Of a stretch of 64,000 bases of DNA, positions 1-64,000 are shown in pieces. Within the stretch, counting starts at the first letter, position 1, and every line of letters starts with the position of its first letter. This DNA is from Zunongwangia mangrovi (GTDB taxonomy: Bacteria; Bacteroidota; Bacteroidia; Flavobacteriales; Flavobacteriaceae). Below the pieces are notes generated by a model, which did not search any database, was not told where the DNA came from, and saw only the letters and a list, made by a program, of their open reading frames with translations. A program made the translations under genes and the position numbers. Location: assembly GCF_900112105.1 (NCBI RefSeq), contig NZ_FOKV01000001.1, positions 248,001-312,000 on the forward strand, read 5' to 3'.

Positions 1-530
1 AAACCAAGTTCTACCTGTACGCCACGCTTGCTCCCTAAAAGCTCGTGCCACTCGTCTACAACAATAGCTTCGAGATTTTTAAAGGTTTTATTGTAATTTT
101 TTGAAGAAAGTAAAAGCTGCAAACTCTCTGGGGTCGTAATTAACAGATCCGGCATCGATTTTTTCTGAGCCGCGCGCTCTTTTTGCGAAGTATCGCCAGT
201 TCTTATTCCAACCGTTAAATTAGTTCCCAATCCAGAGGCAAAACGTTCAGCGGCTTGTTCAATTTCAACAGAAAGTGCGCGAAGTGGTGTGATCCAAATC
301 GCTTTTAGTCCTTTTTTGGGTTTAGTTTTATAATCGGGATTATTTTTAATGTAATTCAGCACAATGGGCACCCAAAGCGCGTAGGTTTTACCACTTCCGG
401 TAGGCGCGTTTAGGAGTCCGTTTTTCTTTTGCAGGTAAGCTTTCCAGGTATCCTTCTGAAATTTAAATGGCTTCCAACCCTGGCTGGTAAACCAATCTTC
501 AGCAATTTTCAAAAGTTCCTGTCTTGTCAT
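1..530 (-). CDS. Lhr-like DEXH helicase of ligase-associated repair operon (N-terminal part)
   Basis: N-terminal part of an SF2 DNA helicase; the gene runs off the left edge of the window. The translation from the start codon at 528-530 contains a Q-motif region (FKFQKDTW), a Walker A motif (APTGSGKT), motif Ia (TPLRAL), motif TTPESL and a DEAH-type Walker B variant (DEWHEL). This combination is typical of the Lhr-related helicase found with an ATP-dependent DNA ligase and an SNM1-like exonuclease in Bacteroidota. It lies 46 bp downstream of the ligase gene on the same strand, so all three are probably one leftward operon for DNA damage repair. The C-terminal half cannot be assessed. Confidence 0.88.
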   Translation of the reverse strand, partial: MTRQELLKIAEDWFTSQGWKPFKFQKDTWKAYLQKKNGLLNAPTGSGKTYALWVPIVLNYIKNNPDYKTKPKKGLKAIWITPLRALSVEIEQAAERFASGLGTNLTVGIRTGDTSQKERAAQKKSMPDLLITTPESLQLLLSSKNYNKTFKNLEAIVVDEWHELLGSKRGVQVELG

Positions 531-576
531 TTTAAATAAATATATCCTGAAATTATCGAATTTCGAATCTAATTTT

Positions 577-2169
577 CTACGGAATCAAAGCTTTGAGATC
601 TTCCAGCGTATTGGCTTCTTCAATTTTTTTATCGGTTCGCCAACGTAGAATTCTTGGGAATCTGGTGGCGACGCCACTTTTATGACGTTTCGATTCGGCT
701 ATTCCTTCAAAAGCGACTTCAAAAACATGATGGGGCGTAACACTTCGCACCGGGCCAAAACGCTCTAAAGTATTTTTCTTGATCCAGGCATCCAATTTTC
801 TAAATTCAGCATCGGTTAAACCGCTATACGCTTTAGCGAAAGTTACCAGTTCTTCTTTTTTCTCGTCCCAAAGGCCAAAAGTATAATCGGTAAACAAATT
901 ACTTCGCCTACCGTGGCCGCGCATCGCATAGGTAAGCACCGCGTCGATAGTTAGAGGATCGACTTTCCATTTCCACCAATCGCCCTTTTTGCGCCCAACC
1001 AAATATGGCGAATCTAAACGCTTCAGCATTAAACCTTCAGATTTCACTTCTCGAGATCGCTCTCTTTCTTCAGCAGCTTCTTCCCAGTTTTTAAACTGAA
1101 TTGTGTGCGATAAATGCAATGGCAGTTCATCTGATTTTACTTCAGTATATAATTTCTCCAATATCGTCCTACGATCTTTAAAAGCTTGTTGTCGAATATC
1201 TTCTCCTTCCCATTCTAAAACATCATAAGCTTTAAGGATTACCGGTGTTTTCTTCAGTAAATTTTTTGAAACCGTCTTCCTACCAATACGGGTTTGCAGA
1301 TCTTTAAAAGTTCCTATTTCTCCTTCTGGAAACGGCAAAATTTCTCCGTCGATCACCGTACCATTTGGAACAACGCCCACAAACTTTTCAAACTCGGGAT
1401 ATTTATCGGTTACTAGTTCTTCCCCTCGGCTCCACACAAATAATTCGTCATTTCTTACAATTACCTGCGATCGTATGCCATCCCATTTATGCTCGGCACT
1501 CCATTCACTTACATCACCCAGATCTTTTGGTTCTTCTTCAATCGCATAGGCCAAATAAAACGGATAAGGTTTCGATAAAAAATCCTCTTCATTTTCTTCT
1601 AAAATCAGCTTTGTATAAGTGGTTTTTGCAGGATTCCAATCGCCCATCATTTTGTAAGCTAAAATATCCTCGTCGATATATGTTGCTTTAGAAAGCGCAC
1701 GCGTCATTAACTTCTGGCTCACACCAATTCGAAAACTCCCGGTGATGAGTTTGGTAAACACAAAACGCTCATAATAATTTAAACTGAGCCAATTGTCTTT
1801 TAAATATTCTTTTTTCTCTTCATCAGATTTTGGTTTTAGGTCGATGATTTCCTGTAAAAACTGATTCAGGCTTTTTTCTGAAGATGCTGAAGAAGGCGGA
1901 ATAACCAAAGCAATAGTTTCAGCAAGATCACCAACGATATGATAGGATTCTTCGAATAACCACAACGGAATGTTTGCAATTTCTGAAGCCCATAATCGCA
2001 TTAAAGTCGTATTCACCGGTCTTGGCGGTCGCCTATGCGAAAGTATGGCGATCGTCCAAACCTTATCACGATCTGGCGCATTATTGAAATATTTGGTTAA
2101 AGCTTCAACTTTTAGCGTGGTTTTATTGGTGCTATCCAGCGTTTTTATAAGTTCTGCAAACTGTCTCAT
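577..2169 (-). CDS. ATP-dependent DNA ligase (ligase-associated DNA damage response)
   Basis: 530-aa ATP-dependent DNA ligase. It has an alpha-helical N-terminal domain (about residues 1-200), then the adenylation domain with motif I EHKWDGIR near residue 230 (the KxDG-type lysine becomes adenylated), motif IV (EGLMLKR) and motif V (WWKWK), and a C-terminal OB fold ending near RFPRILRWR. It seals nicks using ATP, in addition to the housekeeping NAD-dependent ligase expected in this phylum. Its start overlaps the exonuclease stop by 4 bp (ATGA-type), indicating translational coupling. The helicase gene follows downstream, as in the conserved exonuclease-ligase-helicase cluster. Confidence 0.93.
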   Translation of the reverse strand: MRQFAELIKTLDSTNKTTLKVEALTKYFNNAPDRDKVWTIAILSHRRPPRPVNTTLMRLWASEIANIPLWLFEESYHIVGDLAETIALVIPPSSASSEKSLNQFLQEIIDLKPKSDEEKKEYLKDNWLSLNYYERFVFTKLITGSFRIGVSQKLMTRALSKATYIDEDILAYKMMGDWNPAKTTYTKLILEENEEDFLSKPYPFYLAYAIEEEPKDLGDVSEWSAEHKWDGIRSQVIVRNDELFVWSRGEELVTDKYPEFEKFVGVVPNGTVIDGEILPFPEGEIGTFKDLQTRIGRKTVSKNLLKKTPVILKAYDVLEWEGEDIRQQAFKDRRTILEKLYTEVKSDELPLHLSHTIQFKNWEEAAEERERSREVKSEGLMLKRLDSPYLVGRKKGDWWKWKVDPLTIDAVLTYAMRGHGRRSNLFTDYTFGLWDEKKEELVTFAKAYSGLTDAEFRKLDAWIKKNTLERFGPVRSVTPHHVFEVAFEGIAESKRHKSGVATRFPRILRWRTDKKIEEANTLEDLKALIP

Positions 2170-3188
2170 TCGTCTTCGGTTTTAGAAGTTTGCTCGGCAT
2201 TTTCTTCTTCATATTGGGTTTGCTCGGTTCTGGCATCGTAACCAATTTCCCGAAGATATTTAGAAAAAATATCGGTATATCCATGGGTACAGATCACTTT
2301 CTCTGCTCCGGTTTCTTTTATTGAAGAGAGCAGTCCCTGCCAGTCACAATGATCTGAAAGTACGAATCCGCGGTCGATAGCTCTTCGTCTTCTGGCACCA
2401 CGAAAGGTCATCCATCCACTCGCCGAAGCCGTAACATAAGGCACCATTTTTTTAATCCATGGTGTTCCATGAGCGCTTGGCGGTGCCACCACAATATTGC
2501 CTTTAATTTCTTCCTTTTTTACATCGCGGGTAATCCTAGTAGTTTCTGGCATTTCTAGTTGTGGTCGCAAAACTTCGGTCATATTTTCTATCGCGCCATG
2601 CGTATAAATTTTCCCAATAGAAGTATCTAAATACTTCAGCAATCGTTGTGCTTTCCCTAAAGAATATCCAAAGATCACCGAGGTTCTTCCTTCAGATTGG
2701 TTTTGTTGCCACCAGTTATTTATTTCAGCAAAAACCTCTTCCTGTGGCTGCCATTTAAAAGCGGGTAAACCAAAAGTACATTCGGTAATAAAAGTGTGGC
2801 ATTTTACCGGTTCGTAAGGCTTTGCCACACCATCATCTTCAGTCTTATAATCGCCGGTAAACACCCAAACTTCTCCTTTATACTCAACTCTAATTTGTGC
2901 TGATCCAATAATATGCCCGGCGGGATGAAATGAAAATTTTACGTTATTAATGCTAAAAGTCTCGTTCCAATCTTTGCCACTTACATTAATTTCTCCTAAT
3001 CGATGTTTTATAATTGGAATATTGCTATGATGAGTTATATATTTTTTATGCCCCCAACGAGAATGATCGGCGTGTCCATGCGAGATGATCGCTTTATCTA
3101 CCGGGCGCCAGGGATCTAGGTACACGTCTGCCTGGGCACAGTAAATTCCTATATCATTAAACGCCAATAACGGAGTATTCTTCATCAA
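2166..3188 (-). CDS. Ligase-associated SNM1-like exonuclease (metallo-beta-lactamase/beta-CASP fold)
   Basis: 340-aa metallo-beta-lactamase-fold nuclease. The metal-binding motif HGHADH is near residues 37-42, followed by PAGHIIGSAQ and FTGDYK. A C-terminal region holding LSDHCDW and THGY fits the beta-CASP/SNM1 group. It is first in a leftward operon with ATP-dependent ligase and Lhr-like helicase, and in this family is annotated as the ligase-associated DNA damage response exonuclease. The acidic C-terminal tail (EEENAEQTSKTEDE) is dispensable-looking. The ATG at 3186-3188 begins MMKN; the second Met is an equally good start. Confidence 0.92.
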   Translation of the reverse strand: MMKNTPLLAFNDIGIYCAQADVYLDPWRPVDKAIISHGHADHSRWGHKKYITHHSNIPIIKHRLGEINVSGKDWNETFSINNVKFSFHPAGHIIGSAQIRVEYKGEVWVFTGDYKTEDDGVAKPYEPVKCHTFITECTFGLPAFKWQPQEEVFAEINNWWQQNQSEGRTSVIFGYSLGKAQRLLKYLDTSIGKIYTHGAIENMTEVLRPQLEMPETTRITRDVKKEEIKGNIVVAPPSAHGTPWIKKMVPYVTASASGWMTFRGARRRRAIDRGFVLSDHCDWQGLLSSIKETGAEKVICTHGYTDIFSKYLREIGYDARTEQTQYEEENAEQTSKTEDE

Positions 3189-3323
3189 GCTTATATATTT
3201 TTTGCTACAATCCTGATGAAATTAGGTAAAATAGAAAGCCTGGAAAAAGGATTAAGAAAAGATTAGGGAATGTTATATAATTGAAATTTCTTAAAAATAA
3301 AATAAAAATATCTCATCATTATT

Positions 3324-3331
3324 TATATTTG
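3324..3331 (+). promoter_or_regulatory. Bacteroidota -7 box (TATATTTG) for the TerB-like gene
   Basis: TATATTTG matches the TAnnTTTG -7 element of Bacteroidota housekeeping promoters and lies 19 bp before the ATG at 3350. Its position inside the longer open frame that begins at 3281 argues that translation starts at 3350. Confidence 0.55.
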
Positions 3332-3349
3332 CAGCCAAAATCCCTCAAT

Positions 3350-3778
3350 ATGTCATTTTCAGATTTGTTCGGCTCGGGAGAGCATTTAAGAAACTTAAGT
3401 CATTTTGCAGCCATCGTTAATCTTGCTGCGGTAGACGGTGCAATTAATGAAGCAGAAGAGAACTTATTAAGACGCTTTGCCAGAAAACTGGATATTACAG
3501 AAAGTGAGTATAAAAAGGTGCTTGAGAATCCAAAAGCCTATCCTTTATCTCCATCTCATGACACTGAAAGACGTTTAGAGCGACTTCACGATCTTTTTAG
3601 AATCATCTTTGCAGATAATGTTATTGATGATGAAGAAGCCGAACTGATAAAACGTTACGCTATTGGGCTTGGTTTTTCCAGTCAGGCTTCGAATGCAATT
3701 ATTAAAAGATCTATCCAAATCTTTGGTGGACAAATCTCTTTTGAAGATTACCAGTATTTATTAGAGAAAGAGGATTAA
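3350..3778 (+). CDS. TerB-like (tellurite-resistance-B fold) protein
   Basis: 142-aa all-helical soluble protein starting [11 protein letters not shown]. It shows the TerB/DjlA N-terminal pattern: two halves, each with an acidic helix-turn ([20 protein letters not shown] and [14 protein letters not shown]), the acidic residues being candidate metal ligands. TerB-fold proteins act in stress responses and membrane-linked complexes, but the exact role here is unknown. I chose the start at 3350 instead of 3281 because a promoter -7 box lies between them and the intervening residues are Lys/Tyr-rich and unlike the family. The gene is convergent with fbp, overlapping it by 4 bp. Confidence 0.8.
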
Positions 3779-4785
3779 TCTCCGTATTCTTTCATGAACT
3801 CTTCAGCTTTTTCGACCATTGTTTTGCTTCCGCAGAAAATGGCAGATCGCTCATGCAGTTCTGTTGGCATAATATCCATAACACGTTGGTAGCCATCGCT
3901 GGCTTTACCACCAGCCTGCTCTACAATAAATGCCATAGGATTACATTCGTAAAGTAAACGAAGTTTCCCCTTGTTGTATTTAGTGCTTTTTGGATAAATA
4001 TAAATACCACCTTTTATCATATTTCGATGAATATCTGAAACCATCGAACCAATGTATCTTGAAGTATAAGGACGATCGCCTTCTTCTTCCTGGCAATATT
4101 TGATGTATTTTTTTACACCGGTTGGAAAGTGAGCATAATTCCCTTCGTTGATGGAATAAATATTTCCATTTTCAGGGAATTTCATATCTGGATGTGAAAG
4201 ATACCAGGATCCTAAAGCCGGATTTAAAGTGAAACCATTCACTCCGTGCCCGGTTGTGTAAACCAGCATTGTTGAAGTTCCGTAAATAATATATCCTGCA
4301 GCCACCTGCAAATTACCGGGCTGTAAGAAATCTTCTGAAGTTACCGGAGTTCCTATCGGAGTCACTCTTCTATAGATCGAAAAGATCGTCCCAACCGAAA
4401 CATTTACATCGATATTAGAACTTCCATCTAATGGATCCATAAGCACCACATATTTATTTTTATGGTCTTTACGGCTTCCGGCAATAGTGATAAATTCGTC
4501 GTTTTCTTCGGAACCTATTCCGCATACGATTTCACGATTAGTTAGGGTTTGGATAAACGTATTATTCGCAAATACATCTAATTTTTGTTGATCTTCTCCC
4601 TGAACATTTTGTTCTCCAGCAGCCCCTGTAATATCTACGAGTCCTGCTTTATTTACCTCGTGATTTACTACTTTTGCTGCTAAGCGAATAGAACGTATTA
4701 ATCTTGATAATTCTCCCGTCGAATATGGGAAATCCTGTTGGTTATCGATGATAAACTCACCGAGCGTTGGTCTGGTTTTAGTCAT
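3775..4785 (-). CDS. fbp: Fructose-1,6-bisphosphatase class I
   Basis: 336-aa class I FBPase, the normal family length. It hydrolyses fructose 1,6-bisphosphate to fructose 6-phosphate in gluconeogenesis. Diagnostic motifs visible are the metal-binding [18 protein letters not shown] upstream of it, and the C-terminal sugar-phosphate region [20 protein letters not shown]. It is monocistronic, convergent with the TerB-like gene, and has a -7 box at 4809-4816. Confidence 0.97.
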
Positions 4786-4808
4786 TTTGATTCACAGTAG
4801 TTTGTTAT

Positions 4809-4816
4809 CAAATTTA
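4809..4816 (-). promoter_or_regulatory. Putative -7 box of fbp
   Basis: On the minus strand this reads TAAATTTG (TAnnTTTG consensus), 23 bp upstream of the fbp start codon. I see no clear -33 TTTG at ideal spacing. Confidence 0.4.
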
Positions 4817-4892
4817 TTGAAAAATTGCCGTTTTACATCGTTTTCGTAAACGTTTTAACACAAATTAAAATTTCACCTGAAAGGTTTTCAAT

Positions 4893-5375
4893 ATGAAAAT
4901 AGAAGTTAGAAAAGCTGTAAAAGAAGATATGCCCGCTGTTTTAAGGCTAATAAATGAATTAGCAAAATTCGAAAATGAACCCGATGCTGTAGAGCTTACT
5001 GTAAAAGATTTGGAAAACGATGGTTTTGGAGATCGCCCGTTATTTGAATGTTTTGTTGCTGAAGCCGATGGCAAGATCGAAGGTATGGCATTATTCTATT
5101 ATCGCTATTCTACCTGGAAAGGAAAAACCGTACACCTTGAAGATTTGGTGGTAAGCGAAGCTTTTCGTGGAAAAGGTCTTGGTGGCGCATTGTATGCTGC
5201 AGTGATCAATTATGCTAAAGAACAGGGTTGCAAACGAACCGAATGGGTTGTGTTGGATTGGAACACCAATGCAGTTGAGTTTTACAAAAATAGTGGCGCT
5301 ACTGTATTTAAAGAATGGCGCACAGTACAGATGGATGAAGCCGCTATGGAAGCTTTTTGTGCAAAAACCCGTTAA
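4893..5375 (+). CDS. GNAT-family N-acetyltransferase (copy 1 of tandem pair)
   Basis: 160-aa GNAT acetyltransferase transferring an acyl group from acetyl-CoA to an amine. The acetyl-CoA pyrophosphate-binding motif A is visible as RGKGLGGALY, preceded by VHLEDLVVSE; the C-terminal motif B region is NAVEFYKNSGA. This outline resembles the diamine acetyltransferase (SpeG/SSAT-like) branch. The next gene is a clear paralogue sharing the strings STWKG, VHLED and GLGGALY, so the pair arose by tandem duplication. The substrate cannot be told from sequence. Confidence 0.88.
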   Translation: MKIEVRKAVKEDMPAVLRLINELAKFENEPDAVELTVKDLENDGFGDRPLFECFVAEADGKIEGMALFYYRYSTWKGKTVHLEDLVVSEAFRGKGLGGALYAAVINYAKEQGCKRTEWVVLDWNTNAVEFYKNSGATVFKEWRTVQMDEAAMEAFCAKTR

Positions 5376-5423
5376 GATTAAGCTAAGTCCTTTTAAATCC
5401 TGAAAGTTCTAAAAGCATATTCC

Positions 5424-5431
5424 TATTTTTG
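5424..5431 (+). promoter_or_regulatory. -7 box (TATTTTTG) upstream of second GNAT gene
   Basis: TATTTTTG matches TAnnTTTG and lies 20 bp before the ATG at 5452. The second GNAT gene and the following aspartate kinase gene could be transcribed from here. Confidence 0.5.
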
Positions 5432-5451
5432 TTAAAATCAAAGCAAAAATT

Positions 5452-5925
5452 ATGGAATATCAGATACGCGAAGCTAAACGGGAGGACATGCCAAAAGTTC
5501 TTGAATTGATCATGGAACTGGCAAAACATGAAAATGCTGAAAATGAAGTAGAAATTTCTGTAAAAGACCTGGAAACTGAAGGTTTTGATCACGGAAATTT
5601 TAAATGTTTTGTTGCCGATGTTGATGGCAAACTTGCCGGGATGGCTTTAGTTTATTTTAGATTTTCTACCTGGAAAGGTCGTACTGTTCATTTAGAAGAT
5701 CTAATTGTTACTGAAACTATGCGAGGCACCGGTTTAGGTGGCGCTCTATATAATCAGGTGGTAAAATATGGTTATGAGCATGGCGTAAAACGTGTAGAAT
5801 GGGTGGTTTCTGAAGGAAATAAAAATGCGATCGAATTTTACGAAAATACAGGTGCCGATATTAAAAAGAACTGGTATACGGTTCACATGAATGAAAGCGT
5901 TATTAAAAAGAATATCCAAAAATAA
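5452..5925 (+). CDS. GNAT-family N-acetyltransferase (copy 2 of tandem pair)
   Basis: 157-aa GNAT acetyltransferase paralogous to the preceding gene along its whole length. Shared landmarks are REAKREDMPKVLELI at the N terminus, FSTWKGRTVHLEDL, the CoA-binding loop RGTGLGGALY and NAIEFYENTGA. Like its neighbour it fits the SpeG/SSAT-like polyamine or amino-acid acetyltransferase branch. It ends 3 bp before the aspartate kinase start, so the two are very likely co-transcribed from the -7 box at 5424. Confidence 0.88.
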   Translation: MEYQIREAKREDMPKVLELIMELAKHENAENEVEISVKDLETEGFDHGNFKCFVADVDGKLAGMALVYFRFSTWKGRTVHLEDLIVTETMRGTGLGGALYNQVVKYGYEHGVKRVEWVVSEGNKNAIEFYENTGADIKKNWYTVHMNESVIKKNIQK

Positions 5926-5928
5926 CGA

Positions 5929-7185
5929 ATGAAAGTCTTCAAATTTGGGGGAGCATCTGTGAAAGATGCAACAGGAGTAAAAAATGTTCTAAAAGTGCTG
6001 CAAAAGCACCAAAATCCAGATAAACTGATCGTAATTTCAGCGATGGGGAAAACTACCAATGCGCTGGAAGTTATTATCCAGAAATATTTGAGCGAACAAT
6101 TTCCTGAACCCGAAATTGAAAGCTTAAGGCTGTTTCATATAGAGATCATGAACGGACTTTTCGAAAATAAGCAGGCTGCGGTTTTCGAAAAAATCAATCA
6201 GTTTTTCACCAATCTTAAAAATTTTCTTCAGCATAATAAATCGAAACAATACGACTTTGTTTATGATCAGATTATAGGTTTTGGCGAGTTAATTTCTACC
6301 AGCATTGTAAGTGAATATTTATCAAGAAACGGTATTAAAAACACTTGGGTTGACGCTCGTGATCTTATAAAAACCAATAGTACTTATCGTGATGCTAAAG
6401 TAGATTGGGAAACGACACAGAAAAATATTATTACTGAAATTAAGCCTGAAAGTATAAGCATTACGCAAGGTTTTATAGCTTCAGACGCTAACAATTTTAC
6501 GACGAGTTTAGGACGAGAAGGAAGTGATTATACAGCCGGAATTTTTGCGTATTGCTTAAATGCTGAAAGTGTTACAATCTGGAAAGATGTACCCGGAGTT
6601 CTAAATGCAGATCCTCGAGAATTTACCGAGACGACTTTGCTTAACGAAATCTCTTATGAAGAAGCGATTGAGCTTGCCTTTTACGGCGCATCTGTAATTC
6701 ATCCAAAAACGCTTCAGCCATTACAGCAAAAGGAAATCCCGCTTTTTGTAAAGTCCTTTTTTCATCCAGAAAACGAAGGCACAAAAGTTTGCCGAGGAGA
6801 TGGATGCGCGGTAGTTCCGCAATTACCTTGCTTTATCGTAAAGAAAAATCAGGCTTTAATATCTTTATCTTCGCTGGATTTTTCGTTTATGGTAGAAGAA
6901 AATATTAGTGAAGTTTTTCAGCTTTTTCATCAATACCAGATGAAAGTCGATCTTATACAAAATTCGGCCATTAGTTTTTCGGTTTGTGTGGATAACAAAT
7001 TCAATCAGCTCGAAAAATTAATTCAACACTTAAAAGCAAAATTTCGCGTTACCTATCAAACCGGCGTTTCATTATATACTATTCGCCATTTTAACGAAGC
7101 AGCAATTACTTCCGTAGAAAAAGGAAAAAAGGTGCTGTTAAAGCAGCTTACGCATAATACTGTACAGATGGTAACAGATTGCTAA
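5929..7185 (+). CDS. Aspartate kinase (monofunctional)
   Basis: 418-aa aspartokinase that phosphorylates L-aspartate in the first step of the Lys/Thr/Met pathway. The N-terminal amino-acid kinase domain has the signature KFGGASV at residues 4-10, the substrate loop TSLGREGSDYTAG and the nucleotide-binding WKDVPGVLNADPR. The last ~130 residues form a diverged ACT region with little sign of a second canonical ACT repeat. There is no homoserine dehydrogenase domain. It lies 3 bp after the GNAT gene. Confidence 0.9.
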   Translation: MKVFKFGGASVKDATGVKNVLKVLQKHQNPDKLIVISAMGKTTNALEVIIQKYLSEQFPEPEIESLRLFHIEIMNGLFENKQAAVFEKINQFFTNLKNFLQHNKSKQYDFVYDQIIGFGELISTSIVSEYLSRNGIKNTWVDARDLIKTNSTYRDAKVDWETTQKNIITEIKPESISITQGFIASDANNFTTSLGREGSDYTAGIFAYCLNAESVTIWKDVPGVLNADPREFTETTLLNEISYEEAIELAFYGASVIHPKTLQPLQQKEIPLFVKSFFHPENEGTKVCRGDGCAVVPQLPCFIVKKNQALISLSSLDFSFMVEENISEVFQLFHQYQMKVDLIQNSAISFSVCVDNKFNQLEKLIQHLKAKFRVTYQTGVSLYTIRHFNEAAITSVEKGKKVLLKQLTHNTVQMVTDC

Positions 7186-7207
7186 AACCTTAATGCTATT
7201 TGTTTGT

Positions 7208-7215
7208 TATATTTG
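7208..7215 (+). promoter_or_regulatory. -7 box (TATATTTG) upstream of OlsF-like gene
   Basis: TATATTTG fits TAnnTTTG and ends 18 bp before the ATG at 7234, giving a very short leader. Confidence 0.45.
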
Positions 7216-7233
7216 TTTAAAACCAACTAACCA

Positions 7234-9036
7234 ATGGGATTTGTAACCGCCAAAGAAGTTGCTCGAGTAATGAATCTCGAAAAAATGGGTTTTCTAGGAA
7301 CCACGGCTGGATGGGTGCTTTTAAGAACTACAAAGCTTTCCCGATTAAATAAAGAATATCAAAAACGAAAGAGCCTTAAAGGGGTTGAGTTTATCGACTC
7401 AATTCTTGAAGGTTTCGAAATTCAGTTCGATATTCCAGAAAAGGATCTGAAGCGTATTCCTAAAACCGGCCCTTTTATTACTATTTCTAACCATCCACTT
7501 GGCGGTATCGATGGGATGATCTTAATGAAGCTACTGCTGGAACAAAGGGAGGATTATAAAATTATCGCAAACTTTTTATTGCATCGTCTAGATCCTTTAC
7601 GACCATACATTATGCCGGTAAATCCTTTTGAAACTCATAAGGATGCAAAATCGAGCGTTGGCGGCATTAAAGAAGCGATCGCTCATTTGCGCGAAGGCCA
7701 CGGATTGGGGATGTTTCCTGCAGGTGAAGTTTCTACTTATAAAGATGAAAAACTAATTGTAGATAAACCCTGGGAACCGGTAGCAATGCGCTTGATCCAA
7801 AAGGCAAAAGTTCCTGTTGTTCCTATCTATTTTCACGCAAAGAACAGCACATTTTTCTATCGTTTAGCCTCGATGAGCGATGTCCTTAGAACAGCTAAAC
7901 TGCCTAGTGAAATGCTTTCGCAAAAACGCCGAAAAATAAAAGTGCGAATTGGTAATCCAATATCTGTAGAAGACCAGGCAGAATTTAAAGACCTGGAATC
8001 GTTTACCGGGTACCTGCGCCGTAAAACTTATATGCTGGCCAATGTTTTCGAAAAAAAGAAGCTTTTCGAGAAAATACCGCACACTTTAAAACTTCCCAAA
8101 TCGCCAAAAAAGATCGCTACAGAAACCAAATCTGAGCTTATGGAAGCTGAGGTTGAAAAGTGTAAAGAGCTTGACAAACGCTTACTGGTTTCTAAGAATT
8201 ACGAGGTGTTTTTAGCTAAAAGAGAAATCATTCCCAATATCGTGCAGGAGCTTGGGCGATTACGTGAAATCACTTTTAGGGAAATTGGTGAAGGCACAAA
8301 TAATCCGGTAGACCTGGATCCTTTTGACGATCATTATTATCATCTTTTTCTGTGGGATAGCGATGCCAAAAAAGTTGCCGGGGCGTACCGAATGGGAATG
8401 GGTGCCGAAATTTTTAAAGACCATGGTATTAATGGTTTTTACCTTCAGGATCTTTTTAGATTTGAGCCAGAATTGTATAAAATGATGAGTGAATCTATCG
8501 AAATGGGTAGAGCATTTATCATTAAAGAATATCAGCAAAAACCAATGCCTTTATTTTTGCTATGGAAAGGAATTGTGCATTGTACTCTTCGATTCCCAGA
8601 GCATAAATATCTTATTGGTGGCGTAAGCATTAGCAACAAGTTTTCTAATTTCTCTAAATCGCTTATGATCGAGTTTATGCGCTCTAATTATTACGATCCT
8701 TACGTAGCGCAATATGTAAGACCGAAGAAAGAATTTAAGGTAAAACTTGAAGATGCCGATAAGGACATCGTTTTTGATAAAAGTGAAGCCGATCTTAATA
8801 AGTTTGATAAGATTATTGACGAGATCGAACCAGAAAACCTTCGATTACCTGTATTGATCAAAAAGTATATTAAACAGAATGCAAAAGTAGTTGCCTTTAA
8901 TGTCGATCCATTATTTAATAATGCGGTAGATGGCTTAATGTACATTAGAATCGCAGATCTTCCTGAAAGCACCGTAAAACCAGTAATGGAAGAATTTCAA
9001 AAAGAACTGGAAGAAAAGCACTTAAACAACCAGTAA
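7234..9036 (+). CDS. Bifunctional acyltransferase, OlsF-like (aminolipid synthesis)
   Basis: 600-aa two-domain protein. The N-terminal ~280 residues form a PlsC/LPLAT-type O-acyltransferase with the catalytic-type motif SNHPLGGIDG near residue 85 and the second block FPAGEVST. The C-terminal ~300 residues look like the OlsB/hemolysin-like N-acyltransferase (GAYRMGMG, EMGRAFI, LIGGVSIS). In Flavobacteria this fusion makes ornithine- or other amino-acid-containing lipids; the assignment rests on domain order, so the amino acid acylated is not known. It has its own -7 box at 7208. Confidence 0.78.
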   Translation: MGFVTAKEVARVMNLEKMGFLGTTAGWVLLRTTKLSRLNKEYQKRKSLKGVEFIDSILEGFEIQFDIPEKDLKRIPKTGPFITISNHPLGGIDGMILMKLLLEQREDYKIIANFLLHRLDPLRPYIMPVNPFETHKDAKSSVGGIKEAIAHLREGHGLGMFPAGEVSTYKDEKLIVDKPWEPVAMRLIQKAKVPVVPIYFHAKNSTFFYRLASMSDVLRTAKLPSEMLSQKRRKIKVRIGNPISVEDQAEFKDLESFTGYLRRKTYMLANVFEKKKLFEKIPHTLKLPKSPKKIATETKSELMEAEVEKCKELDKRLLVSKNYEVFLAKREIIPNIVQELGRLREITFREIGEGTNNPVDLDPFDDHYYHLFLWDSDAKKVAGAYRMGMGAEIFKDHGINGFYLQDLFRFEPELYKMMSESIEMGRAFIIKEYQQKPMPLFLLWKGIVHCTLRFPEHKYLIGGVSISNKFSNFSKSLMIEFMRSNYYDPYVAQYVRPKKEFKVKLEDADKDIVFDKSEADLNKFDKIIDEIEPENLRLPVLIKKYIKQNAKVVAFNVDPLFNNAVDGLMYIRIADLPESTVKPVMEEFQKELEEKHLNNQ

Positions 9037-9127
9037 TTACACGGCTGTTAATTTAGTGTTATACCTTGCGAGAGCTTAGGTAGATAATACTCCAATTATT
9101 ATATTCCGTAAAAACAGAAAATAAAAA

Positions 9128-9778
9128 ATGGAAAAGATATTGATTGCCGGAGCAACCGGCCAAACAGGAAAACGAATTATTGAAATATTAAACAGCTCGC
9201 AGAATTTTAATCCTGTAGCCATGATTAGAAAAGAAGATCAAAAACAGATCTTTGACGATATGGGTGTAGAAAGTGTACTTGCCGATCTAGAAGGAGATGT
9301 AAAACCTGCTTTTAACGAAGTAGATAAGGTTATTTTTGCAGCAGGATCTGGTGGAAGTACAGGGCCAGAAAAAACAACCGCGGTAGATGAAGAAGGAGCC
9401 ATAAAAATGATCGATGCTGCGAAAGAACATGGTGTAAAAAAGTTTGTAATGCTAAGCGCCATGGGAACAGACAGCCCCGAAGATGGCGGTGATCTAGAAC
9501 ATTATTTAAGAGCAAAGAAAAAAGCAGACGATCATCTTCGTGAAAGCGGAGTGCCATTTACGATCGTGCAACCAGGAAGTTTAAGTGATGAACTTGGCCG
9601 TGCGAAGGTAAAAGTTGCTGAAAAACTAGGCGAATATGGAGAGATTGCTCGTGACGATGTAGCTTTTTTAATGGTAATGTCACTTGCAGATCCACTTACT
9701 AAAAACATGAGTTTTGAAGCTTTAGAAGGAGAAACTCCTGTAAAACAAGCCTTGATCGAATTAAGCGGAATTGGATAG
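9128..9778 (+). CDS. NAD(P)-binding atypical SDR family protein
   Basis: 216-aa Rossmann-fold protein of the atypical short-chain dehydrogenase type (NAD(P)H-binding, PF13460-like). The glycine-rich dinucleotide motif AGATGQTGKR is at residues 7-16; further landmarks are VIFAAGSGG, MLSAMGTDSPE and RESGVPFTIVQPGSL. It lacks the classical YxxxK catalytic pair, which suits a cofactor-binding or stress role instead of classical oxidoreduction. It is a single gene ended by the hairpin at 9805-9834. Confidence 0.85.
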   Translation: MEKILIAGATGQTGKRIIEILNSSQNFNPVAMIRKEDQKQIFDDMGVESVLADLEGDVKPAFNEVDKVIFAAGSGGSTGPEKTTAVDEEGAIKMIDAAKEHGVKKFVMLSAMGTDSPEDGGDLEHYLRAKKKADDHLRESGVPFTIVQPGSLSDELGRAKVKVAEKLGEYGEIARDDVAFLMVMSLADPLTKNMSFEALEGETPVKQALIELSGIG

Positions 9779-9804
9779 AATCACCCTTGATTTTATAAGA
9801 TATT

Positions 9805-9834
9805 AAGGATGGTATTTTTACCATCCTTTTTTTA
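9805..9834. terminator. Rho-independent terminator between convergent genes
   Basis: Perfect stem AAGGATGGT / ACCATCCTT followed by a T-run. It sits between the SDR gene (+) and the ArsC-like gene (-) and can serve the SDR gene directly. Confidence 0.85.
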
Positions 9835-10248
9835 TAAATATTGCCTTACAAATCGTCTGCAAAAATCCTTAATTTCAATTCTAGTATTTTCAAAAGCATC
9901 GTGAATTTGTCGATTATTACCTTTTACAGCAGCTGGATCTTTAAAATGTTGATGAATTATAACGTTTTTAGTTATGAAATCATTGGGGAAGTTCTCGCTA
10001 GTGTGATCACAAACACTTATTATGAAATCGAAATCGATATGCCTGTATTCTTCGATTAGATTACTGGTATATTCTTTAATATTAATACCATCCTCTTGCA
10101 TGGTCGCAATTGCGCGGGGTTCTATTCCATGTTTTTCTAATCCTGCACTATAAATATTCGCTTTTTTAAAGCCAAAATAATTCAAATAACCATGAGCGAT
10201 CTGGCTGCGGCATGAGTTTCCTGCGCAAACCACGAGAATGTTCTTCAT
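9832..10248 (-). CDS. Low-molecular-weight phosphatase/arsenate reductase (ArsC-like)
   Basis: 138-aa LMW protein-tyrosine-phosphatase-fold protein. The N-terminal CX5R loop reads CAGNSCRS at residues 8-15, and a later Cys lies in IISVCDHTSENFP, the layout of thioredoxin-coupled arsenate reductases (the partner DP motif is KDPAA). Reduction of arsenate is the likely reaction; a protein phosphatase is the alternative. I start at the ATG 10246-10248, giving the usual MKNILVVCAGNS, instead of the 10-residue longer form. No other arsenic gene is nearby. Confidence 0.8.
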   Translation of the reverse strand: MKNILVVCAGNSCRSQIAHGYLNYFGFKKANIYSAGLEKHGIEPRAIATMQEDGINIKEYTSNLIEEYRHIDFDFIISVCDHTSENFPNDFITKNVIIHQHFKDPAAVKGNNRQIHDAFENTRIEIKDFCRRFVRQYL

Positions 10249-10373
10249 AAGCACATTTTTACGATAAAACTTCAGCAATTATTCAGCTGAAAAAACGATG
10301 TGAAAAATCGTGAATATCGCTAAAATAAGAAGCTACGAAGGATTCCCTGTTTCTATAGTGTTAAGCATTTAAG

Positions 10374-10763
10374 CTATTTCAGAAAAACTTTATCTACAGG
10401 TTCCCAAAGTTCAATTTTATTTCCTTCAGCATCTAAAATCCAACCAAACTTCCCGTAATCATAACTTTCTGGTTCTCCTACCAAAGTAACACCTTCGGCT
10501 TTTAGAGTTTTTAATAACTCGTCTAGATTTTCAACCCTAAAATTCATCATAAATTGATTTTTAGAAGGTTCAAAATAGCTGGTTTCCTTATCCATTGGGC
10601 TCCATTGTGTAGAGCAATCGTTCCCCTTCTTATCTTTCCACCAGAAAGTACAACCATAATTATCGGTATCTAAACCAAGATGTTTTTTATACCATGCTTT
10701 TGCCGCATCTGGATCTTCAGACTTAAAAAAGATACCGCCAATTCCTGTTACCCTGTTTTTCAT
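10374..10763 (-). CDS. VOC (glyoxalase/bleomycin-resistance fold) protein
   Basis: 129-aa protein made of one vicinal-oxygen-chelate module pair: an N-terminal GIGGIFFKSEDPDAAKAWY strand-helix unit and a C-terminal YDYGKFGWILDAEGNKIELWEP unit whose Glu is the usual metal ligand. VOC proteins range from glyoxalases to resistance proteins, and nothing local fixes the substrate. It is a single gene, with 245 bp of non-coding DNA upstream. Confidence 0.82.
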   Translation of the reverse strand: MKNRVTGIGGIFFKSEDPDAAKAWYKKHLGLDTDNYGCTFWWKDKKGNDCSTQWSPMDKETSYFEPSKNQFMMNFRVENLDELLKTLKAEGVTLVGEPESYDYGKFGWILDAEGNKIELWEPVDKVFLK

Positions 10764-10912
10764 AATTTCTGAATTAATTTTACTCGATATTCAAGATTAA
10801 TTGTTCTAGTCCTGAAAGCTATCGTGATGTTTTGCTAACTACTAATGCTCTCTAAGATATCAAATAGTTCTTTAAGCTGAAGAGTTGGGAGAAAATTCAG
10901 AAATAATACCAA

Positions 10913-10956
10913 TAAAAAAAGCTGCCTGAAATAACGAATATCCCAAGCAGCTTTTG
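10913..10956 (-). terminator. Terminator downstream of 2-hydroxyacid dehydrogenase gene
   Basis: Stem AAAAGCTGC / GCAGCTTTT with an adenine run on the + strand at its left (a U-run in the leftward transcript). It lies about 50 bp past the stop of the gene at 11009. Confidence 0.65.
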
Positions 10957-11008
10957 ACTATAATTTTAAAATTGACTCTATAATCGAGATTAAATGCTCT
11001 GAGGTAAT

Positions 11009-11986
11009 TTACTCATCGCCTTCACCAAATTCTTTGATGATCTTATTAGCGATCACCGTCGCTAATTTCTCATGAGATTCGGTTGTCCAACCTGCAACAT
11101 GCGGACTCAAAATCGTATTTGGCATAAACATAAGCTCACGCATTGCTTCAGGTAAAGGCTCTGCTGCGCTTACCGCTACGTTCTTTTTATTAGCGAACAA
11201 ACTCTCAAAAGAAGATTTTTCGTATTCTAAAACGTCTAATCCGGCTCCAAGTACCTGTCCTGTTTTTAACGCATGCACAAGATCTTCAGTCACTACATTT
11301 TTACCGCGAGCGGTATTAATAAACCAAAATGGTTTCGCAAAAGATTTTATAAATTCTTCATTTACCATTTTATTGGTTTTCTCTGTCCATGGTGTATGTA
11401 AGCTTACCACATCACATTTCTTGGTAAATTCTTCCCATTCTACCTGTATGGCATTGCTATCGTCTACATCATCTTTGATATCGTAACATAGCACTTCTAC
11501 ATCAAAACCTCTTAGCTTTCTTGCAAAAGCTTTCCCCATATTACCGTAGCCAATAATTCCTACTGTTTTTCCATCAAGCTCGATACCGCGATTCTCCTCA
11601 CGATTCCAAAGTCCTTCTCTAACTTCTCTATCGGCTTTATTTAATTTATTAAAAAGAGATAATAACATCCCTAAAGTATGTTCTCCTACAGCATTTCTAT
11701 TACCTTCTGGAGCAGAGAATAATTTAACACCGCGCTCTTCTGCATAGTCTACATCAATATTTTCTAGACCGGCACCAACCCGGGCTATAAACTTAAGATT
11801 AGGTGCTGCATCTAGAAAAGCTCTATCGATAGTATATCTACTTCTTATCACAATACCGTCATATAAATGCTGGTTTTGTAAAGTTTCTTCTCTGCTTTGT
11901 GTAAATCCTTCAATATTGTGATGCCCTGCATCTGCCAATAACTCAATCAATTTAGAGTGATTCGTATCGGCGTGTAAAATGATCAT
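11009..11986 (-). CDS. D-2-hydroxyacid dehydrogenase (SerA/phosphoglycerate dehydrogenase-like)
   Basis: 325-aa NAD-dependent D-isomer-specific 2-hydroxyacid dehydrogenase. The catalytic domain carries RVGAGLENIDVDYA, the Rossmann motif is GIIGYGNMGKAFA, and the signature INTARGKNVVTED contributes the catalytic Arg; later come the Glu region (LDVLEYE) and the SPHVAGWT histidine. It has no C-terminal ACT domain and no serC neighbour, so a role as the serine-pathway phosphoglycerate dehydrogenase is possible but unproven. Confidence 0.88.
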   Translation of the reverse strand: MIILHADTNHSKLIELLADAGHHNIEGFTQSREETLQNQHLYDGIVIRSRYTIDRAFLDAAPNLKFIARVGAGLENIDVDYAEERGVKLFSAPEGNRNAVGEHTLGMLLSLFNKLNKADREVREGLWNREENRGIELDGKTVGIIGYGNMGKAFARKLRGFDVEVLCYDIKDDVDDSNAIQVEWEEFTKKCDVVSLHTPWTEKTNKMVNEEFIKSFAKPFWFINTARGKNVVTEDLVHALKTGQVLGAGLDVLEYEKSSFESLFANKKNVAVSAAEPLPEAMRELMFMPNTILSPHVAGWTTESHEKLATVIANKIIKEFGEGDE

Positions 11987-12261
11987 TTTAATCTATTTTT
12001 ATTAATATTTGATTTATGATTTTTAGTTGAAACACAGCTATCACTTAGACAGTTAAGCATAGAAAACCAGTTACTTATCTGCTTATAATATTTTCTGAAA
12101 AAGGTATAATCTAAATTTATAGCTGATTTCCCCGAAGAAAAAGGGATAAAACCGCTTTCTAAATTTAATTGTTGAAAAGTGAAAAGTGTCATATTCAACC
12201 GCTGCAATAACTCACAAATTTAAGCAATGCTGAGAATATGAAGAAGAAATATCGGCTTTTC

Positions 12262-13617
12262 TTAAAAGCCTAATATCGCTTTAGCGATCAAAAAGTAAGT
12301 AAGAATCCCAAAAACATCATTGCTGGTAGTAATAAATGGCCCGGTAGCTACCGCAGGATCGATCTTGTTCTTGTCTAAAACTATTGGAATTACCGTTCCG
12401 ATCATTGCTGCCAGTAAGATCACAGAAATTAAAGCAACACCAACACTAATAGATTCGGTGTAACTGGTTTCAAACCAAACACTGCTAATTATAAAAACGA
12501 TAATCGCGATCGAGATACCATTTACTAAGGCCAATGAGGTTTCCTTAAGCAAGCGTTTTGCGATGATATTTCCTTTTAAACTTCCGTTAGCTAACCCCTG
12601 CACCACTATTGCGCTGGATTGTACACCAACATTCCCGGCAGTCGCCTGAATTAGTGGAACAAAAAGTAGCAATTTTGGAAAAACAGCCATAGTTTCCTGG
12701 AATCCGCTTATAATTCCTGCGGCCCCCAAACCACCAAACATTCCTATTAAAAGCCAGGGCAATCTTGCTCTGGTTTGCTTAAAAATATTATCATCTGCTT
12801 CGACCCCTTCAGAGATACCAGCCGCCATTTGGTAATCACGCTCGGCTTCTTCTTTGATAAAATCTACGATATCATCTATCGTAATTCTACCAACCAATCG
12901 TCCCATCTCGTCGATCACAGGAATTGCTTCCAGATCATATTTTTGCATGATCCTGGCCACATCTTCACCTTCGGTATGAACAGTTACATAATCTACATTC
13001 GGAATATAGACATCTCTAATGTTTTCGTTGCTTGCCGCAGTAAGTAAATCTTTTAAAGAAAGTCGTCCTTTTAAGCGGTTCTTATCATCTACAACGTAGA
13101 TAGAATGTACCCGGGTAACATTTTCGGCCTGCGCACGCATCTCTGTCATGCAACCGGTAACGCTCCAGTTTTCATTAACTTTTACCAGCTCTTTTGCCAT
13201 TAGACCACCGGCAGAATCTTCCGGATAACGTAAAAGTTCTACGATATCCTCTGCGTGCTGCTCATCCTGAATTTCAGAAATTACCTGCTTTTGCAGTTCA
13301 GGAGAAAGCTCGTTCATGATATCTGCAGCATCATCGGTATCCATTTCTACCAATTCGTCTGCGATCTCTTTAGCCGAGAGGGTCTCTAAAATACGTTCAC
13401 GAACTCCTTCTTCCAGCTCCATTAAAGCTTCAGAAGTTTTTTCGCTATCAAGAAGTTTTACAAGATACGTCGCATCATCTAAGCTAAGTTCGCTAATGAT
13501 CTCGGCGATATCGGCATGGTGAACCTCATCTAAATGCAGTAATAATTCTTCATCGTTCTTTTGTTCAATGAGGAATTGAATTTTTTCAATTAGTTCTGTG
13601 CTAATTTGAAATTGCAT
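12262..13617 (-). CDS. mgtE: Magnesium transporter MgtE
   Basis: 451-aa Mg2+ channel/transporter. Order of parts: N-terminal superhelical MgtE_N domain ([16 protein letters not shown], about residues 25-130), two CBS domains ([22 protein letters not shown] and [21 protein letters not shown]) that sense Mg2+, then five membrane segments starting at [12 protein letters not shown] with the pore motif [14 protein letters not shown] use the ATG at 13615-13617; the alternative TTG at 13626 adds three residues. Either overlaps the end of rsmA, so the two are coupled. Confidence 0.95.
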
Positions 13618-14440
13618 AAGGCTCAATTTTTAAGGTCAGTGAAATAAAATCCTGAGTGCTTAGCTGCTCTGGCCGCTTGCCAAAGATAGCATCTTCCCTT
13701 AAAGTATCAGGTAAATTAAGACTTTTTAAACTATTTCTTAAGGTTTTTCGACGCTGCTGAAACGCGGTTTTAACGATTCTAAAAAATAAGGCTTCATCAC
13801 AGGCTAGATGGTAGTCCTTTTTCCGCGTTAGTCGTAATACACCGCTATCTACTTTTGGTGGCGGATTAAATACTGAAGGCGGCACCGTAAATAAATATTC
13901 AGCATCATAAAACGCCTGCGTTAAGACCGAAAGAATACCATAAGTTTTACTTCCTTCCTTTTCACAAATTCGTTGCGCAACCTCCTTTTGAAACATCCCT
14001 GAAAATTCTGGGATCTGATCACGCATTGCAAGTGCCTTAAAAACAATTTGCGATGAAATATTGTACGGGAAATTACCGGTGATCGCGAAAGGTCTGTCGC
14101 CAAAGATCTGTTTAAGATCGTATTTTAGAAAATCCTGCTCATGGATCCTACCATGTAATTGAAGGTAATTCGCATTTAGATATTCGACACTTTCAGTATC
14201 GATTTCTACCACGTGAACTTCTGTATCTTTTTCGAGCAAGAATTTAGTAAGAACACCCATTCCCGGTCCAATCTCTAATACAAGATCGTAACCAGATAAC
14301 GACAGGGTATCACCAATCTTCCTGGCGACATTTTCATCTTTTAAAAAATGCTGCCCAAGATGCTTTTTAGCTCTAACCTGCCCGTTTTGGCTCTCTTCCC
14401 GTGAAGGCTTATAGTTTTTCCTGAATTTCTTCTTGCTCAT
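13601..14440 (-). CDS. rsmA: 16S rRNA dimethyladenosine transferase RsmA/KsgA
   Basis: 279-aa SAM-dependent methyltransferase that dimethylates two adjacent adenines in helix 45 of 16S rRNA. Motifs: [11 protein letters not shown] at the N terminus, SAM-binding [11 protein letters not shown], and the catalytic NFPYNISS (motif IV). A basic N-terminal tail ([16 protein letters not shown]) precedes the domain. It overlaps mgtE downstream and follows the DUF4286 gene by 21 bp. Confidence 0.96.
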
Positions 14441-14461
14441 ATTGTTTGTTTTTAAAACAAA

Positions 14462-14770
14462 TTATTGCTCATCCATCACCTGAAGCTCTGTAGAAAATTC
14501 TACGATCTTCCCTTTAAAAATAGCGGTTTTAGCCACCATATTTGCGTGGTCTTCTACATAAAATGTTTTTAGATAGGCCATACTTTCAGCAGTATATTGC
14601 ACAGAGTACGTAATCCCGCCCATAGGCTCTTTGGTAAGCACTTTGGTCATTAAAGCTTTGGTAAATTTACCAGTATCCAGCATTGCAGGAATATATTCAG
14701 TTTTCATCCAGTTTAGCCAATCTTGATGAACTTCTTCCTGAACATTCGTTGTTACATTATAAATAACCAT
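14462..14770 (-). CDS. DUF4286 family protein
   Basis: 102-aa small soluble protein. The N-terminal MVIYNVTTNVQEEVHQDWLNWM and the TYSVQYTAES core match the DUF4286 family that is common beside rsmA in Bacteroidota. The fold is probably a dimeric alpha/beta-barrel-like one; the function is unknown. It is likely co-transcribed with rsmA and mgtE. Confidence 0.78.
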   Translation of the reverse strand: MVIYNVTTNVQEEVHQDWLNWMKTEYIPAMLDTGKFTKALMTKVLTKEPMGGITYSVQYTAESMAYLKTFYVEDHANMVAKTAIFKGKIVEFSTELQVMDEQ

Positions 14771-14882
14771 TTTCTAAAATTTTATCCTGAATTTGCAAAA
14801 GTACGAATCAAAAGCCTTGTTACAAGTCAATACATTACGAATCGTACGAATGGTAGCGAGTTAATTTCAATATTAGCTGAAA

Positions 14883-15314
14883 TTAGTGCTTTTTCTTCCG
14901 AAGAAATGAGACGATAAGATTTATAGGAAATAATAATTGCACTGCGACGGTAACACCTGCGGTAATAAGCATAAGCAATATTAAAGTTTGTTTAAAAGCA
15001 TAATCGATCTCTAAATTTTCAACTTCATCGTAAAAAACCAGTAATATCAATAAACCAAAAATGCTTATAAACACATGGTAAGCCGTCATCCAGCTGATCA
15101 ATTTCTTGTTGAATATATCCATTAACCAATATGCTAATCCAAATAAGCCAAAAAATATGACAATGAGTCCTGCAAAATCCAAGTGATTAATTACGAAATA
15201 AGTAGCATGAATATTTACCATCAAAGAATGTTCTTTATTGAACAAACCGTACATAAATACCAATGGAATAAGTACCCAAAATAGTTTATATGATTTGGTT
15301 AGAAAAAACTTCAT
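14883..15314 (-). CDS. Four-helix inner-membrane protein of unknown function
   Basis: 143-aa hydrophobic protein with four predicted membrane segments (around residues 8-25, 45-65, 75-97 and 110-132) and short basic ends (C-terminal SFLRKKKH). I do not recognise a family. It overlaps the stop of the TPR gene by 4 bp (ATGA), so it is translationally coupled to it and may be its membrane partner. Confidence 0.75.
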   Translation of the reverse strand: MKFFLTKSYKLFWVLIPLVFMYGLFNKEHSLMVNIHATYFVINHLDFAGLIVIFFGLFGLAYWLMDIFNKKLISWMTAYHVFISIFGLLILLVFYDEVENLEIDYAFKQTLILLMLITAGVTVAVQLLFPINLIVSFLRKKKH

Positions 15315-17095
15315 TCTATTTCGTCGCCTCTTAGCGCCCTGTATTTTTTACGAGATTCGATAAAATAAATACTATCCTCAAAATTGAACAATATCTGTTC
15401 GTAATATTGTTTGGCTTTTTCAGGTAAATTGAGTTCTCCAGCATACAGTTCGGCAAGATTCCAGGCTGCATTATCAGCTAATAAATCCTGCCCAAAATTA
15501 TCCAATATTGCCAGATAATTTTCTTCAGCTAAAAGATATTGATCCTCTAGTTCGTACAACTGCGCCTGCTTAAATAAAGCTTCATCTTCGATCTTTTCGC
15601 CTTTATGTTCGTTTAGCAATTGCTGCAATTCGGTAATCGACTGCTCATTTTTTCCCTGATAAGCCAAAAGATCTGCGTGCGCATATTTTTTAAGCGCCAC
15701 CTGGGTAGAGTCTTCCCGAGTATTATCTTTTATCATTAAACTAAGTTCCATCGCATCATTAGCAATTAACTGGGATGTTGATTTTTTCAAGACGTCCAGC
15801 TGGGTTTGCGCCCATTCAAAATCGCCTTTATAATAGCTGGTTTTGGCCACTTTAAATTGAGCATCCTGCGCGATCTGGTCGTTCTTTACCATTTTTTGCA
15901 CCTGGGTGTAGGTGATAAGTGCTTCATTAAATTTTTCCTGAAGTACCAGAACATCGGCTATAGCCATTTTGATTCGGGCTTCCTCGTATTCGTTTACAGC
16001 TTTGTTCAGTAAATTTTTCAATAGACTTTCTGCTTTATCAACTTTACCGGATTTAAAGGCTAAAAACTGACCAAAATCGATTTGCAACGGAATGGTTTCT
16101 CCTGAATTTTCGAATTCTGAAATAACACTACGGAAGTTTTCTTCAATTTCAGGATATTCTGAAGCTTTTGCAGTAGCGACTTCTAAACTCAATTTTAGTT
16201 GTTTTGCGCGTAATTTTATAGCTGCCGGTGCCTCTTCAATTATAAAATTAGTTACTGCAATTGCGGCTTCAAGATCTTCTGCTCTTTTTGCAGCATAAGC
16301 CAGATTCATCATGCGGTTAAGATTTGGCATTTCAGAGCGTCTGTAAATTGCCTTTTCCTGGATTAGTGCTTTGTTGTAATCTTTTTGCTGAATATACAAC
16401 CAACTCAGCATCTCATTATAAAACGGATCGGGATTTGTTTGAAGTCGTTTTAAAAGCGAGGTTCTTAGTATAATATTAGCTTCGGCTGAAGCATCTTCAG
16501 TAATAAACTTTCCAAATTCTCGATTGGCATACGGGAAATATTTTTCGTCCTTGATGACTAAATTCAAATAACTTTCGAACATTTGTTGAAGTTCTCCCTG
16601 CTCGCCATAAAGTCTTGCCAGTTTAAGCTCTAAGCCGGCATTAGGCATTATTTCGTTCGCTTTTTTATAAGCGGTCGCGGCATAATCCAGCAAATTATAA
16701 TTCTCGAATCTTAAGCCAACACCAAAAGCCTGTCTTGGTTCATTTCCGATGAGAGCTAATGATTTCTGGTAATATTCTTCAGCTTTAATATCGTTTTTTT
16801 GCAGCGCAAAATTATGCCCAATATCGATAAAAATCGTCGAGTTTTGAGGCGAATTTTCTAATTGACGCATAAGCATTTCTTCCGCCTGATCAAATCGCTC
16901 TAACTGCTGCAAAGAACTAATGATGCCATTAAAGGCTTGCGGATTATTGCTTTGTTGCTCTAGCGTTTTTTGATAATACGATAAGGCTTTTTCGTATTCT
17001 CCTTTATCGAAAAAGTTTTTAGCTAGTTGTAATGACTGTGCATCTACTCCCGGCGAAAAGAGGAAAAATGATATGAATAAAATAAAAAAGCGCAT
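15311..17095 (-). CDS. Secreted/periplasmic tetratricopeptide-repeat protein
   Basis: 594-aa TPR protein with an N-terminal signal peptide (MRFFILFISFFLFSPGVDAQ). Repeats run almost to the C terminus (for example FDKGEYEKALSYYQKTLEQ, DIKAEEYYQKSLAL, FNEALITYTQVQKM, YLLAEENYLAILDN), including TolA-system YbgF/BamD-like helices. It probably acts as a periplasmic scaffold; the partner is unknown, though the coupled downstream four-helix membrane protein is a candidate. Confidence 0.85.
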   Translation of the reverse strand: MRFFILFISFFLFSPGVDAQSLQLAKNFFDKGEYEKALSYYQKTLEQQSNNPQAFNGIISSLQQLERFDQAEEMLMRQLENSPQNSTIFIDIGHNFALQKNDIKAEEYYQKSLALIGNEPRQAFGVGLRFENYNLLDYAATAYKKANEIMPNAGLELKLARLYGEQGELQQMFESYLNLVIKDEKYFPYANREFGKFITEDASAEANIILRTSLLKRLQTNPDPFYNEMLSWLYIQQKDYNKALIQEKAIYRRSEMPNLNRMMNLAYAAKRAEDLEAAIAVTNFIIEEAPAAIKLRAKQLKLSLEVATAKASEYPEIEENFRSVISEFENSGETIPLQIDFGQFLAFKSGKVDKAESLLKNLLNKAVNEYEEARIKMAIADVLVLQEKFNEALITYTQVQKMVKNDQIAQDAQFKVAKTSYYKGDFEWAQTQLDVLKKSTSQLIANDAMELSLMIKDNTREDSTQVALKKYAHADLLAYQGKNEQSITELQQLLNEHKGEKIEDEALFKQAQLYELEDQYLLAEENYLAILDNFGQDLLADNAAWNLAELYAGELNLPEKAKQYYEQILFNFEDSIYFIESRKKYRALRGDEIE

Positions 17096-17142
17096 AATGT
17101 AAATATAACAAAATGCGCTTCTTATTTATGATAATTAAGTTG

Positions 17143-18414
17143 TTAATCGATAATATCAAAACCTGTGTAAGGCACAAGTACATCTGGAATTTTAATTCCG
17201 TTTTCGGTTTGGTAATTTTCAAGAATTCCGGCTAAAACTCTAGGTAGCGCTAGAGCACTTCCGTTAAGCGTATGCACCAATTCTTTTTTACCTTCTTTAT
17301 TTTTATAACGTAACTTTAAACGATTTGCCTGGAAAGTTTCAAAGTTTGAAACTGAACTAATTTCTAACCAACGATCCTGAGCAGTAGAAAAAACCTCGAA
17401 ATCGTAAGTTAAGGCAGAAGTAAACCCTAAATCACCACCACACAATCTTAAAATACGGTAAGGTAATTTTAGATCTTTAAGCAGCCCTTTTACATGATCT
17501 ACCATTCCGTCTAAAGCTTTATAAGAGTTCTCTGGTTTTTCAATTCTTACCAATTCAACTTTATCAAATTGATGTAAACGATTTAAACCACGTACGTGCG
17601 CTCCGTAAGAACCCGCCTCTCTTCTAAAGCAGGGTGTATAACCGGTACAGGCGATAGGAAAATCTTTATCTATTAAAAGATTATCACGATACATATTGGT
17701 AATTGGCACCTCTGCAGTTGGGATCATATAAAGATCGTCTGCAGTGATGTGATACATTTGCCCCTCTTTATCTGGCAATTGCCCGGTACCATATCCAGAA
17801 GCTTCATTTACCATTAATGGCAGTTGATATTCTGAATATCCTGCTTCTACCGCTTTATCTAAAAAGTAAGAAACTAAAGCACGTTGTAACCTTGCTCCTT
17901 TACCTTTGTAAATAGGAAAACCAGCCCCGGTAACTTTATTTCCCAGTTCAAAATCGATAATATCGTATTTCTTTGCAAGTTCCCAGTGTGGTAAAGAACC
18001 TTCAGCTAGCACCGGAACATCTCCTTCTTTGAAAATTTCTTCGTTATCATCTTCAGAAGTTCCTGCCGGAACAACTTCGTTAGGAACATTAGGAATTGTA
18101 TAAAGTAGCTTTTCTAGCTCTGCGATCGTATTCGATAAAACTTCAGAATAATTCTTAGAATCTTCCTTTAGCTTTCCTGTTTTCTCTTTTAAAAGATTGG
18201 CTTTTTGATGTTCTCCATTTTTAAACATCAATCCAATTTGCTTAGAAAGTTTATTGGATTCGGCCAAAGTATCATCAAGTTTGGACTGAGTGGAGCGACG
18301 GGTTTCGTCTAAACTCAATACCTCATCAAAAATAGATTCAGCATCAAAATTTCTCTTCTTCAGCGCTTCGATATAAGCGTCTTTGTGCTCTTTGATGTTG
18401 TTAACTTGTAACAT
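17143..18414 (-). CDS. serS: Serine--tRNA ligase
   Basis: 423-aa class II seryl-tRNA synthetase of normal length. The N-terminal ~110 residues form the tRNA-binding antiparallel coiled coil; motif 2 appears as CFRREAGSYG and motif 3 as LNGSALALPRVLAGILE. It charges tRNA-Ser (and tRNA-Sec where present). It is transcribed from the -7 box at 18459. Confidence 0.97.
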   Translation of the reverse strand: MLQVNNIKEHKDAYIEALKKRNFDAESIFDEVLSLDETRRSTQSKLDDTLAESNKLSKQIGLMFKNGEHQKANLLKEKTGKLKEDSKNYSEVLSNTIAELEKLLYTIPNVPNEVVPAGTSEDDNEEIFKEGDVPVLAEGSLPHWELAKKYDIIDFELGNKVTGAGFPIYKGKGARLQRALVSYFLDKAVEAGYSEYQLPLMVNEASGYGTGQLPDKEGQMYHITADDLYMIPTAEVPITNMYRDNLLIDKDFPIACTGYTPCFRREAGSYGAHVRGLNRLHQFDKVELVRIEKPENSYKALDGMVDHVKGLLKDLKLPYRILRLCGGDLGFTSALTYDFEVFSTAQDRWLEISSVSNFETFQANRLKLRYKNKEGKKELVHTLNGSALALPRVLAGILENYQTENGIKIPDVLVPYTGFDIID

Positions 18415-18458
18415 AAGGCCAATTAATTTTTATTGCCGTTAATAATAATTTGAAGCAA

Positions 18459-18466
18459 CAAATGTA
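18459..18466 (-). promoter_or_regulatory. -7 box of serS (TACATTTG on the minus strand)
   Basis: The minus strand reads TACATTTG (TAnnTTTG), 44 bp upstream of the serS start codon. It lies in the short gap between serS and the HTTM gene, suggesting serS has its own promoter. Confidence 0.5.
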
Positions 18467-18482
18467 ATAAAAGCAGGGCTAA

Positions 18483-19805
18483 TTATTTATCTAAATTAGA
18501 AGGCAAAATCCAATCATGATGAGCAAAATAATTCCATTCTTCATTTGCAATATCAACTTCTGGATTGATTAGCCTTTCGTAAGGCCTGGCATTTACCGAA
18601 ACCTTTGCGTCTACAAAAACCTGAATATCTTTGCCTTTCTTTGCATAGTCTTCTTTTAAACGTTGTGCAAATTGCCAGATCACATCGGGTTTTGTACTAA
18701 TGATCCTTCGTTGCTTTCGGGATAAATAGTGTTGTTTTTTAACAATAATCGTATCTGTCGTACCTTTCTCCACCACTTTAAAAGTAGATCGTCCACTTTT
18801 AGTTCTTAGCATCATTCGCCAGCTTAGACGATGTCCTTCTTCTGTCCAAAGTACATTGTCTTTTATTAACCAGTGCCTCAAGGGTAGCGAAATTTGAATA
18901 ACGAACCACAAAGCAATTGCAAGTTTCAGAACCGTATTATTTTCAGGAACGATCACCTCTTTACCGTCATAGTGCTCTTTTTTATTCCGAAGTAAATATT
19001 TATTGACTTTTTGGGTTGGAAAAAAGAACACACAAAACGCCAAAGATAAGTATGGAAAAATACCAATATGGAAGATAAAACTATTGAATAAATGAAAGAA
19101 AATCGCCAGTATGAAAAATGGTAACCTGGTTCGCTTCCAAAGCAACATTGGTACAATCAATAGATCGAAAATTAATCCAAAATAAGCAATCACCCATTTT
19201 ATCCATGGTTTCTGAAGAAAATCGCCTACCAGCCAATAATCACTTTTACTGCGCATTAGCAATTCTGGCACCGTTCCATCTAACCAATCTGGATATAATT
19301 TAGCTACGGAAGCATAACTATAAACGATCCACAACTGAAGCACAATAAAAAGCCACACCCAGCGTGGCATTGAGATAGATCGTATTGCTTTATTCTTCCA
19401 GGCATCAAAAGATAAGGCCTTATGCGCCGGCAGAAAGATCATAATAAGGCACAGCAGCATTAAAAGATAATAATGATTATTGTAAGAAGACTTTTGCATT
19501 AAATAGACCGATGCCCACATAATTGTGTAGCAAAACATCGAAAATCGATATTTAAAACCTATCATTACTAAAATTCCAAAAACACCCATCAATCCATAAT
19601 AGTAATACATAAGATCACCAGGAAGGGGTTGTAAAAATTCGAAACCTATAAAGTTGAAAGTAAAATCTGGTTCGACTAAAGTTCGCCGAATCCAACCTGT
19701 AAAAATTCCGCCAATAGCTTCTAGCGCGATTAACAATCCAAATGCAATTCTAAAGAAAATTAATCCTGAATTATCTACTCGCGTAAAAAGCCACTTATTC
19801 CACAT
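18483..19805 (-). CDS. HTTM-domain membrane protein (vitamin K-dependent gamma-carboxylase-like)
   Basis: 440-aa protein with about eight membrane segments followed by a soluble C-terminal domain. The N terminus (FTRVDNSGLIFFRIAFGLLIALE) and the block WLFIVLQLWIVYSYASVAKLYPDWL match the HTTM domain, which is shared with vitamin K-dependent gamma-glutamyl carboxylase and is frequent in Flavobacteria. The bacterial substrate is not known. It overlaps the ribF stop by 11 bp, so the two are coupled. Confidence 0.85.
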   Translation of the reverse strand: MWNKWLFTRVDNSGLIFFRIAFGLLIALEAIGGIFTGWIRRTLVEPDFTFNFIGFEFLQPLPGDLMYYYYGLMGVFGILVMIGFKYRFSMFCYTIMWASVYLMQKSSYNNHYYLLMLLCLIMIFLPAHKALSFDAWKNKAIRSISMPRWVWLFIVLQLWIVYSYASVAKLYPDWLDGTVPELLMRSKSDYWLVGDFLQKPWIKWVIAYFGLIFDLLIVPMLLWKRTRLPFFILAIFFHLFNSFIFHIGIFPYLSLAFCVFFFPTQKVNKYLLRNKKEHYDGKEVIVPENNTVLKLAIALWFVIQISLPLRHWLIKDNVLWTEEGHRLSWRMMLRTKSGRSTFKVVEKGTTDTIIVKKQHYLSRKQRRIISTKPDVIWQFAQRLKEDYAKKGKDIQVFVDAKVSVNARPYERLINPEVDIANEEWNYFAHHDWILPSNLDK

Positions 19806-20733
19806 AATTATCTTTTATATATTGAACAGAAAATGCTTCATCCTGTCTCATCGCAATCTTAAGCTCATTGACTGAATTAAATTTTTTCTCGTCTCTAATG
19901 CGTATTAAAAGATCTATCTTTAAACGTTTTCCATAAAGATCTTTGTCTAACTTAAAGAAGAATGTCTCGATGGTTCTTGAAGTGCCTCCAACAGTTGGGT
20001 TTGTGCCGATACTCATCATCCCAAAATAGGTTTTGCCTTCAATTTTAGAACGTACCACGTAAACACCGTTTTTAGGAATAAGTTTATAATCTTCAGCAAT
20101 ATTAATATTAGCGGTTGGGTAACTAAATTCTTTACCAAGGCCTCTACCTCTCACCACTTCTCCCTCTAAAGAAAATGGATGTTGCAAAAAAGTATTCGCC
20201 TTTTCTACCCGACCTTCTTCTAATGCGGCTCTTATTTTTGTTGAACTTACTGCTACTTCTTCTACATCCTGGCGAGTGATTTCTTCAACTTCGAAATCTA
20301 GTTCCTCTCCAAACTTTTTAAGATCATCAATATCTGCCGTTCGATTTCTACCAAATCGATGATCGTAGCCAATAATTACCTTTTTAGCTTTAAGTTTTTC
20401 AACCAAAACTTCCTTAACAAACTCGTTCGCAGTAAGTCTTGAAAATTGCATGGTAAATGGGTGAATCACTAAATGATCTATTCCCGTTTGCTCCAAAATC
20501 TCGGTGCGCTCTTCTATGGTATTAATTAATTTAATGCCACTTTCTTTTTGTAAAACCATTCTTGGATGCGGAAAAAAGGTAAGAATAACCGATTCCAGGT
20601 TATTTGCCTGCGCACTATCTACCAGACGATTTATTATTTTTTTATGCCCCGCATGCACTCCGTCGAAAGTACCAATAGTTACTACTGTTGGCTTATCACT
20701 TTTAAATGCGTTTGCTCCTTTGTGTATTTTCAA
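19795..20733 (-). CDS. ribF: Bifunctional riboflavin kinase/FAD synthetase
   Basis: 312-aa RibF. The N-terminal nucleotidyltransferase (FAD synthetase) domain has TIGTFDGVHAGHKKI near residue 20 and the YDHRFGRNR loop; the C-terminal riboflavin kinase domain has GRGLGKEFSYPTANI. It converts riboflavin to FMN and then FAD. It sits between pth (7 bp upstream) and the HTTM gene (overlapping), a common flavobacterial order. Confidence 0.96.
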   Translation of the reverse strand: MKIHKGANAFKSDKPTVVTIGTFDGVHAGHKKIINRLVDSAQANNLESVILTFFPHPRMVLQKESGIKLINTIEERTEILEQTGIDHLVIHPFTMQFSRLTANEFVKEVLVEKLKAKKVIIGYDHRFGRNRTADIDDLKKFGEELDFEVEEITRQDVEEVAVSSTKIRAALEEGRVEKANTFLQHPFSLEGEVVRGRGLGKEFSYPTANINIAEDYKLIPKNGVYVVRSKIEGKTYFGMMSIGTNPTVGGTSRTIETFFFKLDKDLYGKRLKIDLLIRIRDEKKFNSVNELKIAMRQDEAFSVQYIKDNYVE

Positions 20734-20739
20734 GGCTAA

Positions 20740-21369
20740 TTATTTTCCGTTAAAAGAATTCATTGTATTAGAAACACCTGCTGTCCCAAAAGATTCGATC
20801 AACTCGGCCGACTTTTTTAAGCGCTCCGGAAGTTCATTATTTTCCTCATCACTCCATTCTCCCAATACATAATCGATTTGCTGACCTTTAGAAAACTGAT
20901 CGCTAATACCGAATCTGAATCGGTTATATTTTGTAGTATTAAGCTGACTTTGAATATCCTTTAAACCATTATGACCGCCATCGCTTCCTTTGGTTTTTAG
21001 TCGCAATGTTCCGAAGGGCAGATTTAGATCATCTGTCACCACCAATAAGTTTTCTACTGCAATTTTTTCCTTCTGAAGCCAATAATTCACAGCTTTACCA
21101 CTTAGGTTCATATAAGTGCTAGGCTTCAGCAAAATAAATGTTCTGCCTTTATATCGAAATTGGGCAATATCACCAAGCTTTTGAGTAGTGAACACTGCTT
21201 CTTGCTTCGCCGCTAATTCATCCAGAATCTTAAAACCAATATTATGGCGTGTATTTTCATATTTTGGACCAATATTACCAAGGCCAGCGATTAAAAACTT
21301 TTTCATGGGATCAATTTCTTCTTCTTTAGCTTTCTTATTTTTTAAAATTCTTCCGAAGAACGACAGCAT
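20740..21369 (-). CDS. pth: Peptidyl-tRNA hydrolase
   Basis: 209-aa Pth that releases peptides from stalled peptidyl-tRNA. Signature GLGNIGPKYENTRHNIG includes the catalytic His; downstream are the conserved KPSTYMNLSG and the DDLNLPFGTLRLK metal/nucleotide region. The first 21 residues (basic, LSFFGRILKNKKAKEEE) are an extension relative to the core family. An internal Met at MKKFLIAGLGN is the alternative start. Confidence 0.95.
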   Translation of the reverse strand: MLSFFGRILKNKKAKEEEIDPMKKFLIAGLGNIGPKYENTRHNIGFKILDELAAKQEAVFTTQKLGDIAQFRYKGRTFILLKPSTYMNLSGKAVNYWLQKEKIAVENLLVVTDDLNLPFGTLRLKTKGSDGGHNGLKDIQSQLNTTKYNRFRFGISDQFSKGQQIDYVLGEWSDEENNELPERLKKSAELIESFGTAGVSNTMNSFNGK

Positions 21370-21440
21370 TATCTTGTTTCTTTTGGTAAAGATAAAATTT
21401 TCACTGTGCTTTTAATAACAGCAATGCTAAAGTTCTTACA

Positions 21441-21473
21441 AAAAAATATCCCGTATCGTGTTGATACGGGATA
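21441..21473 (-). terminator. Terminator of rplY/prs transcript
   Basis: Eleven-bp stem TATCCCGTATC / GATACGGGATA with a run of adenines immediately left (U-run on the leftward transcript), about 30 bp past the rplY stop. Confidence 0.8.
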
Positions 21474-21501
21474 TAAATATTATCACAATTTGTAATAGAA
21501 T

Positions 21502-22143
21502 TTATTCTTTTACAGCTGCAACATCATCTGTCTCTGTAGATGGTACATCTTGTGGATCATCATCATCCTCATCGTCATCATCAAGAGCAACAATGTTACG
21601 AGAAGTTCTAACCTGGCAAATTACCGTGTTATCTGGGTGCTGAATTTTGTAATCTTCGCTTTCTACAGCAGTTACATATAATTTCTGACCAATTTTAAGT
21701 TTAGTTACATCTGCTTCGATGTAATCTGGAAGTGCTCCTGGTAAACCACGTACTTTTAAACGACGTAGGTTATATCTTAATACACCACCATTCTTAACAC
21801 CACGAGCAACACCAACAGTATGGATTGGAATTTCCATAGAGATCGCTTTGTCGTCGAATATTTCATAGAAATCAACATGAAGAATAGCATCAGTCACTGG
21901 GTGAAACTGGATATCCTGAAGAATTGCATTGTACTTTTCTCCACTCTTCAACTCGATTACTACAGTGTGAACATCTGGCGTGTACACTAAGTGCTGGAAT
22001 GAAATTTCCTCGGTTGTAAAGTGTAATGGCTCTGCATCACCACCATACAATACACAAGGAACCTGGCCAGCATTACGTAGCGCTTTAGTAGCTTTTTTAC
22101 CTACGCTTTCTCTTTTAGATCCTTTGATCGTAATTGACTTCAT
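21502..22143 (-). CDS. rplY: 50S ribosomal protein L25/general stress protein Ctc
   Basis: 213-aa long-form L25 (Ctc type). The N-terminal L25 domain, which binds 5S rRNA, starts [20 protein letters not shown] and includes [10 protein letters not shown]-terminal beta-rich TL5 domain follows, and the protein ends in a very acidic low-complexity tail ([12 protein letters not shown]) typical of Bacteroidota. It lies downstream of prs, the usual pairing. Confidence 0.94.
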
Positions 22144-22228
22144 TTCTTATTTATTTTTAAGGAGTGCAAAATTGCAACATTTTGCTGAAATATTAAAGCC
22201 TGATTCTAAATTTTTTAGAAGATAAATT

Positions 22229-23170
22229 TTACATTAAAAATTTAGAGCTAATAGAACGGTTGCCATGCACACGTTGCATTACATCTGCAAAAAGTTCGGC
22301 ACAACTAACCACCTTTATTTTATCACATTTTTTTCTAAGCGGAATAGAGTCTGTTACAATAAGCTCAGATAACTTAGATTTCTCTACACGATCGTATGCT
22401 CCACCTGAAAGAACAGGATGTGTACAAATCGCTCTCACACTTTTTGCGCCGCGCTCGATCATAAGATCTGCAGCTTTAGTAAGTGTTCCTGCGGTATCCA
22501 CCATATCATCGACCAACACAACATTTTTTCCTGTAACATCTCCAATTAATTCCATATGAGAAATTACATTGGCCTTTTCTCGTTGCTTATAACAAATAAC
22601 CACATCACTCTGTAATTCTTTAGAATAAGCATAAGCTCTTTTTGACCCTCCCATATCTGGAGAAGCAATCGTTAAGTTATCTAAGTTTAGCTTTCTTAAA
22701 TAAGGAAGGAATACAGTTGAAGCAAAAAGGTGATCTACTGGTTTTTCAAAAAATCCCTGGATCTGATCTGCGTGTAGATCCATCGTTATGATTCGTGTGG
22801 CACCAGCAGTTTCCAGAATACTCGCTATCATTTTTGCAGCAATAGGCACACGAGGCTTATCCTTTCTATCCTGCCTAGCCCATCCAAAGTAAGGCATCAC
22901 TGCAGTAATATGTCTTGCTGAAGCACGTTTGGCAGCGTCGAGCATTAGAAGCATTTCCATAAGGTTATCGGCTCCTGGATTTGTAGAACCAATGATAAAT
23001 AACCTGGCACCGCGAACAGATTCTTCGAAAGAAGGCTGATACTCACCATCACTATACGTAGAAGTAATTACATTCCCAAGCTTGCTACCGTACGAAGCTG
23101 CAATTTTCTCTGCAAGATCCCGGCTTTGGGTACAGCTAAAAATCTTAGCTTCGGTTAAAGGAGTACTCAT
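22229..23170 (-). CDS. prs: Ribose-phosphate pyrophosphokinase
   Basis: 313-aa PRPP synthetase making 5-phosphoribosyl-1-pyrophosphate for nucleotide, His and Trp synthesis. Motifs: flexible loop YFGWARQDRK, PRPP/Mg site MDLHADQIQGFF, and the ribose-5-phosphate loop VLVDDMVDTAGTL. It is followed by rplY after 85 bp. Confidence 0.97.
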   Translation of the reverse strand: MSTPLTEAKIFSCTQSRDLAEKIAASYGSKLGNVITSTYSDGEYQPSFEESVRGARLFIIGSTNPGADNLMEMLLMLDAAKRASARHITAVMPYFGWARQDRKDKPRVPIAAKMIASILETAGATRIITMDLHADQIQGFFEKPVDHLFASTVFLPYLRKLNLDNLTIASPDMGGSKRAYAYSKELQSDVVICYKQREKANVISHMELIGDVTGKNVVLVDDMVDTAGTLTKAADLMIERGAKSVRAICTHPVLSGGAYDRVEKSKLSELIVTDSIPLRKKCDKIKVVSCAELFADVMQRVHGNRSISSKFLM

Positions 23171-23207
23171 TGTTGTGTTGTTTAATTATTAATTAATAGT
23201 TGCGATG

Positions 23208-23215
23208 CAAATTTA
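23208..23215 (-). promoter_or_regulatory. -7 box of prs (TAAATTTG on the minus strand)
   Basis: The minus strand reads TAAATTTG, matching TAnnTTTG, 37 bp upstream of the prs start codon. Confidence 0.5.
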
Positions 23216-23296
23216 GAAATTAATTCTTTGTTAAAAACTTCAAACAGCATTTCTATTTGAAGCATTTAAACAACACGATTAGCATTGAAAGCTATT

Positions 23297-23968
23297 TTAG
23301 AAATAACAACCGCGACTACCGCTTTTTGCTCTTTTACTTCTTCTATTCTTCGACATAAATACGGCAAAGCTAAAATTTAAAGAGATAACATCAATCTTTG
23401 CATCATCTAGATTAAAAGACTGGAGCCCTCTATCGTAAGGTAATAGAGGCCTTTGATTACCATCTGATCCTAAAGTATAATTATACATTAAACTTACATC
23501 TAATCTTTTACTGATTACATATTTGACTCCAAAAGGTATATTTATTGCACTCATATTATCCCTTAAGTCTTCACCTCTAACATCAAAATTATTTCTAACA
23601 ATAATTTGATAACCTGGTCCTGCAAGAACTGAAAATTTTTCAAAAACCTCATAACCAAATAAAAGCTCTAAATTTACTTTATCAAGTGTATATATTGGAT
23701 TTGAATTCGGAAAATCATAATCTCCTCTTGACCGATAAAATAAAAACTGAGGACGAATCAAAAACTTTTTGAAGTTTCTTTCGTAAAAAACTCCTGCCTG
23801 CCCACCAAGCATCGGATTTGGAAAATAGCTAAGATTCGGAGGAGCAACCAACTCCCCATTCTTAGATTGCCATGGATAATTGACACCTAAAGTCAATCCG
23901 AACTTAGATTCTTGTGCACTTATGCCATGAGCACTAAGAAAGATTAATATAAATAAGATACGTTTCAT
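23297..23968 (-). CDS. Outer-membrane beta-barrel protein (porin-like)
   Basis: 223-aa protein with a signal peptide (MKRILFILIFLSAHGISAQ) followed by alternating beta strands of an eight-stranded OmpA/OprF-type barrel (GLTLGVNYPWQ, VFYERNFKKFLIRPQFLFY, VSLMYNYTLG). It is the last host gene before the integrated element. A basic tail (MSKNRRSKRAKSGSRG) follows the last strand (VISLNFSFAVF) and is unusual for a barrel, which normally ends in an aromatic residue; the real C terminus could be affected by a frameshift, but Phe is still the final residue. Confidence 0.78.
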   Translation of the reverse strand: MKRILFILIFLSAHGISAQESKFGLTLGVNYPWQSKNGELVAPPNLSYFPNPMLGGQAGVFYERNFKKFLIRPQFLFYRSRGDYDFPNSNPIYTLDKVNLELLFGYEVFEKFSVLAGPGYQIIVRNNFDVRGEDLRDNMSAINIPFGVKYVISKRLDVSLMYNYTLGSDGNQRPLLPYDRGLQSFNLDDAKIDVISLNFSFAVFMSKNRRSKRAKSGSRGCYF

Positions 23969-24112
23969 AAATATATGATTTGGGGTGGGAAAATTATAAA
24001 TTTTATTAATTTCTGGAATTTTTTAAATAATAAATATTTACTAATTGTAATTGTATTAACGTATCAATTCAATTAAAATTTCAACATTTTAGAAAACTTT
24101 ATTACATAAAAA

Positions 24113-24138
24113 AACCTCTACAGCTAGCCTGTAGAGGT
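24113..24138. terminator. Hairpin/terminator at host left flank of the element
   Basis: An inverted repeat around CCTCT...CTGTAGAGG with a run of adenines on its left lies just outside the left tRNA fragment. It was probably the native terminator of the leftward tRNA-Leu gene before integration. Confidence 0.55.
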
Positions 24139-24143
24139 CCTAA

Positions 24144-24196
24144 AGTACCTTGGGTGGGAATCGAACCCACACTTCCGAAGAAACTGGATTTTGAAT
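24144..24196 (-). repeat. attL: 3' fragment of tRNA-Leu (53-bp direct repeat)
   Basis: These 53 bases are identical to 57839-57891 and correspond to the anticodon-loop-to-3'-end part of tRNA-Leu(CAA). Identity stops at 24197, inside the anticodon arm, where element sequence begins. The fragment lacks the 5' half and cannot be a functional tRNA. Confidence 0.93.
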
Positions 24197-24446
24197 TTTA
24201 TTCCTACCCTAATCTAGAGATTTAACCCTTTGATTTTCAAATAAATTATTTTTTTCGTTTTTACAGCAAAACTGATTTTATAGGCTCCGCTAAAGGCTAA
24301 GCAAAAATACATACAACCTAGTCCTCTAATTCGCTTAAGCACCGCAATATAAATCCATAAAAATTTTCTATAACGGGGAATTTTCCCCTAACATTATTTG
24401 TTAAAATAATCTAAATTGAAGTGTTAATATTTTAAAATATATATTT
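24197..24446. other. Non-coding left end of the element
   Basis: Together with host bases from 23969 this makes a 478-bp stretch with no gene. It holds the tRNA fragment, then AT-rich DNA. A small palindrome (GGGGAATTTTCCCC) lies near 24376, and its right half, AATTTTCCCCT, recurs near 29998. These could be accessory integrase/excisionase sites; no function can be shown. Confidence 0.5.
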
Positions 24447-25523
24447 ATGAAAAGTCACTACACTCCAATTTTGAAAGCGAAATCTGGAGAATTTAAAGCT
24501 TTAAAAAAGCTTAAGATTGAAACGAGAGAAAATCTCACTCCGCTCTTCGAAATTCCACCCATAACCTATGATTATGTTAATGGCAAACCTTCAAAAACAA
24601 TTGAAAAACATTTACAAACTATTATTAACGGCATATCTGGCACCGGAAGAAGGCAATACCCATGCTATATTGATGTTGAATTACTTGATGAGATAAAAAT
24701 AGGAGATAAATACATCCTATTCGCTCTTTTAGAAAGTCTGAGAGAAAAAAGAGAATTTCCAATACCAGTTATCAGACTACATTTCGATAATGGTTACTTA
24801 ATTGAATTGAAAAATGAAATTCAAAATAATTCTAAAAGAATTTGTGTAAGACTTACACAAGATGACTTTGAAGATTTTGATTTACAAGTAGAAATAGAAA
24901 GAATAATCGAAGTTTTAGAAATAAATCTAAATCAAATTGATATCGTATTAGATTTTGGATTCCTCCGTAACGAACAAGAATCTATGCTAAGTCAATTTTC
25001 AAAGTTAATGGTTAATTCGCTTCCGTTTCTGAATGATTATAATAAAATTATACTTTCTCTAACAGCATTTCCCGAAAATCTTTCCGGGATAAGTGGAGAT
25101 TCTATTGAAAAAATACCAAGATCTGAATTTAAAATCTGGAAAAATATAATTTCATCAAAGGTAAAACGTAAACCTGAATTTGGAGACTATGCCATTGCTA
25201 ATCCAGAATTGTTCGAAATGGATCCTAGAACGATAAGAATGAGTGTAAACCTTAGATACACCATAGCTAATGATTGGTTAATTTTAAAAGGAAGGGATGC
25301 TAAGAGGTTTGGATATGATCAATTCTACGGCCTATGCGATCAACTAGTTAATCATTCCGGAGAATTTTATGGCGAAGACTTCAGCTGGGGAGATAATGAA
25401 ATATTAGAGAAATCTCAGCAAATAGGAGGTACTGGTAATGCTACGACCTGGAGACAAATTGGTACTAACCACCACTTAGAACTAGTTGTTGATCAGTTGT
25501 CCTCCATCCCTTTCGATTCTTAA
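24447..25523 (+). CDS. Beta-protein family (sce7725-like) protein
   Basis: 358-aa protein beginning MKSHYTPILKAKSGEFKALK, with LTPLFEIPP shortly after; this opening is characteristic of the Beta_protein/sce7725 family (PF14350-like). That family has a TIM-barrel-like layout with acidic strand ends (CYIDVEL, VIRLHFDN, IVLDFGF) and is found in mobile elements and defence islands, often beside an sce7726 gene, as here. The molecular activity is not established. It converges with and overlaps the sce7726-like gene by 59 bp. Confidence 0.75.
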   Translation: MKSHYTPILKAKSGEFKALKKLKIETRENLTPLFEIPPITYDYVNGKPSKTIEKHLQTIINGISGTGRRQYPCYIDVELLDEIKIGDKYILFALLESLREKREFPIPVIRLHFDNGYLIELKNEIQNNSKRICVRLTQDDFEDFDLQVEIERIIEVLEINLNQIDIVLDFGFLRNEQESMLSQFSKLMVNSLPFLNDYNKIILSLTAFPENLSGISGDSIEKIPRSEFKIWKNIISSKVKRKPEFGDYAIANPELFEMDPRTIRMSVNLRYTIANDWLILKGRDAKRFGYDQFYGLCDQLVNHSGEFYGEDFSWGDNEILEKSQQIGGTGNATTWRQIGTNHHLELVVDQLSSIPFDS

Positions 25524-26064
25524 GATAAGATCTAACCTCAGAATTTAATTCTTCAAGGGAAAGAACCTCAGTTAACCTTTGCCATAGTGCGCGTCTCGGT
25601 TTACTTTTGTATCCCCTATCTTTCCCTAATCTTTCTAGGATTTCCAAGGTCTCATTTTTCCATAATAGTTGAGCCAATGATATTGCTTCAATCTTTGGAT
25701 TTAACTTACAGTTCCTAACACTCTTTATGGACAAGCTATTTCCCTTCTGATTTTTAGCCTCCATAATACCCCAAAACTCAGGAACCATTTCTTTCACTTC
25801 CTCCAAGTGATTTCTCCCAACTACTATAGTAACATAATCGAAAACCTTATTATAATATTGGATTTGTGAAGGCAACCGCTTTAAATTATCTTTTTCACTT
25901 TTAATCTCCCATCCCCACAAGTGACCATTCACAACAGCAATATCTATTTTAGAAGATCCTTGACAAATACCTAGTTCATCAATTATAACTGAATCAGGAT
26001 CATGCTTATAGAAGCTGGAAAGGTAGTTAGAATGTAACTCTAATCTAATATCTATATCCTTCAT
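25465..26064 (-). CDS. sce7726-family protein with PD-(D/E)XK nuclease-like core
   Basis: 199-aa protein. The region IDELGICQGSSKIDIAVV ... WGWEIKSEKDNL ... LPSQIQYYNKVFDYVTIVVG matches the sce7726 family and has the layout of a PD-(D/E)XK nuclease: Asp in KIDIAVV, Glu-x-Lys in WEIKSE and the following QxxxY. It is last in a leftward run HATPase, STAS-like, PIN, sce7726, 18 bp after the PIN stop. The adjacent convergent gene is its usual sce7725 partner. A nuclease effector in anti-phage defence is an inference. Confidence 0.75.
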   Translation of the reverse strand: MKDIDIRLELHSNYLSSFYKHDPDSVIIDELGICQGSSKIDIAVVNGHLWGWEIKSEKDNLKRLPSQIQYYNKVFDYVTIVVGRNHLEEVKEMVPEFWGIMEAKNQKGNSLSIKSVRNCKLNPKIEAISLAQLLWKNETLEILERLGKDRGYKSKPRRALWQRLTEVLSLEELNSEVRSYLKNRKGWRTTDQQLVLSGG

Positions 26065-26082
26065 TTTTAAATATTATCAAGA

Positions 26083-26676
26083 TTACATTTTAGAACTTTT
26101 TTCCAAAAGCTCTTGATTTAAAGTAAGTACATCAACTCCTTTAACGCAAAAATCACCATCATCTGTTACAATTATGTAATTATTCTTTTTTGCTAAGTAA
26201 AAAAGAAAACTGTCGTTAAAATCTAAGCCAAAATCAAATTTAGAAAGAACATGCTTATACTTTACGTTCTTACCAAACTCATCATTTTTAAGCTCTATAC
26301 TCTGTAAGTACATCTTAAATTCATCAGCGATTATCATACAACCAGAACGATACTCTTTAGAAGGTCGAAATTGCTCTTTATAGAATCTACTATCTAATGG
26401 TTCTTTTGCACAAATTCTCTCAATAAATTTCTTTAAATAAACTTCTCTTAATAATCTATTCATTACTTCAGAAACCACCAAGGCAGGTAAAACAATATTA
26501 GCCCCCTTGCAGTCCACAATATCAAAAAAGAATTCTCTATATAAATTAGCTTTCTTTCTATGCTTATTACTGGATCTAATTACGTTAATCCAAATATTTG
26601 CATCGAGTAGAAATTTTTTTTTCGGAGGATCCGTAAGATCATAGTCTGTAAGCTTGGATATACTATAATCACTCAT
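26083..26676 (-). CDS. PIN-domain protein (putative RNase)
   Basis: 197-aa PIN-fold protein. Acidic residues are in the expected order: LLDANIW near residue 25, VVSEVMNR in the middle, LDFNDSFLFYLAKK, and IVTDDGDF near the end. All four conserved acids seem intact, so RNase activity is plausible. Its start codon directly abuts the stop of the STAS-like gene (26676/26677), implying a fixed stoichiometric link with that protein. There is no typical antitoxin upstream. Confidence 0.8.
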   Translation of the reverse strand: MSDYSISKLTDYDLTDPPKKKFLLDANIWINVIRSSNKHRKKANLYREFFFDIVDCKGANIVLPALVVSEVMNRLLREVYLKKFIERICAKEPLDSRFYKEQFRPSKEYRSGCMIIADEFKMYLQSIELKNDEFGKNVKYKHVLSKFDFGLDFNDSFLFYLAKKNNYIIVTDDGDFCVKGVDVLTLNQELLEKSSKM

Positions 26677-27003
26677 TTAATGAGTTTGAGCGTTTTCCAA
26701 CCATTCGTCATATTTATCTCCCATCTTTACGTTATCTAAAACATCGTTTACCTTTGTCTCAAATATTGGCTGATCGCTAGGATAAATAAATTTTACATTA
26801 GACTCTTTGTCAGGGAACATCATAACGAATTTACCTATAGATTCGTTTAAAAAGGCAGAAGAAAGCAACTCTATACCTTCAAATGAAATTTCTATTTCAT
26901 TAGAACCCTTAGCAGCCTTATTTAGGCTACTAAAAAAGCTTTTGCCCTGTTTAGGGTTCGTAGCCAAAGATGATCCTAAAATTTTTTTTAATTCCATTTT
27001 CAT
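26677..27003 (-). CDS. STAS-like (DUF4325) protein
   Basis: 108-aa protein with a STAS-like pattern: strand EIEISFEGIELLSSAFLNESIGKF, the equivalent of the anti-sigma-antagonist phosphorylation-loop region, then NVKFIYPSD. The family DUF4325 commonly pairs with an HATPase partner, as here. I start at 27003 (MKMELKK) because the 12-residue extension is hydrophobic filler and a -7 box lies just upstream. Role: a switch protein probably bound by the HATPase and controlling the PIN/sce7726 effectors (inference). Confidence 0.72.
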   Translation of the reverse strand: MKMELKKILGSSLATNPKQGKSFFSSLNKAAKGSNEIEISFEGIELLSSAFLNESIGKFVMMFPDKESNVKFIYPSDQPIFETKVNDVLDNVKMGDKYDEWLENAQTH

Positions 27004-27059
27004 AGTATTAAATATAAATATAAAACCTTTTAAAAGCAAACTCTGTGCAAAAAGGCGTG

Positions 27060-27067
27060 CAAATTTA
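27060..27067 (-). promoter_or_regulatory. -7 box (TAAATTTG, minus strand) before the STAS-like gene
   Basis: A TAnnTTTG match on the minus strand overlaps the last codons of the HATPase gene and lies 56 bp upstream of the STAS-like start. The STAS-PIN-sce7726 genes may be expressed separately from the HATPase. Confidence 0.4.
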
Positions 27068-27943
27068 GCGTATTTTATCTGAGAAAAGCAAATTAATCAC
27101 AGAGCCGGAAAATTCACATCCCAGAGACATGGTAAAACCAGGCATAGACTCGGAGTTCCAGAACTTATCACCACTCACAATTTGCATATAGCTATTGTTA
27201 TCGTCACAGTATTTTAGCAAATTATGTAAACCAAGACCACCAGGCACATCTTTTTTCGTGGTATTTCCACTTTTCAAAGCCCATAATATCGCTGCACCGT
27301 GGTCTGTTATTTTCGCTTCCTTTTTTCTAATTGCAGGCAAAAATCCTACCCCTATATCTACTATAGAAAAATTAAGTAAGTTTTTCTTTGGAAAATATTG
27401 ACCACAAACAAAAAATGGTTCATCTGTTTGTGAGTGTTGCATAATGTTACTTGATATTTCTGTAAGTTCTTGTGCAATGCCTAATTTTACTTTTCTTGAA
27501 AAATCTGGCATCCCTCTATGACCTAAAACATCATTAGTAATATAATGTACAAACTCTTCATCATTATCTGCATTTGGCTGAAACGATTTAAGTTGAATTG
27601 TGGATTCTCTCTCGTCTACGGCCTCCCCTTCAATAAACAATCCATTTCTAAAAAGCACACTGTACTCCTTTTGCAAATAATCGAAATCAAGCTCAAATTT
27701 CAAACCATTATCCTTATTCAACTTATATAAAATTGCATATAAAACACAGGAAAGATTCGCATCGAAGAACCCCATTTTGTACATATCGATCTCTATGATC
27801 TGGTTTTTATATCTAACGGCTTTATTGTAAAATTGAAATAACTTTTTAATCCCATTCGAATCTGTAATGAGATTCCCTTCTATACCGATTTTAGTTATTG
27901 TTCTATTGTTTTGCAAAAGGTTATAACTTAAGATTGAAAGCAA
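27065..27943 (-). CDS. GHKL ATPase (HATPase_c) with N-terminal STAS-like region
   Basis: 292-aa protein. The C-terminal half is a GHKL-type ATP-binding domain with N box (LTEISSNIMQHS), G1 box (VDIGVGF) and G2 box (GGLGLHNL), like anti-sigma kinases and not sensor kinases; there is no HisKA domain. The N-terminal half (EIDMYKMGFFDANLSCVLYAIL) resembles a STAS strand-helix unit. It pairs with the downstream DUF4325 gene. The start is uncertain: the frame opens with TTG at 27943 and no ATG lies nearby. Confidence 0.75.
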   Translation of the reverse strand: MLSILSYNLLQNNRTITKIGIEGNLITDSNGIKKLFQFYNKAVRYKNQIIEIDMYKMGFFDANLSCVLYAILYKLNKDNGLKFELDFDYLQKEYSVLFRNGLFIEGEAVDERESTIQLKSFQPNADNDEEFVHYITNDVLGHRGMPDFSRKVKLGIAQELTEISSNIMQHSQTDEPFFVCGQYFPKKNLLNFSIVDIGVGFLPAIRKKEAKITDHGAAILWALKSGNTTKKDVPGGLGLHNLLKYCDDNNSYMQIVSGDKFWNSESMPGFTMSLGCEFSGSVINLLFSDKIR

Positions 27944-28079
27944 AGATATTATATTTTCAAACTTAAAAAACTTCTAACGCCAATGACTATAAAAAAACAG
28001 TAATCACAAAACTTAAAAGCAAGGTCAGCATCCACATAATAATACTCCTATTTCATTTATTTTCCTGTTATCAAACTAT

Positions 28080-28397
28080 CTATAAATACCTGAGCCAATC
28101 ATAATCAATTAAGTGTTCTAAATTATTGGTTTCTGTCTTATCTGGATTCGATCTCAAATATTTACCAGAATTACCATTAACCACTTTTACCTCTTCACCA
28201 ATTTTCCATTTACACAAATTATAATTCCAAATCCAGGTATATGCAGAATTATTAGGATTCTCTAATAATTGAATTGCATAACTTTTATCAACTTTATTAG
28301 CAAAGCTTACTGAATTACTTTTTTTCTCATGAAAAGCATAATGAGTAATAACACCCTCAGAATTTTTCCAAACTCCCGAAATTCTATATTGTGCCAT
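28080..28397 (-). CDS. DUF3892 domain protein
   Basis: 105-aa protein. The opening MAQYRISGVWKNSEGVITHY and the block KYLRSNPD...NNLEHLIDYDW match DUF3892, a small beta-rich domain of unknown role found widely in genomes and mobile elements. It stands alone between the HATPase operon and the four-helix membrane gene; 136 bp upstream of the HATPase is non-coding. Confidence 0.75.
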   Translation of the reverse strand: MAQYRISGVWKNSEGVITHYAFHEKKSNSVSFANKVDKSYAIQLLENPNNSAYTWIWNYNLCKWKIGEEVKVVNGNSGKYLRSNPDKTETNNLEHLIDYDWLRYL

Positions 28398-28503
28398 AAT
28401 CGTAAAAATTTTTGTTAACGGTCTTTTACATATTTTTATCTTCTAGCAAACCTCTGATTGTTTTAGAAGTTAATCCCAAACGCGGGTTGAAAGTCCTTTA
28501 TCT

Positions 28504-29040
28504 TCAAGAAGTCTTTTTACGTTCACTATCTTTTTGATTAAAAAAACTAAAATAAATAAAAGTTATGTTTCTAATATTGAGCAAAATTAAATGCATAATT
28601 GCAGTAACATTTAAACAGGACAATATTCCATATATAAAAATACCAAACGTTTGTTTGACTGGTATTATATAACCAATGATCTCTATAAATAAAATAGCAA
28701 AAGCTAAAAATACTGAATAGGATATAAATACATATAGTGCTTTATATAGGGAAATAGTTTCACGATTTAAAACTGAAGAAGTTTTTTTACTTTTAAGTTC
28801 ATCTAAATTTTTATTATCCGCAGTAATTAAAACAGTTAACGCCGTTATATTAAAACCTGCTAAAACACCAACTAAAGTTAAAACATTTCCTAAAAAACTG
28901 TTATCTAATTTAAAAATAGAACTGGGAACAAATACAGCAATAATGATTGTAATGATTAAAGGAAGTAATATATCGAACCATCGGTATCTCTTGGAGATAG
29001 CGATATAGTCTGCTATAAAAAAAATAAACTCCCCAAACAT
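28504..29040 (-). CDS. Four-TM membrane protein, possible defence effector
   Basis: 178-aa protein with about four membrane segments (residues 22-42, 46-68, 100-122 and 134-156) and a basic tail (NQKDSERKKTS). I do not recognise the family. It begins 3 bp after the stop of the 297-aa gene, so the two form a tight unit. A small multi-TM protein coupled to a soluble partner inside a prophage cargo region recalls two-gene abortive-infection systems with a membrane effector; that is inference only. Confidence 0.7.
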   Translation of the reverse strand: MFGEFIFFIADYIAISKRYRWFDILLPLIITIIIAVFVPSSIFKLDNSFLGNVLTLVGVLAGFNITALTVLITADNKNLDELKSKKTSSVLNRETISLYKALYVFISYSVFLAFAILFIEIIGYIIPVKQTFGIFIYGILSCLNVTAIMHLILLNIRNITFIYFSFFNQKDSERKKTS

Positions 29041-29043
29041 CTA

Positions 29044-29937
29044 CTAATTTATAAGACTTATCATTTTAGTTTTTACATCACTTTTCTTAAGTGTCCTTTT
29101 AATTGGATCAATCTCCACCTTTAAGAATTTAGATTTCTGGATTTTTTCAATAAAAAACTTACTCTCATTACTTTCGCTATCTTTTCCTCGTATCCAAATT
29201 TTATCAATTCTTCGGTCGTTTTTCAGTCCATTAATGCAATCTATTGCAAACCCGTCAATACTTTTTTTAATATCAGCAGTAACATCAACTTTTAAATAAT
29301 CCTTGACTGTATAAGTACGCTCGGAGATATTAAGAAAGTCTGAACCCAAAATTTTCTTATCCATATAGATTTTGCATTCAACCACCCTATGTAAATCATG
29401 AATTAACTCTTTAGGATTATTTACTATAACATCACCAAAGGAAGTAACGAAATTTTTTTGAATATTTTGAGCAATAATGTATCTATCAATATACGTTTCT
29501 AAATATTTATAAAATTGATATGCAGTAACACCATTATGAATTGTTTGATAAATTATATCAAATTCTGCATTATTATCAAAAGCTAAGATAAAGTAATTTA
29601 ATTCTTTTTCGCCTTCACTAACTTTTTTATCATTTTCTCTTTCTTCATTTGTTTCACTATCCAGTAAATCTTTCTTACTCCCATAAATAGCTGACTTCAT
29701 TGCTCCAAAATAAACTCTTGTTTTTCCTCTTCTTTTTAAAGAATCTGAGGTAATGTCTTCAATAAAATCTAAAGAGCAAAATTTGGAATCGGATAAACCC
29801 TTTTTTCTCTCTTTTGGATTTAAATTGTGAAGAAATGTAATAAAATCTTCAAAATCGAAGTTTTGATAAAGCGCAGTGTCAGGTAATCGTTCTTCATAAA
29901 ACTTATAAAGATGATAAGTAATTTTACGTGATAACAT
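29044..29937 (-). CDS. Uncharacterised 297-aa protein coupled to the 4-TM protein
   Basis: 297-aa soluble protein, unrecognised. It is rich in Lys/Asp, with a central ELNYFILAFDNNAEFDIIYQTIH and a C-terminal region DRRIDKIWIRGKDSESNESKFFIEKIQ. It could be the sensor half of the pair with the following 4-TM protein. Codon usage is AT-rich like the surrounding cargo. No nucleotide-binding or nuclease motif is obvious. Confidence 0.7.
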   Translation of the reverse strand: MLSRKITYHLYKFYEERLPDTALYQNFDFEDFITFLHNLNPKERKKGLSDSKFCSLDFIEDITSDSLKRRGKTRVYFGAMKSAIYGSKKDLLDSETNEERENDKKVSEGEKELNYFILAFDNNAEFDIIYQTIHNGVTAYQFYKYLETYIDRYIIAQNIQKNFVTSFGDVIVNNPKELIHDLHRVVECKIYMDKKILGSDFLNISERTYTVKDYLKVDVTADIKKSIDGFAIDCINGLKNDRRIDKIWIRGKDSESNESKFFIEKIQKSKFLKVEIDPIKRTLKKSDVKTKMISLIN

Positions 29938-29994
29938 TATTTATATTTAAAATTAGAATTATTACTTTTCTAAATTTAACACACCAAACTTAGG

Positions 29995-30029
29995 GTAATT
30001 TTCCCCTGTTGCTACCAAAGGAAATTACC
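29995..30029. repeat. Hairpin downstream of regulator gene
   Basis: GGTAATTTTCC pairs with GGAAATTACC (one bulge). It lies between the stop of the leftward regulator and the start of the 297-aa gene and may be a weak terminator. Its AATTTTCCCCT string also occurs at the left end of the element. Confidence 0.35.
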
Positions 30030-30059
30030 GACTATAATCAGGATGTACCCAAATCGCTC

Positions 30060-30446
30060 TTAAGCGCTTTGTTCGCTATTTCCGGTTGTTCCCGTTAGCG
30101 TTTTAATATGCAGTTGAAGCATTTCTTTATCTTTCCTTAGATCTTCTTTGTCTTGCTCCAGATCTGCAACACGTTTTTTTAGCTGTGCGTTCTCAGCTTT
30201 TAGCTCCTGTAGGGGGGAATCTTGGGATTGTGTAGGGTGAGATGCCGTTGCAACGGCTAATCGTTCTTCCTCTGGAAGAAATTCTGCGAATTCATACCGT
30301 ATCAATTTTTTAATTGAATCTGGTATTTTTTCTGGTTCCTTTTCATACTTGGATATCGTCTGATACCTTTTCATGCCCAAACGTTGAGCAAATTCCTCTA
30401 AAGTAAGCGAAGATTTATTTCTTAACTCCTTGATATCCAAATACAT
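30060..30446 (-). CDS. XRE-type helix-turn-helix regulator with C-terminal coiled coil
   Basis: 128-aa DNA-binding protein, the best candidate for the element's repressor. Residues 1-45 form a Cro/C1-type HTH (LTLEEFAQRLGMKRYQTISKY), and residues ~75-120 are a leucine-heptad coiled coil (LQELKAENAQLKKRVADLEQ). It is transcribed leftward, away from the early genes, across an intergenic region full of inverted repeats. The gene itself contains one copy of the CCGTTGCAACGG palindrome (30245-30256), read as Ala-Val-Ala-Thr-Ala. Confidence 0.85.
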   Translation of the reverse strand: MYLDIKELRNKSSLTLEEFAQRLGMKRYQTISKYEKEPEKIPDSIKKLIRYEFAEFLPEEERLAVATASHPTQSQDSPLQELKAENAQLKKRVADLEQDKEDLRKDKEMLQLHIKTLTGTTGNSEQSA

Positions 30447-30486
30447 AAATAATAATTATACAAAAGTGCATAAAATACGCTTGCTT

Positions 30487-30573
30487 TATAGTCGCTTTTA
30501 TATATATTTGTATCTGTAAACGACTATTAAAGTATATAAAAAGCGACTAATCGTACACTAATATATGTTAGTG
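30487..30573. promoter_or_regulatory. Divergent operator/promoter region of the early switch
   Basis: Between the leftward regulator and the rightward early genes lie two inverted repeats: TAGTCGCTTTTATATA (30489-30504) with TATATAAAAAGCGACTA (30533-30549), and CACTAA-N6-TTAGTG (30556-30573). An extra CGACTA half-site is at 30521-30526. A -7 box TATATTTG (30503-30510) points right. The arrangement fits repressor control of the early operon. Confidence 0.65.
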
Positions 30574-30593
30574 CACACAAACATACGCAATAT

Positions 30594-30893
30594 ATGAAAA
30601 ATGACCTTACGAAAGCGGAAAGCGCAGAATTAAAGGGCATATTCCCCAGAGGCTACGCAACTATTGTCGCCAATAGTTTAAATACTGCCGGTAAAAAGCC
30701 GTTAAGAGCGAAAAAATATACCGATAAAATGGTACGCGATGTACTTAACCGTAACTCTAAAGACTTCAATATCGTATTGGCGCTATTTCAGTATAAACTG
30801 GAATGTCTTCAGAAACAAGAAGGTCTTAACCAGGTAATGGGCAAAATCGAGAAACTTTCTAAAGATAAAACCGCCGTTGCAACGGCTAATTGA
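30594..30893 (+). CDS. Small early protein, probable DNA-binding regulator
   Basis: 99-aa basic, helical protein; first gene rightward of the operator region, the place of a Cro-like or early activator gene in temperate phages. The stretch KKYTDKMVRDVLNRNSKDFNIVLALF could hold a winged or HTH unit, but I do not recognise a family. It ends in DKTAVATAN, encoded by one of the palindromes (30874-30885). Confidence 0.65.
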   Translation: MKNDLTKAESAELKGIFPRGYATIVANSLNTAGKKPLRAKKYTDKMVRDVLNRNSKDFNIVLALFQYKLECLQKQEGLNQVMGKIEKLSKDKTAVATAN

Positions 30894-30901
30894 TAGAGGG
30901 G

Positions 30902-31114
30902 ATGATTGAGGAAGAAGAACTATTTAAAGCAGATTGGAAGTTCAAAATAAAAACGTATTGGAAAGCTATGCGAAAATCGATTTTTGAGCTTTTTGGATGT
31001 GTTTTTATCTGCGTAATTCAAAGCTGCTATTTTAAAAACCTTACGTGGGCCGTAGTTATTTCTTTTTTCCTTTTAAGCATTTTAACCTATCGAGCAATCA
31101 TGTCTAAAAATTAA
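30902..31114 (+). CDS. Small membrane protein (early region)
   Basis: 70-aa protein from the ATG at 30902 (a TTG at 30890 overlapping the previous stop would add four residues). It has a charged N terminus (MIEEEELFKADWKFKIK) and one or two hydrophobic segments (IFELFGCVFICVIQ and LTWAVVISFFLLSILTY). Function unknown; it is part of a tightly packed rightward run of tiny genes. Confidence 0.6.
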   Translation: MIEEEELFKADWKFKIKTYWKAMRKSIFELFGCVFICVIQSCYFKNLTWAVVISFFLLSILTYRAIMSKN

Positions 31115-31117
31115 GCT

Positions 31118-31357
31118 ATGCAATTACCTAAAGAATGGCTTTTATGGATTAAAAATCATCAAAAAAGCACAGCTGAATTCAAGATAAACCTTAAAGCACA
31201 ACGTATCATCTTTTATTTAGAAATGTGGGCTTTCTTATTTATTCCCACAGGATCATTTATGGTGCAGGCTGCTTATAAGTTGACACATTCAACGTATCAG
31301 GAAGATTACTCAAAGAATCGAGCGAATAAGTGGTGTGCTGAAGATCGCATAAAATAA
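31118..31357 (+). CDS. Small early-region protein
   Basis: 79-aa protein with a central hydrophobic stretch (IIFYLEMWAFLFIPTGSFMVQAAY), so probably membrane-associated; the ends are charged. It starts 3 bp after the preceding stop, and the palindrome at 31368-31379 follows directly after its stop. No family recognised. Confidence 0.55.
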   Translation: MQLPKEWLLWIKNHQKSTAEFKINLKAQRIIFYLEMWAFLFIPTGSFMVQAAYKLTHSTYQEDYSKNRANKWCAEDRIK

Positions 31358-31395
31358 AGTAAAACCGCCGTTGCAACGGCTAAATAGTAAAGCCT

Positions 31396-31524
31396 ATGAT
31401 CGAAATATATAACAAACTGGATCCCATTTTAAAATACATCATAGCCGTGTGGATATGGGGATTTCTTTGCTTAGGGCTAATTTACTTATCTCACTATATC
31501 GAACAAAAATTTAAAAGAAAATGA
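31396..31524 (+). CDS. 42-aa single-TM small protein
   Basis: Short frame MIEIYNKLDPILKY... with one membrane segment (about residues 14-33) and a basic end (EQKFKRK). Its stop overlaps the next ATG as ATGA (31521-31524), which supports real translation. It lies just right of a palindrome copy. Confidence 0.5.
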   Translation: MIEIYNKLDPILKYIIAVWIWGFLCLGLIYLSHYIEQKFKRK

Positions 31525-31628
31525 AACGATTTTTACTCTTTATGGCTGGCTTCCTTCTTCGCGATGCTGTAGAAACTGCCTGGCGTGTGCAACGCAATCA
31601 AAAAACGAAATCTAATAATTCTAAATAA
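31521..31628 (+). CDS. 35-aa small protein
   Basis: Short frame beginning MKRFLLFMAGFLLRDAVE, coupled to the previous gene by an ATGA overlap. It is amphipathic with a hydrophobic N terminus and a basic C terminus (QRNQKTKSNNSK). Support comes only from overlap and tight packing. Confidence 0.45.
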   Translation: MKRFLLFMAGFLLRDAVETAWRVQRNQKTKSNNSK

Positions 31629-31634
31629 ATAAAC

Positions 31635-31766
31635 ATGAAAAATCAAGTAGTTCCCCCGCAAACCCAAAACCCACAACATTTTAAAAACCTACCCTTAAAC
31701 TTTAGCATACAGGCCGCTAAAGAGATCAAAAGATTTTATAACCGAAATCACAACAACCAGGCTTAA
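31635..31766 (+). CDS. 43-aa small protein
   Basis: Frame beginning MKNQVVPPQTQNPQHFKN and ending FYNRNHNNQA. It starts 6 bp after the previous stop and ends 3 bp before the next ATG, so it fits the polycistronic pattern. It is soluble and Gln/Asn/Pro-rich. No function assigned. Confidence 0.45.
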   Translation: MKNQVVPPQTQNPQHFKNLPLNFSIQAAKEIKRFYNRNHNNQA

Positions 31767-31769
31767 CAA

Positions 31770-31976
31770 ATGAGTTCACTAACCGCATATAACGCTTTTG
31801 CTGTTTTTCAGGCCCTACCTGAAGATCAAAAAGAAGTGTTTATGCAGTTAGTTGGACAAAAAGAGCGCAAACCTAAAAAGAGGCGCAAAAAGCCAAAATT
31901 CGAAATAGAAGAAAAGTATAAACCCGGCAACGAACACATGCTAATTGCTGAAGAACTGGCACGGGGAGAAAAATAA
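31770..31976 (+). CDS. 68-aa basic small protein
   Basis: A short protein with a helical N terminus (AYNAFAVFQALPEDQKEVFMQL) and a strongly basic middle (KERKPKKRRKKPKFE) that could bind nucleic acid. It is part of the early operon; family not recognised. Confidence 0.55.
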   Translation: MSSLTAYNAFAVFQALPEDQKEVFMQLVGQKERKPKKRRKKPKFEIEEKYKPGNEHMLIAEELARGEK

Positions 31977-31979
31977 CAT

Positions 31980-32044
31980 ACAGGCGTACCACCGGCATAG
32001 GTAGAGTTATAAAGCGGTTTAATTGGTTAAAAAGGTGCGCCTGT
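31980..32044. repeat. Long-range inverted repeat before the 137-aa membrane gene
   Basis: ACAGGCGTACC (31980-31990) and GGTGCGCCTGT (32034-32044) are 11-bp arms with one mismatch, 43 bp apart. They lie in the leader of the next gene and could fold in RNA or mark a protein site. The possible TTG start at 32023 would fall inside it, which is why I prefer the ATG at 32056. Confidence 0.4.
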
Positions 32045-32055
32045 TTAAAATTAAA

Positions 32056-32469
32056 ATGATGAAGTTTTTAATAGCATTTATTGCTCAAAAAAATGTAGCT
32101 CAAAACCTGCAATATGGCTCACAATTAAGAATAGAATTCTTAATTATCCTTATTGCATTTTGTGTCTTTTTGGTCTGTATGTTTTTTGCCCACTTAGTAC
32201 AACGCTTTAATCAAGCCATGCACTTTCAGCAAAGAATAGACAATCGCTTTAGACAAAATATTAAGCATCAAAACCTCATTAACAACTACCACATACAGCA
32301 ATATTCTGTAGAGCTGTACTATGAAAAACGTCCCAAGTTTTGGGAACTGGTATTAAGTAACACACCACTTATGGAAGTGCTGTGGTTTGATGAAAACGAC
32401 TATAACACCTTCTTCGTACTCCCTATGTCCCACGAAGAAATAAAAGCCTCCCAAAACACCCAAAGCTAA
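32056..32469 (+). CDS. Membrane-anchored early protein of unknown function
   Basis: 137-aa protein from the ATG at 32056. A strong membrane segment (LRIEFLIILIAFCVFLVCMFFAHLV) lies near residues 28-52, followed by a soluble domain with Tyr/Gln-rich helix (NNYHIQQYSVELYYEKRP) and WFDENDYNTFFVLP. No family recognised. The palindrome at 32479-32490 lies 9 bp after its stop. Confidence 0.6.
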   Translation: MMKFLIAFIAQKNVAQNLQYGSQLRIEFLIILIAFCVFLVCMFFAHLVQRFNQAMHFQQRIDNRFRQNIKHQNLINNYHIQQYSVELYYEKRPKFWELVLSNTPLMEVLWFDENDYNTFFVLPMSHEEIKASQNTQS

Positions 32470-32526
32470 CAAACATCACCGTTGCAACGGTATTTAAAAG
32501 CAAGTTGAACCTAAATTAAAATAGTT

Positions 32527-32667
32527 ATGAGTGCTTATTCAATAGAAGCCGAAAACCTTAAAGACCAGTTGGAAGAACTTGGTTACTTCTGTTTTAAAGC
32601 TGAAACACTAAAGGAAGTTGCTTTTTTCGAAGAAATACAGGAAAAGATAAAGAACGGGGTATGTTGA
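32527..32667 (+). CDS. 46-aa small acidic protein
   Basis: Frame MSAYSIEAENLKDQLEELGY... ending KIKNGVC. It is helical and Glu-rich, and lies at the end of the early run just before the structured region upstream of the replication-like gene. Only weak support: good length/position and a plausible start. Confidence 0.45.
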   Translation: MSAYSIEAENLKDQLEELGYFCFKAETLKEVAFFEEIQEKIKNGVC

Positions 32668-32958
32668 GTTTTACTACTAAAAAATAAAGGGGAACTCCCC
32701 AGTTCCCCGATAACATGATTTTGATAAATCAAGTAGTCCAATACAAATATACAATAAACCAAGACAATGCAACCCAAAAACATGATAAAAAGATCACAAA
32801 AACACATATCGCAACGGCTTTGCAACGGTACAGTGGCGAGCCGTTGCAACGGCGAAAAAATAATAACAAAACCTGACGGCGAGGCATAGCCTTAGCTTGC
32901 AAATACCGCCGGGATAGTGAGACTTACCCCGGCCTGTATTTGCTTAAAACCAATAATT
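32668..32958. other. Structured intergenic region, candidate replication origin
   Basis: This 291-bp gap holds a perfect hairpin GGGGAACT-CCCC-AGTTCCCC (32689-32708), two half-sites and one full copy of the dispersed palindrome (32822-32828, 32841-32852), and a long imperfect stem pairing GCAAATAC...GCCGGG with CCCCGGC...GTATTTGC (32899-32943). It is GC-richer than its surroundings and lies directly before the probable replication gene, as origins often do. A structured 5' UTR is the alternative. Confidence 0.5.
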
Positions 32959-34758
32959 ATGATAAACCAAGGTAGATCCAACCCAAACCAAGACATTTCT
33001 TTAAAAGGATTGTTGCTTAATCAATTCCCCGATGCTGCAACCCAAGCAACCGCCACTAAAAAGCAAAAATCCTATAGAAAGCCAACATTCACTAAACGCT
33101 GCATTAATCTTAGCATCCAAAATGCGAAGAAAGCAGCGCAGCTCTTTAACCAGGCACAGGCCGAAAAAAGCAAAGGGCTAAAAGAAATTAATGCCGAATA
33201 CAGGCGTGCGCAACGGGAACACCCCCACACTACAGAACAAAAGATTTTGTGGCAAGAGTTTAAGATTGATAACAAGCTGGCCAAGGTAGAACCTATGGAG
33301 TACAATAAACACGTGATCGATTTTAACCGTTGCAACGGCACTAAATTTCTTATGCGCCTATACCAGCCCCTTAAAAACGAACTTGAAACCTTCGAAATCT
33401 TATTAAAATTTTACGTTGCCCAAATTCGCGATCTAAACGCCTGGAAAGAACGTACAAAAATTCATACTACCGGAACACTTCCAAGGCTTCATACCAACTC
33501 AGAGAGCTTAAAAAGGTACAAAATCGACGGGGTAAAGCAGTGCCGATTTAAGAATGATGCTATCTTAGATCATGTACATACATTAGTTGCTGCCGGCATG
33601 CTTATCAATTACAAATCTCACGGCCGCAACGCTGGCTTTTCCCTGCAATTTAACCCTGAAATTTTGGTGGTAGACGAAGCCAAAACCAAAAAATCACAAA
33701 TCACACCAAACCAATCGATTAGCCTTTTTAAAACGGTTAAAACCACCTATAGTGATCATAGTACAGGATCATTACAGAATAAGAATAGAATTAAAGGGGA
33801 TGCCTATGGCCTCCCTGATGAAAGGAACGGTGCTAATGCACCTACGGCAGCTACTGGAAACACTACTGGGTCACCGTCAAGCGAAGGAATGCCTGAAAAA
33901 AAACTAAGCAAAAAAGGTGAAATTTTGGGCCAAAAGGCTAAAGATCTTGCGAGAAAACAGGAACAAAATTCACCGGGCGGCGGCGCGAATCCCGTATCTG
34001 GCCAGTTAACCGAAGCTATACAAGATCCTTGGGAACTATGCCAACAGCTTGCAGCCAATAATTTTGTGCATGCAATGCCTATCGCCATCAAACAACTAGA
34101 GTTTGAAGCTGCTAACGGAACACTTTCACAACCGGTATTTAGAACCTTGCTTTTCCAACAATTCATGAAGTACATTTCGCGCCTTAAGGCGGAAAATCAA
34201 AGTGCTGCCGGTGCATTTTACCGTGCATTTGAAGAACTGGAAGATAAAAAGATGATCAATTTTGCAGGCCGTTACTTCACCAAATCTAAAATGCTGACTG
34301 AATATAAAAAATGGTTGTGGATGGTAGACCATGCCGAACGTTGGGCGAAAAAGCGTAACTGGCAATTCCTGTACATCAATGATTACCTGGACACCACGCG
34401 CCGCGATGCAAAAGAAGTTGGCTTCTGGTATCTGGAGAAACAATTTAAACAAAACGAGAAGAAAAAAGCAGCTCGCAAAGCGCAACGTGCCAAGAAAGCA
34501 CAACAGGCGCAACGGCGAAAATCGGCCATAAAAGCCGATCGCGTAGAGAAATTTGGCTATCGATCCATCAAACCGGGAACCAATCGCAGTACAGATTACG
34601 AGAAAGCGGCCAAAGCGGTTAGAAAATACCTTCACGGAAAAATTACCAGCCAGGAACTGTATTACTACGTAGAAAACAACCTGAATCAAAGCATTCGGGA
34701 AGGTCTTAAGAACATTATTAATAACGAAACTTTAAAACTTAGAACTTATGATGCTTAA
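32959..34758 (+). CDS. Probable replication initiator/primosomal protein
   Basis: 599-aa basic protein from the ATG at 32959 (a GTG at 32917 would add 14 residues but lies inside a hairpin). Around residues 165-215 the layout FKNDAILDHVHTLVAAGMLINYKSHGRNAGFSLQFN is a winged-helix pattern as in plasmid/phage Rep proteins. A Gly/Ala/Ser-rich linker follows, then a helical domain and a Lys/Arg/Ala-rich coiled helix (EKKKAARKAQRAKKAQQAQRR). There is no helicase or primase catalytic motif. Position after an origin-like region supports a replication role. One palindrome copy lies inside (33327), read as Arg-Cys-Asn-Gly. Confidence 0.55.
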   Translation: MINQGRSNPNQDISLKGLLLNQFPDAATQATATKKQKSYRKPTFTKRCINLSIQNAKKAAQLFNQAQAEKSKGLKEINAEYRRAQREHPHTTEQKILWQEFKIDNKLAKVEPMEYNKHVIDFNRCNGTKFLMRLYQPLKNELETFEILLKFYVAQIRDLNAWKERTKIHTTGTLPRLHTNSESLKRYKIDGVKQCRFKNDAILDHVHTLVAAGMLINYKSHGRNAGFSLQFNPEILVVDEAKTKKSQITPNQSISLFKTVKTTYSDHSTGSLQNKNRIKGDAYGLPDERNGANAPTAATGNTTGSPSSEGMPEKKLSKKGEILGQKAKDLARKQEQNSPGGGANPVSGQLTEAIQDPWELCQQLAANNFVHAMPIAIKQLEFEAANGTLSQPVFRTLLFQQFMKYISRLKAENQSAAGAFYRAFEELEDKKMINFAGRYFTKSKMLTEYKKWLWMVDHAERWAKKRNWQFLYINDYLDTTRRDAKEVGFWYLEKQFKQNEKKKAARKAQRAKKAQQAQRRKSAIKADRVEKFGYRSIKPGTNRSTDYEKAAKAVRKYLHGKITSQELYYYVENNLNQSIREGLKNIINNETLKLRTYDA

Positions 34759-35029
34759 AACAGCTAACCACAAATCGACCCGTTGCGTACATGGCAACGG
34801 CGGTAATTGCTCACAATGCAGTAGTATAAAAATGGTCGCTTATGATCACAATGATCAAAAAACGGTGTGGTATTCGTATTTCAAAGAAGATCAAAAATAT
34901 AAAAGTAATCAGGACAAGATCTTTCACGCTATGGCCAACCGTTTTGCAAAAAAAGTAGGAGAAATCAACGTAAAAAAGATCATGTTTTTCGAGAATAAAG
35001 AAAGAGGTCGAATGCTTGTTGAAACCTAA
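34748..35029 (+). CDS. 93-aa protein with two Cys/His pairs
   Basis: Small protein overlapping the previous gene by 11 bp. The N-terminal region has CVHGNGGNCSQCSS, a possible small zinc-binding knuckle, followed by alpha/beta sequence with FFENKERGRMLVET. The split palindrome CCGTTGC-N7-GCAACGG lies in its start region (34780-34800). Function unknown. Confidence 0.55.
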   Translation: MMLKTANHKSTRCVHGNGGNCSQCSSIKMVAYDHNDQKTVWYSYFKEDQKYKSNQDKIFHAMANRFAKKVGEINVKKIMFFENKERGRMLVET

Positions 35030-35040
35030 AATAAGAGAGC

Positions 35041-35424
35041 ATGTGTAGATATCAAATAAAAATAAGTAAAGTGCTTCAAAAAGATCTAATACTTTTTAAA
35101 ATGGCGTTGAACAACTATGTAAGTTTTCAACACGCACTTATAGACATGCTGCCCAATAACGCAGATAATTATAAAATGCGAATAGGCGTAGCAGTAGAAC
35201 TTTACTATGATTTCCATAGCAGGACAGAGAAACAAAAACCGGCAAACCATAGTTTAATAGACCTTCCATTGCATAAGGCAATTGTTTTAAAAGAAGCCTT
35301 GCAAGATCAGGTAAGTCAAAAAACCACTGAAATATGGGAACGCAGCCGTTGCAACGGCTATGTTACGGTGATCGATCAGGCCTTACCTACAGCATTACAA
35401 ATTAAAGCAGCAGCAGTATCATGA
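35041..35424 (+). CDS. 127-aa early-region protein of unknown function
   Basis: Helical soluble protein (MCRYQIKISKVLQKDLILFKMALNN at its start region, HKAIVLKEALQDQVSQ later). It starts 11 bp after the previous stop. The palindrome at 35346-35357 is inside and reads Ser-Arg-Cys-Asn-Gly. No family recognised. Confidence 0.6.
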   Translation: MCRYQIKISKVLQKDLILFKMALNNYVSFQHALIDMLPNNADNYKMRIGVAVELYYDFHSRTEKQKPANHSLIDLPLHKAIVLKEALQDQVSQKTTEIWERSRCNGYVTVIDQALPTALQIKAAAVS

Positions 35425-35521
35425 AAAACTTTAACCAGGAACGGCGTTTACCACCGTAATACAGTGTGTCCTTTCGAATTTATTTTACGATCAGCCAACT
35501 TGTAACCTAAATTCAAAAGAT

Positions 35522-35770
35522 ATGCAACACCAAAGCACCTTACAAGCTATCCCTAAAAAGCTAAAGAAACAGGAAATTTACAGATTATACGGTTGGATGA
35601 GTACCGCCAAGCTTCGAAAAATCATCCACTGGATCCAAAAGGAAGTTCCCTACAATTGCCCGGGCATCACTGAAGAAGAAGCAAAAAGAATGCATTCGCT
35701 GAATGCAAAACAAGTAGAAAAATTATTTGAAGAACTAGGAGCACCGGAAGGTTACAGGGAACCCCTGTAA
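35522..35770 (+). CDS. 82-aa small helical protein
   Basis: Basic N terminus (IPKKLKKQEIYRLYGWMSTAKLRKIIHWI) followed by an acidic helical half (TEEEAKRMHSLNAKQVEKLFEELG). The first part resembles a helix-turn-helix-like unit seen in small excisionase- or replication-associated phage proteins, but no family is assigned. It is the last gene of the early run. Confidence 0.55.
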   Translation: MQHQSTLQAIPKKLKKQEIYRLYGWMSTAKLRKIIHWIQKEVPYNCPGITEEEAKRMHSLNAKQVEKLFEELGAPEGYREPL

Positions 35771-35910
35771 TAATTATATTAATGACGACTATTTTTCCTA
35801 CACGAAAAAAGAACAGTAAAGGGGAAAAACACCCTATTTTATCGATTAAATACATTTTTATGAAAATTTTACATACATTAACACATACTTAACCTAAAAT
35901 AAATTAAACC

Positions 35911-36972
35911 ATGAAAATTTTTAACAAGTTTTTTGTATTACCTCTATTACTCTTAGGTTTTTCCTGCACAACCGATAGTATCGACGAGGTTCCTTCTGAA
36001 GAAAATCTCTCCATTGAAGAACAACAAGTAACAACTTTAGAAGTAATTCTCGCAAGAGGTTATGAAAAGTCAGAAATCGAAGATTTCGGAGATTATTACC
36101 TTGTGCAAGGAGACATATTATTTTCAAAAGAAAAATCATATGCTCTAAACTCAAATAGACAAAGGCATACACCGTATATCACAGACCGAACGTTTATTTC
36201 AGTCTATTTGCACCCTAGCATGTCCTCCACGTGGCGCAACGCATCCAGACAAGCTATTACGAGATGGAATAACTTAGAAACTAATTTTCATTTTGTTGAA
36301 ATAACTAACTCATCGGCTGATATCCAAATTATGTATGATTCATCGGCTGGGCAAACTTTAAATGCTAATGAATTTGGAGCTGCACTACCCCCAACGTCTA
36401 ATTTAATGCCTGGTAATTTAATACTTATAAATCCTGATTTTAATGCATGCTCTGGTGGAATCACAGAAACCTTAAGAATAGCAAACGTTCAGCATGAACT
36501 AGGTCATACAATCGGATTAGCCCACACTAATGATTCCTCTGAAAGCTATATTCCTAATACTCCATATAGTGATAGCAATTCAATCATGCAAGGTGGTTAT
36601 GCATGTTCTTTATCTGATTTTTCTACAGGAGATATTGATGCTATACAAATACTTTTCCCTCCAATATTCTGGGCAACTGTTAATGGGCCTAGCCATGGTT
36701 ATCCAGACCAAAACTATACTTGGACTGGTTTAGCTTATGGAGACCTTGGCGAACCACCTTACACATATCACTGGTATAGAAGCATTGATGAAGGAGAAAC
36801 ATACACAATGACATGGGGATCTACCCAATCGGTATACAGTTATATTCCTGAAGGAATGGAAGTTTTACGATTATATTTGGTGGTAACAGACTCTGAAGGT
36901 AATATCGCTAAAAAAAGATTTCAAACAATTAATATGGATTTTGGCGGTGGAGGCCCAAAACCAGGGATGTAA
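35911..36972 (+). CDS. Secreted zinc metalloprotease lipoprotein (M57/M10-like)
   Basis: 353-aa lipoprotein. The signal peptide ends in a lipobox (LLLGFSC, Cys at ~19) with an acidic linker after it. The catalytic domain has HELGHTIGLAH, the metzincin zinc motif HExxHxxGxxH, followed by the Met-turn SIMQGGYAC near residue 228. Residues ~255-345 form an immunoglobulin-like domain. The protein would sit on the cell surface of a lysogen. It has its own terminator and is likely a lysogenic-conversion (moron) gene. Confidence 0.85.
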   Translation: MKIFNKFFVLPLLLLGFSCTTDSIDEVPSEENLSIEEQQVTTLEVILARGYEKSEIEDFGDYYLVQGDILFSKEKSYALNSNRQRHTPYITDRTFISVYLHPSMSSTWRNASRQAITRWNNLETNFHFVEITNSSADIQIMYDSSAGQTLNANEFGAALPPTSNLMPGNLILINPDFNACSGGITETLRIANVQHELGHTIGLAHTNDSSESYIPNTPYSDSNSIMQGGYACSLSDFSTGDIDAIQILFPPIFWATVNGPSHGYPDQNYTWTGLAYGDLGEPPYTYHWYRSIDEGETYTMTWGSTQSVYSYIPEGMEVLRLYLVVTDSEGNIAKKRFQTINMDFGGGGPKPGM

Positions 36973-36983
36973 AGAATAGATAT

Positions 36984-37012
36984 AGAAAAGCCGTCATAAG
37001 ACGGCTTTTCTG
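36984..37012 (+). terminator. Terminator of metalloprotease gene
   Basis: Stem AGAAAAGCCGTC / GACGGCTTTTCT with loop ATAA begins 12 bp past the stop codon; only a short T-rich tail follows. Confidence 0.85.
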
Positions 37013-37180
37013 ATTTTAAATATACTTAATTCTCTGGGAGAAAGGACTCAAGTGACTTTTATCTAAAACTCCTCAATTATTTAAACTTAAATATCGCGAT
37101 AAATTCTTAATGATTTATTCGAATAAAAGCATAATCATAATCGTTTATTAGCCGTTGCAACGGTGATTAAATCTAAGCTT

Positions 37181-37669
37181 ATGAAATTTTCAGAAGAAAA
37201 TATAATCAACTCACCTAACGGCCAATATATAGCTACACAAATATCAAAAGATAACAAAAATACTTTCTATTTAGGCACTTCTAGATTAATTTCAGTAAAT
37301 AAAAAAGACGTTTTTAATACTAAATATGGCATCGCTACACTTATTACAAACATTGCAAACAGATCTGAAGTTCAAATTTTAAAAATCGGACCTACATCGA
37401 ATCTAAACAAATGGCTTTCATTTTACCAAAAAGAAATACATGATTTCCAATTATTAAAAAGTGGAATGTAAAAAACCCATTACCCTTAGAGGATACTATT
37501 ATAGATTATTTCGCTAAATCTAACTACGATTCATTTGGGCGTGAATGGTTCTGGGGGTAATAAGGACTTTAAATTACGACTAATTAATCAAACTGAATGG
37601 TTTATAGAAAACAGCTATGAACCTACGAATGCATTTCGATCGCACTACAATTACCTTTTTAAAATCTAA
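37181..37669 (+). pseudogene. Frameshifted gene remnant after a palindrome copy
   Basis: A 96-aa frame (37181-37471, MKFSEENIINSPNG...) is followed without a gap by coding-like sequence in other frames. Shifting once in the A5 run (37456-37460) and once in the G5 run (37553-37557) gives a continuous protein that goes on through KWNVKNPLPLEDTIIDYF, SFGREWFWGNKDFKL and WFIENSYEPTNAFRSHYNYL to a stop at 37669. Either the gene is broken or these are homopolymer sequencing errors. The intact product would have about 160 residues; no family recognised. Confidence 0.55.
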
Positions 37670-37693
37670 CGCAATATCTCTAACGGATTTCAT

Positions 37694-37733
37694 AAAAAAA
37701 GCCCGTATTGCGTGACAATACGGGCTTTTATTT
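37694..37733. terminator. Bidirectional terminator
   Basis: Strong stem AAAAGCCCGTATTG / CAATACGGGCTTTT with a short loop and T-run, just after the frameshifted gene. Confidence 0.85.
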
Positions 37734-37927
37734 AATTCTAATAAAGGCTTAAAAACCTCCTAAATCTTTTTTACTACTTAAATTCTTCTCAATTTTGCTC
37801 ATAATAGGTCTAGTTTTAATCTATTCTCGTATTTAAAGATAAGAACATTTTTATCTTTATCTTATAAATTCATGTTATTTAACAACGTACTTGTCATTTT
37901 AATATTGCGCTAATATAAAAATAATTA
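37734..37927. other. AT-rich non-coding gap
   Basis: AT-rich DNA between the terminator and the DUF4760-like gene; I see no gene or clear structure in it. Confidence 0.5.
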
Positions 37928-38590
37928 TTAATTAGGCTCGCCCCAATCCCTACATAACTTAACAAAATCTTCCCAGCATTTTTCGTGCCCTTTCTCACTT
38001 TGAGCATCTTTTATGTAACTGTGTAATGTAATATAAATATTGTAGAACATCGAATGCATAGCGTCTTTTATAATATCCTCATCAATAAATTCCTTCTTTA
38101 TTTGAATAGCAATATTTTCGAATGAGTTTAAAAGTAAATGCAACCTTGAATGATCCTTTGGGTTTTTTGAAAGATGCTCCTTAAAAGGTTCTACATTTGA
38201 ATTCTTTATTAAATTCGGAACTTCTCGTTTTAATTCGCGATAAGCCCTTAGTGATTCTACCATCTCAGGTTTATAGAACTGAGAAATTATCAAATAACTC
38301 CTTTCACACTTCTTATTATAAAGATTTTTTTCATTGAAAGCTTTGGTCTCTTCCATTTGCTCTTGCTTGAACTTCTTATCTCTTTCGCCATTAATTGTAT
38401 GCAATATAAAAGTTAAGATAGCAACAGATCCTGTAGCAAAAAACATAACATCTCTAAAGTTAAAGTCATCTAAGATCCATAAGAAAAGAACTAAACCTAT
38501 AATTAGAGGTATGCAAAGAGTAAGAAAAACTCCACTAAGAATAAAATTTACTTGTTTATCTTTTAACATTTTACGGAAAAATTTCATCAA
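37928..38590 (-). CDS. Membrane-anchored DUF4760-like protein
   Basis: 220-aa protein with two N-terminal membrane segments (residues ~14-40 and 46-66) and a long helical cytoplasmic domain: RAYRELKREVPNL, then LLNSFENIAIQIKKEFIDEDIIKD, the pattern typical of DUF4760. Such proteins are frequent singletons in genomic islands; function unknown. It opens the second cargo block and is transcribed against the phage core genes. Confidence 0.6.
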   Translation of the reverse strand: MMKFFRKMLKDKQVNFILSGVFLTLCIPLIIGLVLFLWILDDFNFRDVMFFATGSVAILTFILHTINGERDKKFKQEQMEETKAFNEKNLYNKKCERSYLIISQFYKPEMVESLRAYRELKREVPNLIKNSNVEPFKEHLSKNPKDHSRLHLLLNSFENIAIQIKKEFIDEDIIKDAMHSMFYNIYITLHSYIKDAQSEKGHEKCWEDFVKLCRDWGEPN

Positions 38591-38793
38591 ATATATAAAA
38601 ATATATAATTAACGCTTGTCTCTAAAAAATTAGTAATAAACATTGATTTACGTTTATGATATAGAACCTGAGAACAACATCCACACTTAATCCGACTTAT
38701 TTGTATTTTAACGACATAATAAGTATATTTTAGCAAAAAAAGTCACCTATTTCGATTAAAAACAGGTATTTTTACAAACTAATTCTTTAAAAA

Positions 38794-38976
38794 ATGTCTA
38801 AAGAAAATAAATTCGAATCTCAAAACACGGTATTGGTAAGAGCTATAGGCCTTCTTACGGGTAAAGTCATATTCGAAAGCAATGATGCTCTAAAAGTAAT
38901 TGAGCAAGCTGAAAAATCAGGAGAGGAGTTTATTTTAGATTTTGAAACTAATCCAGATTATCAATTCATATTTTGA
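38794..38976 (+). CDS. 60-aa protein coupled to the aspartyl protease
   Basis: Small acidic protein (MSKENKFESQNTVLVRA...). The stop (TGA) overlaps the TTG start of the next gene, so the two form a coupled pair. It may be a chaperone, inhibitor or partner of the protease; no family recognised. Confidence 0.6.
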   Translation: MSKENKFESQNTVLVRAIGLLTGKVIFESNDALKVIEQAEKSGEEFILDFETNPDYQFIF

Positions 38977-39398
38977 GTAGATCTTCGTATCCGTTAACAA
39001 TTGATAATAAGAATCAATTAAAACCAAAATTACCATTAAAGTTAACTAATCCTGAAAATGGAAAGTGTATATCCGTATTAGCTTTAGTTGATAGCGGAGC
39101 TGAAAAATGTACTTTTCCTATGATGATAGCAATTAATCTTGGAATCCCCTTAAACAAATCAACTGAATCAAAGACAAGAACAGCAGGTATTTCTGGACAG
39201 GGCTTGGAAACATATTCATTTAAAATCAAAATTGATATTCTCAACATGCAAAGAAATTCGATTGTGAAAACTATGAATTTAGAAGTCTCTTTTATTAAAA
39301 ATAATTCAATTCCCCCATTAGTTGGCACAGCTGATTTTCTCGAGAATTTTAATCTTATGATCAACTATCCACAAAAAAGTTTAACTTTAGAATGGTAG
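38973..39398 (+). CDS. Retropepsin-like aspartyl protease
   Basis: 141-aa single-domain aspartic protease of retropepsin type. The catalytic signature VLALVDSGAEKCTFP is near residues 28-43, the flap-like segment is TAGISGQGLETYS, and the C-terminal strand LVGTADFLENFNLMINYPQKS matches the second conserved region. It would act as a homodimer. The start is TTG at 38973 overlapping the preceding TGA; no upstream ATG exists. The pair with the 60-aa protein is typical of small toxin-like or defence cassettes (inference). Confidence 0.78.
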   Translation: MSRSSYPLTIDNKNQLKPKLPLKLTNPENGKCISVLALVDSGAEKCTFPMMIAINLGIPLNKSTESKTRTAGISGQGLETYSFKIKIDILNMQRNSIVKTMNLEVSFIKNNSIPPLVGTADFLENFNLMINYPQKSLTLEW

Positions 39399-39444
39399 AT
39401 TTCACTAGAAATTAAAAAATTCTGCACTAAAACTATCTGATAAA

Positions 39445-39475
39445 AAAACCGTTAAGAATTTTAACGGTTTTCTAA
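39445..39475. terminator. Terminator after the protease pair
   Basis: Stem AAAACCGTTAA / TTAACGGTTTT with a short loop and T-rich tail, 47 bp after the protease stop. Confidence 0.75.
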
Positions 39476-39612
39476 TTTAGATGTAATGAAACGCGTTCAA
39501 ATTCTTCAAAATTTGACGAAATTCTTTATTCTACGATCGCCTAGTACAATTTTCGGTTAAATAATTCTTAATTCCAATAATTTAGATTAAATTCTATTCT
39601 ATCAATTAACTT

Positions 39613-40101
39613 TTACCTTACAAAGTTTATCTTTTGATTAGAATCAATAAGTCTCAAAATACCTAAATCTTGCCTAAGACTATTTCTAAACCCGGTACGT
39701 TTTAGCCAAATTTTATCTAATTGTTGATCATTATATTTTGTCCCTAACGCTAGCTCAGCTTTCGAAGCTTCTATTAATTCATAAAAGCAATTCAATGAGT
39801 TATCGGAGAGAATTAGGTTTACTTCACCTGTCTTCCAATCTCGTAAACCATTAATTAGAGTTTTATAAATACCAGGTAAATCATCTTCATCACGGATTCG
39901 TTTACCAAGCAAGTCTGTTAATTCGAATGCTCTGCCGTAATATTTAAGCCTTAATTCATTAAGTTTTTCGCCATATCTAGCAGATATTTCTCTTTCCAGA
40001 TTTAACTTATCATTTCTACTTTTTCTAACAGCCAAATAATACGTAATTGAAGAACTAAATATACTTGCTGAAATAGAAATAATCATATCTAAACTATCCA
40101 T
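39613..40101 (-). CDS. 162-aa protein with N-terminal membrane segment
   Basis: Residues ~4-25 form a membrane segment (MIISISASIFSSSITYYLAV), followed by a basic helix (RKSRNDKLNLEREISARYGEKLNELRLKYYGRAFEL) and a helical domain. It looks like a membrane-tethered coiled-coil protein; unrecognised. It lies 14 bp downstream of the 260-aa gene and is likely co-transcribed with it. Confidence 0.6.
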   Translation of the reverse strand: MDSLDMIISISASIFSSSITYYLAVRKSRNDKLNLEREISARYGEKLNELRLKYYGRAFELTDLLGKRIRDEDDLPGIYKTLINGLRDWKTGEVNLILSDNSLNCFYELIEASKAELALGTKYNDQQLDKIWLKRTGFRNSLRQDLGILRLIDSNQKINFVR

Positions 40102-40115
40102 CTTAAAATCTAATA

Positions 40116-40898
40116 CTAATGAAATTTAATCTCAAAAACCATGTAATTAGTTTTTAGATGATTGTCGTTTTCTTCGGCTCCCAAATGTAAATGTTTCCCC
40201 TTATAGAAAACATTAGAATAATCATCCTCCCAATATTTTGTAGACTTCCCTTTTGTATCTGAGGTAGAAATTAAAATATAAGTCCCCTCTTTTAAAGCTG
40301 CAGAGCCACCCCCTTGAGGAAAATCAGAATGTAAACTTATATCATCCTCATCCCAAATCGGATCATCTTTTACGACCATTTCTGCAATACCGTCATAAAT
40401 CTCTGTTCCTAGCTTAATATAGTCAAGCGCTCCACCTAGATTCAAATATTCCCCAATACTAGTATTTTGAATCATTCCAGTTACCTTTGATATATCAAAC
40501 TTTTCATCAATCTCATCAAGCTTAACTTTCAAGAATAGTTCTTCTCCGTAATTAACATTCTTAAAGATTTTTCTATGTAGGAACCCTCCAGGAGAAGTTC
40601 CATCTTTCACCCTAAAGTCTCTTACAAATGAAGCTTCATTTAAATCAGCATTATTATCATTAGATGGATAATATTTAACATTAAACTTTAAAATCGCCTC
40701 ATTCATCTTAGACCAATCGGGCAAATCATGACAATAAAAAGCTGTTAAGTTTATATCACATAATTTATTTCTAATAGAATCACCATCACCCCCCAAATAT
40801 TCTGCTAATTTGACCGAATAAAATATGTTAGGATTTTGAATATTAGCTCCGTTAAGATCTACGAATAAAAGTTGAGTATTTTCCAATTGTCTTGCCAT
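40116..40898 (-). CDS. Uncharacterised 260-aa beta-rich protein
   Basis: Soluble mixed alpha/beta protein starting MARQLENTQLLFVDLNGANI at 40898; a longer frame to 40934 is less likely. C-terminal part is beta-rich with many Asp/Gly turns (EGTYILISTSDTKG, GKHLHLGAEENDNHLKTNYMVFEIKF). I do not recognise the family. With the 162-aa membrane-tethered protein it forms a two-gene leftward unit, transcribed against the adjacent phage core genes. Confidence 0.6.
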   Translation of the reverse strand: MARQLENTQLLFVDLNGANIQNPNIFYSVKLAEYLGGDGDSIRNKLCDINLTAFYCHDLPDWSKMNEAILKFNVKYYPSNDNNADLNEASFVRDFRVKDGTSPGGFLHRKIFKNVNYGEELFLKVKLDEIDEKFDISKVTGMIQNTSIGEYLNLGGALDYIKLGTEIYDGIAEMVVKDDPIWDEDDISLHSDFPQGGGSAALKEGTYILISTSDTKGKSTKYWEDDYSNVFYKGKHLHLGAEENDNHLKTNYMVFEIKFH

Positions 40899-41157
40899 AA
40901 TAATTTTATTTGATTGATAATCAGAAATATACAATTAAACCGAATTAAATACTATACCCAATGTCAGGTATTTTCTTAATTACAGGAAACATAATATCTC
41001 CCTCTTTATTGGAATAATTTAAAATGCGTTTAAATTATTCAAAATTCTATTTTATAGCAGAAAGTTAGATCGAATTCGATGCAGTTCGACTATATCCTTC
41101 AGCTCCAAGATTTCCCTTCCCCATCTTGCAGGCCTAAACAAGTAAGAAAAAGCTTCA

Positions 41158-42777
41158 ATGGCTGTAACGCAGGAACAAAACGCATCACTTAAGCGCAATC
41201 TGAAACCAGGAAAACAGTACGAGAAATTGATCCCGGCGGTAAGTTGTGCCTCTACAGATCTTGGGCAAGGTGATACCTTCCATACTGTAGATGAAATGCG
41301 AGATTGGATTATTAAGTATGCCTGGCAAACAAAAGAACTTGCCGCCCTGCTTTACAGTCAAGATTTAAGGTTATTGGCACATAATATTTATAAATTTTCT
41401 TACGATCACATTCAATATAACGCAGACGGCGCATTGCAACAAATTTCTTCTCCTGCATGCACCTGGCATAAAAGAAAAGAAGGTGTAGACTGTAAAAGCT
41501 TTTCGGTTTTCGCAAGCTCCATTCTCTCAAATCTAGGCATCAAACACGCCATTCGCCAGGTACGTCAACCATATTTCAATCCTGAACACTGGACACATGT
41601 ATATGTTGTGATCTATCAAGACCAAAACCCGGAAAGCTATTCTAAAAATGCACCAACGTTCGTAATTGATGCAACAAGGCATCACAATCAAGAAGTTAAT
41701 TATTTAGAAAAACATGATCTTATGATGCTACAGCACGTTGGTCTTAATGCACCTTCTAATGTGTTAAGTGCAGAAAAGCAGAACATTATTGATAATTTCA
41801 ATAAGTTTTGCCTTTTCCTATTAGAAAATAATGTTCCCGTTGCAACGGTAAATGCCATTCGCAGCGAAGTGAATAAATATACCTCGCAAGGTGTAGATCC
41901 TCAGTTTGCTATTATTGATAACGGTATTAGCATTCAAGGCAAAGAATTTACATTCACCTTAGTCTCAGACCCGGAATATCAAAGAGGTTTAGGGATAGTT
42001 GTTACCGGCACTGCTGCTGTAGCTGCTGGTAAAGCCTTAATGAATATGTTACCACAGGATTTCTTCGGAAATACCTTTGGTGCCATTTTCGCAAATGGTT
42101 TCGACCTTTCCTGCTGGAATGCCAGTTACTCCGAAAGTAAAGCACAATCTGCATTACAAACCGATATTCCTTTCTTTATCAATGATCACGCTGGTCTTGA
42201 TAAGGCCGTTAACACCACAACGGTTAACAAGTTTATGAATGCCATAGATGCATACATAGCAGATTCAAAAAACGGACAAGCCTCAAAATACGCAAGCTGT
42301 ACTCGTAAAGGCTATGCAGCACGACAAAAAGGAGCTGAAGAAGCTAAACAGCGTGTACTACAAACTTTGGAAAGTTCAGGTTTAACCTTAGTTCCCACCG
42401 GGAAAAAAGAGGGTTTTCTGCAAACAGAAAAACCGATGCCCAGTATTGGCAAACCTTATACATGGGGAGCTGAGTTTGGTAGCAAATACGCTTATCAATA
42501 TGATAGTTACCGTGTAGAAGGCGGAAACCAATCATCAACACCAAATTATGATGATGTAGTAACTACAGATCAGGATTTGAATATGGGAGGCAATACCAAT
42601 CCTGGAAGCAATTATCAAAACGGCGGAAACAACCAGGTTCCTATTGGTAACACCAATCAGGGAGCTAGTCAGGCCGGTATGGGATGGCTCGCACCAGTAG
42701 CCATTGCAGCTATTTCTATCCCAATGGTAATGAAGCAAATGAAACAGGGAAACGCAACTACTAAAACTAAAAAGTAA
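41158..42777 (+). CDS. Virion-module protein with transglutaminase-like (cysteine protease) domain
   Basis: 539-aa protein. Residues ~50-180 form a transglutaminase-like fold with a complete triad: Cys112 (GVDCKSFSVF), His147 (HWTHVYVV) and Asp171 (FVIDATRHHN). It may process capsid proteins or cut peptide cross-links in the cell wall. A central helical region follows, then a Gly/Asn/Gln-rich linker and a C-terminal membrane segment (GWLAPVAIAAISIPMVM, ~507-523) with a basic tail. It is the first gene of the late rightward module and is coupled to the next gene (TAATG overlap). One palindrome copy lies inside (41837). Confidence 0.75.
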   Translation: MAVTQEQNASLKRNLKPGKQYEKLIPAVSCASTDLGQGDTFHTVDEMRDWIIKYAWQTKELAALLYSQDLRLLAHNIYKFSYDHIQYNADGALQQISSPACTWHKRKEGVDCKSFSVFASSILSNLGIKHAIRQVRQPYFNPEHWTHVYVVIYQDQNPESYSKNAPTFVIDATRHHNQEVNYLEKHDLMMLQHVGLNAPSNVLSAEKQNIIDNFNKFCLFLLENNVPVATVNAIRSEVNKYTSQGVDPQFAIIDNGISIQGKEFTFTLVSDPEYQRGLGIVVTGTAAVAAGKALMNMLPQDFFGNTFGAIFANGFDLSCWNASYSESKAQSALQTDIPFFINDHAGLDKAVNTTTVNKFMNAIDAYIADSKNGQASKYASCTRKGYAARQKGAEEAKQRVLQTLESSGLTLVPTGKKEGFLQTEKPMPSIGKPYTWGAEFGSKYAYQYDSYRVEGGNQSSTPNYDDVVTTDQDLNMGGNTNPGSNYQNGGNNQVPIGNTNQGASQAGMGWLAPVAIAAISIPMVMKQMKQGNATTKTKK

Positions 42778-43418
42778 TGCAGCTGGGTATCATCACATCA
42801 TTAATCCGTTCTATCAATTTGGACAGCTCGAAAACTACTTTTCAGAATAGCTTGGCACAGCTACTATTAGTTGTGCAATGCAATGAAGAAGCAAATTTGG
42901 ACAGCCATGTGCATAATGATGTAGAACAATGGTTTAATGATACCTTCAAAGCCTTTTTTGAGAGCCGTTGCAACGCCGTTGCAACGGTAGAAGATACCAA
43001 TAAGCTTATTCGAGATCTAGCCGTTGCAACGGCTTATTACCGTGCCAAAAGTAATGAATCCATTATCAGCAGTATTGGCGATGTAGAGCTTGCTAAAACT
43101 GAAGTGCTTACACAGGTAATAACCGCCATAGAAAATACGCTTAAGGCCATTCTAACAGATCCAGCTTTTCAGGTAAAAAGAACCTTGGCCAGTGAAACAG
43201 GAGTAGAAAAGTTAGAAAACTACAAGTGGCCGGGTGATGAAACTTTGGTAGCACATGCCTGGTATTATGATAAAGCCGTTGCAACGGCGGCAGAAACTCC
43301 GATAAATGATTCTTCGGTAGTCCCAAAAAACCCTCCACCTGCTGAGAAAAGCTGGTTGGATAAACATTTCAAAAAGATAGCACTAGCCGGAATGGTCGTG
43401 AATCTTTTAAAAAAGTAA
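42777..43418 (+). CDS. 213-aa late-module protein with C-terminal hydrophobic segment
   Basis: Helical protein of unknown family, translationally coupled to the transglutaminase-like gene (start overlaps its stop). The C terminus (LDKHFKKIALAGMVVNLLKK) is a short amphipathic or membrane-peripheral helix. The gene is unusually dense in the dispersed palindrome: three full copies (42975, 43021, 43276) and one 11-bp partial (42964), so within 325 bp the coding sequence has absorbed four Ala-Val-Ala-Thr or Arg-Cys-Asn strings. Confidence 0.65.
   Translation: MQLGIITSLIRSINLDSSKTTFQNSLAQLLLVVQCNEEANLDSHVHNDVEQWFNDTFKAFFESRCNAVATVEDTNKLIRDLAVATAYYRAKSNESIISSIGDVELAKTEVLTQVITAIENTLKAILTDPAFQVKRTLASETGVEKLENYKWPGDETLVAHAWYYDKAVATAAETPINDSSVVPKNPPPAEKSWLDKHFKKIALAGMVVNLLKK
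42964..42986. repeat. Tandem overlapping palindrome copies
   Basis: An 11-bp partial copy (CCGTTGCAACG) runs straight into a full copy (CCGTTGCAACGG). The first is read Arg-Cys-Asn, the second Ala-Val-Ala-Thr, in one continuous frame. Confidence 0.9.
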
Positions 43419-43472
43419 TCACATAGCATCAACGTCATAAATAAGTAATCAAAATTTAAATCCATTGTAAAA

Positions 43473-43916
43473 ATGAAAATTGGAAAAATCTCTTTAGCAA
43501 ACATTAGCACTGAAGCCGTTAGTTTCGGTGGAGCTGTTCTTGGTGGTGCTGTTTCCGATGGTGCTATGGCGATCATCCCGGCAGAGCATAAAACGGCTGC
43601 ACGCTACGGAATGACCGGCGGCGGAATTCTATTAGCCTCTATCGTAAAAGGAAAAGACAGTATCTCACAGGCCTTAAAAATGGCAGGAATTGGTATTGCA
43701 GTTAAGCAAGGTCTTGCAGCAATTCGTGATTTCGCAGAAGGTCAAATCTCTGTAGACGACACTTCTATGGCCTCCAGATTTGTAGGTGGTGCGGTTGGTC
43801 TTGCATGCCCTTGTGAGAGTGGCGGCAGTTACACTGCATTAAACGCGGCTCCGGTAATCAACTTTGAGCCTGCTGCTCCAAGAATCCCATCTGCTAATAA
43901 AGCTTCAGCTTACTAG
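43473..43916 (+). CDS. Gly/Ala-rich hydrophobic protein, probable virion membrane protein
   Basis: 147-aa protein with several small-residue hydrophobic stretches (VSFGGAVLGGAVSDGAMAIIP, YGMTGGGILLASIV, MAGIGIAVKQGLAAI) and no charged clusters until its C terminus. Such glycine/alanine-rich membrane-spanning proteins are typical of the internal membrane of tailless lipid-containing phages, but no homology is claimed. It directly precedes the main capsid candidate, and its leader has no palindrome. Unrecognised family. Confidence 0.62.
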   Translation: MKIGKISLANISTEAVSFGGAVLGGAVSDGAMAIIPAEHKTAARYGMTGGGILLASIVKGKDSISQALKMAGIGIAVKQGLAAIRDFAEGQISVDDTSMASRFVGGAVGLACPCESGGSYTALNAAPVINFEPAAPRIPSANKASAY

Positions 43917-43978
43917 TATAAAAATCGATAAAAGTCATCATTTAAAAATCATTCATCAATTTCAAAAAACGAACAGAA

Positions 43979-44587
43979 ATGACAACAATTCATAGCAATC
44001 GTATTAAATACCTATCTGCCTTAGCGTTCTTAGGTGAAGTAACAGACAAATTATCTGCCGGTCTTCGTCAGGATCTTGCAAGCCAAAGAGTGCGTTTACT
44101 TAAGCATACTGCAATAGTAAGAAAGAACGCAACTAACGCTTCTTCTACTTATCCATTCATTGACGAGAACACTAAAAAATTAGCTGGTATCTCTACCATG
44201 AACGGAAATTCATTGCCACAAAACATGGCAGTGGTAGCAGATGCTATTTCTGTAGGATTTGCAGAAGGAGACGGAGCCGACAAAGAAGGTGCAGTTATCT
44301 ACACTCAGGATGTACCGGCAGCACTTAGAAACGCCAATTTCGTTTTAAAGCAAAATGGCCGTGAGATCTTAGATGTACCTGTAGCCGATCTTATTGCAGG
44401 TGAAATGCCTACAAAGCAAGAAGATTATTTCCATGACCTGGAAACTTTCATTCTGTTAGCAGATGAAACAGCAATGAGCTGGGATTTTGTTTTCCCTGGT
44501 GGGCAAACATTAGCTCCTTCTGAAGCAGGAAAAAATGTTTATGTAGAAGTGAGAATCAAAGGCTTCAAAACCCTGAAAAACATATAA
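43979..44587 (+). CDS. Candidate major capsid protein
   Basis: 202-aa protein. An N-terminal helix (IKYLSALAFLGEVTDKLSAGLRQDL) precedes a beta-rich body (NMAVVADAISVGF, FVLKQNGREILDVPVADL, SWDFVFPGG, VYVEVRIKGFK). Size fits a single jelly-roll capsid protein, not a double jelly-roll (usually >260 aa) or HK97 fold. It is the only late gene followed at once by a strong terminator (44617-44655), suggesting high expression, and it carries the ATCATTCATCAAT leader. No homologue is recognised; the capsid role is inferred from size, fold pattern and context. Confidence 0.5.
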   Translation: MTTIHSNRIKYLSALAFLGEVTDKLSAGLRQDLASQRVRLLKHTAIVRKNATNASSTYPFIDENTKKLAGISTMNGNSLPQNMAVVADAISVGFAEGDGADKEGAVIYTQDVPAALRNANFVLKQNGREILDVPVADLIAGEMPTKQEDYFHDLETFILLADETAMSWDFVFPGGQTLAPSEAGKNVYVEVRIKGFKTLKNI

Positions 44588-44616
44588 CAACATTAGTTGG
44601 TTGGTTAGTTTAATTC

Positions 44617-44655
44617 GAAAAGCCCTGCCTTGCAATTCGGGCAGGGCTTTTTTTC
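44617..44655 (+). terminator. Strong terminator right after the capsid candidate
   Basis: Stem AAAAGCCCTGCC / GGGCAGGGCTTTTTTT with a T7 tail, about 30 bp past the stop. A strong terminator inside an otherwise continuous module suggests a separately abundant upstream transcript with read-through. Confidence 0.88.
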
Positions 44656-44668
44656 TAAAGTAAAAATT

Positions 44669-45025
44669 ATGCAGAAAGTTAAATGGCGCAAGCAGGTACT
44701 TACCATTGAAGCCGGCTCTAAATACGATCAGAATACTATTCTTATCCCTTCCGGGAAACGTGTTTTTGCTGCTGCTATAGGCTCTAAACCAAAAGATCAA
44801 ATTATAAATCTTGGATTTGATGAAAATGGTAGTGAGGTTGAGACTGAAATGGATCTTGACTTCTGGAAGAAAAATGATACCGGCAAATTCTTAGACGGAT
44901 TTAAGCCGCTTGAATACACCGGTGGAAGTACGTTAACCTTAAAATTAACGGCTACTACAGACCTTACCGAAAACTTTCAGGTACAGGTAGTTTTCGGAAT
45001 TATTGACAACGACACCACATGTTAA
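44669..45025 (+). CDS. Small beta-rich protein, possible second capsid protein
   Basis: 118-aa protein from the ATG at 44669 (a TTG at 44630 would start inside the terminator). Predicted almost all beta: KQVLTIEAGS, TILIPSGKRVFAAAIG, GGSTLTLKLTATT, FQVQVVFGII. This fits one jelly-roll or a spike/vertex protein beside the capsid candidate. It overlaps the next gene by 7 bp. No family recognised. Confidence 0.58.
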   Translation: MQKVKWRKQVLTIEAGSKYDQNTILIPSGKRVFAAAIGSKPKDQIINLGFDENGSEVETEMDLDFWKKNDTGKFLDGFKPLEYTGGSTLTLKLTATTDLTENFQVQVVFGIIDNDTTC

Positions 45026-45273
45026 AAGGAAAATTAACCTTCGAGCTTATCAAGACTGATAATCGGGATTATCCAATCGATGGAAAGGTAGAACCAACCT
45101 TTTACAATTTTGGAGAAACCGATGTATATGTGATGGAAGCCAGGTTAAAACCGGGAGAAAGTTTTCAGGCCGGTGCAACCGGGTTTGAAATGACCGGAAA
45201 TGTACCTGTTCGATTTGAAGGTGCAGGAAAAAAGGACTGCAAATGCTATTTCGTAGTCCCTGAAAAATGTTAA
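45019..45273 (+). CDS. 84-aa beta-rich protein
   Basis: Short beta protein (KLTFELIKTDNRDYPIDG, VYVMEARLKPGESFQAG) with a Cys-containing end (KKDCKCYFVVPEKC). It starts inside the last codons of the previous gene, so it is coupled. It could be a minor capsid or vertex protein. Unrecognised. Confidence 0.55.
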   Translation: MLKGKLTFELIKTDNRDYPIDGKVEPTFYNFGETDVYVMEARLKPGESFQAGATGFEMTGNVPVRFEGAGKKDCKCYFVVPEKC

Positions 45274-45279
45274 AAAGTT

Positions 45280-46164
45280 ATGGCAGAGCAAAGTTTAGAT
45301 AAAATCATTAATTGGCTTAAGAACGATCCTCTTAACCGTTGGGAAGTCTACGACGTTAATAAAGATGAAGTCCTGGAGAAATGTCTTTCTTTTCAGGATT
45401 TGAATACTCGTTACACCGCCCCAATGGATTATTTTAAGGAGTTATTATCCCGTGGCGTTACCAATGTACAGTTACAACGAAAAAGAAAAAACGGTTCTTC
45501 TTATCGTAAAGAAGGATGCGGACTAAACTTTGCGCTCTCCCAGCCTGAAAAAAGAAACGTTGATGCAAGTGGTAGTACGGTTCGGCCGGCTGCCACACAT
45601 CAACAATCACAAATGTTCCCGGGACTTGGAAATCCTGCCAGTGGTTTAAGCTTTAGCGATACCATAGACACTTTTACCAGGGCAAAGCAACATGACGAGT
45701 TAGTTTCTAAAAACAGCCTTTTAGAAGCTGAAAATAAGGATTTAAAAAGTCAAGTTGATAAATATAAAGAGCAGGTACTTCGCAATGAACTGGAAAGCAA
45801 CAACAAACCATCTAGTTTTGATAAACTGCTTGACAAGTTAGCCGATAAGCCTGATATAATTCCAATGATCCTCCAGCAATTTAGCAGACCCGGCGGACAA
45901 TCACAGGGATTAAACGCTCCACAGCAACCAAAACTTAGTGACAACAAACAATATCTTATTGATTTAATCGGAAGGGCTCAGGTTCCAGACGATTTATCGA
46001 ATGCCGCTTCTCATGTTATTGCACAGGGATTAGCAGAGAATAAAGCCTTTATGGATCAATTTATTAAAAGAACATCAATTAATTTAAATCATCATGGCAG
46101 CATCAACGCTTGTAATTATGGCCAACACTCCAGAAGAGGCCAACAAAAAAAGAAAATCGCTTAA
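45280..46164 (+). CDS. Coiled-coil late-module protein
   Basis: 294-aa protein in three parts: an alpha/beta N-terminal domain (~1-90), a coiled coil (KNSLLEAENKDLKSQVDKYK, ~145-165) and a Gln/Pro-rich then helical C-terminal part (PDDLSNAASHVIAQGLAENKAFMDQF), ending in a basic tail (QHSRRGQQKKKIA). A scaffolding or genome-binding role is conceivable. It overlaps the next small gene. Confidence 0.6.
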   Translation: MAEQSLDKIINWLKNDPLNRWEVYDVNKDEVLEKCLSFQDLNTRYTAPMDYFKELLSRGVTNVQLQRKRKNGSSYRKEGCGLNFALSQPEKRNVDASGSTVRPAATHQQSQMFPGLGNPASGLSFSDTIDTFTRAKQHDELVSKNSLLEAENKDLKSQVDKYKEQVLRNELESNNKPSSFDKLLDKLADKPDIIPMILQQFSRPGGQSQGLNAPQQPKLSDNKQYLIDLIGRAQVPDDLSNAASHVIAQGLAENKAFMDQFIKRTSINLNHHGSINACNYGQHSRRGQQKKKIA

Positions 46165-46279
46165 CGTTTTGGCTAATCTTTCTCCAGAACACTTACAGAA
46201 ACTGGAAGAACTGGCCAGAAAGCCAAAGGCGATTGAAGCTCTCGACAAAAAATGGGGGCTGATCAAAACCTTTATCTGA
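46118..46279 (+). CDS. 53-aa helical protein
   Basis: Small helical protein (MANTPEEANKKRKSLNV..., ending KKWGLIKTFI) beginning within the end of the previous gene in another frame. A longer start at 46094 is also possible. It ends 7 bp before the next start. Support comes from packing only. Confidence 0.5.
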   Translation: MANTPEEANKKRKSLNVLANLSPEHLQKLEELARKPKAIEALDKKWGLIKTFI

Positions 46280-46286
46280 TAAAATT

Positions 46287-46754
46287 ATGACACCAATTCC
46301 AATCCCAAATGCGGTTAGCAAATACGTTATTCCTGTTGTGGGAATAGCAGCTTTAGGAGCTGTAGCCTATGTAGGTTTTCAGTACCTCAAAAAAGATGAA
46401 ATTCCGAAGGTTCAAAAAAACCCTAAGTATCCATCATCACAATTAAGCAGTGTTGAAGCTACGGCGATTGCCGAACGCTTATATACTGCAATGGCTACTC
46501 TTGGAAGACCTAATGATCAGGAAAAGACCATCATTTTCAATTCCCTTCAAAATCTAAATCAAAACGATTTTGTAAAGGTTTATGAAGCATTTGGAGCTAG
46601 ACAATATTCTAAGTTTTGGAGAAACATTGGTGATCCTTTTACCAGCGACGATCATAGTCTTTTGACCTGGTTAAGCAACGAACTCACAGCTGAAGATTTT
46701 GCAAAAATCTCTCAGATTATACCGGAAGCAAAACGATATCAAAATGCAGCATAA
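46287..46754 (+). CDS. Single-TM protein with annexin-like helical repeat pattern
   Basis: 155-aa protein. An N-terminal membrane segment (VIPVVGIAALGAVAYVGF, ~13-30) is followed by helices with the string AIAERLYTAMATLGRPNDQEKTIIFNSLQNLNQNDFVKVYEAFG, reminiscent of an annexin repeat, but the match is by pattern only. The final part is DDHSLLTWLSNELTAEDFAK. It is likely anchored in the virion or host membrane. Its stop overlaps the next ATG. Confidence 0.58.
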   Translation: MTPIPIPNAVSKYVIPVVGIAALGAVAYVGFQYLKKDEIPKVQKNPKYPSSQLSSVEATAIAERLYTAMATLGRPNDQEKTIIFNSLQNLNQNDFVKVYEAFGARQYSKFWRNIGDPFTSDDHSLLTWLSNELTAEDFAKISQIIPEAKRYQNAA

Positions 46755-47434
46755 TGGCAATTAATAAACCTTTTCGATTCTTTGATCGTGCAACCGGAGA
46801 TGTTATTAAAGGTGTAACCGTAGTAACGTATGACCAGAAGGGATTTGAAGTCGATCGAGGTGTAAGCAATAGTAAAGGCGTTGCGCATACCACTTCAGAA
46901 GAAAATCATAGAGTAGTCTTTTCGTACCCGGGAAAGAAGACAATTACCCGTACATACGGAAGCGCCTACACAAAACAGTATATGGATAATAATCCAGACT
47001 ACGTAGCACAACCGGAAAATCCTACGAGTACTCCAGATGCAACGAACACGAATAATTCATCTGAAACCACGAATACCGTTAATATCATGACTAAGCAATT
47101 TATAGTAAAAGATGAATTTGGTTCGCCAATTTCCGGTGCACACGTATATACTTCGTCCACCAATGGCACGATCACAGATACCAGTGGGAAAGCTACCTTA
47201 AATGTTCAAGCAGGCGATTCGATAATTTTTTCCCATTTATCATTTAAGGCGCAACAATACCCGGTATCAAATGTACCAGGTACAATTACACTTAGTACAA
47301 ATGTTAACGCTATGGATGAAGTGGTAATTACTGCACCAAAGAAGAAAACAAACTGGTTTAAACCGGTAGGCGTTGGCTTGGCCTTTATGCTCTTAATCTC
47401 TATGGGGAACAAACCTAAAAAAGCAACATTGTAA
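46754..47434 (+). CDS. Carboxypeptidase-regulatory-like domain protein with C-terminal TM
   Basis: 226-aa protein with two beta-sandwich units: residues ~8-75 (ATGDVIKGVTVVTYDQKGFEVDRG) and ~110-195. The second is a clear CarboxypepD_reg-like domain (VKDEFGSPISGAHVYTSSTNG, TDTSGKATLNVQAGDSIIFSH) ending in the NAMDEVVITA string familiar from SusC/TonB-dependent receptors. A C-terminal membrane segment (VGVGLAFMLLISMG) and basic tail follow. It is probably displayed at the membrane. It overlaps both neighbours by single bases. Confidence 0.7.
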   Translation: MAINKPFRFFDRATGDVIKGVTVVTYDQKGFEVDRGVSNSKGVAHTTSEENHRVVFSYPGKKTITRTYGSAYTKQYMDNNPDYVAQPENPTSTPDATNTNNSSETTNTVNIMTKQFIVKDEFGSPISGAHVYTSSTNGTITDTSGKATLNVQAGDSIIFSHLSFKAQQYPVSNVPGTITLSTNVNAMDEVVITAPKKKTNWFKPVGVGLAFMLLISMGNKPKKATL

Positions 47435-48108
47435 TGGCTCAGTTAAAAAACTACAAACCTTTACTCGCAAAAGATTTTGGAACGCTTGGATTAAATGCTT
47501 CGTTTGAGGCCTACTCTCCCCTATTGCAGCAAGTAGAAGGCGGTTATCAAAACAATACAAATGATCCAGGCAATAAAAATAGTCTTGGTCAATATGTAGG
47601 AACGAACCATGGCATTTCTGCAAGGTGGTACGAAAGCATTTTGGGCTACCCACCAAGTAAAGCTGATATGCTCGCGATTACCAAATCTTACGCAAAAGAA
47701 TTATTCCTGGAGTATTTCTGGTTAAAGAACGGTGGTGATAAAATTATTAATCAAGCTGTTGCTAACACGATAATCGATCATGAAGTAAATGCAGGTAATG
47801 GTGTGCTATTGGCACAGCGATGTCTTAATAATCATTTCGGTTATAATCTATCTGAAGATGATGTAATGGGCCCGATGACTTTATCTGCAATTAACCGTGT
47901 AGATCCTGTACGTTTTGTCAATCTGTTTAACGGTTATCGAAAAAAGCATTACGAGACAGTTTCTAATTCAGCAACATTCCTTTCGGGATGGTTAAAACGC
48001 TTAAAAAAGTTCGGAGTTGAAAATCCCGGGCTATCCGTAGGAAGTATTGTTATTGTGGCCACTATTGGCTTTTTAATCTACCAAGGAATAACAAATCAAA
48101 ATATCTAG
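47434..48108 (+). CDS. GH108-type N-acetylmuramidase with C-terminal membrane anchor
   Basis: 224-aa peptidoglycan hydrolase. The catalytic signature near residue 35 (VEGGYQNNTNDPGN, Glu35) and GTNHGIS match glycoside hydrolase family 108 muramidases, and a peptidoglycan-binding-3-like helical part follows (DVMGPMTLSAINRV). Unusually it ends in a membrane segment (VGSIVIVATIGFLIYQG, ~203-219). A membrane-anchored muramidase fits a virion-associated entry enzyme better than a free endolysin. It overlaps its upstream neighbour by 1 bp. Confidence 0.8.
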   Translation: MAQLKNYKPLLAKDFGTLGLNASFEAYSPLLQQVEGGYQNNTNDPGNKNSLGQYVGTNHGISARWYESILGYPPSKADMLAITKSYAKELFLEYFWLKNGGDKIINQAVANTIIDHEVNAGNGVLLAQRCLNNHFGYNLSEDDVMGPMTLSAINRVDPVRFVNLFNGYRKKHYETVSNSATFLSGWLKRLKKFGVENPGLSVGSIVIVATIGFLIYQGITNQNI

Positions 48109-48113
48109 TACAA

Positions 48114-51100
48114 ATGGGAGTAGGAAAAGTAGTTGATCGTGTTGGATGGGGTAACAGTAATACTGAAATCCCTGAAAGCCTATTACAGGATATTGAGAAA
48201 CTAAAAAATGCGCAAAAGAAAACTATTGATCTTGGTAACATCAATGCTCTGGCAATAGAAAAAGCCTTTAACAATAAGGCTCTGGAAAATTACCAGGCTT
48301 ACGGCACCAGTTTCGAAATTCCAGCAACAGGTTATGTTCAGGTTACAGCTACTCAAAATGAAAAAGAAGTAGTTTGGCTTTTTACCGGTGCTGCTGGTTC
48401 TTATAATGGAAATACAAAATTAGCGACTGCCGGGGATTTTACCAGAATTTCTTTTGATGGCCAGGTAGATCTTGAAGCTATTCGCTCAGCTCTTGGTGAT
48501 TCTCCAGTCCTTGCCGGTGGGAATACTAGTGATACGGCTCAAACGCTTAGAGAGGATACTGATACAAGTTTAGAAGGCGATGATCTACAGTTTAGCACCA
48601 AAGCTAAAAAAATCAACATTAAAAGGTTTAAAAGTAAATTTAAACCTACTCCATTTTTTAATGATGATTTTACTGATTTAGTAAATAATAAAGATGAATT
48701 TCTTGATAATCCTACTGAGGGAAGATATTCATATCCCTCAGTTATGGCGGGTGGCACTAAAGATACAAGCAAATTAAGGAATATTTTTCATGCAGCTTTA
48801 TATGCTAGTTTGACAAATGATCAAAGTGTAGCAAATGCTGTAGCCGAAGAATTTGTAATTAGACTGCTGGCAAATGATCTACAAGATCCTGGCACATTTG
48901 AGCATCCTGTTGGCACTATAGAATGGATAGGAGGTGCTTATTTCCATTTCGCTACGAATATTAAGAAAATGCACAAAGCATTTGAATTGATTTACAACAT
49001 TCAAAATGTTTGGACAAATAAGAACATATCGGATATAAAAAATTATTTTAAGGACTTTAATACCATTCTTTGGAATTATTATGAACGTAAAATACCTGCT
49101 GTTTTAGGGGTTGATTGGAAAGAAGGAAACTTTGCTATCCCATCATATCTTACCACAACACTTCATTATCCAATAGAAAATTCAGATGGCACCCCAAACA
49201 TAGATTTTGTAGTAACCAATTTCCAAGAAGCAATATTCAATAATAGAATGTTTGATATCGTGGGGTATATTCATCATTGGGCTGTTAATAATAACGACAC
49301 TCCAAAAGAAGTCGCTATGAGAAACCACGTAAAAATGTGGTGTAAATATGCGATGTTTACGGACGGTACTTTATACGAAATATACAGAAACTCTTCTGAT
49401 GATAGAAACAAAGGGGTATTCTACAGTAACATAACGCTATGCCATGTCATAGATATAGCTCATCTAGATGCAATGGCAAACCATTTTCCAGGTGATCGCC
49501 TATATGATTATGAAACTACGGAAGGTATAGAACAGGGAAGTATTAATCTTACCAATATTATTTACACTGGTTCATCAACAACTGATGGAGTTACGCCAAA
49601 AAACATAAAAAAAGCAATACTTAATGTTTCTAAGTATTTAAGATCAAGTGCAAATGGCGGGTTTAATGATCTTAGATATTTTGAAGGCGTTCCTTTGGAT
49701 TCCTCGCAAAGAAATGTTGAAAATAATACTTTTCCACGCTATAATTCCATTGTTCCTGCTATCGCTAATTACTATTACAATGATCCCGAATTGGAAGATT
49801 ATTACTTATACAACACGGATGCTGGCTATCCTCAAAAACAAATAGTTAGTGAAGGTATTGTAAAAGTAGAAGATTGGGGAGCAAACGAAATATTTATAAT
49901 TGGAAATTTATGGATACAGCACGAATTTAATATTTTCGATCCTAAATATTTTGGAAAAAAAAATATCTCAGCATACCAGGCAAAATTAGAGCCTATATCA
50001 AACTTATTATCGAGAAACTCACAAGATGCTTTAAAGGAAATCAATGAAAAGACTGAGGATTTAAAGGCAAATACTACAGGGTATAAAAGTCAAGTTTTCT
50101 TTATCGATGAAACCGGAAGGGAAGTTAGTTTTAATAGAAATTCATTTCTTGAATTACTAACGGTTTTCTTCAACCAGGACAATGATCTATTTTATTCAGC
50201 ATTAACAGGAAAAGGCTTTAAAGCTAGAAGTAATTATCCATCACTTCGCTTAACCAATAATAGTGGCCCAGGGAATGCAATTACAGGGGACTGGACATGG
50301 CAAACACACCCTTCTGGTTATTTTCTACTTATTAACTCGCTCACGAATGAACCCGTCATGTACATCCATAAAAGTATGTCAGAGGGTAGTATAGTTTTCA
50401 ATAACGATCGATTAGGAATGGGAGTTGGCAATGCACCCCTGGAACAAATTCACATTGCCGAAAATATCAAAGCGAATATTGGAAAATTCCAAAGTCTTGA
50501 AGTACCTGGATATCAAAAAACTGAAATTATTGATGTTCCCAATGCTGCTACTTATGTACTCAACCGAAATTCAAAAATAAGTGCATTACACCTTAAGGAA
50601 GGAACTACAGATCAAAGCTTCAGTATTAATAAGAATAGTTTAGAAGATCACGATGTAACGCATTACAAAGTTATGCGTGGTCGTGTAGCAGGAAAACTTA
50701 CACTTGATAATAGCGGAGAAGCTATACCGCAATGCCAAATTCTAACACCGAAAGGCAAATCTAACCAGGTTATTCAAGGTGGTGTGGTCGATATTTATTT
50801 TTTCTCTAGTGTGTTATCAAATGGCACTTGGTATTATTACTGGCTAGCTAGCGGAGATCTACAAGATATTTTTATCTCCGATACATCAAAGACGATTAAC
50901 GCAGGTGGTGGAAGCTTTGAACTCACGATAGCGACTTTATACGAATGGTCGGTAGATGATAATTCCGATTGGATAAGCTTTTCCAAGACTTCGGGTGTAG
51001 GTAGTGATAAGATAACCGTTACAATCGATGCAAACGCTACTCCCGAAATTGGTCGAGTAGCCAATATTGAAATCTCAGACGGTCACGTATCAGAAACGCT

Positions 51101-51125
51101 TCAAATACAACAAAACGCACAATAA
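48114..51125 (+). CDS. Large spike/receptor-binding protein with BACON domain
   Basis: 1003-aa protein. Residues 1-~190 form an attachment domain (ending with AKKINIKRFKSKFKP). Residues ~200-620 are helical and resemble an alpha/alpha-toroid polysaccharide lyase (MFTDGTLYEIYRNS; DLRYFEGVPLDSSQRN; YNSIVPAIANYYYN). A tail-fibre-like part has GMGVGNAPLEQIHIAENIKANIG (~780-800). The C-terminal ~86 residues are a BACON domain (WSVDDNSDWISFSKTSG; ITVTIDANATPEIGR; HVSETLQIQQNA). It likely binds or cleaves a surface glycan. Lyase activity is inferred, not proven. Confidence 0.65.
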   Translation: MGVGKVVDRVGWGNSNTEIPESLLQDIEKLKNAQKKTIDLGNINALAIEKAFNNKALENYQAYGTSFEIPATGYVQVTATQNEKEVVWLFTGAAGSYNGNTKLATAGDFTRISFDGQVDLEAIRSALGDSPVLAGGNTSDTAQTLREDTDTSLEGDDLQFSTKAKKINIKRFKSKFKPTPFFNDDFTDLVNNKDEFLDNPTEGRYSYPSVMAGGTKDTSKLRNIFHAALYASLTNDQSVANAVAEEFVIRLLANDLQDPGTFEHPVGTIEWIGGAYFHFATNIKKMHKAFELIYNIQNVWTNKNISDIKNYFKDFNTILWNYYERKIPAVLGVDWKEGNFAIPSYLTTTLHYPIENSDGTPNIDFVVTNFQEAIFNNRMFDIVGYIHHWAVNNNDTPKEVAMRNHVKMWCKYAMFTDGTLYEIYRNSSDDRNKGVFYSNITLCHVIDIAHLDAMANHFPGDRLYDYETTEGIEQGSINLTNIIYTGSSTTDGVTPKNIKKAILNVSKYLRSSANGGFNDLRYFEGVPLDSSQRNVENNTFPRYNSIVPAIANYYYNDPELEDYYLYNTDAGYPQKQIVSEGIVKVEDWGANEIFIIGNLWIQHEFNIFDPKYFGKKNISAYQAKLEPISNLLSRNSQDALKEINEKTEDLKANTTGYKSQVFFIDETGREVSFNRNSFLELLTVFFNQDNDLFYSALTGKGFKARSNYPSLRLTNNSGPGNAITGDWTWQTHPSGYFLLINSLTNEPVMYIHKSMSEGSIVFNNDRLGMGVGNAPLEQIHIAENIKANIGKFQSLEVPGYQKTEIIDVPNAATYVLNRNSKISALHLKEGTTDQSFSINKNSLEDHDVTHYKVMRGRVAGKLTLDNSGEAIPQCQILTPKGKSNQVIQGGVVDIYFFSSVLSNGTWYYYWLASGDLQDIFISDTSKTINAGGGSFELTIATLYEWSVDDNSDWISFSKTSGVGSDKITVTIDANATPEIGRVANIEISDGHVSETLQIQQNAQ

Positions 51126-51164
51126 TCAATTCATCATAATTTTTTAATTCATCATTCATCAATC

Positions 51165-51422
51165 ATGAAAACAATTTTCAATTATCTCGAAAAAAGAGAT
51201 TGGTATTTACAACTACTAATCGGCGCTGTACTGGCAATTCTCGCACTAGCCTTGTGTGCCGTTTTCAACGGTCATGATATCCAGGCAATAATCGTAGTAA
51301 CACTATTAGCTGTTTTTAAAGAACATTACCTGGAGCATAGAACAGAAGAAGCCTTTCATTGGCGAAATTTCTTGCTTCTTATTTTACCGGTAGTTATAGG
51401 CTTCATCATCCTACACTATTAA
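51165..51422 (+). CDS. Small multi-TM protein, holin candidate
   Basis: 85-aa protein with two to three membrane segments (LLIGAVLAILALALCAVF; AIIVVTLLAVF; FLLLILPVVIGFIILHY). Size and topology suit a holin, and it lies between the spike and a secreted protein. The ATCATTCATCAAT leader precedes it. Family not recognised. Confidence 0.6.
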   Translation: MKTIFNYLEKRDWYLQLLIGAVLAILALALCAVFNGHDIQAIIVVTLLAVFKEHYLEHRTEEAFHWRNFLLLILPVVIGFIILHY

Positions 51423-51471
51423 CATCTGGCTTTTTCTTACATCATTCATCAATCATTAAACATTCATCATT

Positions 51472-52086
51472 ATGAAACGATTTGTATTTCTAGCACTTTG
51501 CTCATTTTTAACCCCGGTATTGTTTTCATCAATAACAGTTGCTCAGGAAACCACAATAACTGAAAAGTTTGAAAAGGCCGATCAGGAATTTAGTAAGACC
51601 GAAGCTTCTAAGCAATTTGAGCTAAGTGTATCAAAAGAACTTATAGCAATATCTGAAGCCGTTGCAACGGCTAATGAAGATCAGATCCTTACCAATCATC
51701 CAACACTACCAAAATTGTTAGATGAATTTGTAGATCATGCCCGATATGAGCATATAAACTACGTACCGATACTTCAGAAATTAGAAAAGGTAGCATTCAT
51801 ACAGGCTAATCACAATTTTCTCGGGGCCGTTCTGGAAAAAGGTAAAACCATTGTCTTAAATGAATTTTTGTTAGAACGCCCAAAACTGCTGAAGGTGGTG
51901 TTCTTTCATACGATGGGAACGCTTTACGAAGTGGCTACAACCGATAATCCTGGTCACGCCATTATGGGTGAGCATTGGGTAAATGATAGCAAGCACGAAT
52001 GGATAGCCGAAGAAGTGATGAAACGTCCATATTGGCGCACCCGGTATTTCAAGAAACTTGCTGAAAAACACGGCACTTCAATCTAA
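51472..52086 (+). CDS. Secreted protein resembling a degenerate zinc metallopeptidase
   Basis: 204-aa protein with a signal peptide (MKRFVFLALCSFLTPVLFSSITVAQ). Near residue 146 it has VVFFHTMGTLYEV, in the position where a metzincin-like family would have HExGH, followed by GHAIMGEHW, like a Met-turn region. Glu and the second His are replaced, so it is probably catalytically dead, or the likeness is chance. One palindrome copy (51659) encodes AVATAN. The leader motif is upstream. Confidence 0.55.
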   Translation: MKRFVFLALCSFLTPVLFSSITVAQETTITEKFEKADQEFSKTEASKQFELSVSKELIAISEAVATANEDQILTNHPTLPKLLDEFVDHARYEHINYVPILQKLEKVAFIQANHNFLGAVLEKGKTIVLNEFLLERPKLLKVVFFHTMGTLYEVATTDNPGHAIMGEHWVNDSKHEWIAEEVMKRPYWRTRYFKKLAEKHGTSI

Positions 52087-52122
52087 GCCCTAAATCAAGT
52101 AGTAACCATTAACTCCCCTTTT

Positions 52123-52425
52123 ATGCACCTATTTCAAGTAGATATTGGAGAAATTCTCCCTGTGTTAAATTTCAAAGAATTATCAATCGCTGGGGTCTTA
52201 CTAGGCATTATTTTTTATCTGATCAAAGAAAAGACAGCTCTAAAAAATGAAATTAAAGCTAAGGACAACAAAATCGATGAAATTGCTCTGAAATACTACA
52301 CCCTTTTAAAGGACGGGAAAGCAGACACGGCACAAATGCTCAATAGATACGAGAACCTTCTTCAGGATGTTTTGAGAGTAAAAACAGTTTCCTATGGAAA
52401 AAAAACTGAAACAACAAGAGAATAA
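52123..52425 (+). CDS. 100-aa single-TM protein (spanin-like topology)
   Basis: N-terminal hydrophobic segment (LSIAGVLLGIIFYLIKE) then a charged helical region (TALKNEIKAKDNKIDEIALKYYTLLKDGKADTAQMLNRYENLLQDVL) likely to form a coiled coil. The topology is like i-spanins or small membrane-tethered phage proteins. No family recognised. Confidence 0.55.
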   Translation: MHLFQVDIGEILPVLNFKELSIAGVLLGIIFYLIKEKTALKNEIKAKDNKIDEIALKYYTLLKDGKADTAQMLNRYENLLQDVLRVKTVSYGKKTETTRE

Positions 52426-52522
52426 ATTTAAGCGGTTAAGAGAAAAGTTCCTTAACCGCTTAGAATACCTGGATTATTTGCGAGATCAAACCTTCAAAAA
52501 TTTAGACAATGTTACTACTTAA
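52394..52522 (+). CDS. 42-aa charged helical protein
   Basis: Frame MEKKLKQQENKFKRLREKF... overlapping the previous gene by 32 bp and the next by 14 bp. It is highly basic and helical. Supported only by the nested, tightly packed arrangement common in this module. Confidence 0.4.
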   Translation: MEKKLKQQENKFKRLREKFLNRLEYLDYLRDQTFKNLDNVTT

Positions 52523-53111
52523 AAAATTGAATATTTCACATGTTTATCTCATTGTAATAGCAATACTTGCTTTTTTGCTATTCACAGATAGCTGCTGTAG
52601 TGATGTAGTCATTTCTGAAGAAACCACTATTGAAACAGAAATTGTTACTAAAGTAGATAGTTCCAGTAATCAGCAAATCAAAAATAAAACTCCAGAAACT
52701 GTAAACGTAGTTGAGCATAAGGACAGCACGCAAATAATTCCGAAAGAAAAGATGCATGAGCAAGATCCTAAAAAGGTAAAGCAAGTAAATCGGTATAGAG
52801 ATACGACGTATTTCGAAAATGCCGTGGTGTATAGCGATATTCTTTCGGAAGGCCGTGTGCTGAAGCTCGATTTAAGAACAAGTATCGATCATCTACGCAC
52901 CACCATAACCGAAACCAAAACCATACAAAAAACCTCTTTAGGTTTTTATCTAAAACCAAGTGTGGAATTTGTGCCTGGTCTTCTTAATTCGGTAGGAACT
53001 GAAGTATTGTTTATTAAAGGACGGTTTGGCGGTTCCGCAGGTATAGCGTATGCTTTTCAGGATCCGGTAAGCCCTATCAGGTTTAGAGTAGGATTATTAA
53101 TCAAATTATAA
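52509..53111 (+). CDS. 200-aa membrane-anchored or lipoprotein-like late protein
   Basis: N-terminal hydrophobic segment (VYLIVIAILAFLLFTDSCC) ending in Cys-Cys, so a membrane anchor or lipoprotein. A Thr/Lys/Glu-rich linker follows, then a C-terminal domain with beta pattern (SLGFYLKPSVEFVPGLL; FGGSAGIAYAFQDP; RFRVGLLIKL). Could be a second spanin-like or virion component. Unrecognised. Confidence 0.55.
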   Translation: MLLLKKLNISHVYLIVIAILAFLLFTDSCCSDVVISEETTIETEIVTKVDSSSNQQIKNKTPETVNVVEHKDSTQIIPKEKMHEQDPKKVKQVNRYRDTTYFENAVVYSDILSEGRVLKLDLRTSIDHLRTTITETKTIQKTSLGFYLKPSVEFVPGLLNSVGTEVLFIKGRFGGSAGIAYAFQDPVSPIRFRVGLLIKL

Positions 53112-53117
53112 AAAGTT

Positions 53118-53585
53118 ATGGTTTTAAAAAACCTTCTTATGCTGGGCGGTATAGCTGCCGGAGCTGCATATTATTTTGGAAAAGATAAAGTGAAAGGATA
53201 TTCCCAGGCTTTAGAAAACCTATCCTTCAATTTAAAATCGGTTAATAATATAAGCTTTGACGGCCTGGGTGGTTTAAGTTTGAAAGCAGATGTTCAGATT
53301 GTTAATCCTTCAAACTTAGATCTTTCTATCCCCGGTAGCATGATTAATATTCAGCAAATAGAATTCTTTACGAAATCAGGACAACTTCTAGGTACGGCAA
53401 ATACGAATATCAACAATATTGCGATTTCGGCCCAGGGAACAAAACTATTACAAAATATACCTGTTCAAATTCCAATTTCACAAGCTTTAGGAAACATTAG
53501 CGAGTTATTAGATATCGTGGGAGACAGTTCAAATCTGAATATAGCCACGACAATAGAAATATTTGGAAAACAATTCACATTATAA
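53118..53585 (+). CDS. LEA14/WHy-like domain protein with N-terminal TM
   Basis: 155-aa protein: N-terminal membrane segment (MLGGIAAGAAYYFG) and then a beta-sandwich (ISFDGLGGLSLKADVQIVNPSNLDLSIPG, LGTANTNINNIAISAQG) matching the late-embryogenesis-abundant type 2/WHy pattern. It may be a virion membrane protein. It lies 12 bp before the 929-aa gene. Confidence 0.6.
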   Translation: MVLKNLLMLGGIAAGAAYYFGKDKVKGYSQALENLSFNLKSVNNISFDGLGGLSLKADVQIVNPSNLDLSIPGSMINIQQIEFFTKSGQLLGTANTNINNIAISAQGTKLLQNIPVQIPISQALGNISELLDIVGDSSNLNIATTIEIFGKQFTL

Positions 53586-53597
53586 ATTACCTTCTTT

Positions 53598-56387
53598 ATG
53601 ATCATCAATGCTGTTCAAGCCTTCAACAACTTAAATGGGAAAATAGTCAGCCGCGAAGAATTAAAAACAATCGCAATATTAGCTACAGATCAGGGGCAAC
53701 ATTCCATAACTAAAAAAATCGATCAGCTTTTAAATTCTGAACAAGATTTAGAATTTAAAATAACCATTGGATCTCGTGAAATAGAACGTTTACCTGAAGA
53801 TTGTCTTTGTGGCATTGACCAGGAAATCCCTCAAATGGAATTTGAAGGTTTAGGCAAAGCAGTTAGCCCGGATGATATCTACCAAATGATCACCGATAAA
53901 ATGATCGAACAGATTGAAGCGGCCAGTGGCGAAGGTTATAAAACAAAATGGCGTAAGGAAGGCTATTTAATCCCTTTCAATTTTTCAACAAGAAAACCGT
54001 ACAGGGGTATTAATGCCATGATGCTTACCGATTTCGCGATGGGTAGTTTCGAAAACCCTTTCTTTTTGACATTTAACCAGATTGAGAAACACAAAGGGAA
54101 AATAAAAAAGGGAGCCAAGGCAGCAAAGGTGGTTTACTTTACACAGCTTTATAAATACGAACAAGCAGAACCTGAATTAGAGTACGGTACTTATAACCGT
54201 CTAAAAATGATATCCTGGTTAAAAAAGAACAGAAAGGATATTAAGCTGTTAGAAAAATTCAGTCCGGAAAGTATAACCGATCAGAACGCTATTCCAATTC
54301 TGAAATACTACAATGTCTTTAATGGATCTGATATTGAAGATATTGATTTTGATTTAGAAAACTTCAAAATTGGCTATTATAACAATGGCATTAAAGGTAA
54401 TGACGATTCACGTTTAGAAATTGCTGAAGCCATTTTTAAAAGCTTCCCTACTCCAGCGCCTAAATTAAAGCATGAACCTGGAAGGGCTTATTACAATTTT
54501 GTAGATGATTTTATTAGCATGCCGGAATTCAAAGATTTTGATACGGGTTTAGACTATTATCGTACGCTATTTCACGAAATGACCCACAGTACCGGTTTCG
54601 AAGAACGTCTTAACCGAAAAGTCAAAAACAGGTTTGGTTCTAAGGCCTATGCGAAAGAAGAGCTTATTGCTGAATTTGGAGCTGTTTTCCTTTCAGCACA
54701 AGCCGGTATTATTTGGCGAAATCAAAGCAACCATGCTGAATATATAAAGAACTGGCAGAACGCCTTGCCACATCTTAAGAAAGATAACCGGTTATTGATG
54801 AGATCTGCAAGTGCTGCACAAAAAGCAACAGATTTTATCTTGAATTATGACAAAGAGGGCATTCCAAAATTTCATAAGGAACTGGAAAACCTTAAAAATA
54901 GCAAACCAGAGAAAAAAGCTAAAAATAAATCTGAAGAGCAGCTTTCTTTATTTGAAGGCCTAAATGCTCCAGCTCCGGAAAAATTCAAAAGCATCAAAGA
55001 ATTTGCGAATTTCGCCTATAACTGGGCAAAAGCCAATTTAACAGGGAAAAAATACGAGCATAACGAAATTGGCGAAACGGTACATTTTACGAATGCCGGT
55101 ATCTATCATGCCATTAGAAGTAGACGAACAAAATTAAAAGTTCAGCTTATTTTTAAGGCAATGGAAATGCTAAAAAATTCAACCTTAATAAAGTTTGAAA
55201 AAGACAAAAAGAAGAGGGCAGAAATTGCAGGGGTTTACCGAATGAAAAGCTATGCTGTAATCGACAAATTCCCCTACGAGGTTGTCTTAACGCTTCGCAA
55301 AGGTGAGAACGGCACCGTGTACTACGATCATAAGGCCATAGAAGCAAAAAGGCTTACTATCGATGCAGAAAGCGAAAAATCCCAGTCTGCTGTTAATAGT
55401 AAACCTTTTATCAAAGATAAGGAAAATAATTCTTCTGGATTAAATGCACCTGAAAATACCGAAACGGAATTAGCGGTACTGGATGACCAGGAACCCGAAG
55501 TTTTACAAACGCTACCACAACCGGTACAGAAAGAAGAAACGGCAATGGTGCATAAAGCTGAAGTTATCCAACCGCAGGAAGCTAAACCGGAACCGATTTC
55601 GAGACAAAAAAATCCTAAAAGTAGGGCTGCTAGACGTGAACAGCTTAAAAATAAAACTTTCCGGTATTATAATATTCCTAATCAGGAAATTGCGAAGTTT
55701 TTAGGTAACGTAGAAATTAAGGATGAAGAAAGTGTAGGTATAAGTATTACTGCGCCACAAGGAGCAGGAAAAACGAGATTTCTTTTTCAGGTAATCAATG
55801 CGTTTGCTAAAAATTATAAGGTGGGCCATGCTAGTATGGAGGAGCATCCGGATAGCTCACTTTACCTAAAAAAGGAAGATCAATATATAGATCCGGAAAA
55901 TTTACATAATATCGAAGCTCCGGTAATTAATACGATGGAAGATTTACATGCTCTAATCATGCGCAATGATATTATTGCAATTGATAGCTTCGAGAAATTA
56001 AGGGAAATTCAAAAAGATGTTCAGGTAGATAAAGATTTTCGTAAGAAATATGATAGTAAACTATTTATTTTCATCTTTCAGTTGACTTCAGATGGTAATA
56101 TGCGTGGTGGTTCTAAATCGCAATTCGATGTGGATATAGTACTCTTTACAGAAAAATTTGAGGATTACCGGGAAAACTTTATTTACACTAATAAAAACAG
56201 GTATAATGAATTGCCTGAAACAGATCTAAAGTATAGCATATTTAAACAACAAATGCTTTTGCCGGAAGGAAGAGAAAAAAATCAAGAAAATAAAGATGTT
56301 TCAGATATCAATTTTGAAGAAGTAGAAAGTTTTGAAGTTGGTTCCGATTCTGGATCCTCTTCGGAAATTATTGTAACTGCATATTAA
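53598..56387 (+). CDS. Polyvalent protein: ArdC-like + zincin + LPD3-like + RecA-like ATPase
   Basis: 929-aa multidomain protein. (1) ~92-200: ArdC-type ssDNA-binding antirestriction domain (IYQMITDKMIEQIE; YRGINAMML; KGKIKKGAKAAKVVYF). (2) ~290-410: zinc peptidase with FHEMTHSTGF near residue 326 and EELIAEFGAVFLSA. (3) ~460-570: LPD3/BECR-like domain (HFTNAGIYHAIRSRRTK). (4) ~700-870: RecA/RadA-like ATPase with Walker A APQGAGKT at ~720, Walker B IIAIDSFEKL and SDGNMRGGSKSQFDVDI. Such fusions protect incoming phage/plasmid DNA; the ATPase could act in replication or packaging. A terminator follows. Confidence 0.75.
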   Translation: MIINAVQAFNNLNGKIVSREELKTIAILATDQGQHSITKKIDQLLNSEQDLEFKITIGSREIERLPEDCLCGIDQEIPQMEFEGLGKAVSPDDIYQMITDKMIEQIEAASGEGYKTKWRKEGYLIPFNFSTRKPYRGINAMMLTDFAMGSFENPFFLTFNQIEKHKGKIKKGAKAAKVVYFTQLYKYEQAEPELEYGTYNRLKMISWLKKNRKDIKLLEKFSPESITDQNAIPILKYYNVFNGSDIEDIDFDLENFKIGYYNNGIKGNDDSRLEIAEAIFKSFPTPAPKLKHEPGRAYYNFVDDFISMPEFKDFDTGLDYYRTLFHEMTHSTGFEERLNRKVKNRFGSKAYAKEELIAEFGAVFLSAQAGIIWRNQSNHAEYIKNWQNALPHLKKDNRLLMRSASAAQKATDFILNYDKEGIPKFHKELENLKNSKPEKKAKNKSEEQLSLFEGLNAPAPEKFKSIKEFANFAYNWAKANLTGKKYEHNEIGETVHFTNAGIYHAIRSRRTKLKVQLIFKAMEMLKNSTLIKFEKDKKKRAEIAGVYRMKSYAVIDKFPYEVVLTLRKGENGTVYYDHKAIEAKRLTIDAESEKSQSAVNSKPFIKDKENNSSGLNAPENTETELAVLDDQEPEVLQTLPQPVQKEETAMVHKAEVIQPQEAKPEPISRQKNPKSRAARREQLKNKTFRYYNIPNQEIAKFLGNVEIKDEESVGISITAPQGAGKTRFLFQVINAFAKNYKVGHASMEEHPDSSLYLKKEDQYIDPENLHNIEAPVINTMEDLHALIMRNDIIAIDSFEKLREIQKDVQVDKDFRKKYDSKLFIFIFQLTSDGNMRGGSKSQFDVDIVLFTEKFEDYRENFIYTNKNRYNELPETDLKYSIFKQQMLLPEGREKNQENKDVSDINFEEVESFEVGSDSGSSSEIIVTAY

Positions 56388-56390
56388 AAC

Positions 56391-56422
56391 GAAAAGCCTG
56401 GTAAAATTACCAGGCTTTTTTA
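56391..56422 (+). terminator. Terminator of the late module
   Basis: Perfect stem AAAAGCCTGGTAA / TTACCAGGCTTTTTT with AT loop and T-run, directly after the 929-aa gene. Confidence 0.9.
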
Positions 56423-56475
56423 CTACTAAATTAAAACACTAAATTGAGATTGTCTTCAGGTAAATATAGTAAATT

Positions 56476-57777
56476 TTAGAAATCTATGGTGTAGATATCA
56501 CTATGATCTGCTGGTAGTGCTATTTTTATATTTCTTAGGTAATTCCTTAAACCGGCCTCACTCTTATGCCTGGTAATTGGCATTAAATCATAAATAATTT
56601 GCTGTTCCGGTATTCCTTCTGCCTGTTTTGAATTGTATAAATCTCCAATGGCCGTATGTCTAAAACTGTATAATCCATATTCTTTTCCGTAACCTAAAGC
56701 TTTCTTTACTTTTTTAAATCGGTTCGTAAAATGATTCACTTTAGATTTTTCCTGCTTAGGTAGCCATATACTAGGCTTGTTTTCATTTGTGAATAAACTG
56801 TAAGACCCTGGATAGCCTTTTAATTCCATCTGCCCAATAATAGGCTGCATTTTAGTAATAATCTTTCGATAAGAAAATGCTTCAGTTTTTGTTTCCACCC
56901 CAAGGATCCAATCTTCGGTGTTAAGATCTCGAACTTTTAATCTGGTAATTTCAATTGGTCTTAAAATTGGATATAGTAGAAAAGAAATGAATTGAATTAA
57001 GTATGGATCATGCTCTTCAAGATACTTTTTTATTTCAATCAATTGCGAATGCGTAAAAGGACGGTTTTTTAATGGTTCCGATTTAAGTTTAGGAATTCCT
57101 TTCACAAAATTAGTATCAATTAACCTTTTATTCTTTAACTCTGTAAATAATGCAGATATCACTCTACGGGTATTATCTATACTGGTATTAGACAATCGTT
57201 CTCCAGAAGCTTTGTTTATGTAATCTAACTCGAGGTAATCCATAAACTGATAAAAGTCTTCAAGCTTAAATTGTTCTAATGGCAAACCTGATTTAAAATT
57301 GACATCAGCCCAGTCGAGAAAAAATTGAGATCTAAATTTATAATCTCGAGCTGTACTCTCCTTCGTATTTCGAATTTTTATCGCTAGTGCATATTCAATA
57401 GCAGATTTTAAAGTATGCTTTTGCTTCTTAGGAGAAGATCTCTGATTCTTAATTTTGTTTTTTAGTGGATTCCAGCCCTGCTCCAACAACATTTGATAAG
57501 ATCGCTGATAGGCCTTTGCTACTTCTTCACGCTCTGCAACGGTTTTTTTTTGATTTATGCCGCGATAATACTTGCATTTAATATTCATCTTCCCTGTTTC
57601 GGGATCTCGCCAATAAAAATATACATACCATTTATCGCCAGGAGCAACACTTTTTCGCCCTTTCTTTTTTGGAATGTAAATTTTTACTTCGGAATATTTC
57701 TTCTTACTCATATCGACGATTTCGAACGAAATAGGCTCCTTTGTAGGCTCCTTTGTGATATTCACCTCAATTTTCAT
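56476..57777 (-). CDS. Tyrosine recombinase/integrase
   Basis: 433-aa phage-type integrase. It has an N-terminal arm-binding/SAM-like domain (TARDYKFRSQFFLDWADVNF) and a C-terminal catalytic domain: first Arg in LLYPILRPIEITRLKVRDL, then GLYSFRHTAIGDLY (Tyr takes the place of the first His of HxxR, as in many Bacteroidota integrases), then TRHKSEAGLRNYLRN with the nucleophile Tyr. I start at 57777 (MKIEVNITKEP), because the longer frame to 57867 would be a translation of the tRNA and terminator. It lies directly beside its attachment site in tRNA-Leu. Confidence 0.92.
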   Translation of the reverse strand: MKIEVNITKEPTKEPISFEIVDMSKKKYSEVKIYIPKKKGRKSVAPGDKWYVYFYWRDPETGKMNIKCKYYRGINQKKTVAEREEVAKAYQRSYQMLLEQGWNPLKNKIKNQRSSPKKQKHTLKSAIEYALAIKIRNTKESTARDYKFRSQFFLDWADVNFKSGLPLEQFKLEDFYQFMDYLELDYINKASGERLSNTSIDNTRRVISALFTELKNKRLIDTNFVKGIPKLKSEPLKNRPFTHSQLIEIKKYLEEHDPYLIQFISFLLYPILRPIEITRLKVRDLNTEDWILGVETKTEAFSYRKIITKMQPIIGQMELKGYPGSYSLFTNENKPSIWLPKQEKSKVNHFTNRFKKVKKALGYGKEYGLYSFRHTAIGDLYNSKQAEGIPEQQIIYDLMPITRHKSEAGLRNYLRNIKIALPADHSDIYTIDF

Positions 57778-57804
57778 ACAAGTAATATTGAGGGCTAAAA
57801 ACGA

Positions 57805-57832
57805 CAAAACCCCTGTAATTGCAGGGGTTTTG
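57805..57832 (-). terminator. Terminator of tRNA-Leu
   Basis: Stem AAAACCCCTG / CAGGGGTTTT with a short loop, 8 bp past the tRNA 3' end in the leftward direction. It belongs to the element, so it replaced the original tRNA terminator. Confidence 0.75.
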
Positions 57833-57838
57833 CTCTCT

Positions 57839-57891
57839 AGTACCTTGGGTGGGAATCGAACCCACACTTCCGAAGAAACTGGATTTTGAAT
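57839..57891 (-). repeat. attR: 53-bp direct repeat within intact tRNA-Leu
   Basis: Identical to 24144-24196. It restores the 3' part of the tRNA gene after integration, so tRNA-Leu(CAA) stays functional. Confidence 0.93.
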
Positions 57892-57922
57892 CCAGCGCGT
57901 CTACCAATTCCGCCACCAAGGC
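57841..57922 (-). tRNA. tRNA-Leu (anticodon CAA)
   Basis: Reading leftward the sequence starts GCCTTGGTGGCGGAATTGG, has the anticodon loop TTCAAAA (CAA) on a CTGGA/TCCAG stem, a class II variable arm, the T loop GGTTCGATTCC, and ends CCAAGGTA; CCA is not encoded. It is 82 nt. It is the integration target of the element. Confidence 0.96.
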
Positions 57923-58130
57923 AATTGGACGGCAAAATTAAAAAATTATTTGATATGCAGTATCTTTTTCTTTAAAAATCGAATTTTGATGATTCCCTTT
58001 CCACTAAACCCAAGATTGGATAATTCCTAAACTCTTTTTTATAAATCAATTCTGAAAATCTTAAAGTTTACTTCCGTAGAAAAATAATACCCAGGATTAA
58101 CCACACAGCTTTAAATCTTGATTATGATAA

Positions 58131-58226
58131 AAATCCACCCCGGGATAGAGGTGGATTTAAGAAACAAAAGGAATGAACAGGTTCTAAAACCTGTTTCGTT
58201 ATTTTCTTAAAGAGAACCTCTTTAAG
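58131..58226. ncRNA. Three consecutive perfect hairpins, possible small RNA
   Basis: AAATCCACC/GGTGGATTT (58131-58158), AACAGGTT/AACCTGTT (58176-58195) and CTTAAAGAG/CTCTTTAAG (58206-58226). The spacing is regular. They could be part of a structured RNA or multiple weak terminators; no known family is recognised. Confidence 0.3.
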
Positions 58227-58444
58227 CTAATATAAATTTGGATGTATTCACCAAACCCGAATCAATCTCAAAAAAACATAAAAAACCTTAAAAAACTGTT
58301 AGCTGCAATTCAACTAAATGTAAAGTTTAGCTTCAATAATTGTTAGCAATATTACCTAAACATGAAGTATTAAAAGCCTTCAAAAAAGAATAGACTTTTA
58401 AAAAACTAAAGGCAAGCTGCTTATCGCTCTGAAACTTTTAAAAA

Positions 58445-58475
58445 CAAAAAACTCCCGCCTTTTAGCCGGGAGCAT
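58445..58475 (-). terminator. Terminator of the two-component operon
   Basis: Stem CTCCCG / CGGGAG (with GCC/AGC extension) with adenine-rich DNA on its left (U-rich in the leftward transcript), 216 bp past the response-regulator stop. Confidence 0.6.
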
Positions 58476-58690
58476 CATTTCATAAATGAAATCGAGAAAA
58501 CGTTCTTAGACTTCCCTGCAAAGTAGAAAACAAATAGGTTTTGCAGCTAAGTTTTTAGAACAGACCTCTAAAGAGAGGCAATTGAACGAAATACTTCATT
58601 AATACTATTAAGAACTGCTAGTACTAAGAATTAATACTCCAAAACTAGCTTATAGATTTGGATAGCACCATCCCCATGCAAGGGTATATT

Positions 58691-59308
58691 TTAAAAATCG
58701 TATTTGCGCTGTAACGCGTAGCGAAGTAATTCTCCCGGCCCATGTAAACCGAGTTTTCTTATCATATTTTTGCGATGAGTTTCCACTGTTGTTTTCCCAA
58801 TAAACAAAGCATCTGCAATTTCCTGATTGGTTTTGCCTTTACCTACAAGTTTTAGAATTTCGATTTGGCGTTTGGTAAGAATTCCTTTTGTTTCCTGAAC
58901 GGTATCTTCAGCAGTAAGACTTAAATTGGCATCGTAATATAAATTCCCTTCAGAAACCGCCAATATCGCCTTCTCCATTTCGGTAAGCGGAGAATTCTTT
59001 AGCAAATATCCTGTTGCGCCGGCCTGAAGCATAAAATCTACCGCTTCGTCCTGATCGAACATACTAAAAGCAATGATCGCAATTCTGTCGAATTTCGCTT
59101 TGATCAATTTTGCGGCTTCGACACCATCCATCACCGGCATTCTAATATCTACCAATACCACATCTGGAATATTTTTTTCCACCAGTTTTACAAGTTCTTC
59201 CCCATTTTTTGCATGACCAATAATCGAAATCGTATCGTGATACTTAAAATAGGCCAAAACTCCATCGGCAACGGCTAAGTGATCTTCAGCAATAATTACA
59301 CGAATCAT
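58691..59308 (-). CDS. NarL/LuxR-family response regulator
   Basis: 205-aa response regulator. Receiver domain 1-120 with acidic pocket (IIAEDH), phospho-acceptor Asp in VVLVDIRMPVMDG, and Lys in LLKNSP; C-terminal LuxR-type HTH (ILTKRQIEILKLVGKGKTNQEIADAL, TVETHRKNMIRKL). It is the cognate regulator of the adjacent kinase, with which it overlaps by 4 bp (ATGA). Its targets are unknown. Confidence 0.95.
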   Translation of the reverse strand: MIRVIIAEDHLAVADGVLAYFKYHDTISIIGHAKNGEELVKLVEKNIPDVVLVDIRMPVMDGVEAAKLIKAKFDRIAIIAFSMFDQDEAVDFMLQAGATGYLLKNSPLTEMEKAILAVSEGNLYYDANLSLTAEDTVQETKGILTKRQIEILKLVGKGKTNQEIADALFIGKTTVETHRKNMIRKLGLHGPGELLRYALQRKYDF

Positions 59309-61065
59309 GTTCTTGGAATATTTAAAATTACCGTGGTACCGCTACCCGGCTGGCTATCGATATCTACATTACCACCAAGATGTTCTACCCGTTTTATGAT
59401 CGAAGCCAATCCCATCCCGTCGTTATCCTTTATAATAGAAGGATCAAAACCTTTACCATTATCTTCTACCATAATATTAATATGATCTTCGAAAGAAGTA
59501 AGATGTACGATAATTTCTGAAGCTTGCGCGTGTTTGATCACGTTGGTAATTAGTTCCTGTACAATCCTAAAAATCGTTATTTCTACACTATTTTCCAGGC
59601 GACCTTCCATATCGTGATCTTCTACCTGTACCACAAGGTTATTCCCCACAGAAACTTTAGAGGCAAAATTATTTATCGATGGCACCAAACCTTCGCTGGT
59701 TTTTAAACCGGCATTTCGCTGATGCGCATAATTTCTTACCTGCTGGTAGGTTTCATCTAAAAGTGAATGGGTAGCTTTAAATAATTCGTCCTGCTCGTCA
59801 CGAAGACGATCGGTTTTAGTTTTTAAGTTATGAAAATGAAGTTTCAATGTAGCCAGTAATCCGCCTAAATTATCGTGAAGATCGTTTGCAATGCGTTGGC
59901 GCTCTTTTTCCTGCCCCTCGATCATGGCGTCTAAACCGGCAAGTTCCTGGTCTTTAAGTTGCTTTTCTAACTGGTTTTTCTCTAAAGCCGATTGTTTTAT
60001 TTCTAACTGCTTTTTGGCCATGCGATTGCGATACACAAGATAAGTGGCAATAAGCAACAATACCAGTAAAATTACTCCTGAAATTAACCAAAATCGAGAT
60101 TGCTTTAATTGTAAGTTTTCATTTTCTTTTTTCTGAACCTCGTACTTGGTTTGGATATCGTAGATCGCTTTCTCCTGTTCCTGCAGGTTTAAACTATCCT
60201 GGTAAGCCTGGGTTAATTTGTAATATTCTAATGCTTTTGCAGGTTGCTCGTCCAGCTCGTAAGTTTTAGCTATTAGATCGTATAGAAATTGTTTATCAGC
60301 GATTTGATACTCCTTAACTAGACCTAAAAGCGAATCTGCTTTTATATAGTTTAAAATAGCTTTATCATACTCACCTAGCTTCTTATAGGCACTAGCCGTA
60401 TTTAGATAGCTTGATTGTAGATCTTTCGGTTCCTCATAAAACTTTCTAGAAAGATCAAAATAGTACAAGGCTGAATCCCTGTTTGAGGTAAATTCGTTAT
60501 ACAATACTCCAAAATTGTTCAACATATTGGCTTCAGCCAGAGTATCGTTGTCTTGTTTTATTAATTGCAGTGCTTTTCTAAAGTATGTAAAAGAACTATC
60601 TACAGTTTTCTTTCTTGCAAAATTAGCTGCAATCCTAATATAAGCTTTTCGTAAATTCTTAGGATTATTTTGCGATAGATGATATTTTAAATAAGCATCT
60701 ATATATTCATTATAATTTAAATGTTCACTCCCAATATCTCTTAATACCTGAAAAATTTCAAGATTAATGGTTGCTACTTTTTCAAGACTATCCAATTCAG
60801 TATAAAGCTTTCGCGCTCTAAGCAATAAGGGATAAGCGTCTGAATCTTCATTTCTGAATTTATGGTTAGTAGATTGTAGATAATAAAATCTGGCTTTTTG
60901 TGGAATGGACAGCGAATTTGTATCTATCTGTGATAGAATATCTAAAGATAACTGATAATTATCTGCTTCTTGAGAAGTTTCAGCTTCATCTAAAAGATGT
61001 TGCTGGGCAAAGCAAGAGGCCAGCCCAAAGATTAAAAATCCACAAAAAACCAGTAACTTTTTCAT
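59305..61065 (-). CDS. Sensor histidine kinase with TPR sensor domain (HisKA_3)
   Basis: 586-aa kinase. It has a signal peptide (MKKLLVFCGFLIFGLASCFAQ), TPR repeats over ~30-310, a membrane segment (WLISGVILLVLLLIATYLV, ~328-346), then a coiled coil, a HisKA_3 phosphoacceptor (RIANDLHDNLGGLLATLKL) and an HATPase domain (NVIKHAQA, VEDNGKGF, GMGLASI). The periplasmic TPR sensor is common in Bacteroidota. It is translationally coupled to the 119-aa gene upstream and to its response regulator downstream. Confidence 0.94.
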   Translation of the reverse strand: MKKLLVFCGFLIFGLASCFAQQHLLDEAETSQEADNYQLSLDILSQIDTNSLSIPQKARFYYLQSTNHKFRNEDSDAYPLLLRARKLYTELDSLEKVATINLEIFQVLRDIGSEHLNYNEYIDAYLKYHLSQNNPKNLRKAYIRIAANFARKKTVDSSFTYFRKALQLIKQDNDTLAEANMLNNFGVLYNEFTSNRDSALYYFDLSRKFYEEPKDLQSSYLNTASAYKKLGEYDKAILNYIKADSLLGLVKEYQIADKQFLYDLIAKTYELDEQPAKALEYYKLTQAYQDSLNLQEQEKAIYDIQTKYEVQKKENENLQLKQSRFWLISGVILLVLLLIATYLVYRNRMAKKQLEIKQSALEKNQLEKQLKDQELAGLDAMIEGQEKERQRIANDLHDNLGGLLATLKLHFHNLKTKTDRLRDEQDELFKATHSLLDETYQQVRNYAHQRNAGLKTSEGLVPSINNFASKVSVGNNLVVQVEDHDMEGRLENSVEITIFRIVQELITNVIKHAQASEIIVHLTSFEDHINIMVEDNGKGFDPSIIKDNDGMGLASIIKRVEHLGGNVDIDSQPGSGTTVILNIPRT

Positions 61066-61424
61066 TATCCCACACCTTTTAGGACACCCTCTCCAACAGT
61101 TTCATCATCATCTGGATCGCCAACTCCACCGCCTATTCCTGTGCCTAACTTCCAAACTATTTTAAATTTTAAATAGCTAAATTGAAAGTCACTCAAATTC
61201 AGAGAAATAGTTTTAGTTGCTACATCGTTACTAGGTTCAACGTTTTTGTCTCCGGTTACATAAATTTCAATCTTTAGAATTTCGAAAATTAATGGACTGT
61301 TACCAATTACTTCGCAAGTGGTATACGAAAAATTATCAGGGAAGTAGAAATCTACGCTATAGTTGCTACCGTCTTTTTGTAAATTATCCACGTAAAATAG
61401 TGGATTGCTGTTAGAATTACTCAT
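61065..61424 (-). CDS. 119-aa protein coupled to the sensor kinase
   Basis: Small soluble protein (MSNSNSNPLFYVDNLQKDG...) with beta-strand character and a Gly/Asp-rich C terminus (GTGIGGGVGDPDDDETVGEG). The stop overlaps the kinase start by one base (TAATG). It lacks a signal peptide. It could modulate the kinase; the family is not recognised. Confidence 0.6.
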   Translation of the reverse strand: MSNSNSNPLFYVDNLQKDGSNYSVDFYFPDNFSYTTCEVIGNSPLIFEILKIEIYVTGDKNVEPSNDVATKTISLNLSDFQFSYLKFKIVWKLGTGIGGGVGDPDDDETVGEGVLKGVG

Positions 61425-61760
61425 TTTAGAATTTAGATTTTAACATAACTTTAAAAATAAGAAATAAATTAACCCGATAATAAAATGCACCATTTTTATC
61501 GAATATTAGCTAACAGAAAGCTTAAACCACAGATCCCCTATTAAGTTAAAAGCAAAACCACTATTTGTTTAAGTATTCATTAACATATTGCAATTTTGTT
61601 AAGAATTACATTTTCAAACATTTGTAAGAAACAACTTTCAATCCTTCTAACTTACTACAAAAGCATAAAAAAACCGCCAAAAACTGGCGGTTTATAAGAT
61701 AAACTCAATAGACCAGAACTCCTAGAAAAAGTCAAGTCTATAAGCTGAAATTGTAAAGTT
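61425..61760. other. 336-bp intergenic region with terminator
   Basis: AT-rich gap between two leftward genes. Its only clear structure is the terminator at 61669-61695, plus presumably the promoter of the 119-aa/kinase operon, which I cannot place confidently. Confidence 0.5.
61669..61695. terminator. Terminator of PepSY gene
   Basis: Stem AAACCGCCA / TGGCGGTTT with a short loop and adenine run on the left, 66 bp beyond the PepSY stop (leftward). Confidence 0.8.
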
Positions 61761-62900
61761 TTAGGCCTTCTTTTTTTTAGGCTTTTTCTTCATTTTATTC
61801 AACCAGATAAATGTCCCGGTGATAGGAAGAGTGGTTGCAATTAAACAAGCTAGAAAATAGATAAATTTAGAGAAGCCACCATAAATGGTTCCGGTATGTA
61901 AAGGCTTAATTAAAGAAGTAATTCTTACATTAAGTGGCTTATCATTAAAAATTTCCTTTTTAAGCACTTTCCCGTCACGATCTACAATTAGATTATCTGC
62001 AATTATCGGGGAAAGTTTAGCCGATTCGTATTTTCTAACACTATAAACACCCTTATCTCCAGATGGGAAACTAATCGAGGTTTTCCCCTCGTAATTCAGT
62101 TCCTGTGTGGTTATTTTTTCAACTTCAGCAATAGATATTACCTCATCTTCGTCAATTTGGGCTTCACTTTCTACGCGCGGGCCACCACGACCACCAAAAA
62201 TCTGTGCCCCCATAACTTCGCTTCCCAGATCACGATACCATTGGAAAGACCAGCACAAACCGGTAAGCGACATCACCACTAAAAAAATACAGGCATAAAA
62301 TCCTAAAGTATTATGTAAATCGTGGTTAATACGTTTCCATCTTGCCGAAAATTTAATTTTGAAGCCAGGTTTTAAGGTTTTCCACTTAATATTTTTCTTC
62401 GGAAACCAAAGCACGATCCCAGTGATCGAAAGGATTAAAAAAATAATGGTTGAAACTCCAACGATTGGTCGCCCAATTGAAGAATCCAATAACAACCATC
62501 TGTGTAATTTAAACATCGAAAAGAAAAAACCATCTAAAGAAGATTTCTGCGTTTTACTGAATTCTGCCGTGTAAGGATTTACATAATAGGTACTGCCACG
62601 TCGTTGTTTTGGCGATTCTTTTACACTAAACTCGTAAGCTTCGCCTTCTTCAGCCGGTACGGTAACCGAGCTTACGATCCCTTCGCCTTCTAATGCCGAT
62701 ATTAGTTGTTCTACAGATAATTTTTCGTCTCCAGCTTCAACCCTAAAATCTTCAGCAAAAAGATCTTTTATTTCGTGCTCAAAAGTAAGTATGGTTCCGC
62801 TAAGACAAACCAAGAATAAAATAATTCCGCTGGCTAATCCTAACCATAAATGAACATCGTTAATAAATGTGCGTAAACCGTACTTTTTCTTTTTCTTCAT
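61761..62900 (-). CDS. PepSY-associated transmembrane protein (iron-uptake linked)
   Basis: 379-aa inner-membrane protein with four membrane segments: ~16-36 (LWLGLASGIILFLVCLSGTILTF), ~146-170, ~196-220 and ~345-367. Its family is PepSY_TM; the periplasmic PepSY parts include EHEIKDLFAEDFRVE and KSSLDGFFFSMFKLHRWLL. The histidine pairs next to membrane helices (LHRWLL, HDLHNTLG, PLHTGTIYGG) suit heme binding. Relatives reduce ferric siderophores or handle iron. The C-terminal tail is poly-basic (KMKKKPKKKKA). Confidence 0.85.
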   Translation of the reverse strand: MKKKKKYGLRTFINDVHLWLGLASGIILFLVCLSGTILTFEHEIKDLFAEDFRVEAGDEKLSVEQLISALEGEGIVSSVTVPAEEGEAYEFSVKESPKQRRGSTYYVNPYTAEFSKTQKSSLDGFFFSMFKLHRWLLLDSSIGRPIVGVSTIIFLILSITGIVLWFPKKNIKWKTLKPGFKIKFSARWKRINHDLHNTLGFYACIFLVVMSLTGLCWSFQWYRDLGSEVMGAQIFGGRGGPRVESEAQIDEDEVISIAEVEKITTQELNYEGKTSISFPSGDKGVYSVRKYESAKLSPIIADNLIVDRDGKVLKKEIFNDKPLNVRITSLIKPLHTGTIYGGFSKFIYFLACLIATTLPITGTFIWLNKMKKKPKKKKA

Positions 62901-63203
62901 TATTAAATATATTTAACCAAGTCTTACAAATGCCTGCTGTTGCTAAGATTAGCTAATTTTAAAGGATTTTATTTAGACTTATTCAAAATTATTGCTTCAA
63001 AAATAATCAGCTTTTTCAATTCATTATAATTTAATTAGACCAATTTTAAACAGAATACAACTGATCGCTGATTATCAATACATTAGCGTTTGTTAAAATT
63101 TTACTGAAACCGATGTAAATACAGAAAACTCAGGCTTTATCGTATTAGCTTTTGTGATTTTCTTAAGAAGTCGTACATTCGGCAGCGTTAGCCTTTATCC
63201 CTT
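62901..63203. other. 303-bp intergenic region between divergent genes
   Basis: AT-rich divergent promoter region between the PepSY gene (-) and the HupE-like gene (+). I see no clear structure beyond this; individual promoter elements cannot be assigned with confidence. Confidence 0.5.
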
Positions 63204-63791
63204 ATGTCACAATTTTGGTTATATCTTAAGTTAGGCCTGGAGCATGTTCTAGATTTGAATGCTTACGACCATATTCTTTTTTTGATCGCTTTAGTAGCGT
63301 CGTATACTTTTACCTCCTGGAAAAGAGTGTTATGGTTAGTCACCATTTTTACAATAGGCCATACGTTTGCACTATTTTTATCTACGTACGAAATTGTGAT
63401 CGTAGACACGACCTGGGTAGAGTTTTTAATTCCGGTTTCCATTATGATCACGGCGATCTATAATATATTTACGGCAAGTAATAAAGAGAAAACCAGCAAT
63501 CCCGGGCTTTTATATTTTACCACCGCTTTTTTTGGGATCATTCACGGGCTTGGTTTTTCAACCTACTTTAAAATGCTAAGTAGCGGATTTTCTTCTAAGA
63601 TCCTTCCGCTTATAGAATTCGCTTTAGGGATAGAATGCGCACAGGCCATCGTGGTATTATCTGTGCTAATATTGGCGCTTATCGTTCAAAATTTCTTTCA
63701 GGCCTCTAAGCGTGATTGGATACTGGTTGTTTCAGCCATTGTGATAGGAATTATTCTCCCTATTCTAAGAGATAATTTTAATGCGATTTAA
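63204..63791 (+). CDS. HupE/UreJ-like membrane protein
   Basis: 195-aa protein with about six membrane segments. The N-terminal YLKLGLEHVLDLNAYDHILFLIAL and FTIGHTFALFL match the HupE/UreJ_2 family, which carries conserved His/Asp pairs and is linked to metal (Ni/Co) uptake; later HGLGFSTYFKML adds another conserved His. No hydrogenase or urease genes are nearby, so the metal is unknown. Confidence 0.85.
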   Translation: MSQFWLYLKLGLEHVLDLNAYDHILFLIALVASYTFTSWKRVLWLVTIFTIGHTFALFLSTYEIVIVDTTWVEFLIPVSIMITAIYNIFTASNKEKTSNPGLLYFTTAFFGIIHGLGFSTYFKMLSSGFSSKILPLIEFALGIECAQAIVVLSVLILALIVQNFFQASKRDWILVVSAIVIGIILPILRDNFNAI

Positions 63792-63893
63792 GTAACTTTA
63801 ACGCCTTAAAATTGGTTTAACCTGTCGCTTACAATATTTTAGCGATTCTTACATTATAAGTTAGGGATTTCTAAAGATCTCTTTTCAGAAGAC

Positions 63894-64000
63894 ATGCAAA
63901 AAGAAAAACAGCTTAAATACGACAAAGCCTATTTAAGAATAGCCAGAGAGTGGAGTAAACTTTCTCATTGTAAAAGAAAACAGGTTGGTGCAGTTATTGT
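63894..64000 (+). CDS. dCMP deaminase family protein (5' part)
   Basis: The gene runs off the right edge. The visible 35 residues start MQKEKQLKYDKAYLRIAREWSK and continue to CKRKQVGAVIV, the N terminus of deoxycytidylate deaminase/ComEB-like proteins; the zinc-binding part lies beyond the window. Confidence 0.78.
   Translation, partial: MQKEKQLKYDKAYLRIAREWSKLSHCKRKQVGAVI

Follow-up and report, generated by a model that had tools for sequence, protein, structure and literature searches.

The 64-kb window, by which we mean the whole stretch of DNA analysed, contains 13 exact copies of a perfect 12-bp palindrome, CCGTTGCAACGG, all within a 33.7-kb phage-like element at tRNA-Leu of a flavobacterial chromosome. 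In related loci its TTGCAA core recurs with other flanks, forms helically phased pairs and is concentrated at the start of one marker gene. From these patterns we infer, with a probability of roughly 0.45, that the 12-mer is the putative site of an element-encoded, probably dimeric protein that would bind many dispersed sites cooperatively, that p82, a small basic protein, is the likeliest candidate for this protein, and that binding would serve a switch from early to structural genes.

The proposed sequence of events is as follows. The protein, probably a dimer, would occupy many sites on its own element, with cooperative binding of neighbouring sites along the same helical face. The divergent early promoter would probably be held by a helix-turn-helix (HTH) regulator. 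Once the early operon was on, p82, encoded by the last conserved early gene ahead of the structural block, would accumulate and bind both the sites where the marker gene and structural operon begin and those inside the early genes, and the bound protein would shift expression from early to structural genes.

Palindromic sites and their confinement to the element

The ends of the element are marked by a 53-bp direct repeat (left copy 24144–24196; right copy 57839–57891, in tRNA-Leu). Just inside the right end a tyrosine-type integrase is encoded on the minus strand (56476–57867; Pfam Phage_integrase, E = 1.4e-05, slightly short of the curated cut-off). The family marker gene, shared with relatives, encodes a transglutaminase-like protein (TG; plus strand, 41158–42777) that matches Pfam DUF553 weakly, short of the cut-off (E = 0.04). 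Elements of this group are frequent in flavobacteria; in one genus, 41 of the 398 sampled genomes have them.

The 13 copies of CCGTTGCAACGG lie between 30245 and 51670, and none appeared in 100 dinucleotide-preserving shuffles. The initial annotation had described 13 full copies, many of them extended to 14–16 bp, lying both in and between genes and in two readings, and all of this was borne out. The palindrome lengthens to GCCGTTGCAACGGC at 8/13 sites and, read from the flanks, to 16 bp at three (35346, 43021 and 51659). Nine sites are in called ORFs and four are intergenic, the coding sites being translated as (A/P)VAT in seven cases and RCN in two. The restriction to the element core that was also claimed holds, but the distribution within it is uneven, with eight sites in 30.2–37.2 kb, four in 41.8–43.3 kb, one at 51.7 kb and no exact site in the 24.1–30.2 kb portion of the element.

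Site 1 (30245–30256), within the HTH regulator gene, is the only one in a minus-strand ORF. Site 2 (30874–30885) falls in the final codons of ORF 30594–30893. Sites 3 (31368–31379), 4 (32479–32490), 5 (32841–32852, upstream of ORF 32917) and 8 (37152–37163, upstream of a small ORF) are intergenic. Site 6 (33327–33338) is in ORF 32917–34758, which encodes on the plus strand an early protein of 613 aa, matched by BLAST in 8 of the 16 relatives' loci compared first but not in Pfam or PHROG, and site 7 (35346–35357) is in ORF 35041–35424. Farther along are site 9 (41837–41848) in the TG gene, sites 10 (42976–42987), 11 (43021–43032) and 12 (43276–43287) in ORF 42777–43418, and site 13 (51659–51670) in ORF 51472–52086. 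Allowing up to two mismatches added three sites: an 11/12 match at 42965–42976, which forms a tandem pair with site 10 at a distance of 11 bp, and 10/12 matches at 45170 and at 32817–32828, the latter next to site 5 and recovered by both the mismatch search and a weight matrix. Exact sites scored 24.9–33.0 bits with this matrix, followed by a sharp fall to 20.9, 13.4 and 12.2.

A count over the host chromosome, a check put forward in the initial annotation, gave 13 copies in 4.13 Mb (32 contigs), 13/13 of them inside the element and 0 elsewhere, so the word is not genome-wide. HIP1-like palindromes, by comparison, occur at high frequency throughout the host genome, an abundance that CCGTTGCAACGG lacks. 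Five relatives also have words of their own that are element-specific in their hosts: CCGGTTGC in G039 (15 of 50 genome copies within 12.3 kb), CGTTGCAA in G604 (19 of 72 within 18.2 kb), ATTGCAAT in G627 (13 of 151 in one 38-kb contig), TCAATTGA in G500 (10 copies within 7.9 kb plus 11 within 7.4 kb, of a genome total of 195) and YTTTGCAAA in G117 (19 forward copies of 205 in a 34.9-kb contig).

A shared core, phased pairs and a site at the TG start

The comparison set comprised 70 loci, nearly all recruited through the element's TG gene. Of 47 TG places 43 were taken, with G771, G981 and two of the three in G841 left out. Loci cut by contig ends include G179a, G179b, G079, G1051, G841 and G842, and in G179a and G179b no ORF of the TG family was recovered. 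TTGCAA was the top enriched of the 64 six-base palindromes in 26/70 loci and the second in the window's own locus. A single preferred symmetric flank, by a rule fixed after the data were seen, was present in 34/70 loci, referred to here as motif loci, which fall into the flank classes GTTGCAAC (9, window included), ATTGCAAT (13) and TTTGCAAA (12). The core is thus common to about half of the loci. Exact CCGTTGCAACGG was present in only 5/70 loci (13 copies in the window, three in G778, two each in G604 and G878a, one in G1056). As for the conservation in related elements that the initial annotation had looked to, the exact 12-mer is confined to these five loci, but the core with element-specific flanks recurs. 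The site in the window's TG gene lies at an ungapped position relative to 6 of 10 other alignment rows (G144, G039, G143, G195, G093 and G255; four are gapped there), and the TG-gene sites of four relatives fall at other columns.

Exact searches returned 95 stretches for GCCGTTGCAACGGCTA in genome contigs and at least 120 for the 14-mer in viral contigs. Among the matches listed, two or more 12-mers outside the host were found only in L084, L103, L149, L163 and L271, and the 60 kb surrounding L271 (G397) had no protein match to the window's element. Single-protein searches of viral contigs, which detect close relatives only, found none for the TG of the window, G604 or G627, nor for the GH108 protein or the 929-aa protein; for TG, genome contigs also gave none, and phage records likewise. 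In the literature library searched, no paper combined TTGCAA, palindrome and Flavobacterium, and none of those listed for the element type was judged fitting.

Site pairs at most 60 bp apart were separated by 10–11 or 20–23 bp in 45/55 cases, and in 30/39 (from 17/34 motif loci) after look-alike pairs were removed; the pairs are therefore helically phased. For all TTGCAA pairs in motif loci, 148 fell at these six lags against 238 at 119 other lags. The corresponding counts for control words were 0 and 49 (AAGCTT), 2 and 45 (CAATTG) and 0 and 15 (ATCGAT). TTGCAA pairs outside the motif loci lean likewise to the six lags (9 vs 39). A site was found between −250 and +60 of the TG start in 30/34 motif loci, against an expectation of 4.7 derived from other segments of these loci. 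The window has none there, perhaps because of cargo at its TG start, and G117, G878b and G1116 have none by the words used, although G117 carries two copies of CGTTGCAA at that position. Taken together, these look like genuine protein sites with putative cooperative binding, and their outer bases vary from one element to another. The recurrent TG-start site points to a role in transcription.

p82 as the candidate ligand

The protein p82 (82 aa, pI 9.3; plus strand, 35522–35770) belongs to a type, A, that was found in 39 loci, including 34/34 motif loci. Neither the 19 loci with other p82 types nor the 12 in which p82 was not found included a motif locus. This association gives a Fisher value of 4.5e-11 over the 58 loci with p82, with kinship ignored, as in the other counts, and with both rules, the word defining type A and the motif rule, chosen after the data were seen. 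The p82 of G973a/b, G128 and G500a was added by hand, and that of G866 was counted as another type by the word but resembles type A by eye. Type A is encoded on the TG strand in 39/39 loci, and p82 proteins are basic (pI 7.8–10.1 in the nine computed). Five loci have type A without motif-locus status (G903b, G144, G039, G193 and G195), G039 having CCGGTTGC. Conversely, G500a and G500b (TCAATTGA) and G255 (GCAACAACCC) combine another p82 type with their own dispersed word, so type A is not required for such a word.

Nearest-neighbour prediction of motif class over all pairs does not single out p82 (29/32; p131 31/33, ArdC 30/32, p127 25/26, TG 27/34). Restricted to similarities below 0.6, 0.4 and 0.3, prediction from p82 was correct in 29, 18 and 5 of 32 cases, a 0.6 cut not being comparable between proteins. 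In breadth of distribution p82 is equalled by several structural proteins. The proteins p613, p93 and p127 were rejected as ligands, being found in just 20, 20 and 26 of the 34 motif loci.

No Pfam match was found for p82, its single-sequence structure model was weak (pLDDT 58.6; 36 for p202), and profile searches of solved structures gave nothing convincing. Its assignment to DUF4248 (PF14053) was also rejected. Three of five scanned small proteins upstream of TG in relatives, from three relatives, match PF14053, and p82 aligned to a profile of these three (hhalign) with a probability of 35 and E = 4.1e-04 over 26 columns. The better score of 77 came from a profile that also contained two proteins from G500, both lacking Pfam matches. 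What is shared is a short C-terminal stretch, and the link is weak.

A wider generalisation, possible but doubtful and made less likely by the weakness of the DUF4248 link, is that p82-type proteins form a large uncharacterised class of DNA-binding, sequence-specific regulators in flavobacterial proviruses. These would keep the TTGCAA core and switch the flank base (G, A or T), giving each element its own ~5–20 dispersed, helically phased sites, and hence a family-wide self-versus-other addressing, largely in coding DNA. In these phage-like elements, common in flavobacteria, a very small protein that belongs to no named family and a visible site set would make a testable pair, and the natural flank-base variation would allow one to read how binding specificity evolves.

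Known systems and other readings of the sites

Protein p6 of Bacillus phage phi29 is not known to have a strict short palindrome as its site, which sets it apart from the element. The early proteins p4 and p6 of that phage are described as jointly binding DNA and switching early to late transcription, with p6 also organising the genome (PMC3100819, PMC10899789). By analogy, an early-to-structural switch of this kind is our best guess for the element. Such a switch would lead one to expect a site upstream of the late or structural operon; 30/34 motif loci have one at the TG start and the window has none. The 10–11 and 20–23 bp spacings may reflect helically phased multimeric binding of the phi29 type.

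The sites (OB) of KorB are palindromic and 12 in number. In plasmid RK2 these dispersed operators are reported to control one mobile element (PMC11790492). KorB is a ParB-type CTP clamp, whereas no ParB family match was found among the 30 window proteins, a subset of the ORFs, scanned with Pfam.

A quiescent-state repressor might instead block transcription within the element from dispersed sites, as in mycobacteriophage L5, where more than 20 operator/stoperator sites are described across a temperate phage genome (PMC9283540). Such silencing would fit the scattering of numerous copies across a single temperate element, which holds 13/13 of those in the genome, and the density of sites in the early operon and gene interiors. 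However, the L5 sites are given as asymmetric 13-mers, bound by monomers, in promoters or short intergenic spaces and oriented with transcription (PMC9283540), whereas the element's sites are perfect palindromes, 9/13 are within ORFs, and the early divergent promoter region (30447–30593) has no CCGTTGCAACGG. In addition, the HTH protein, which would be the natural choice of repressor, shows no association with the motif, and p82, whose type A lies on the strand of the early operon, would presumably not be made under repression of the early promoter. We consider silencing of this kind unlikely.

It is likewise improbable that the main role is in a nucleoprotein structure, with a protein that coats or bridges the DNA of the element in the manner of phi29 p6 or MatP and so serves replication, copy control or packaging. 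The many, often intragenic sites, the pairs at 11 and 21–22 bp and the several structural proteins that nearly all motif loci have in common would agree with this role; the clustering of sites around TG and within the early region, and the recurrent TG-start site, argue against it. MatP recognises a 13-bp target, matS, described as 23 repeats in 800 kb of host chromosome (PMC3330122). The element is similar in repeating a target within one DNA domain, but differs in that its 13 sites lie in a single 33.7-kb element.

The initial annotation had named the HTH protein (minus strand, 30060–30446; Pfam HTH_3, E = 5.4e-07, with a coiled coil) as the first candidate ligand. The domain itself and a site inside the gene in 5 of the 19 motif loci with a regulator of this kind (window counted), and also in G039, favour this, but the regulators do not follow the motif (19/34 motif loci vs 16/36 others, p = 0.47). 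Only 1/13 ATTGCAAT loci has one, and of the 19 motif loci with the gene a single one shows a site within the 150 nt preceding it. In the window, the inverted repeat of the divergent promoter is another one, TAGTCGCTTTT / AAAAGCGACTA (30489–30549), which is likely to be the regulator's own operator. Binding of the 12-mer by this regulator is therefore very unlikely. The dispersed DNA-level binding site proposed alongside it is supported by its element-specificity, the phased pairs and the ungapped TG site.

A functionless mobile or copied short repeat, or a neutral one, would explain 13 identical copies and the 24-base stretch common to sites 2 and 3, but this reading is already disfavoured, and its likelihood is close to negligible, by the ungapped TG site with relatives' sites at other places, the single core with different flanks in different loci, and the helical phasing of the pairs.

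Sites in the element and the host genome

The perfect palindrome CCGTTGCAACGG occurs 13 times in the window, together with three near copies carrying 1–2 mismatches, and these 13 are also the total for the 32 contigs (4.13 Mb) that make up the host genome, with no copy elsewhere. The 13-copy observation of the initial annotation is solid, and reaches beyond what could be seen when it was made. Nine sites lie inside ORFs and four between them; they are all-or-none in quality, and the closely spaced pair in the window is at 42965/42976.

The element carrying the sites is integrated and 33.7 kb long, its ends marked by a 53-bp repeat overlapping tRNA-Leu. It encodes a tyrosine-type integrase (56476–57867), a GH108 protein, the transglutaminase-like protein TG (41158–42777, + strand), which served as marker gene, a 929-aa protein in which ArdC and zincin-like domains are joined by a C-terminal ATPase match, and a 1003-aa protein similar to proteins of Cellulophaga phages that carry the annotation structural or pectate lyase. 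No terminase or portal was seen in a subset of the window's proteins (30 compared with Pfam, 10 with PHROGs), and the element is treated here as phage-like and integrative. Two stretches, 24447–29937 and 35911–40934, are probably cargo; their products include a Beta_protein (PF14350), a PIN-domain protein, a matrixin-like protease and a protein weakly matching aspartyl proteases, and the only site there is at 37152. Upstream of the gene for a 613-aa protein, non-coding DNA at 32800–32960 contains half-sites and a degenerate site in addition to site 5, and is a possible origin or regulatory region.

A common core in related elements

TG relatives were found in 16 of 397 genomes of the family (host included), in 15 of 395 genomes of an order sample overlapping the family one, and in 41 of 398 genomes from the genus of relative G604. 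The comparison set comprised 70 loci, including the window. Few related loci have the exact 12-mer, but its core recurs. The exact 12-mer was absent from the first 16 relatives' loci and present in 5 of the 70 (window 13, G778 3, G604 2, G878a 2, G1056 1), whereas TTGCAA was the top-ranked six-base palindrome in 26 of the 70, although ranking by itself would put it first in about one. In the window TTGCAA ranks second, with the eight-base form GTTGCAAC far ahead. By a rule made post hoc, with the data already seen, one symmetric flank dominates in each of 34 loci ('motif loci'), namely G in 9 of them, A in 13 and T in 12, and the remaining 36 have no TTGCAA class. The TTGCAA motif is a recurrent trait among related elements. 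Private dispersed words are CCGGTTGC in G039, TTTGCAAA and CGTTGCAA in G117, CGTTGCAA in G604, ATTGCAAT in G627, TCAATTGA in the two G500 loci and GCAACAACCC in G255; whole-genome counts in five hosts (G117, G039, G604, G627 and G500) show such words to be concentrated in the element.

Pairs of sites are helically phased. Among 357 sites in the 34 motif loci there are 55 pairs no more than 60 bp apart, 45 of them at 10–11 or 20–23 bp and a further four at 32–33 bp. Some pairs are inherited copies; without look-alike pairs, 30 of 39 are in phase, and these come from 17 of the 34 loci, with each of the three flank classes represented. Three control palindromes gave no excess at the phased lags, and TTGCAA in non-motif loci gave a small one (9 pairs at 6 lags vs 39 at 119 others). 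ORFs of at least 60 aa contain 293 of the 357 sites, an upper bound. The region from −250 to +60 of the TG start holds a site in 30 of the 34 motif loci, compared to an expectation of 4.7 derived from other stretches of those loci; the window studied here is one of the four without. In an alignment with 10 relatives, its site within the TG gene meets no gap in 6 and gaps in the other four, and the TG-gene sites of G144 (word AGATCT, itself weak), G039, G604 and G117 fall at other columns, so that density, not position, seems to be kept.

The candidate bound protein and its possible action

The dispersed, phased sites support the reading of the palindrome as a dispersed binding site, but not the ligand proposed with it, the HTH_3 and coiled-coil regulator at 30060–30446 (− strand). 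Its presence does not follow the motif (19 of 34 motif vs 16 of 36 other loci, p = 0.47), it was not found in 12 of 13 ATTGCAAT loci, and its divergent promoter in the window carries inverted repeats different from the palindrome. In its favour, a site lies within its gene in 5 of 19 cases. This candidate should be replaced.

The best association found is with p82, a basic 82-aa protein (35522–35770, + strand) encoded upstream of TG, from which cargo separates it in the window. Type A of p82, defined post hoc by the C-terminal word (P/A)x(G/N)(Y/F), is present in 39 loci, which include all 34 motif loci; there are no motif loci among 19 with other p82 types or 12 in which p82 was not found. 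Three of those 19 (G500a, G500b and G255) carry a different dispersed word. Shared backbone ancestry could also produce this association, and several structural proteins do about as well as predictors of motif class when all pairs are used; hence we only infer that p82 binds the site. Compared with PF14053 proteins alone, p82 gave a probability of 35, rising to 77 with two G500 proteins lacking a Pfam match added; the link to DUF4248 is a possible but weak one.

Multi-site regulators are a known kind. What looks new, as a variant, is a family in which many elements each retain their own flank around a shared core, the sites being in phase along the helix and mostly within ORFs. Given that sites occur both within early genes and at the TG start, the reading that assumes least is a switch from early to late expression: the HTH regulator would probably hold the early promoter, and p82, the last conserved early gene, would act through the sites. 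The closest working precedent is phi29 p4/p6 (PMC3100819, PMC10899789). Silencing in a quiescent state through the sites is a live rival, with precedents in the L5 stoperators (PMC9283540) and KorB (PMC11790492). A role of the sites in genome organisation is likewise a live rival.

Related words and loci

The plasmid-sized Persicobacter records CP012856.1 (47.6 kb) and CP012854.1 (48.8 kb) encode TG relatives and are possible extrachromosomal forms of such elements. A locus in the host's genus (G397:C2:1580961 and 1585329) has two exact CCGTTGCAACGG copies 4.4 kb apart, near ORFs of which one resembles an integrase and another a small HTH protein by eye; its surroundings gave no protein match to the window's element. 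In G193, C4:1156275–1169463 and C11:2409–6737 hold 12 of the genome's 17 copies of the near-palindrome AAAATCCNNNNGGATTTT.

Loci without the palindrome (G255, G143, G1010, G816, G803, G812 and G459) have an element-specific leader word, mostly unidirectional and often within the 60 nt that precede a start codon. Such placement was seen for 10 of 13 copies of ACCAAATAAATACCA in G255, 8 of 10 of ACTATTTAAAAT in G143 and 12 of 20 of ACCATTAA in G1010. In the window, TCATTCATCA occupies such leader places three times (43949, 51152 and 51442).
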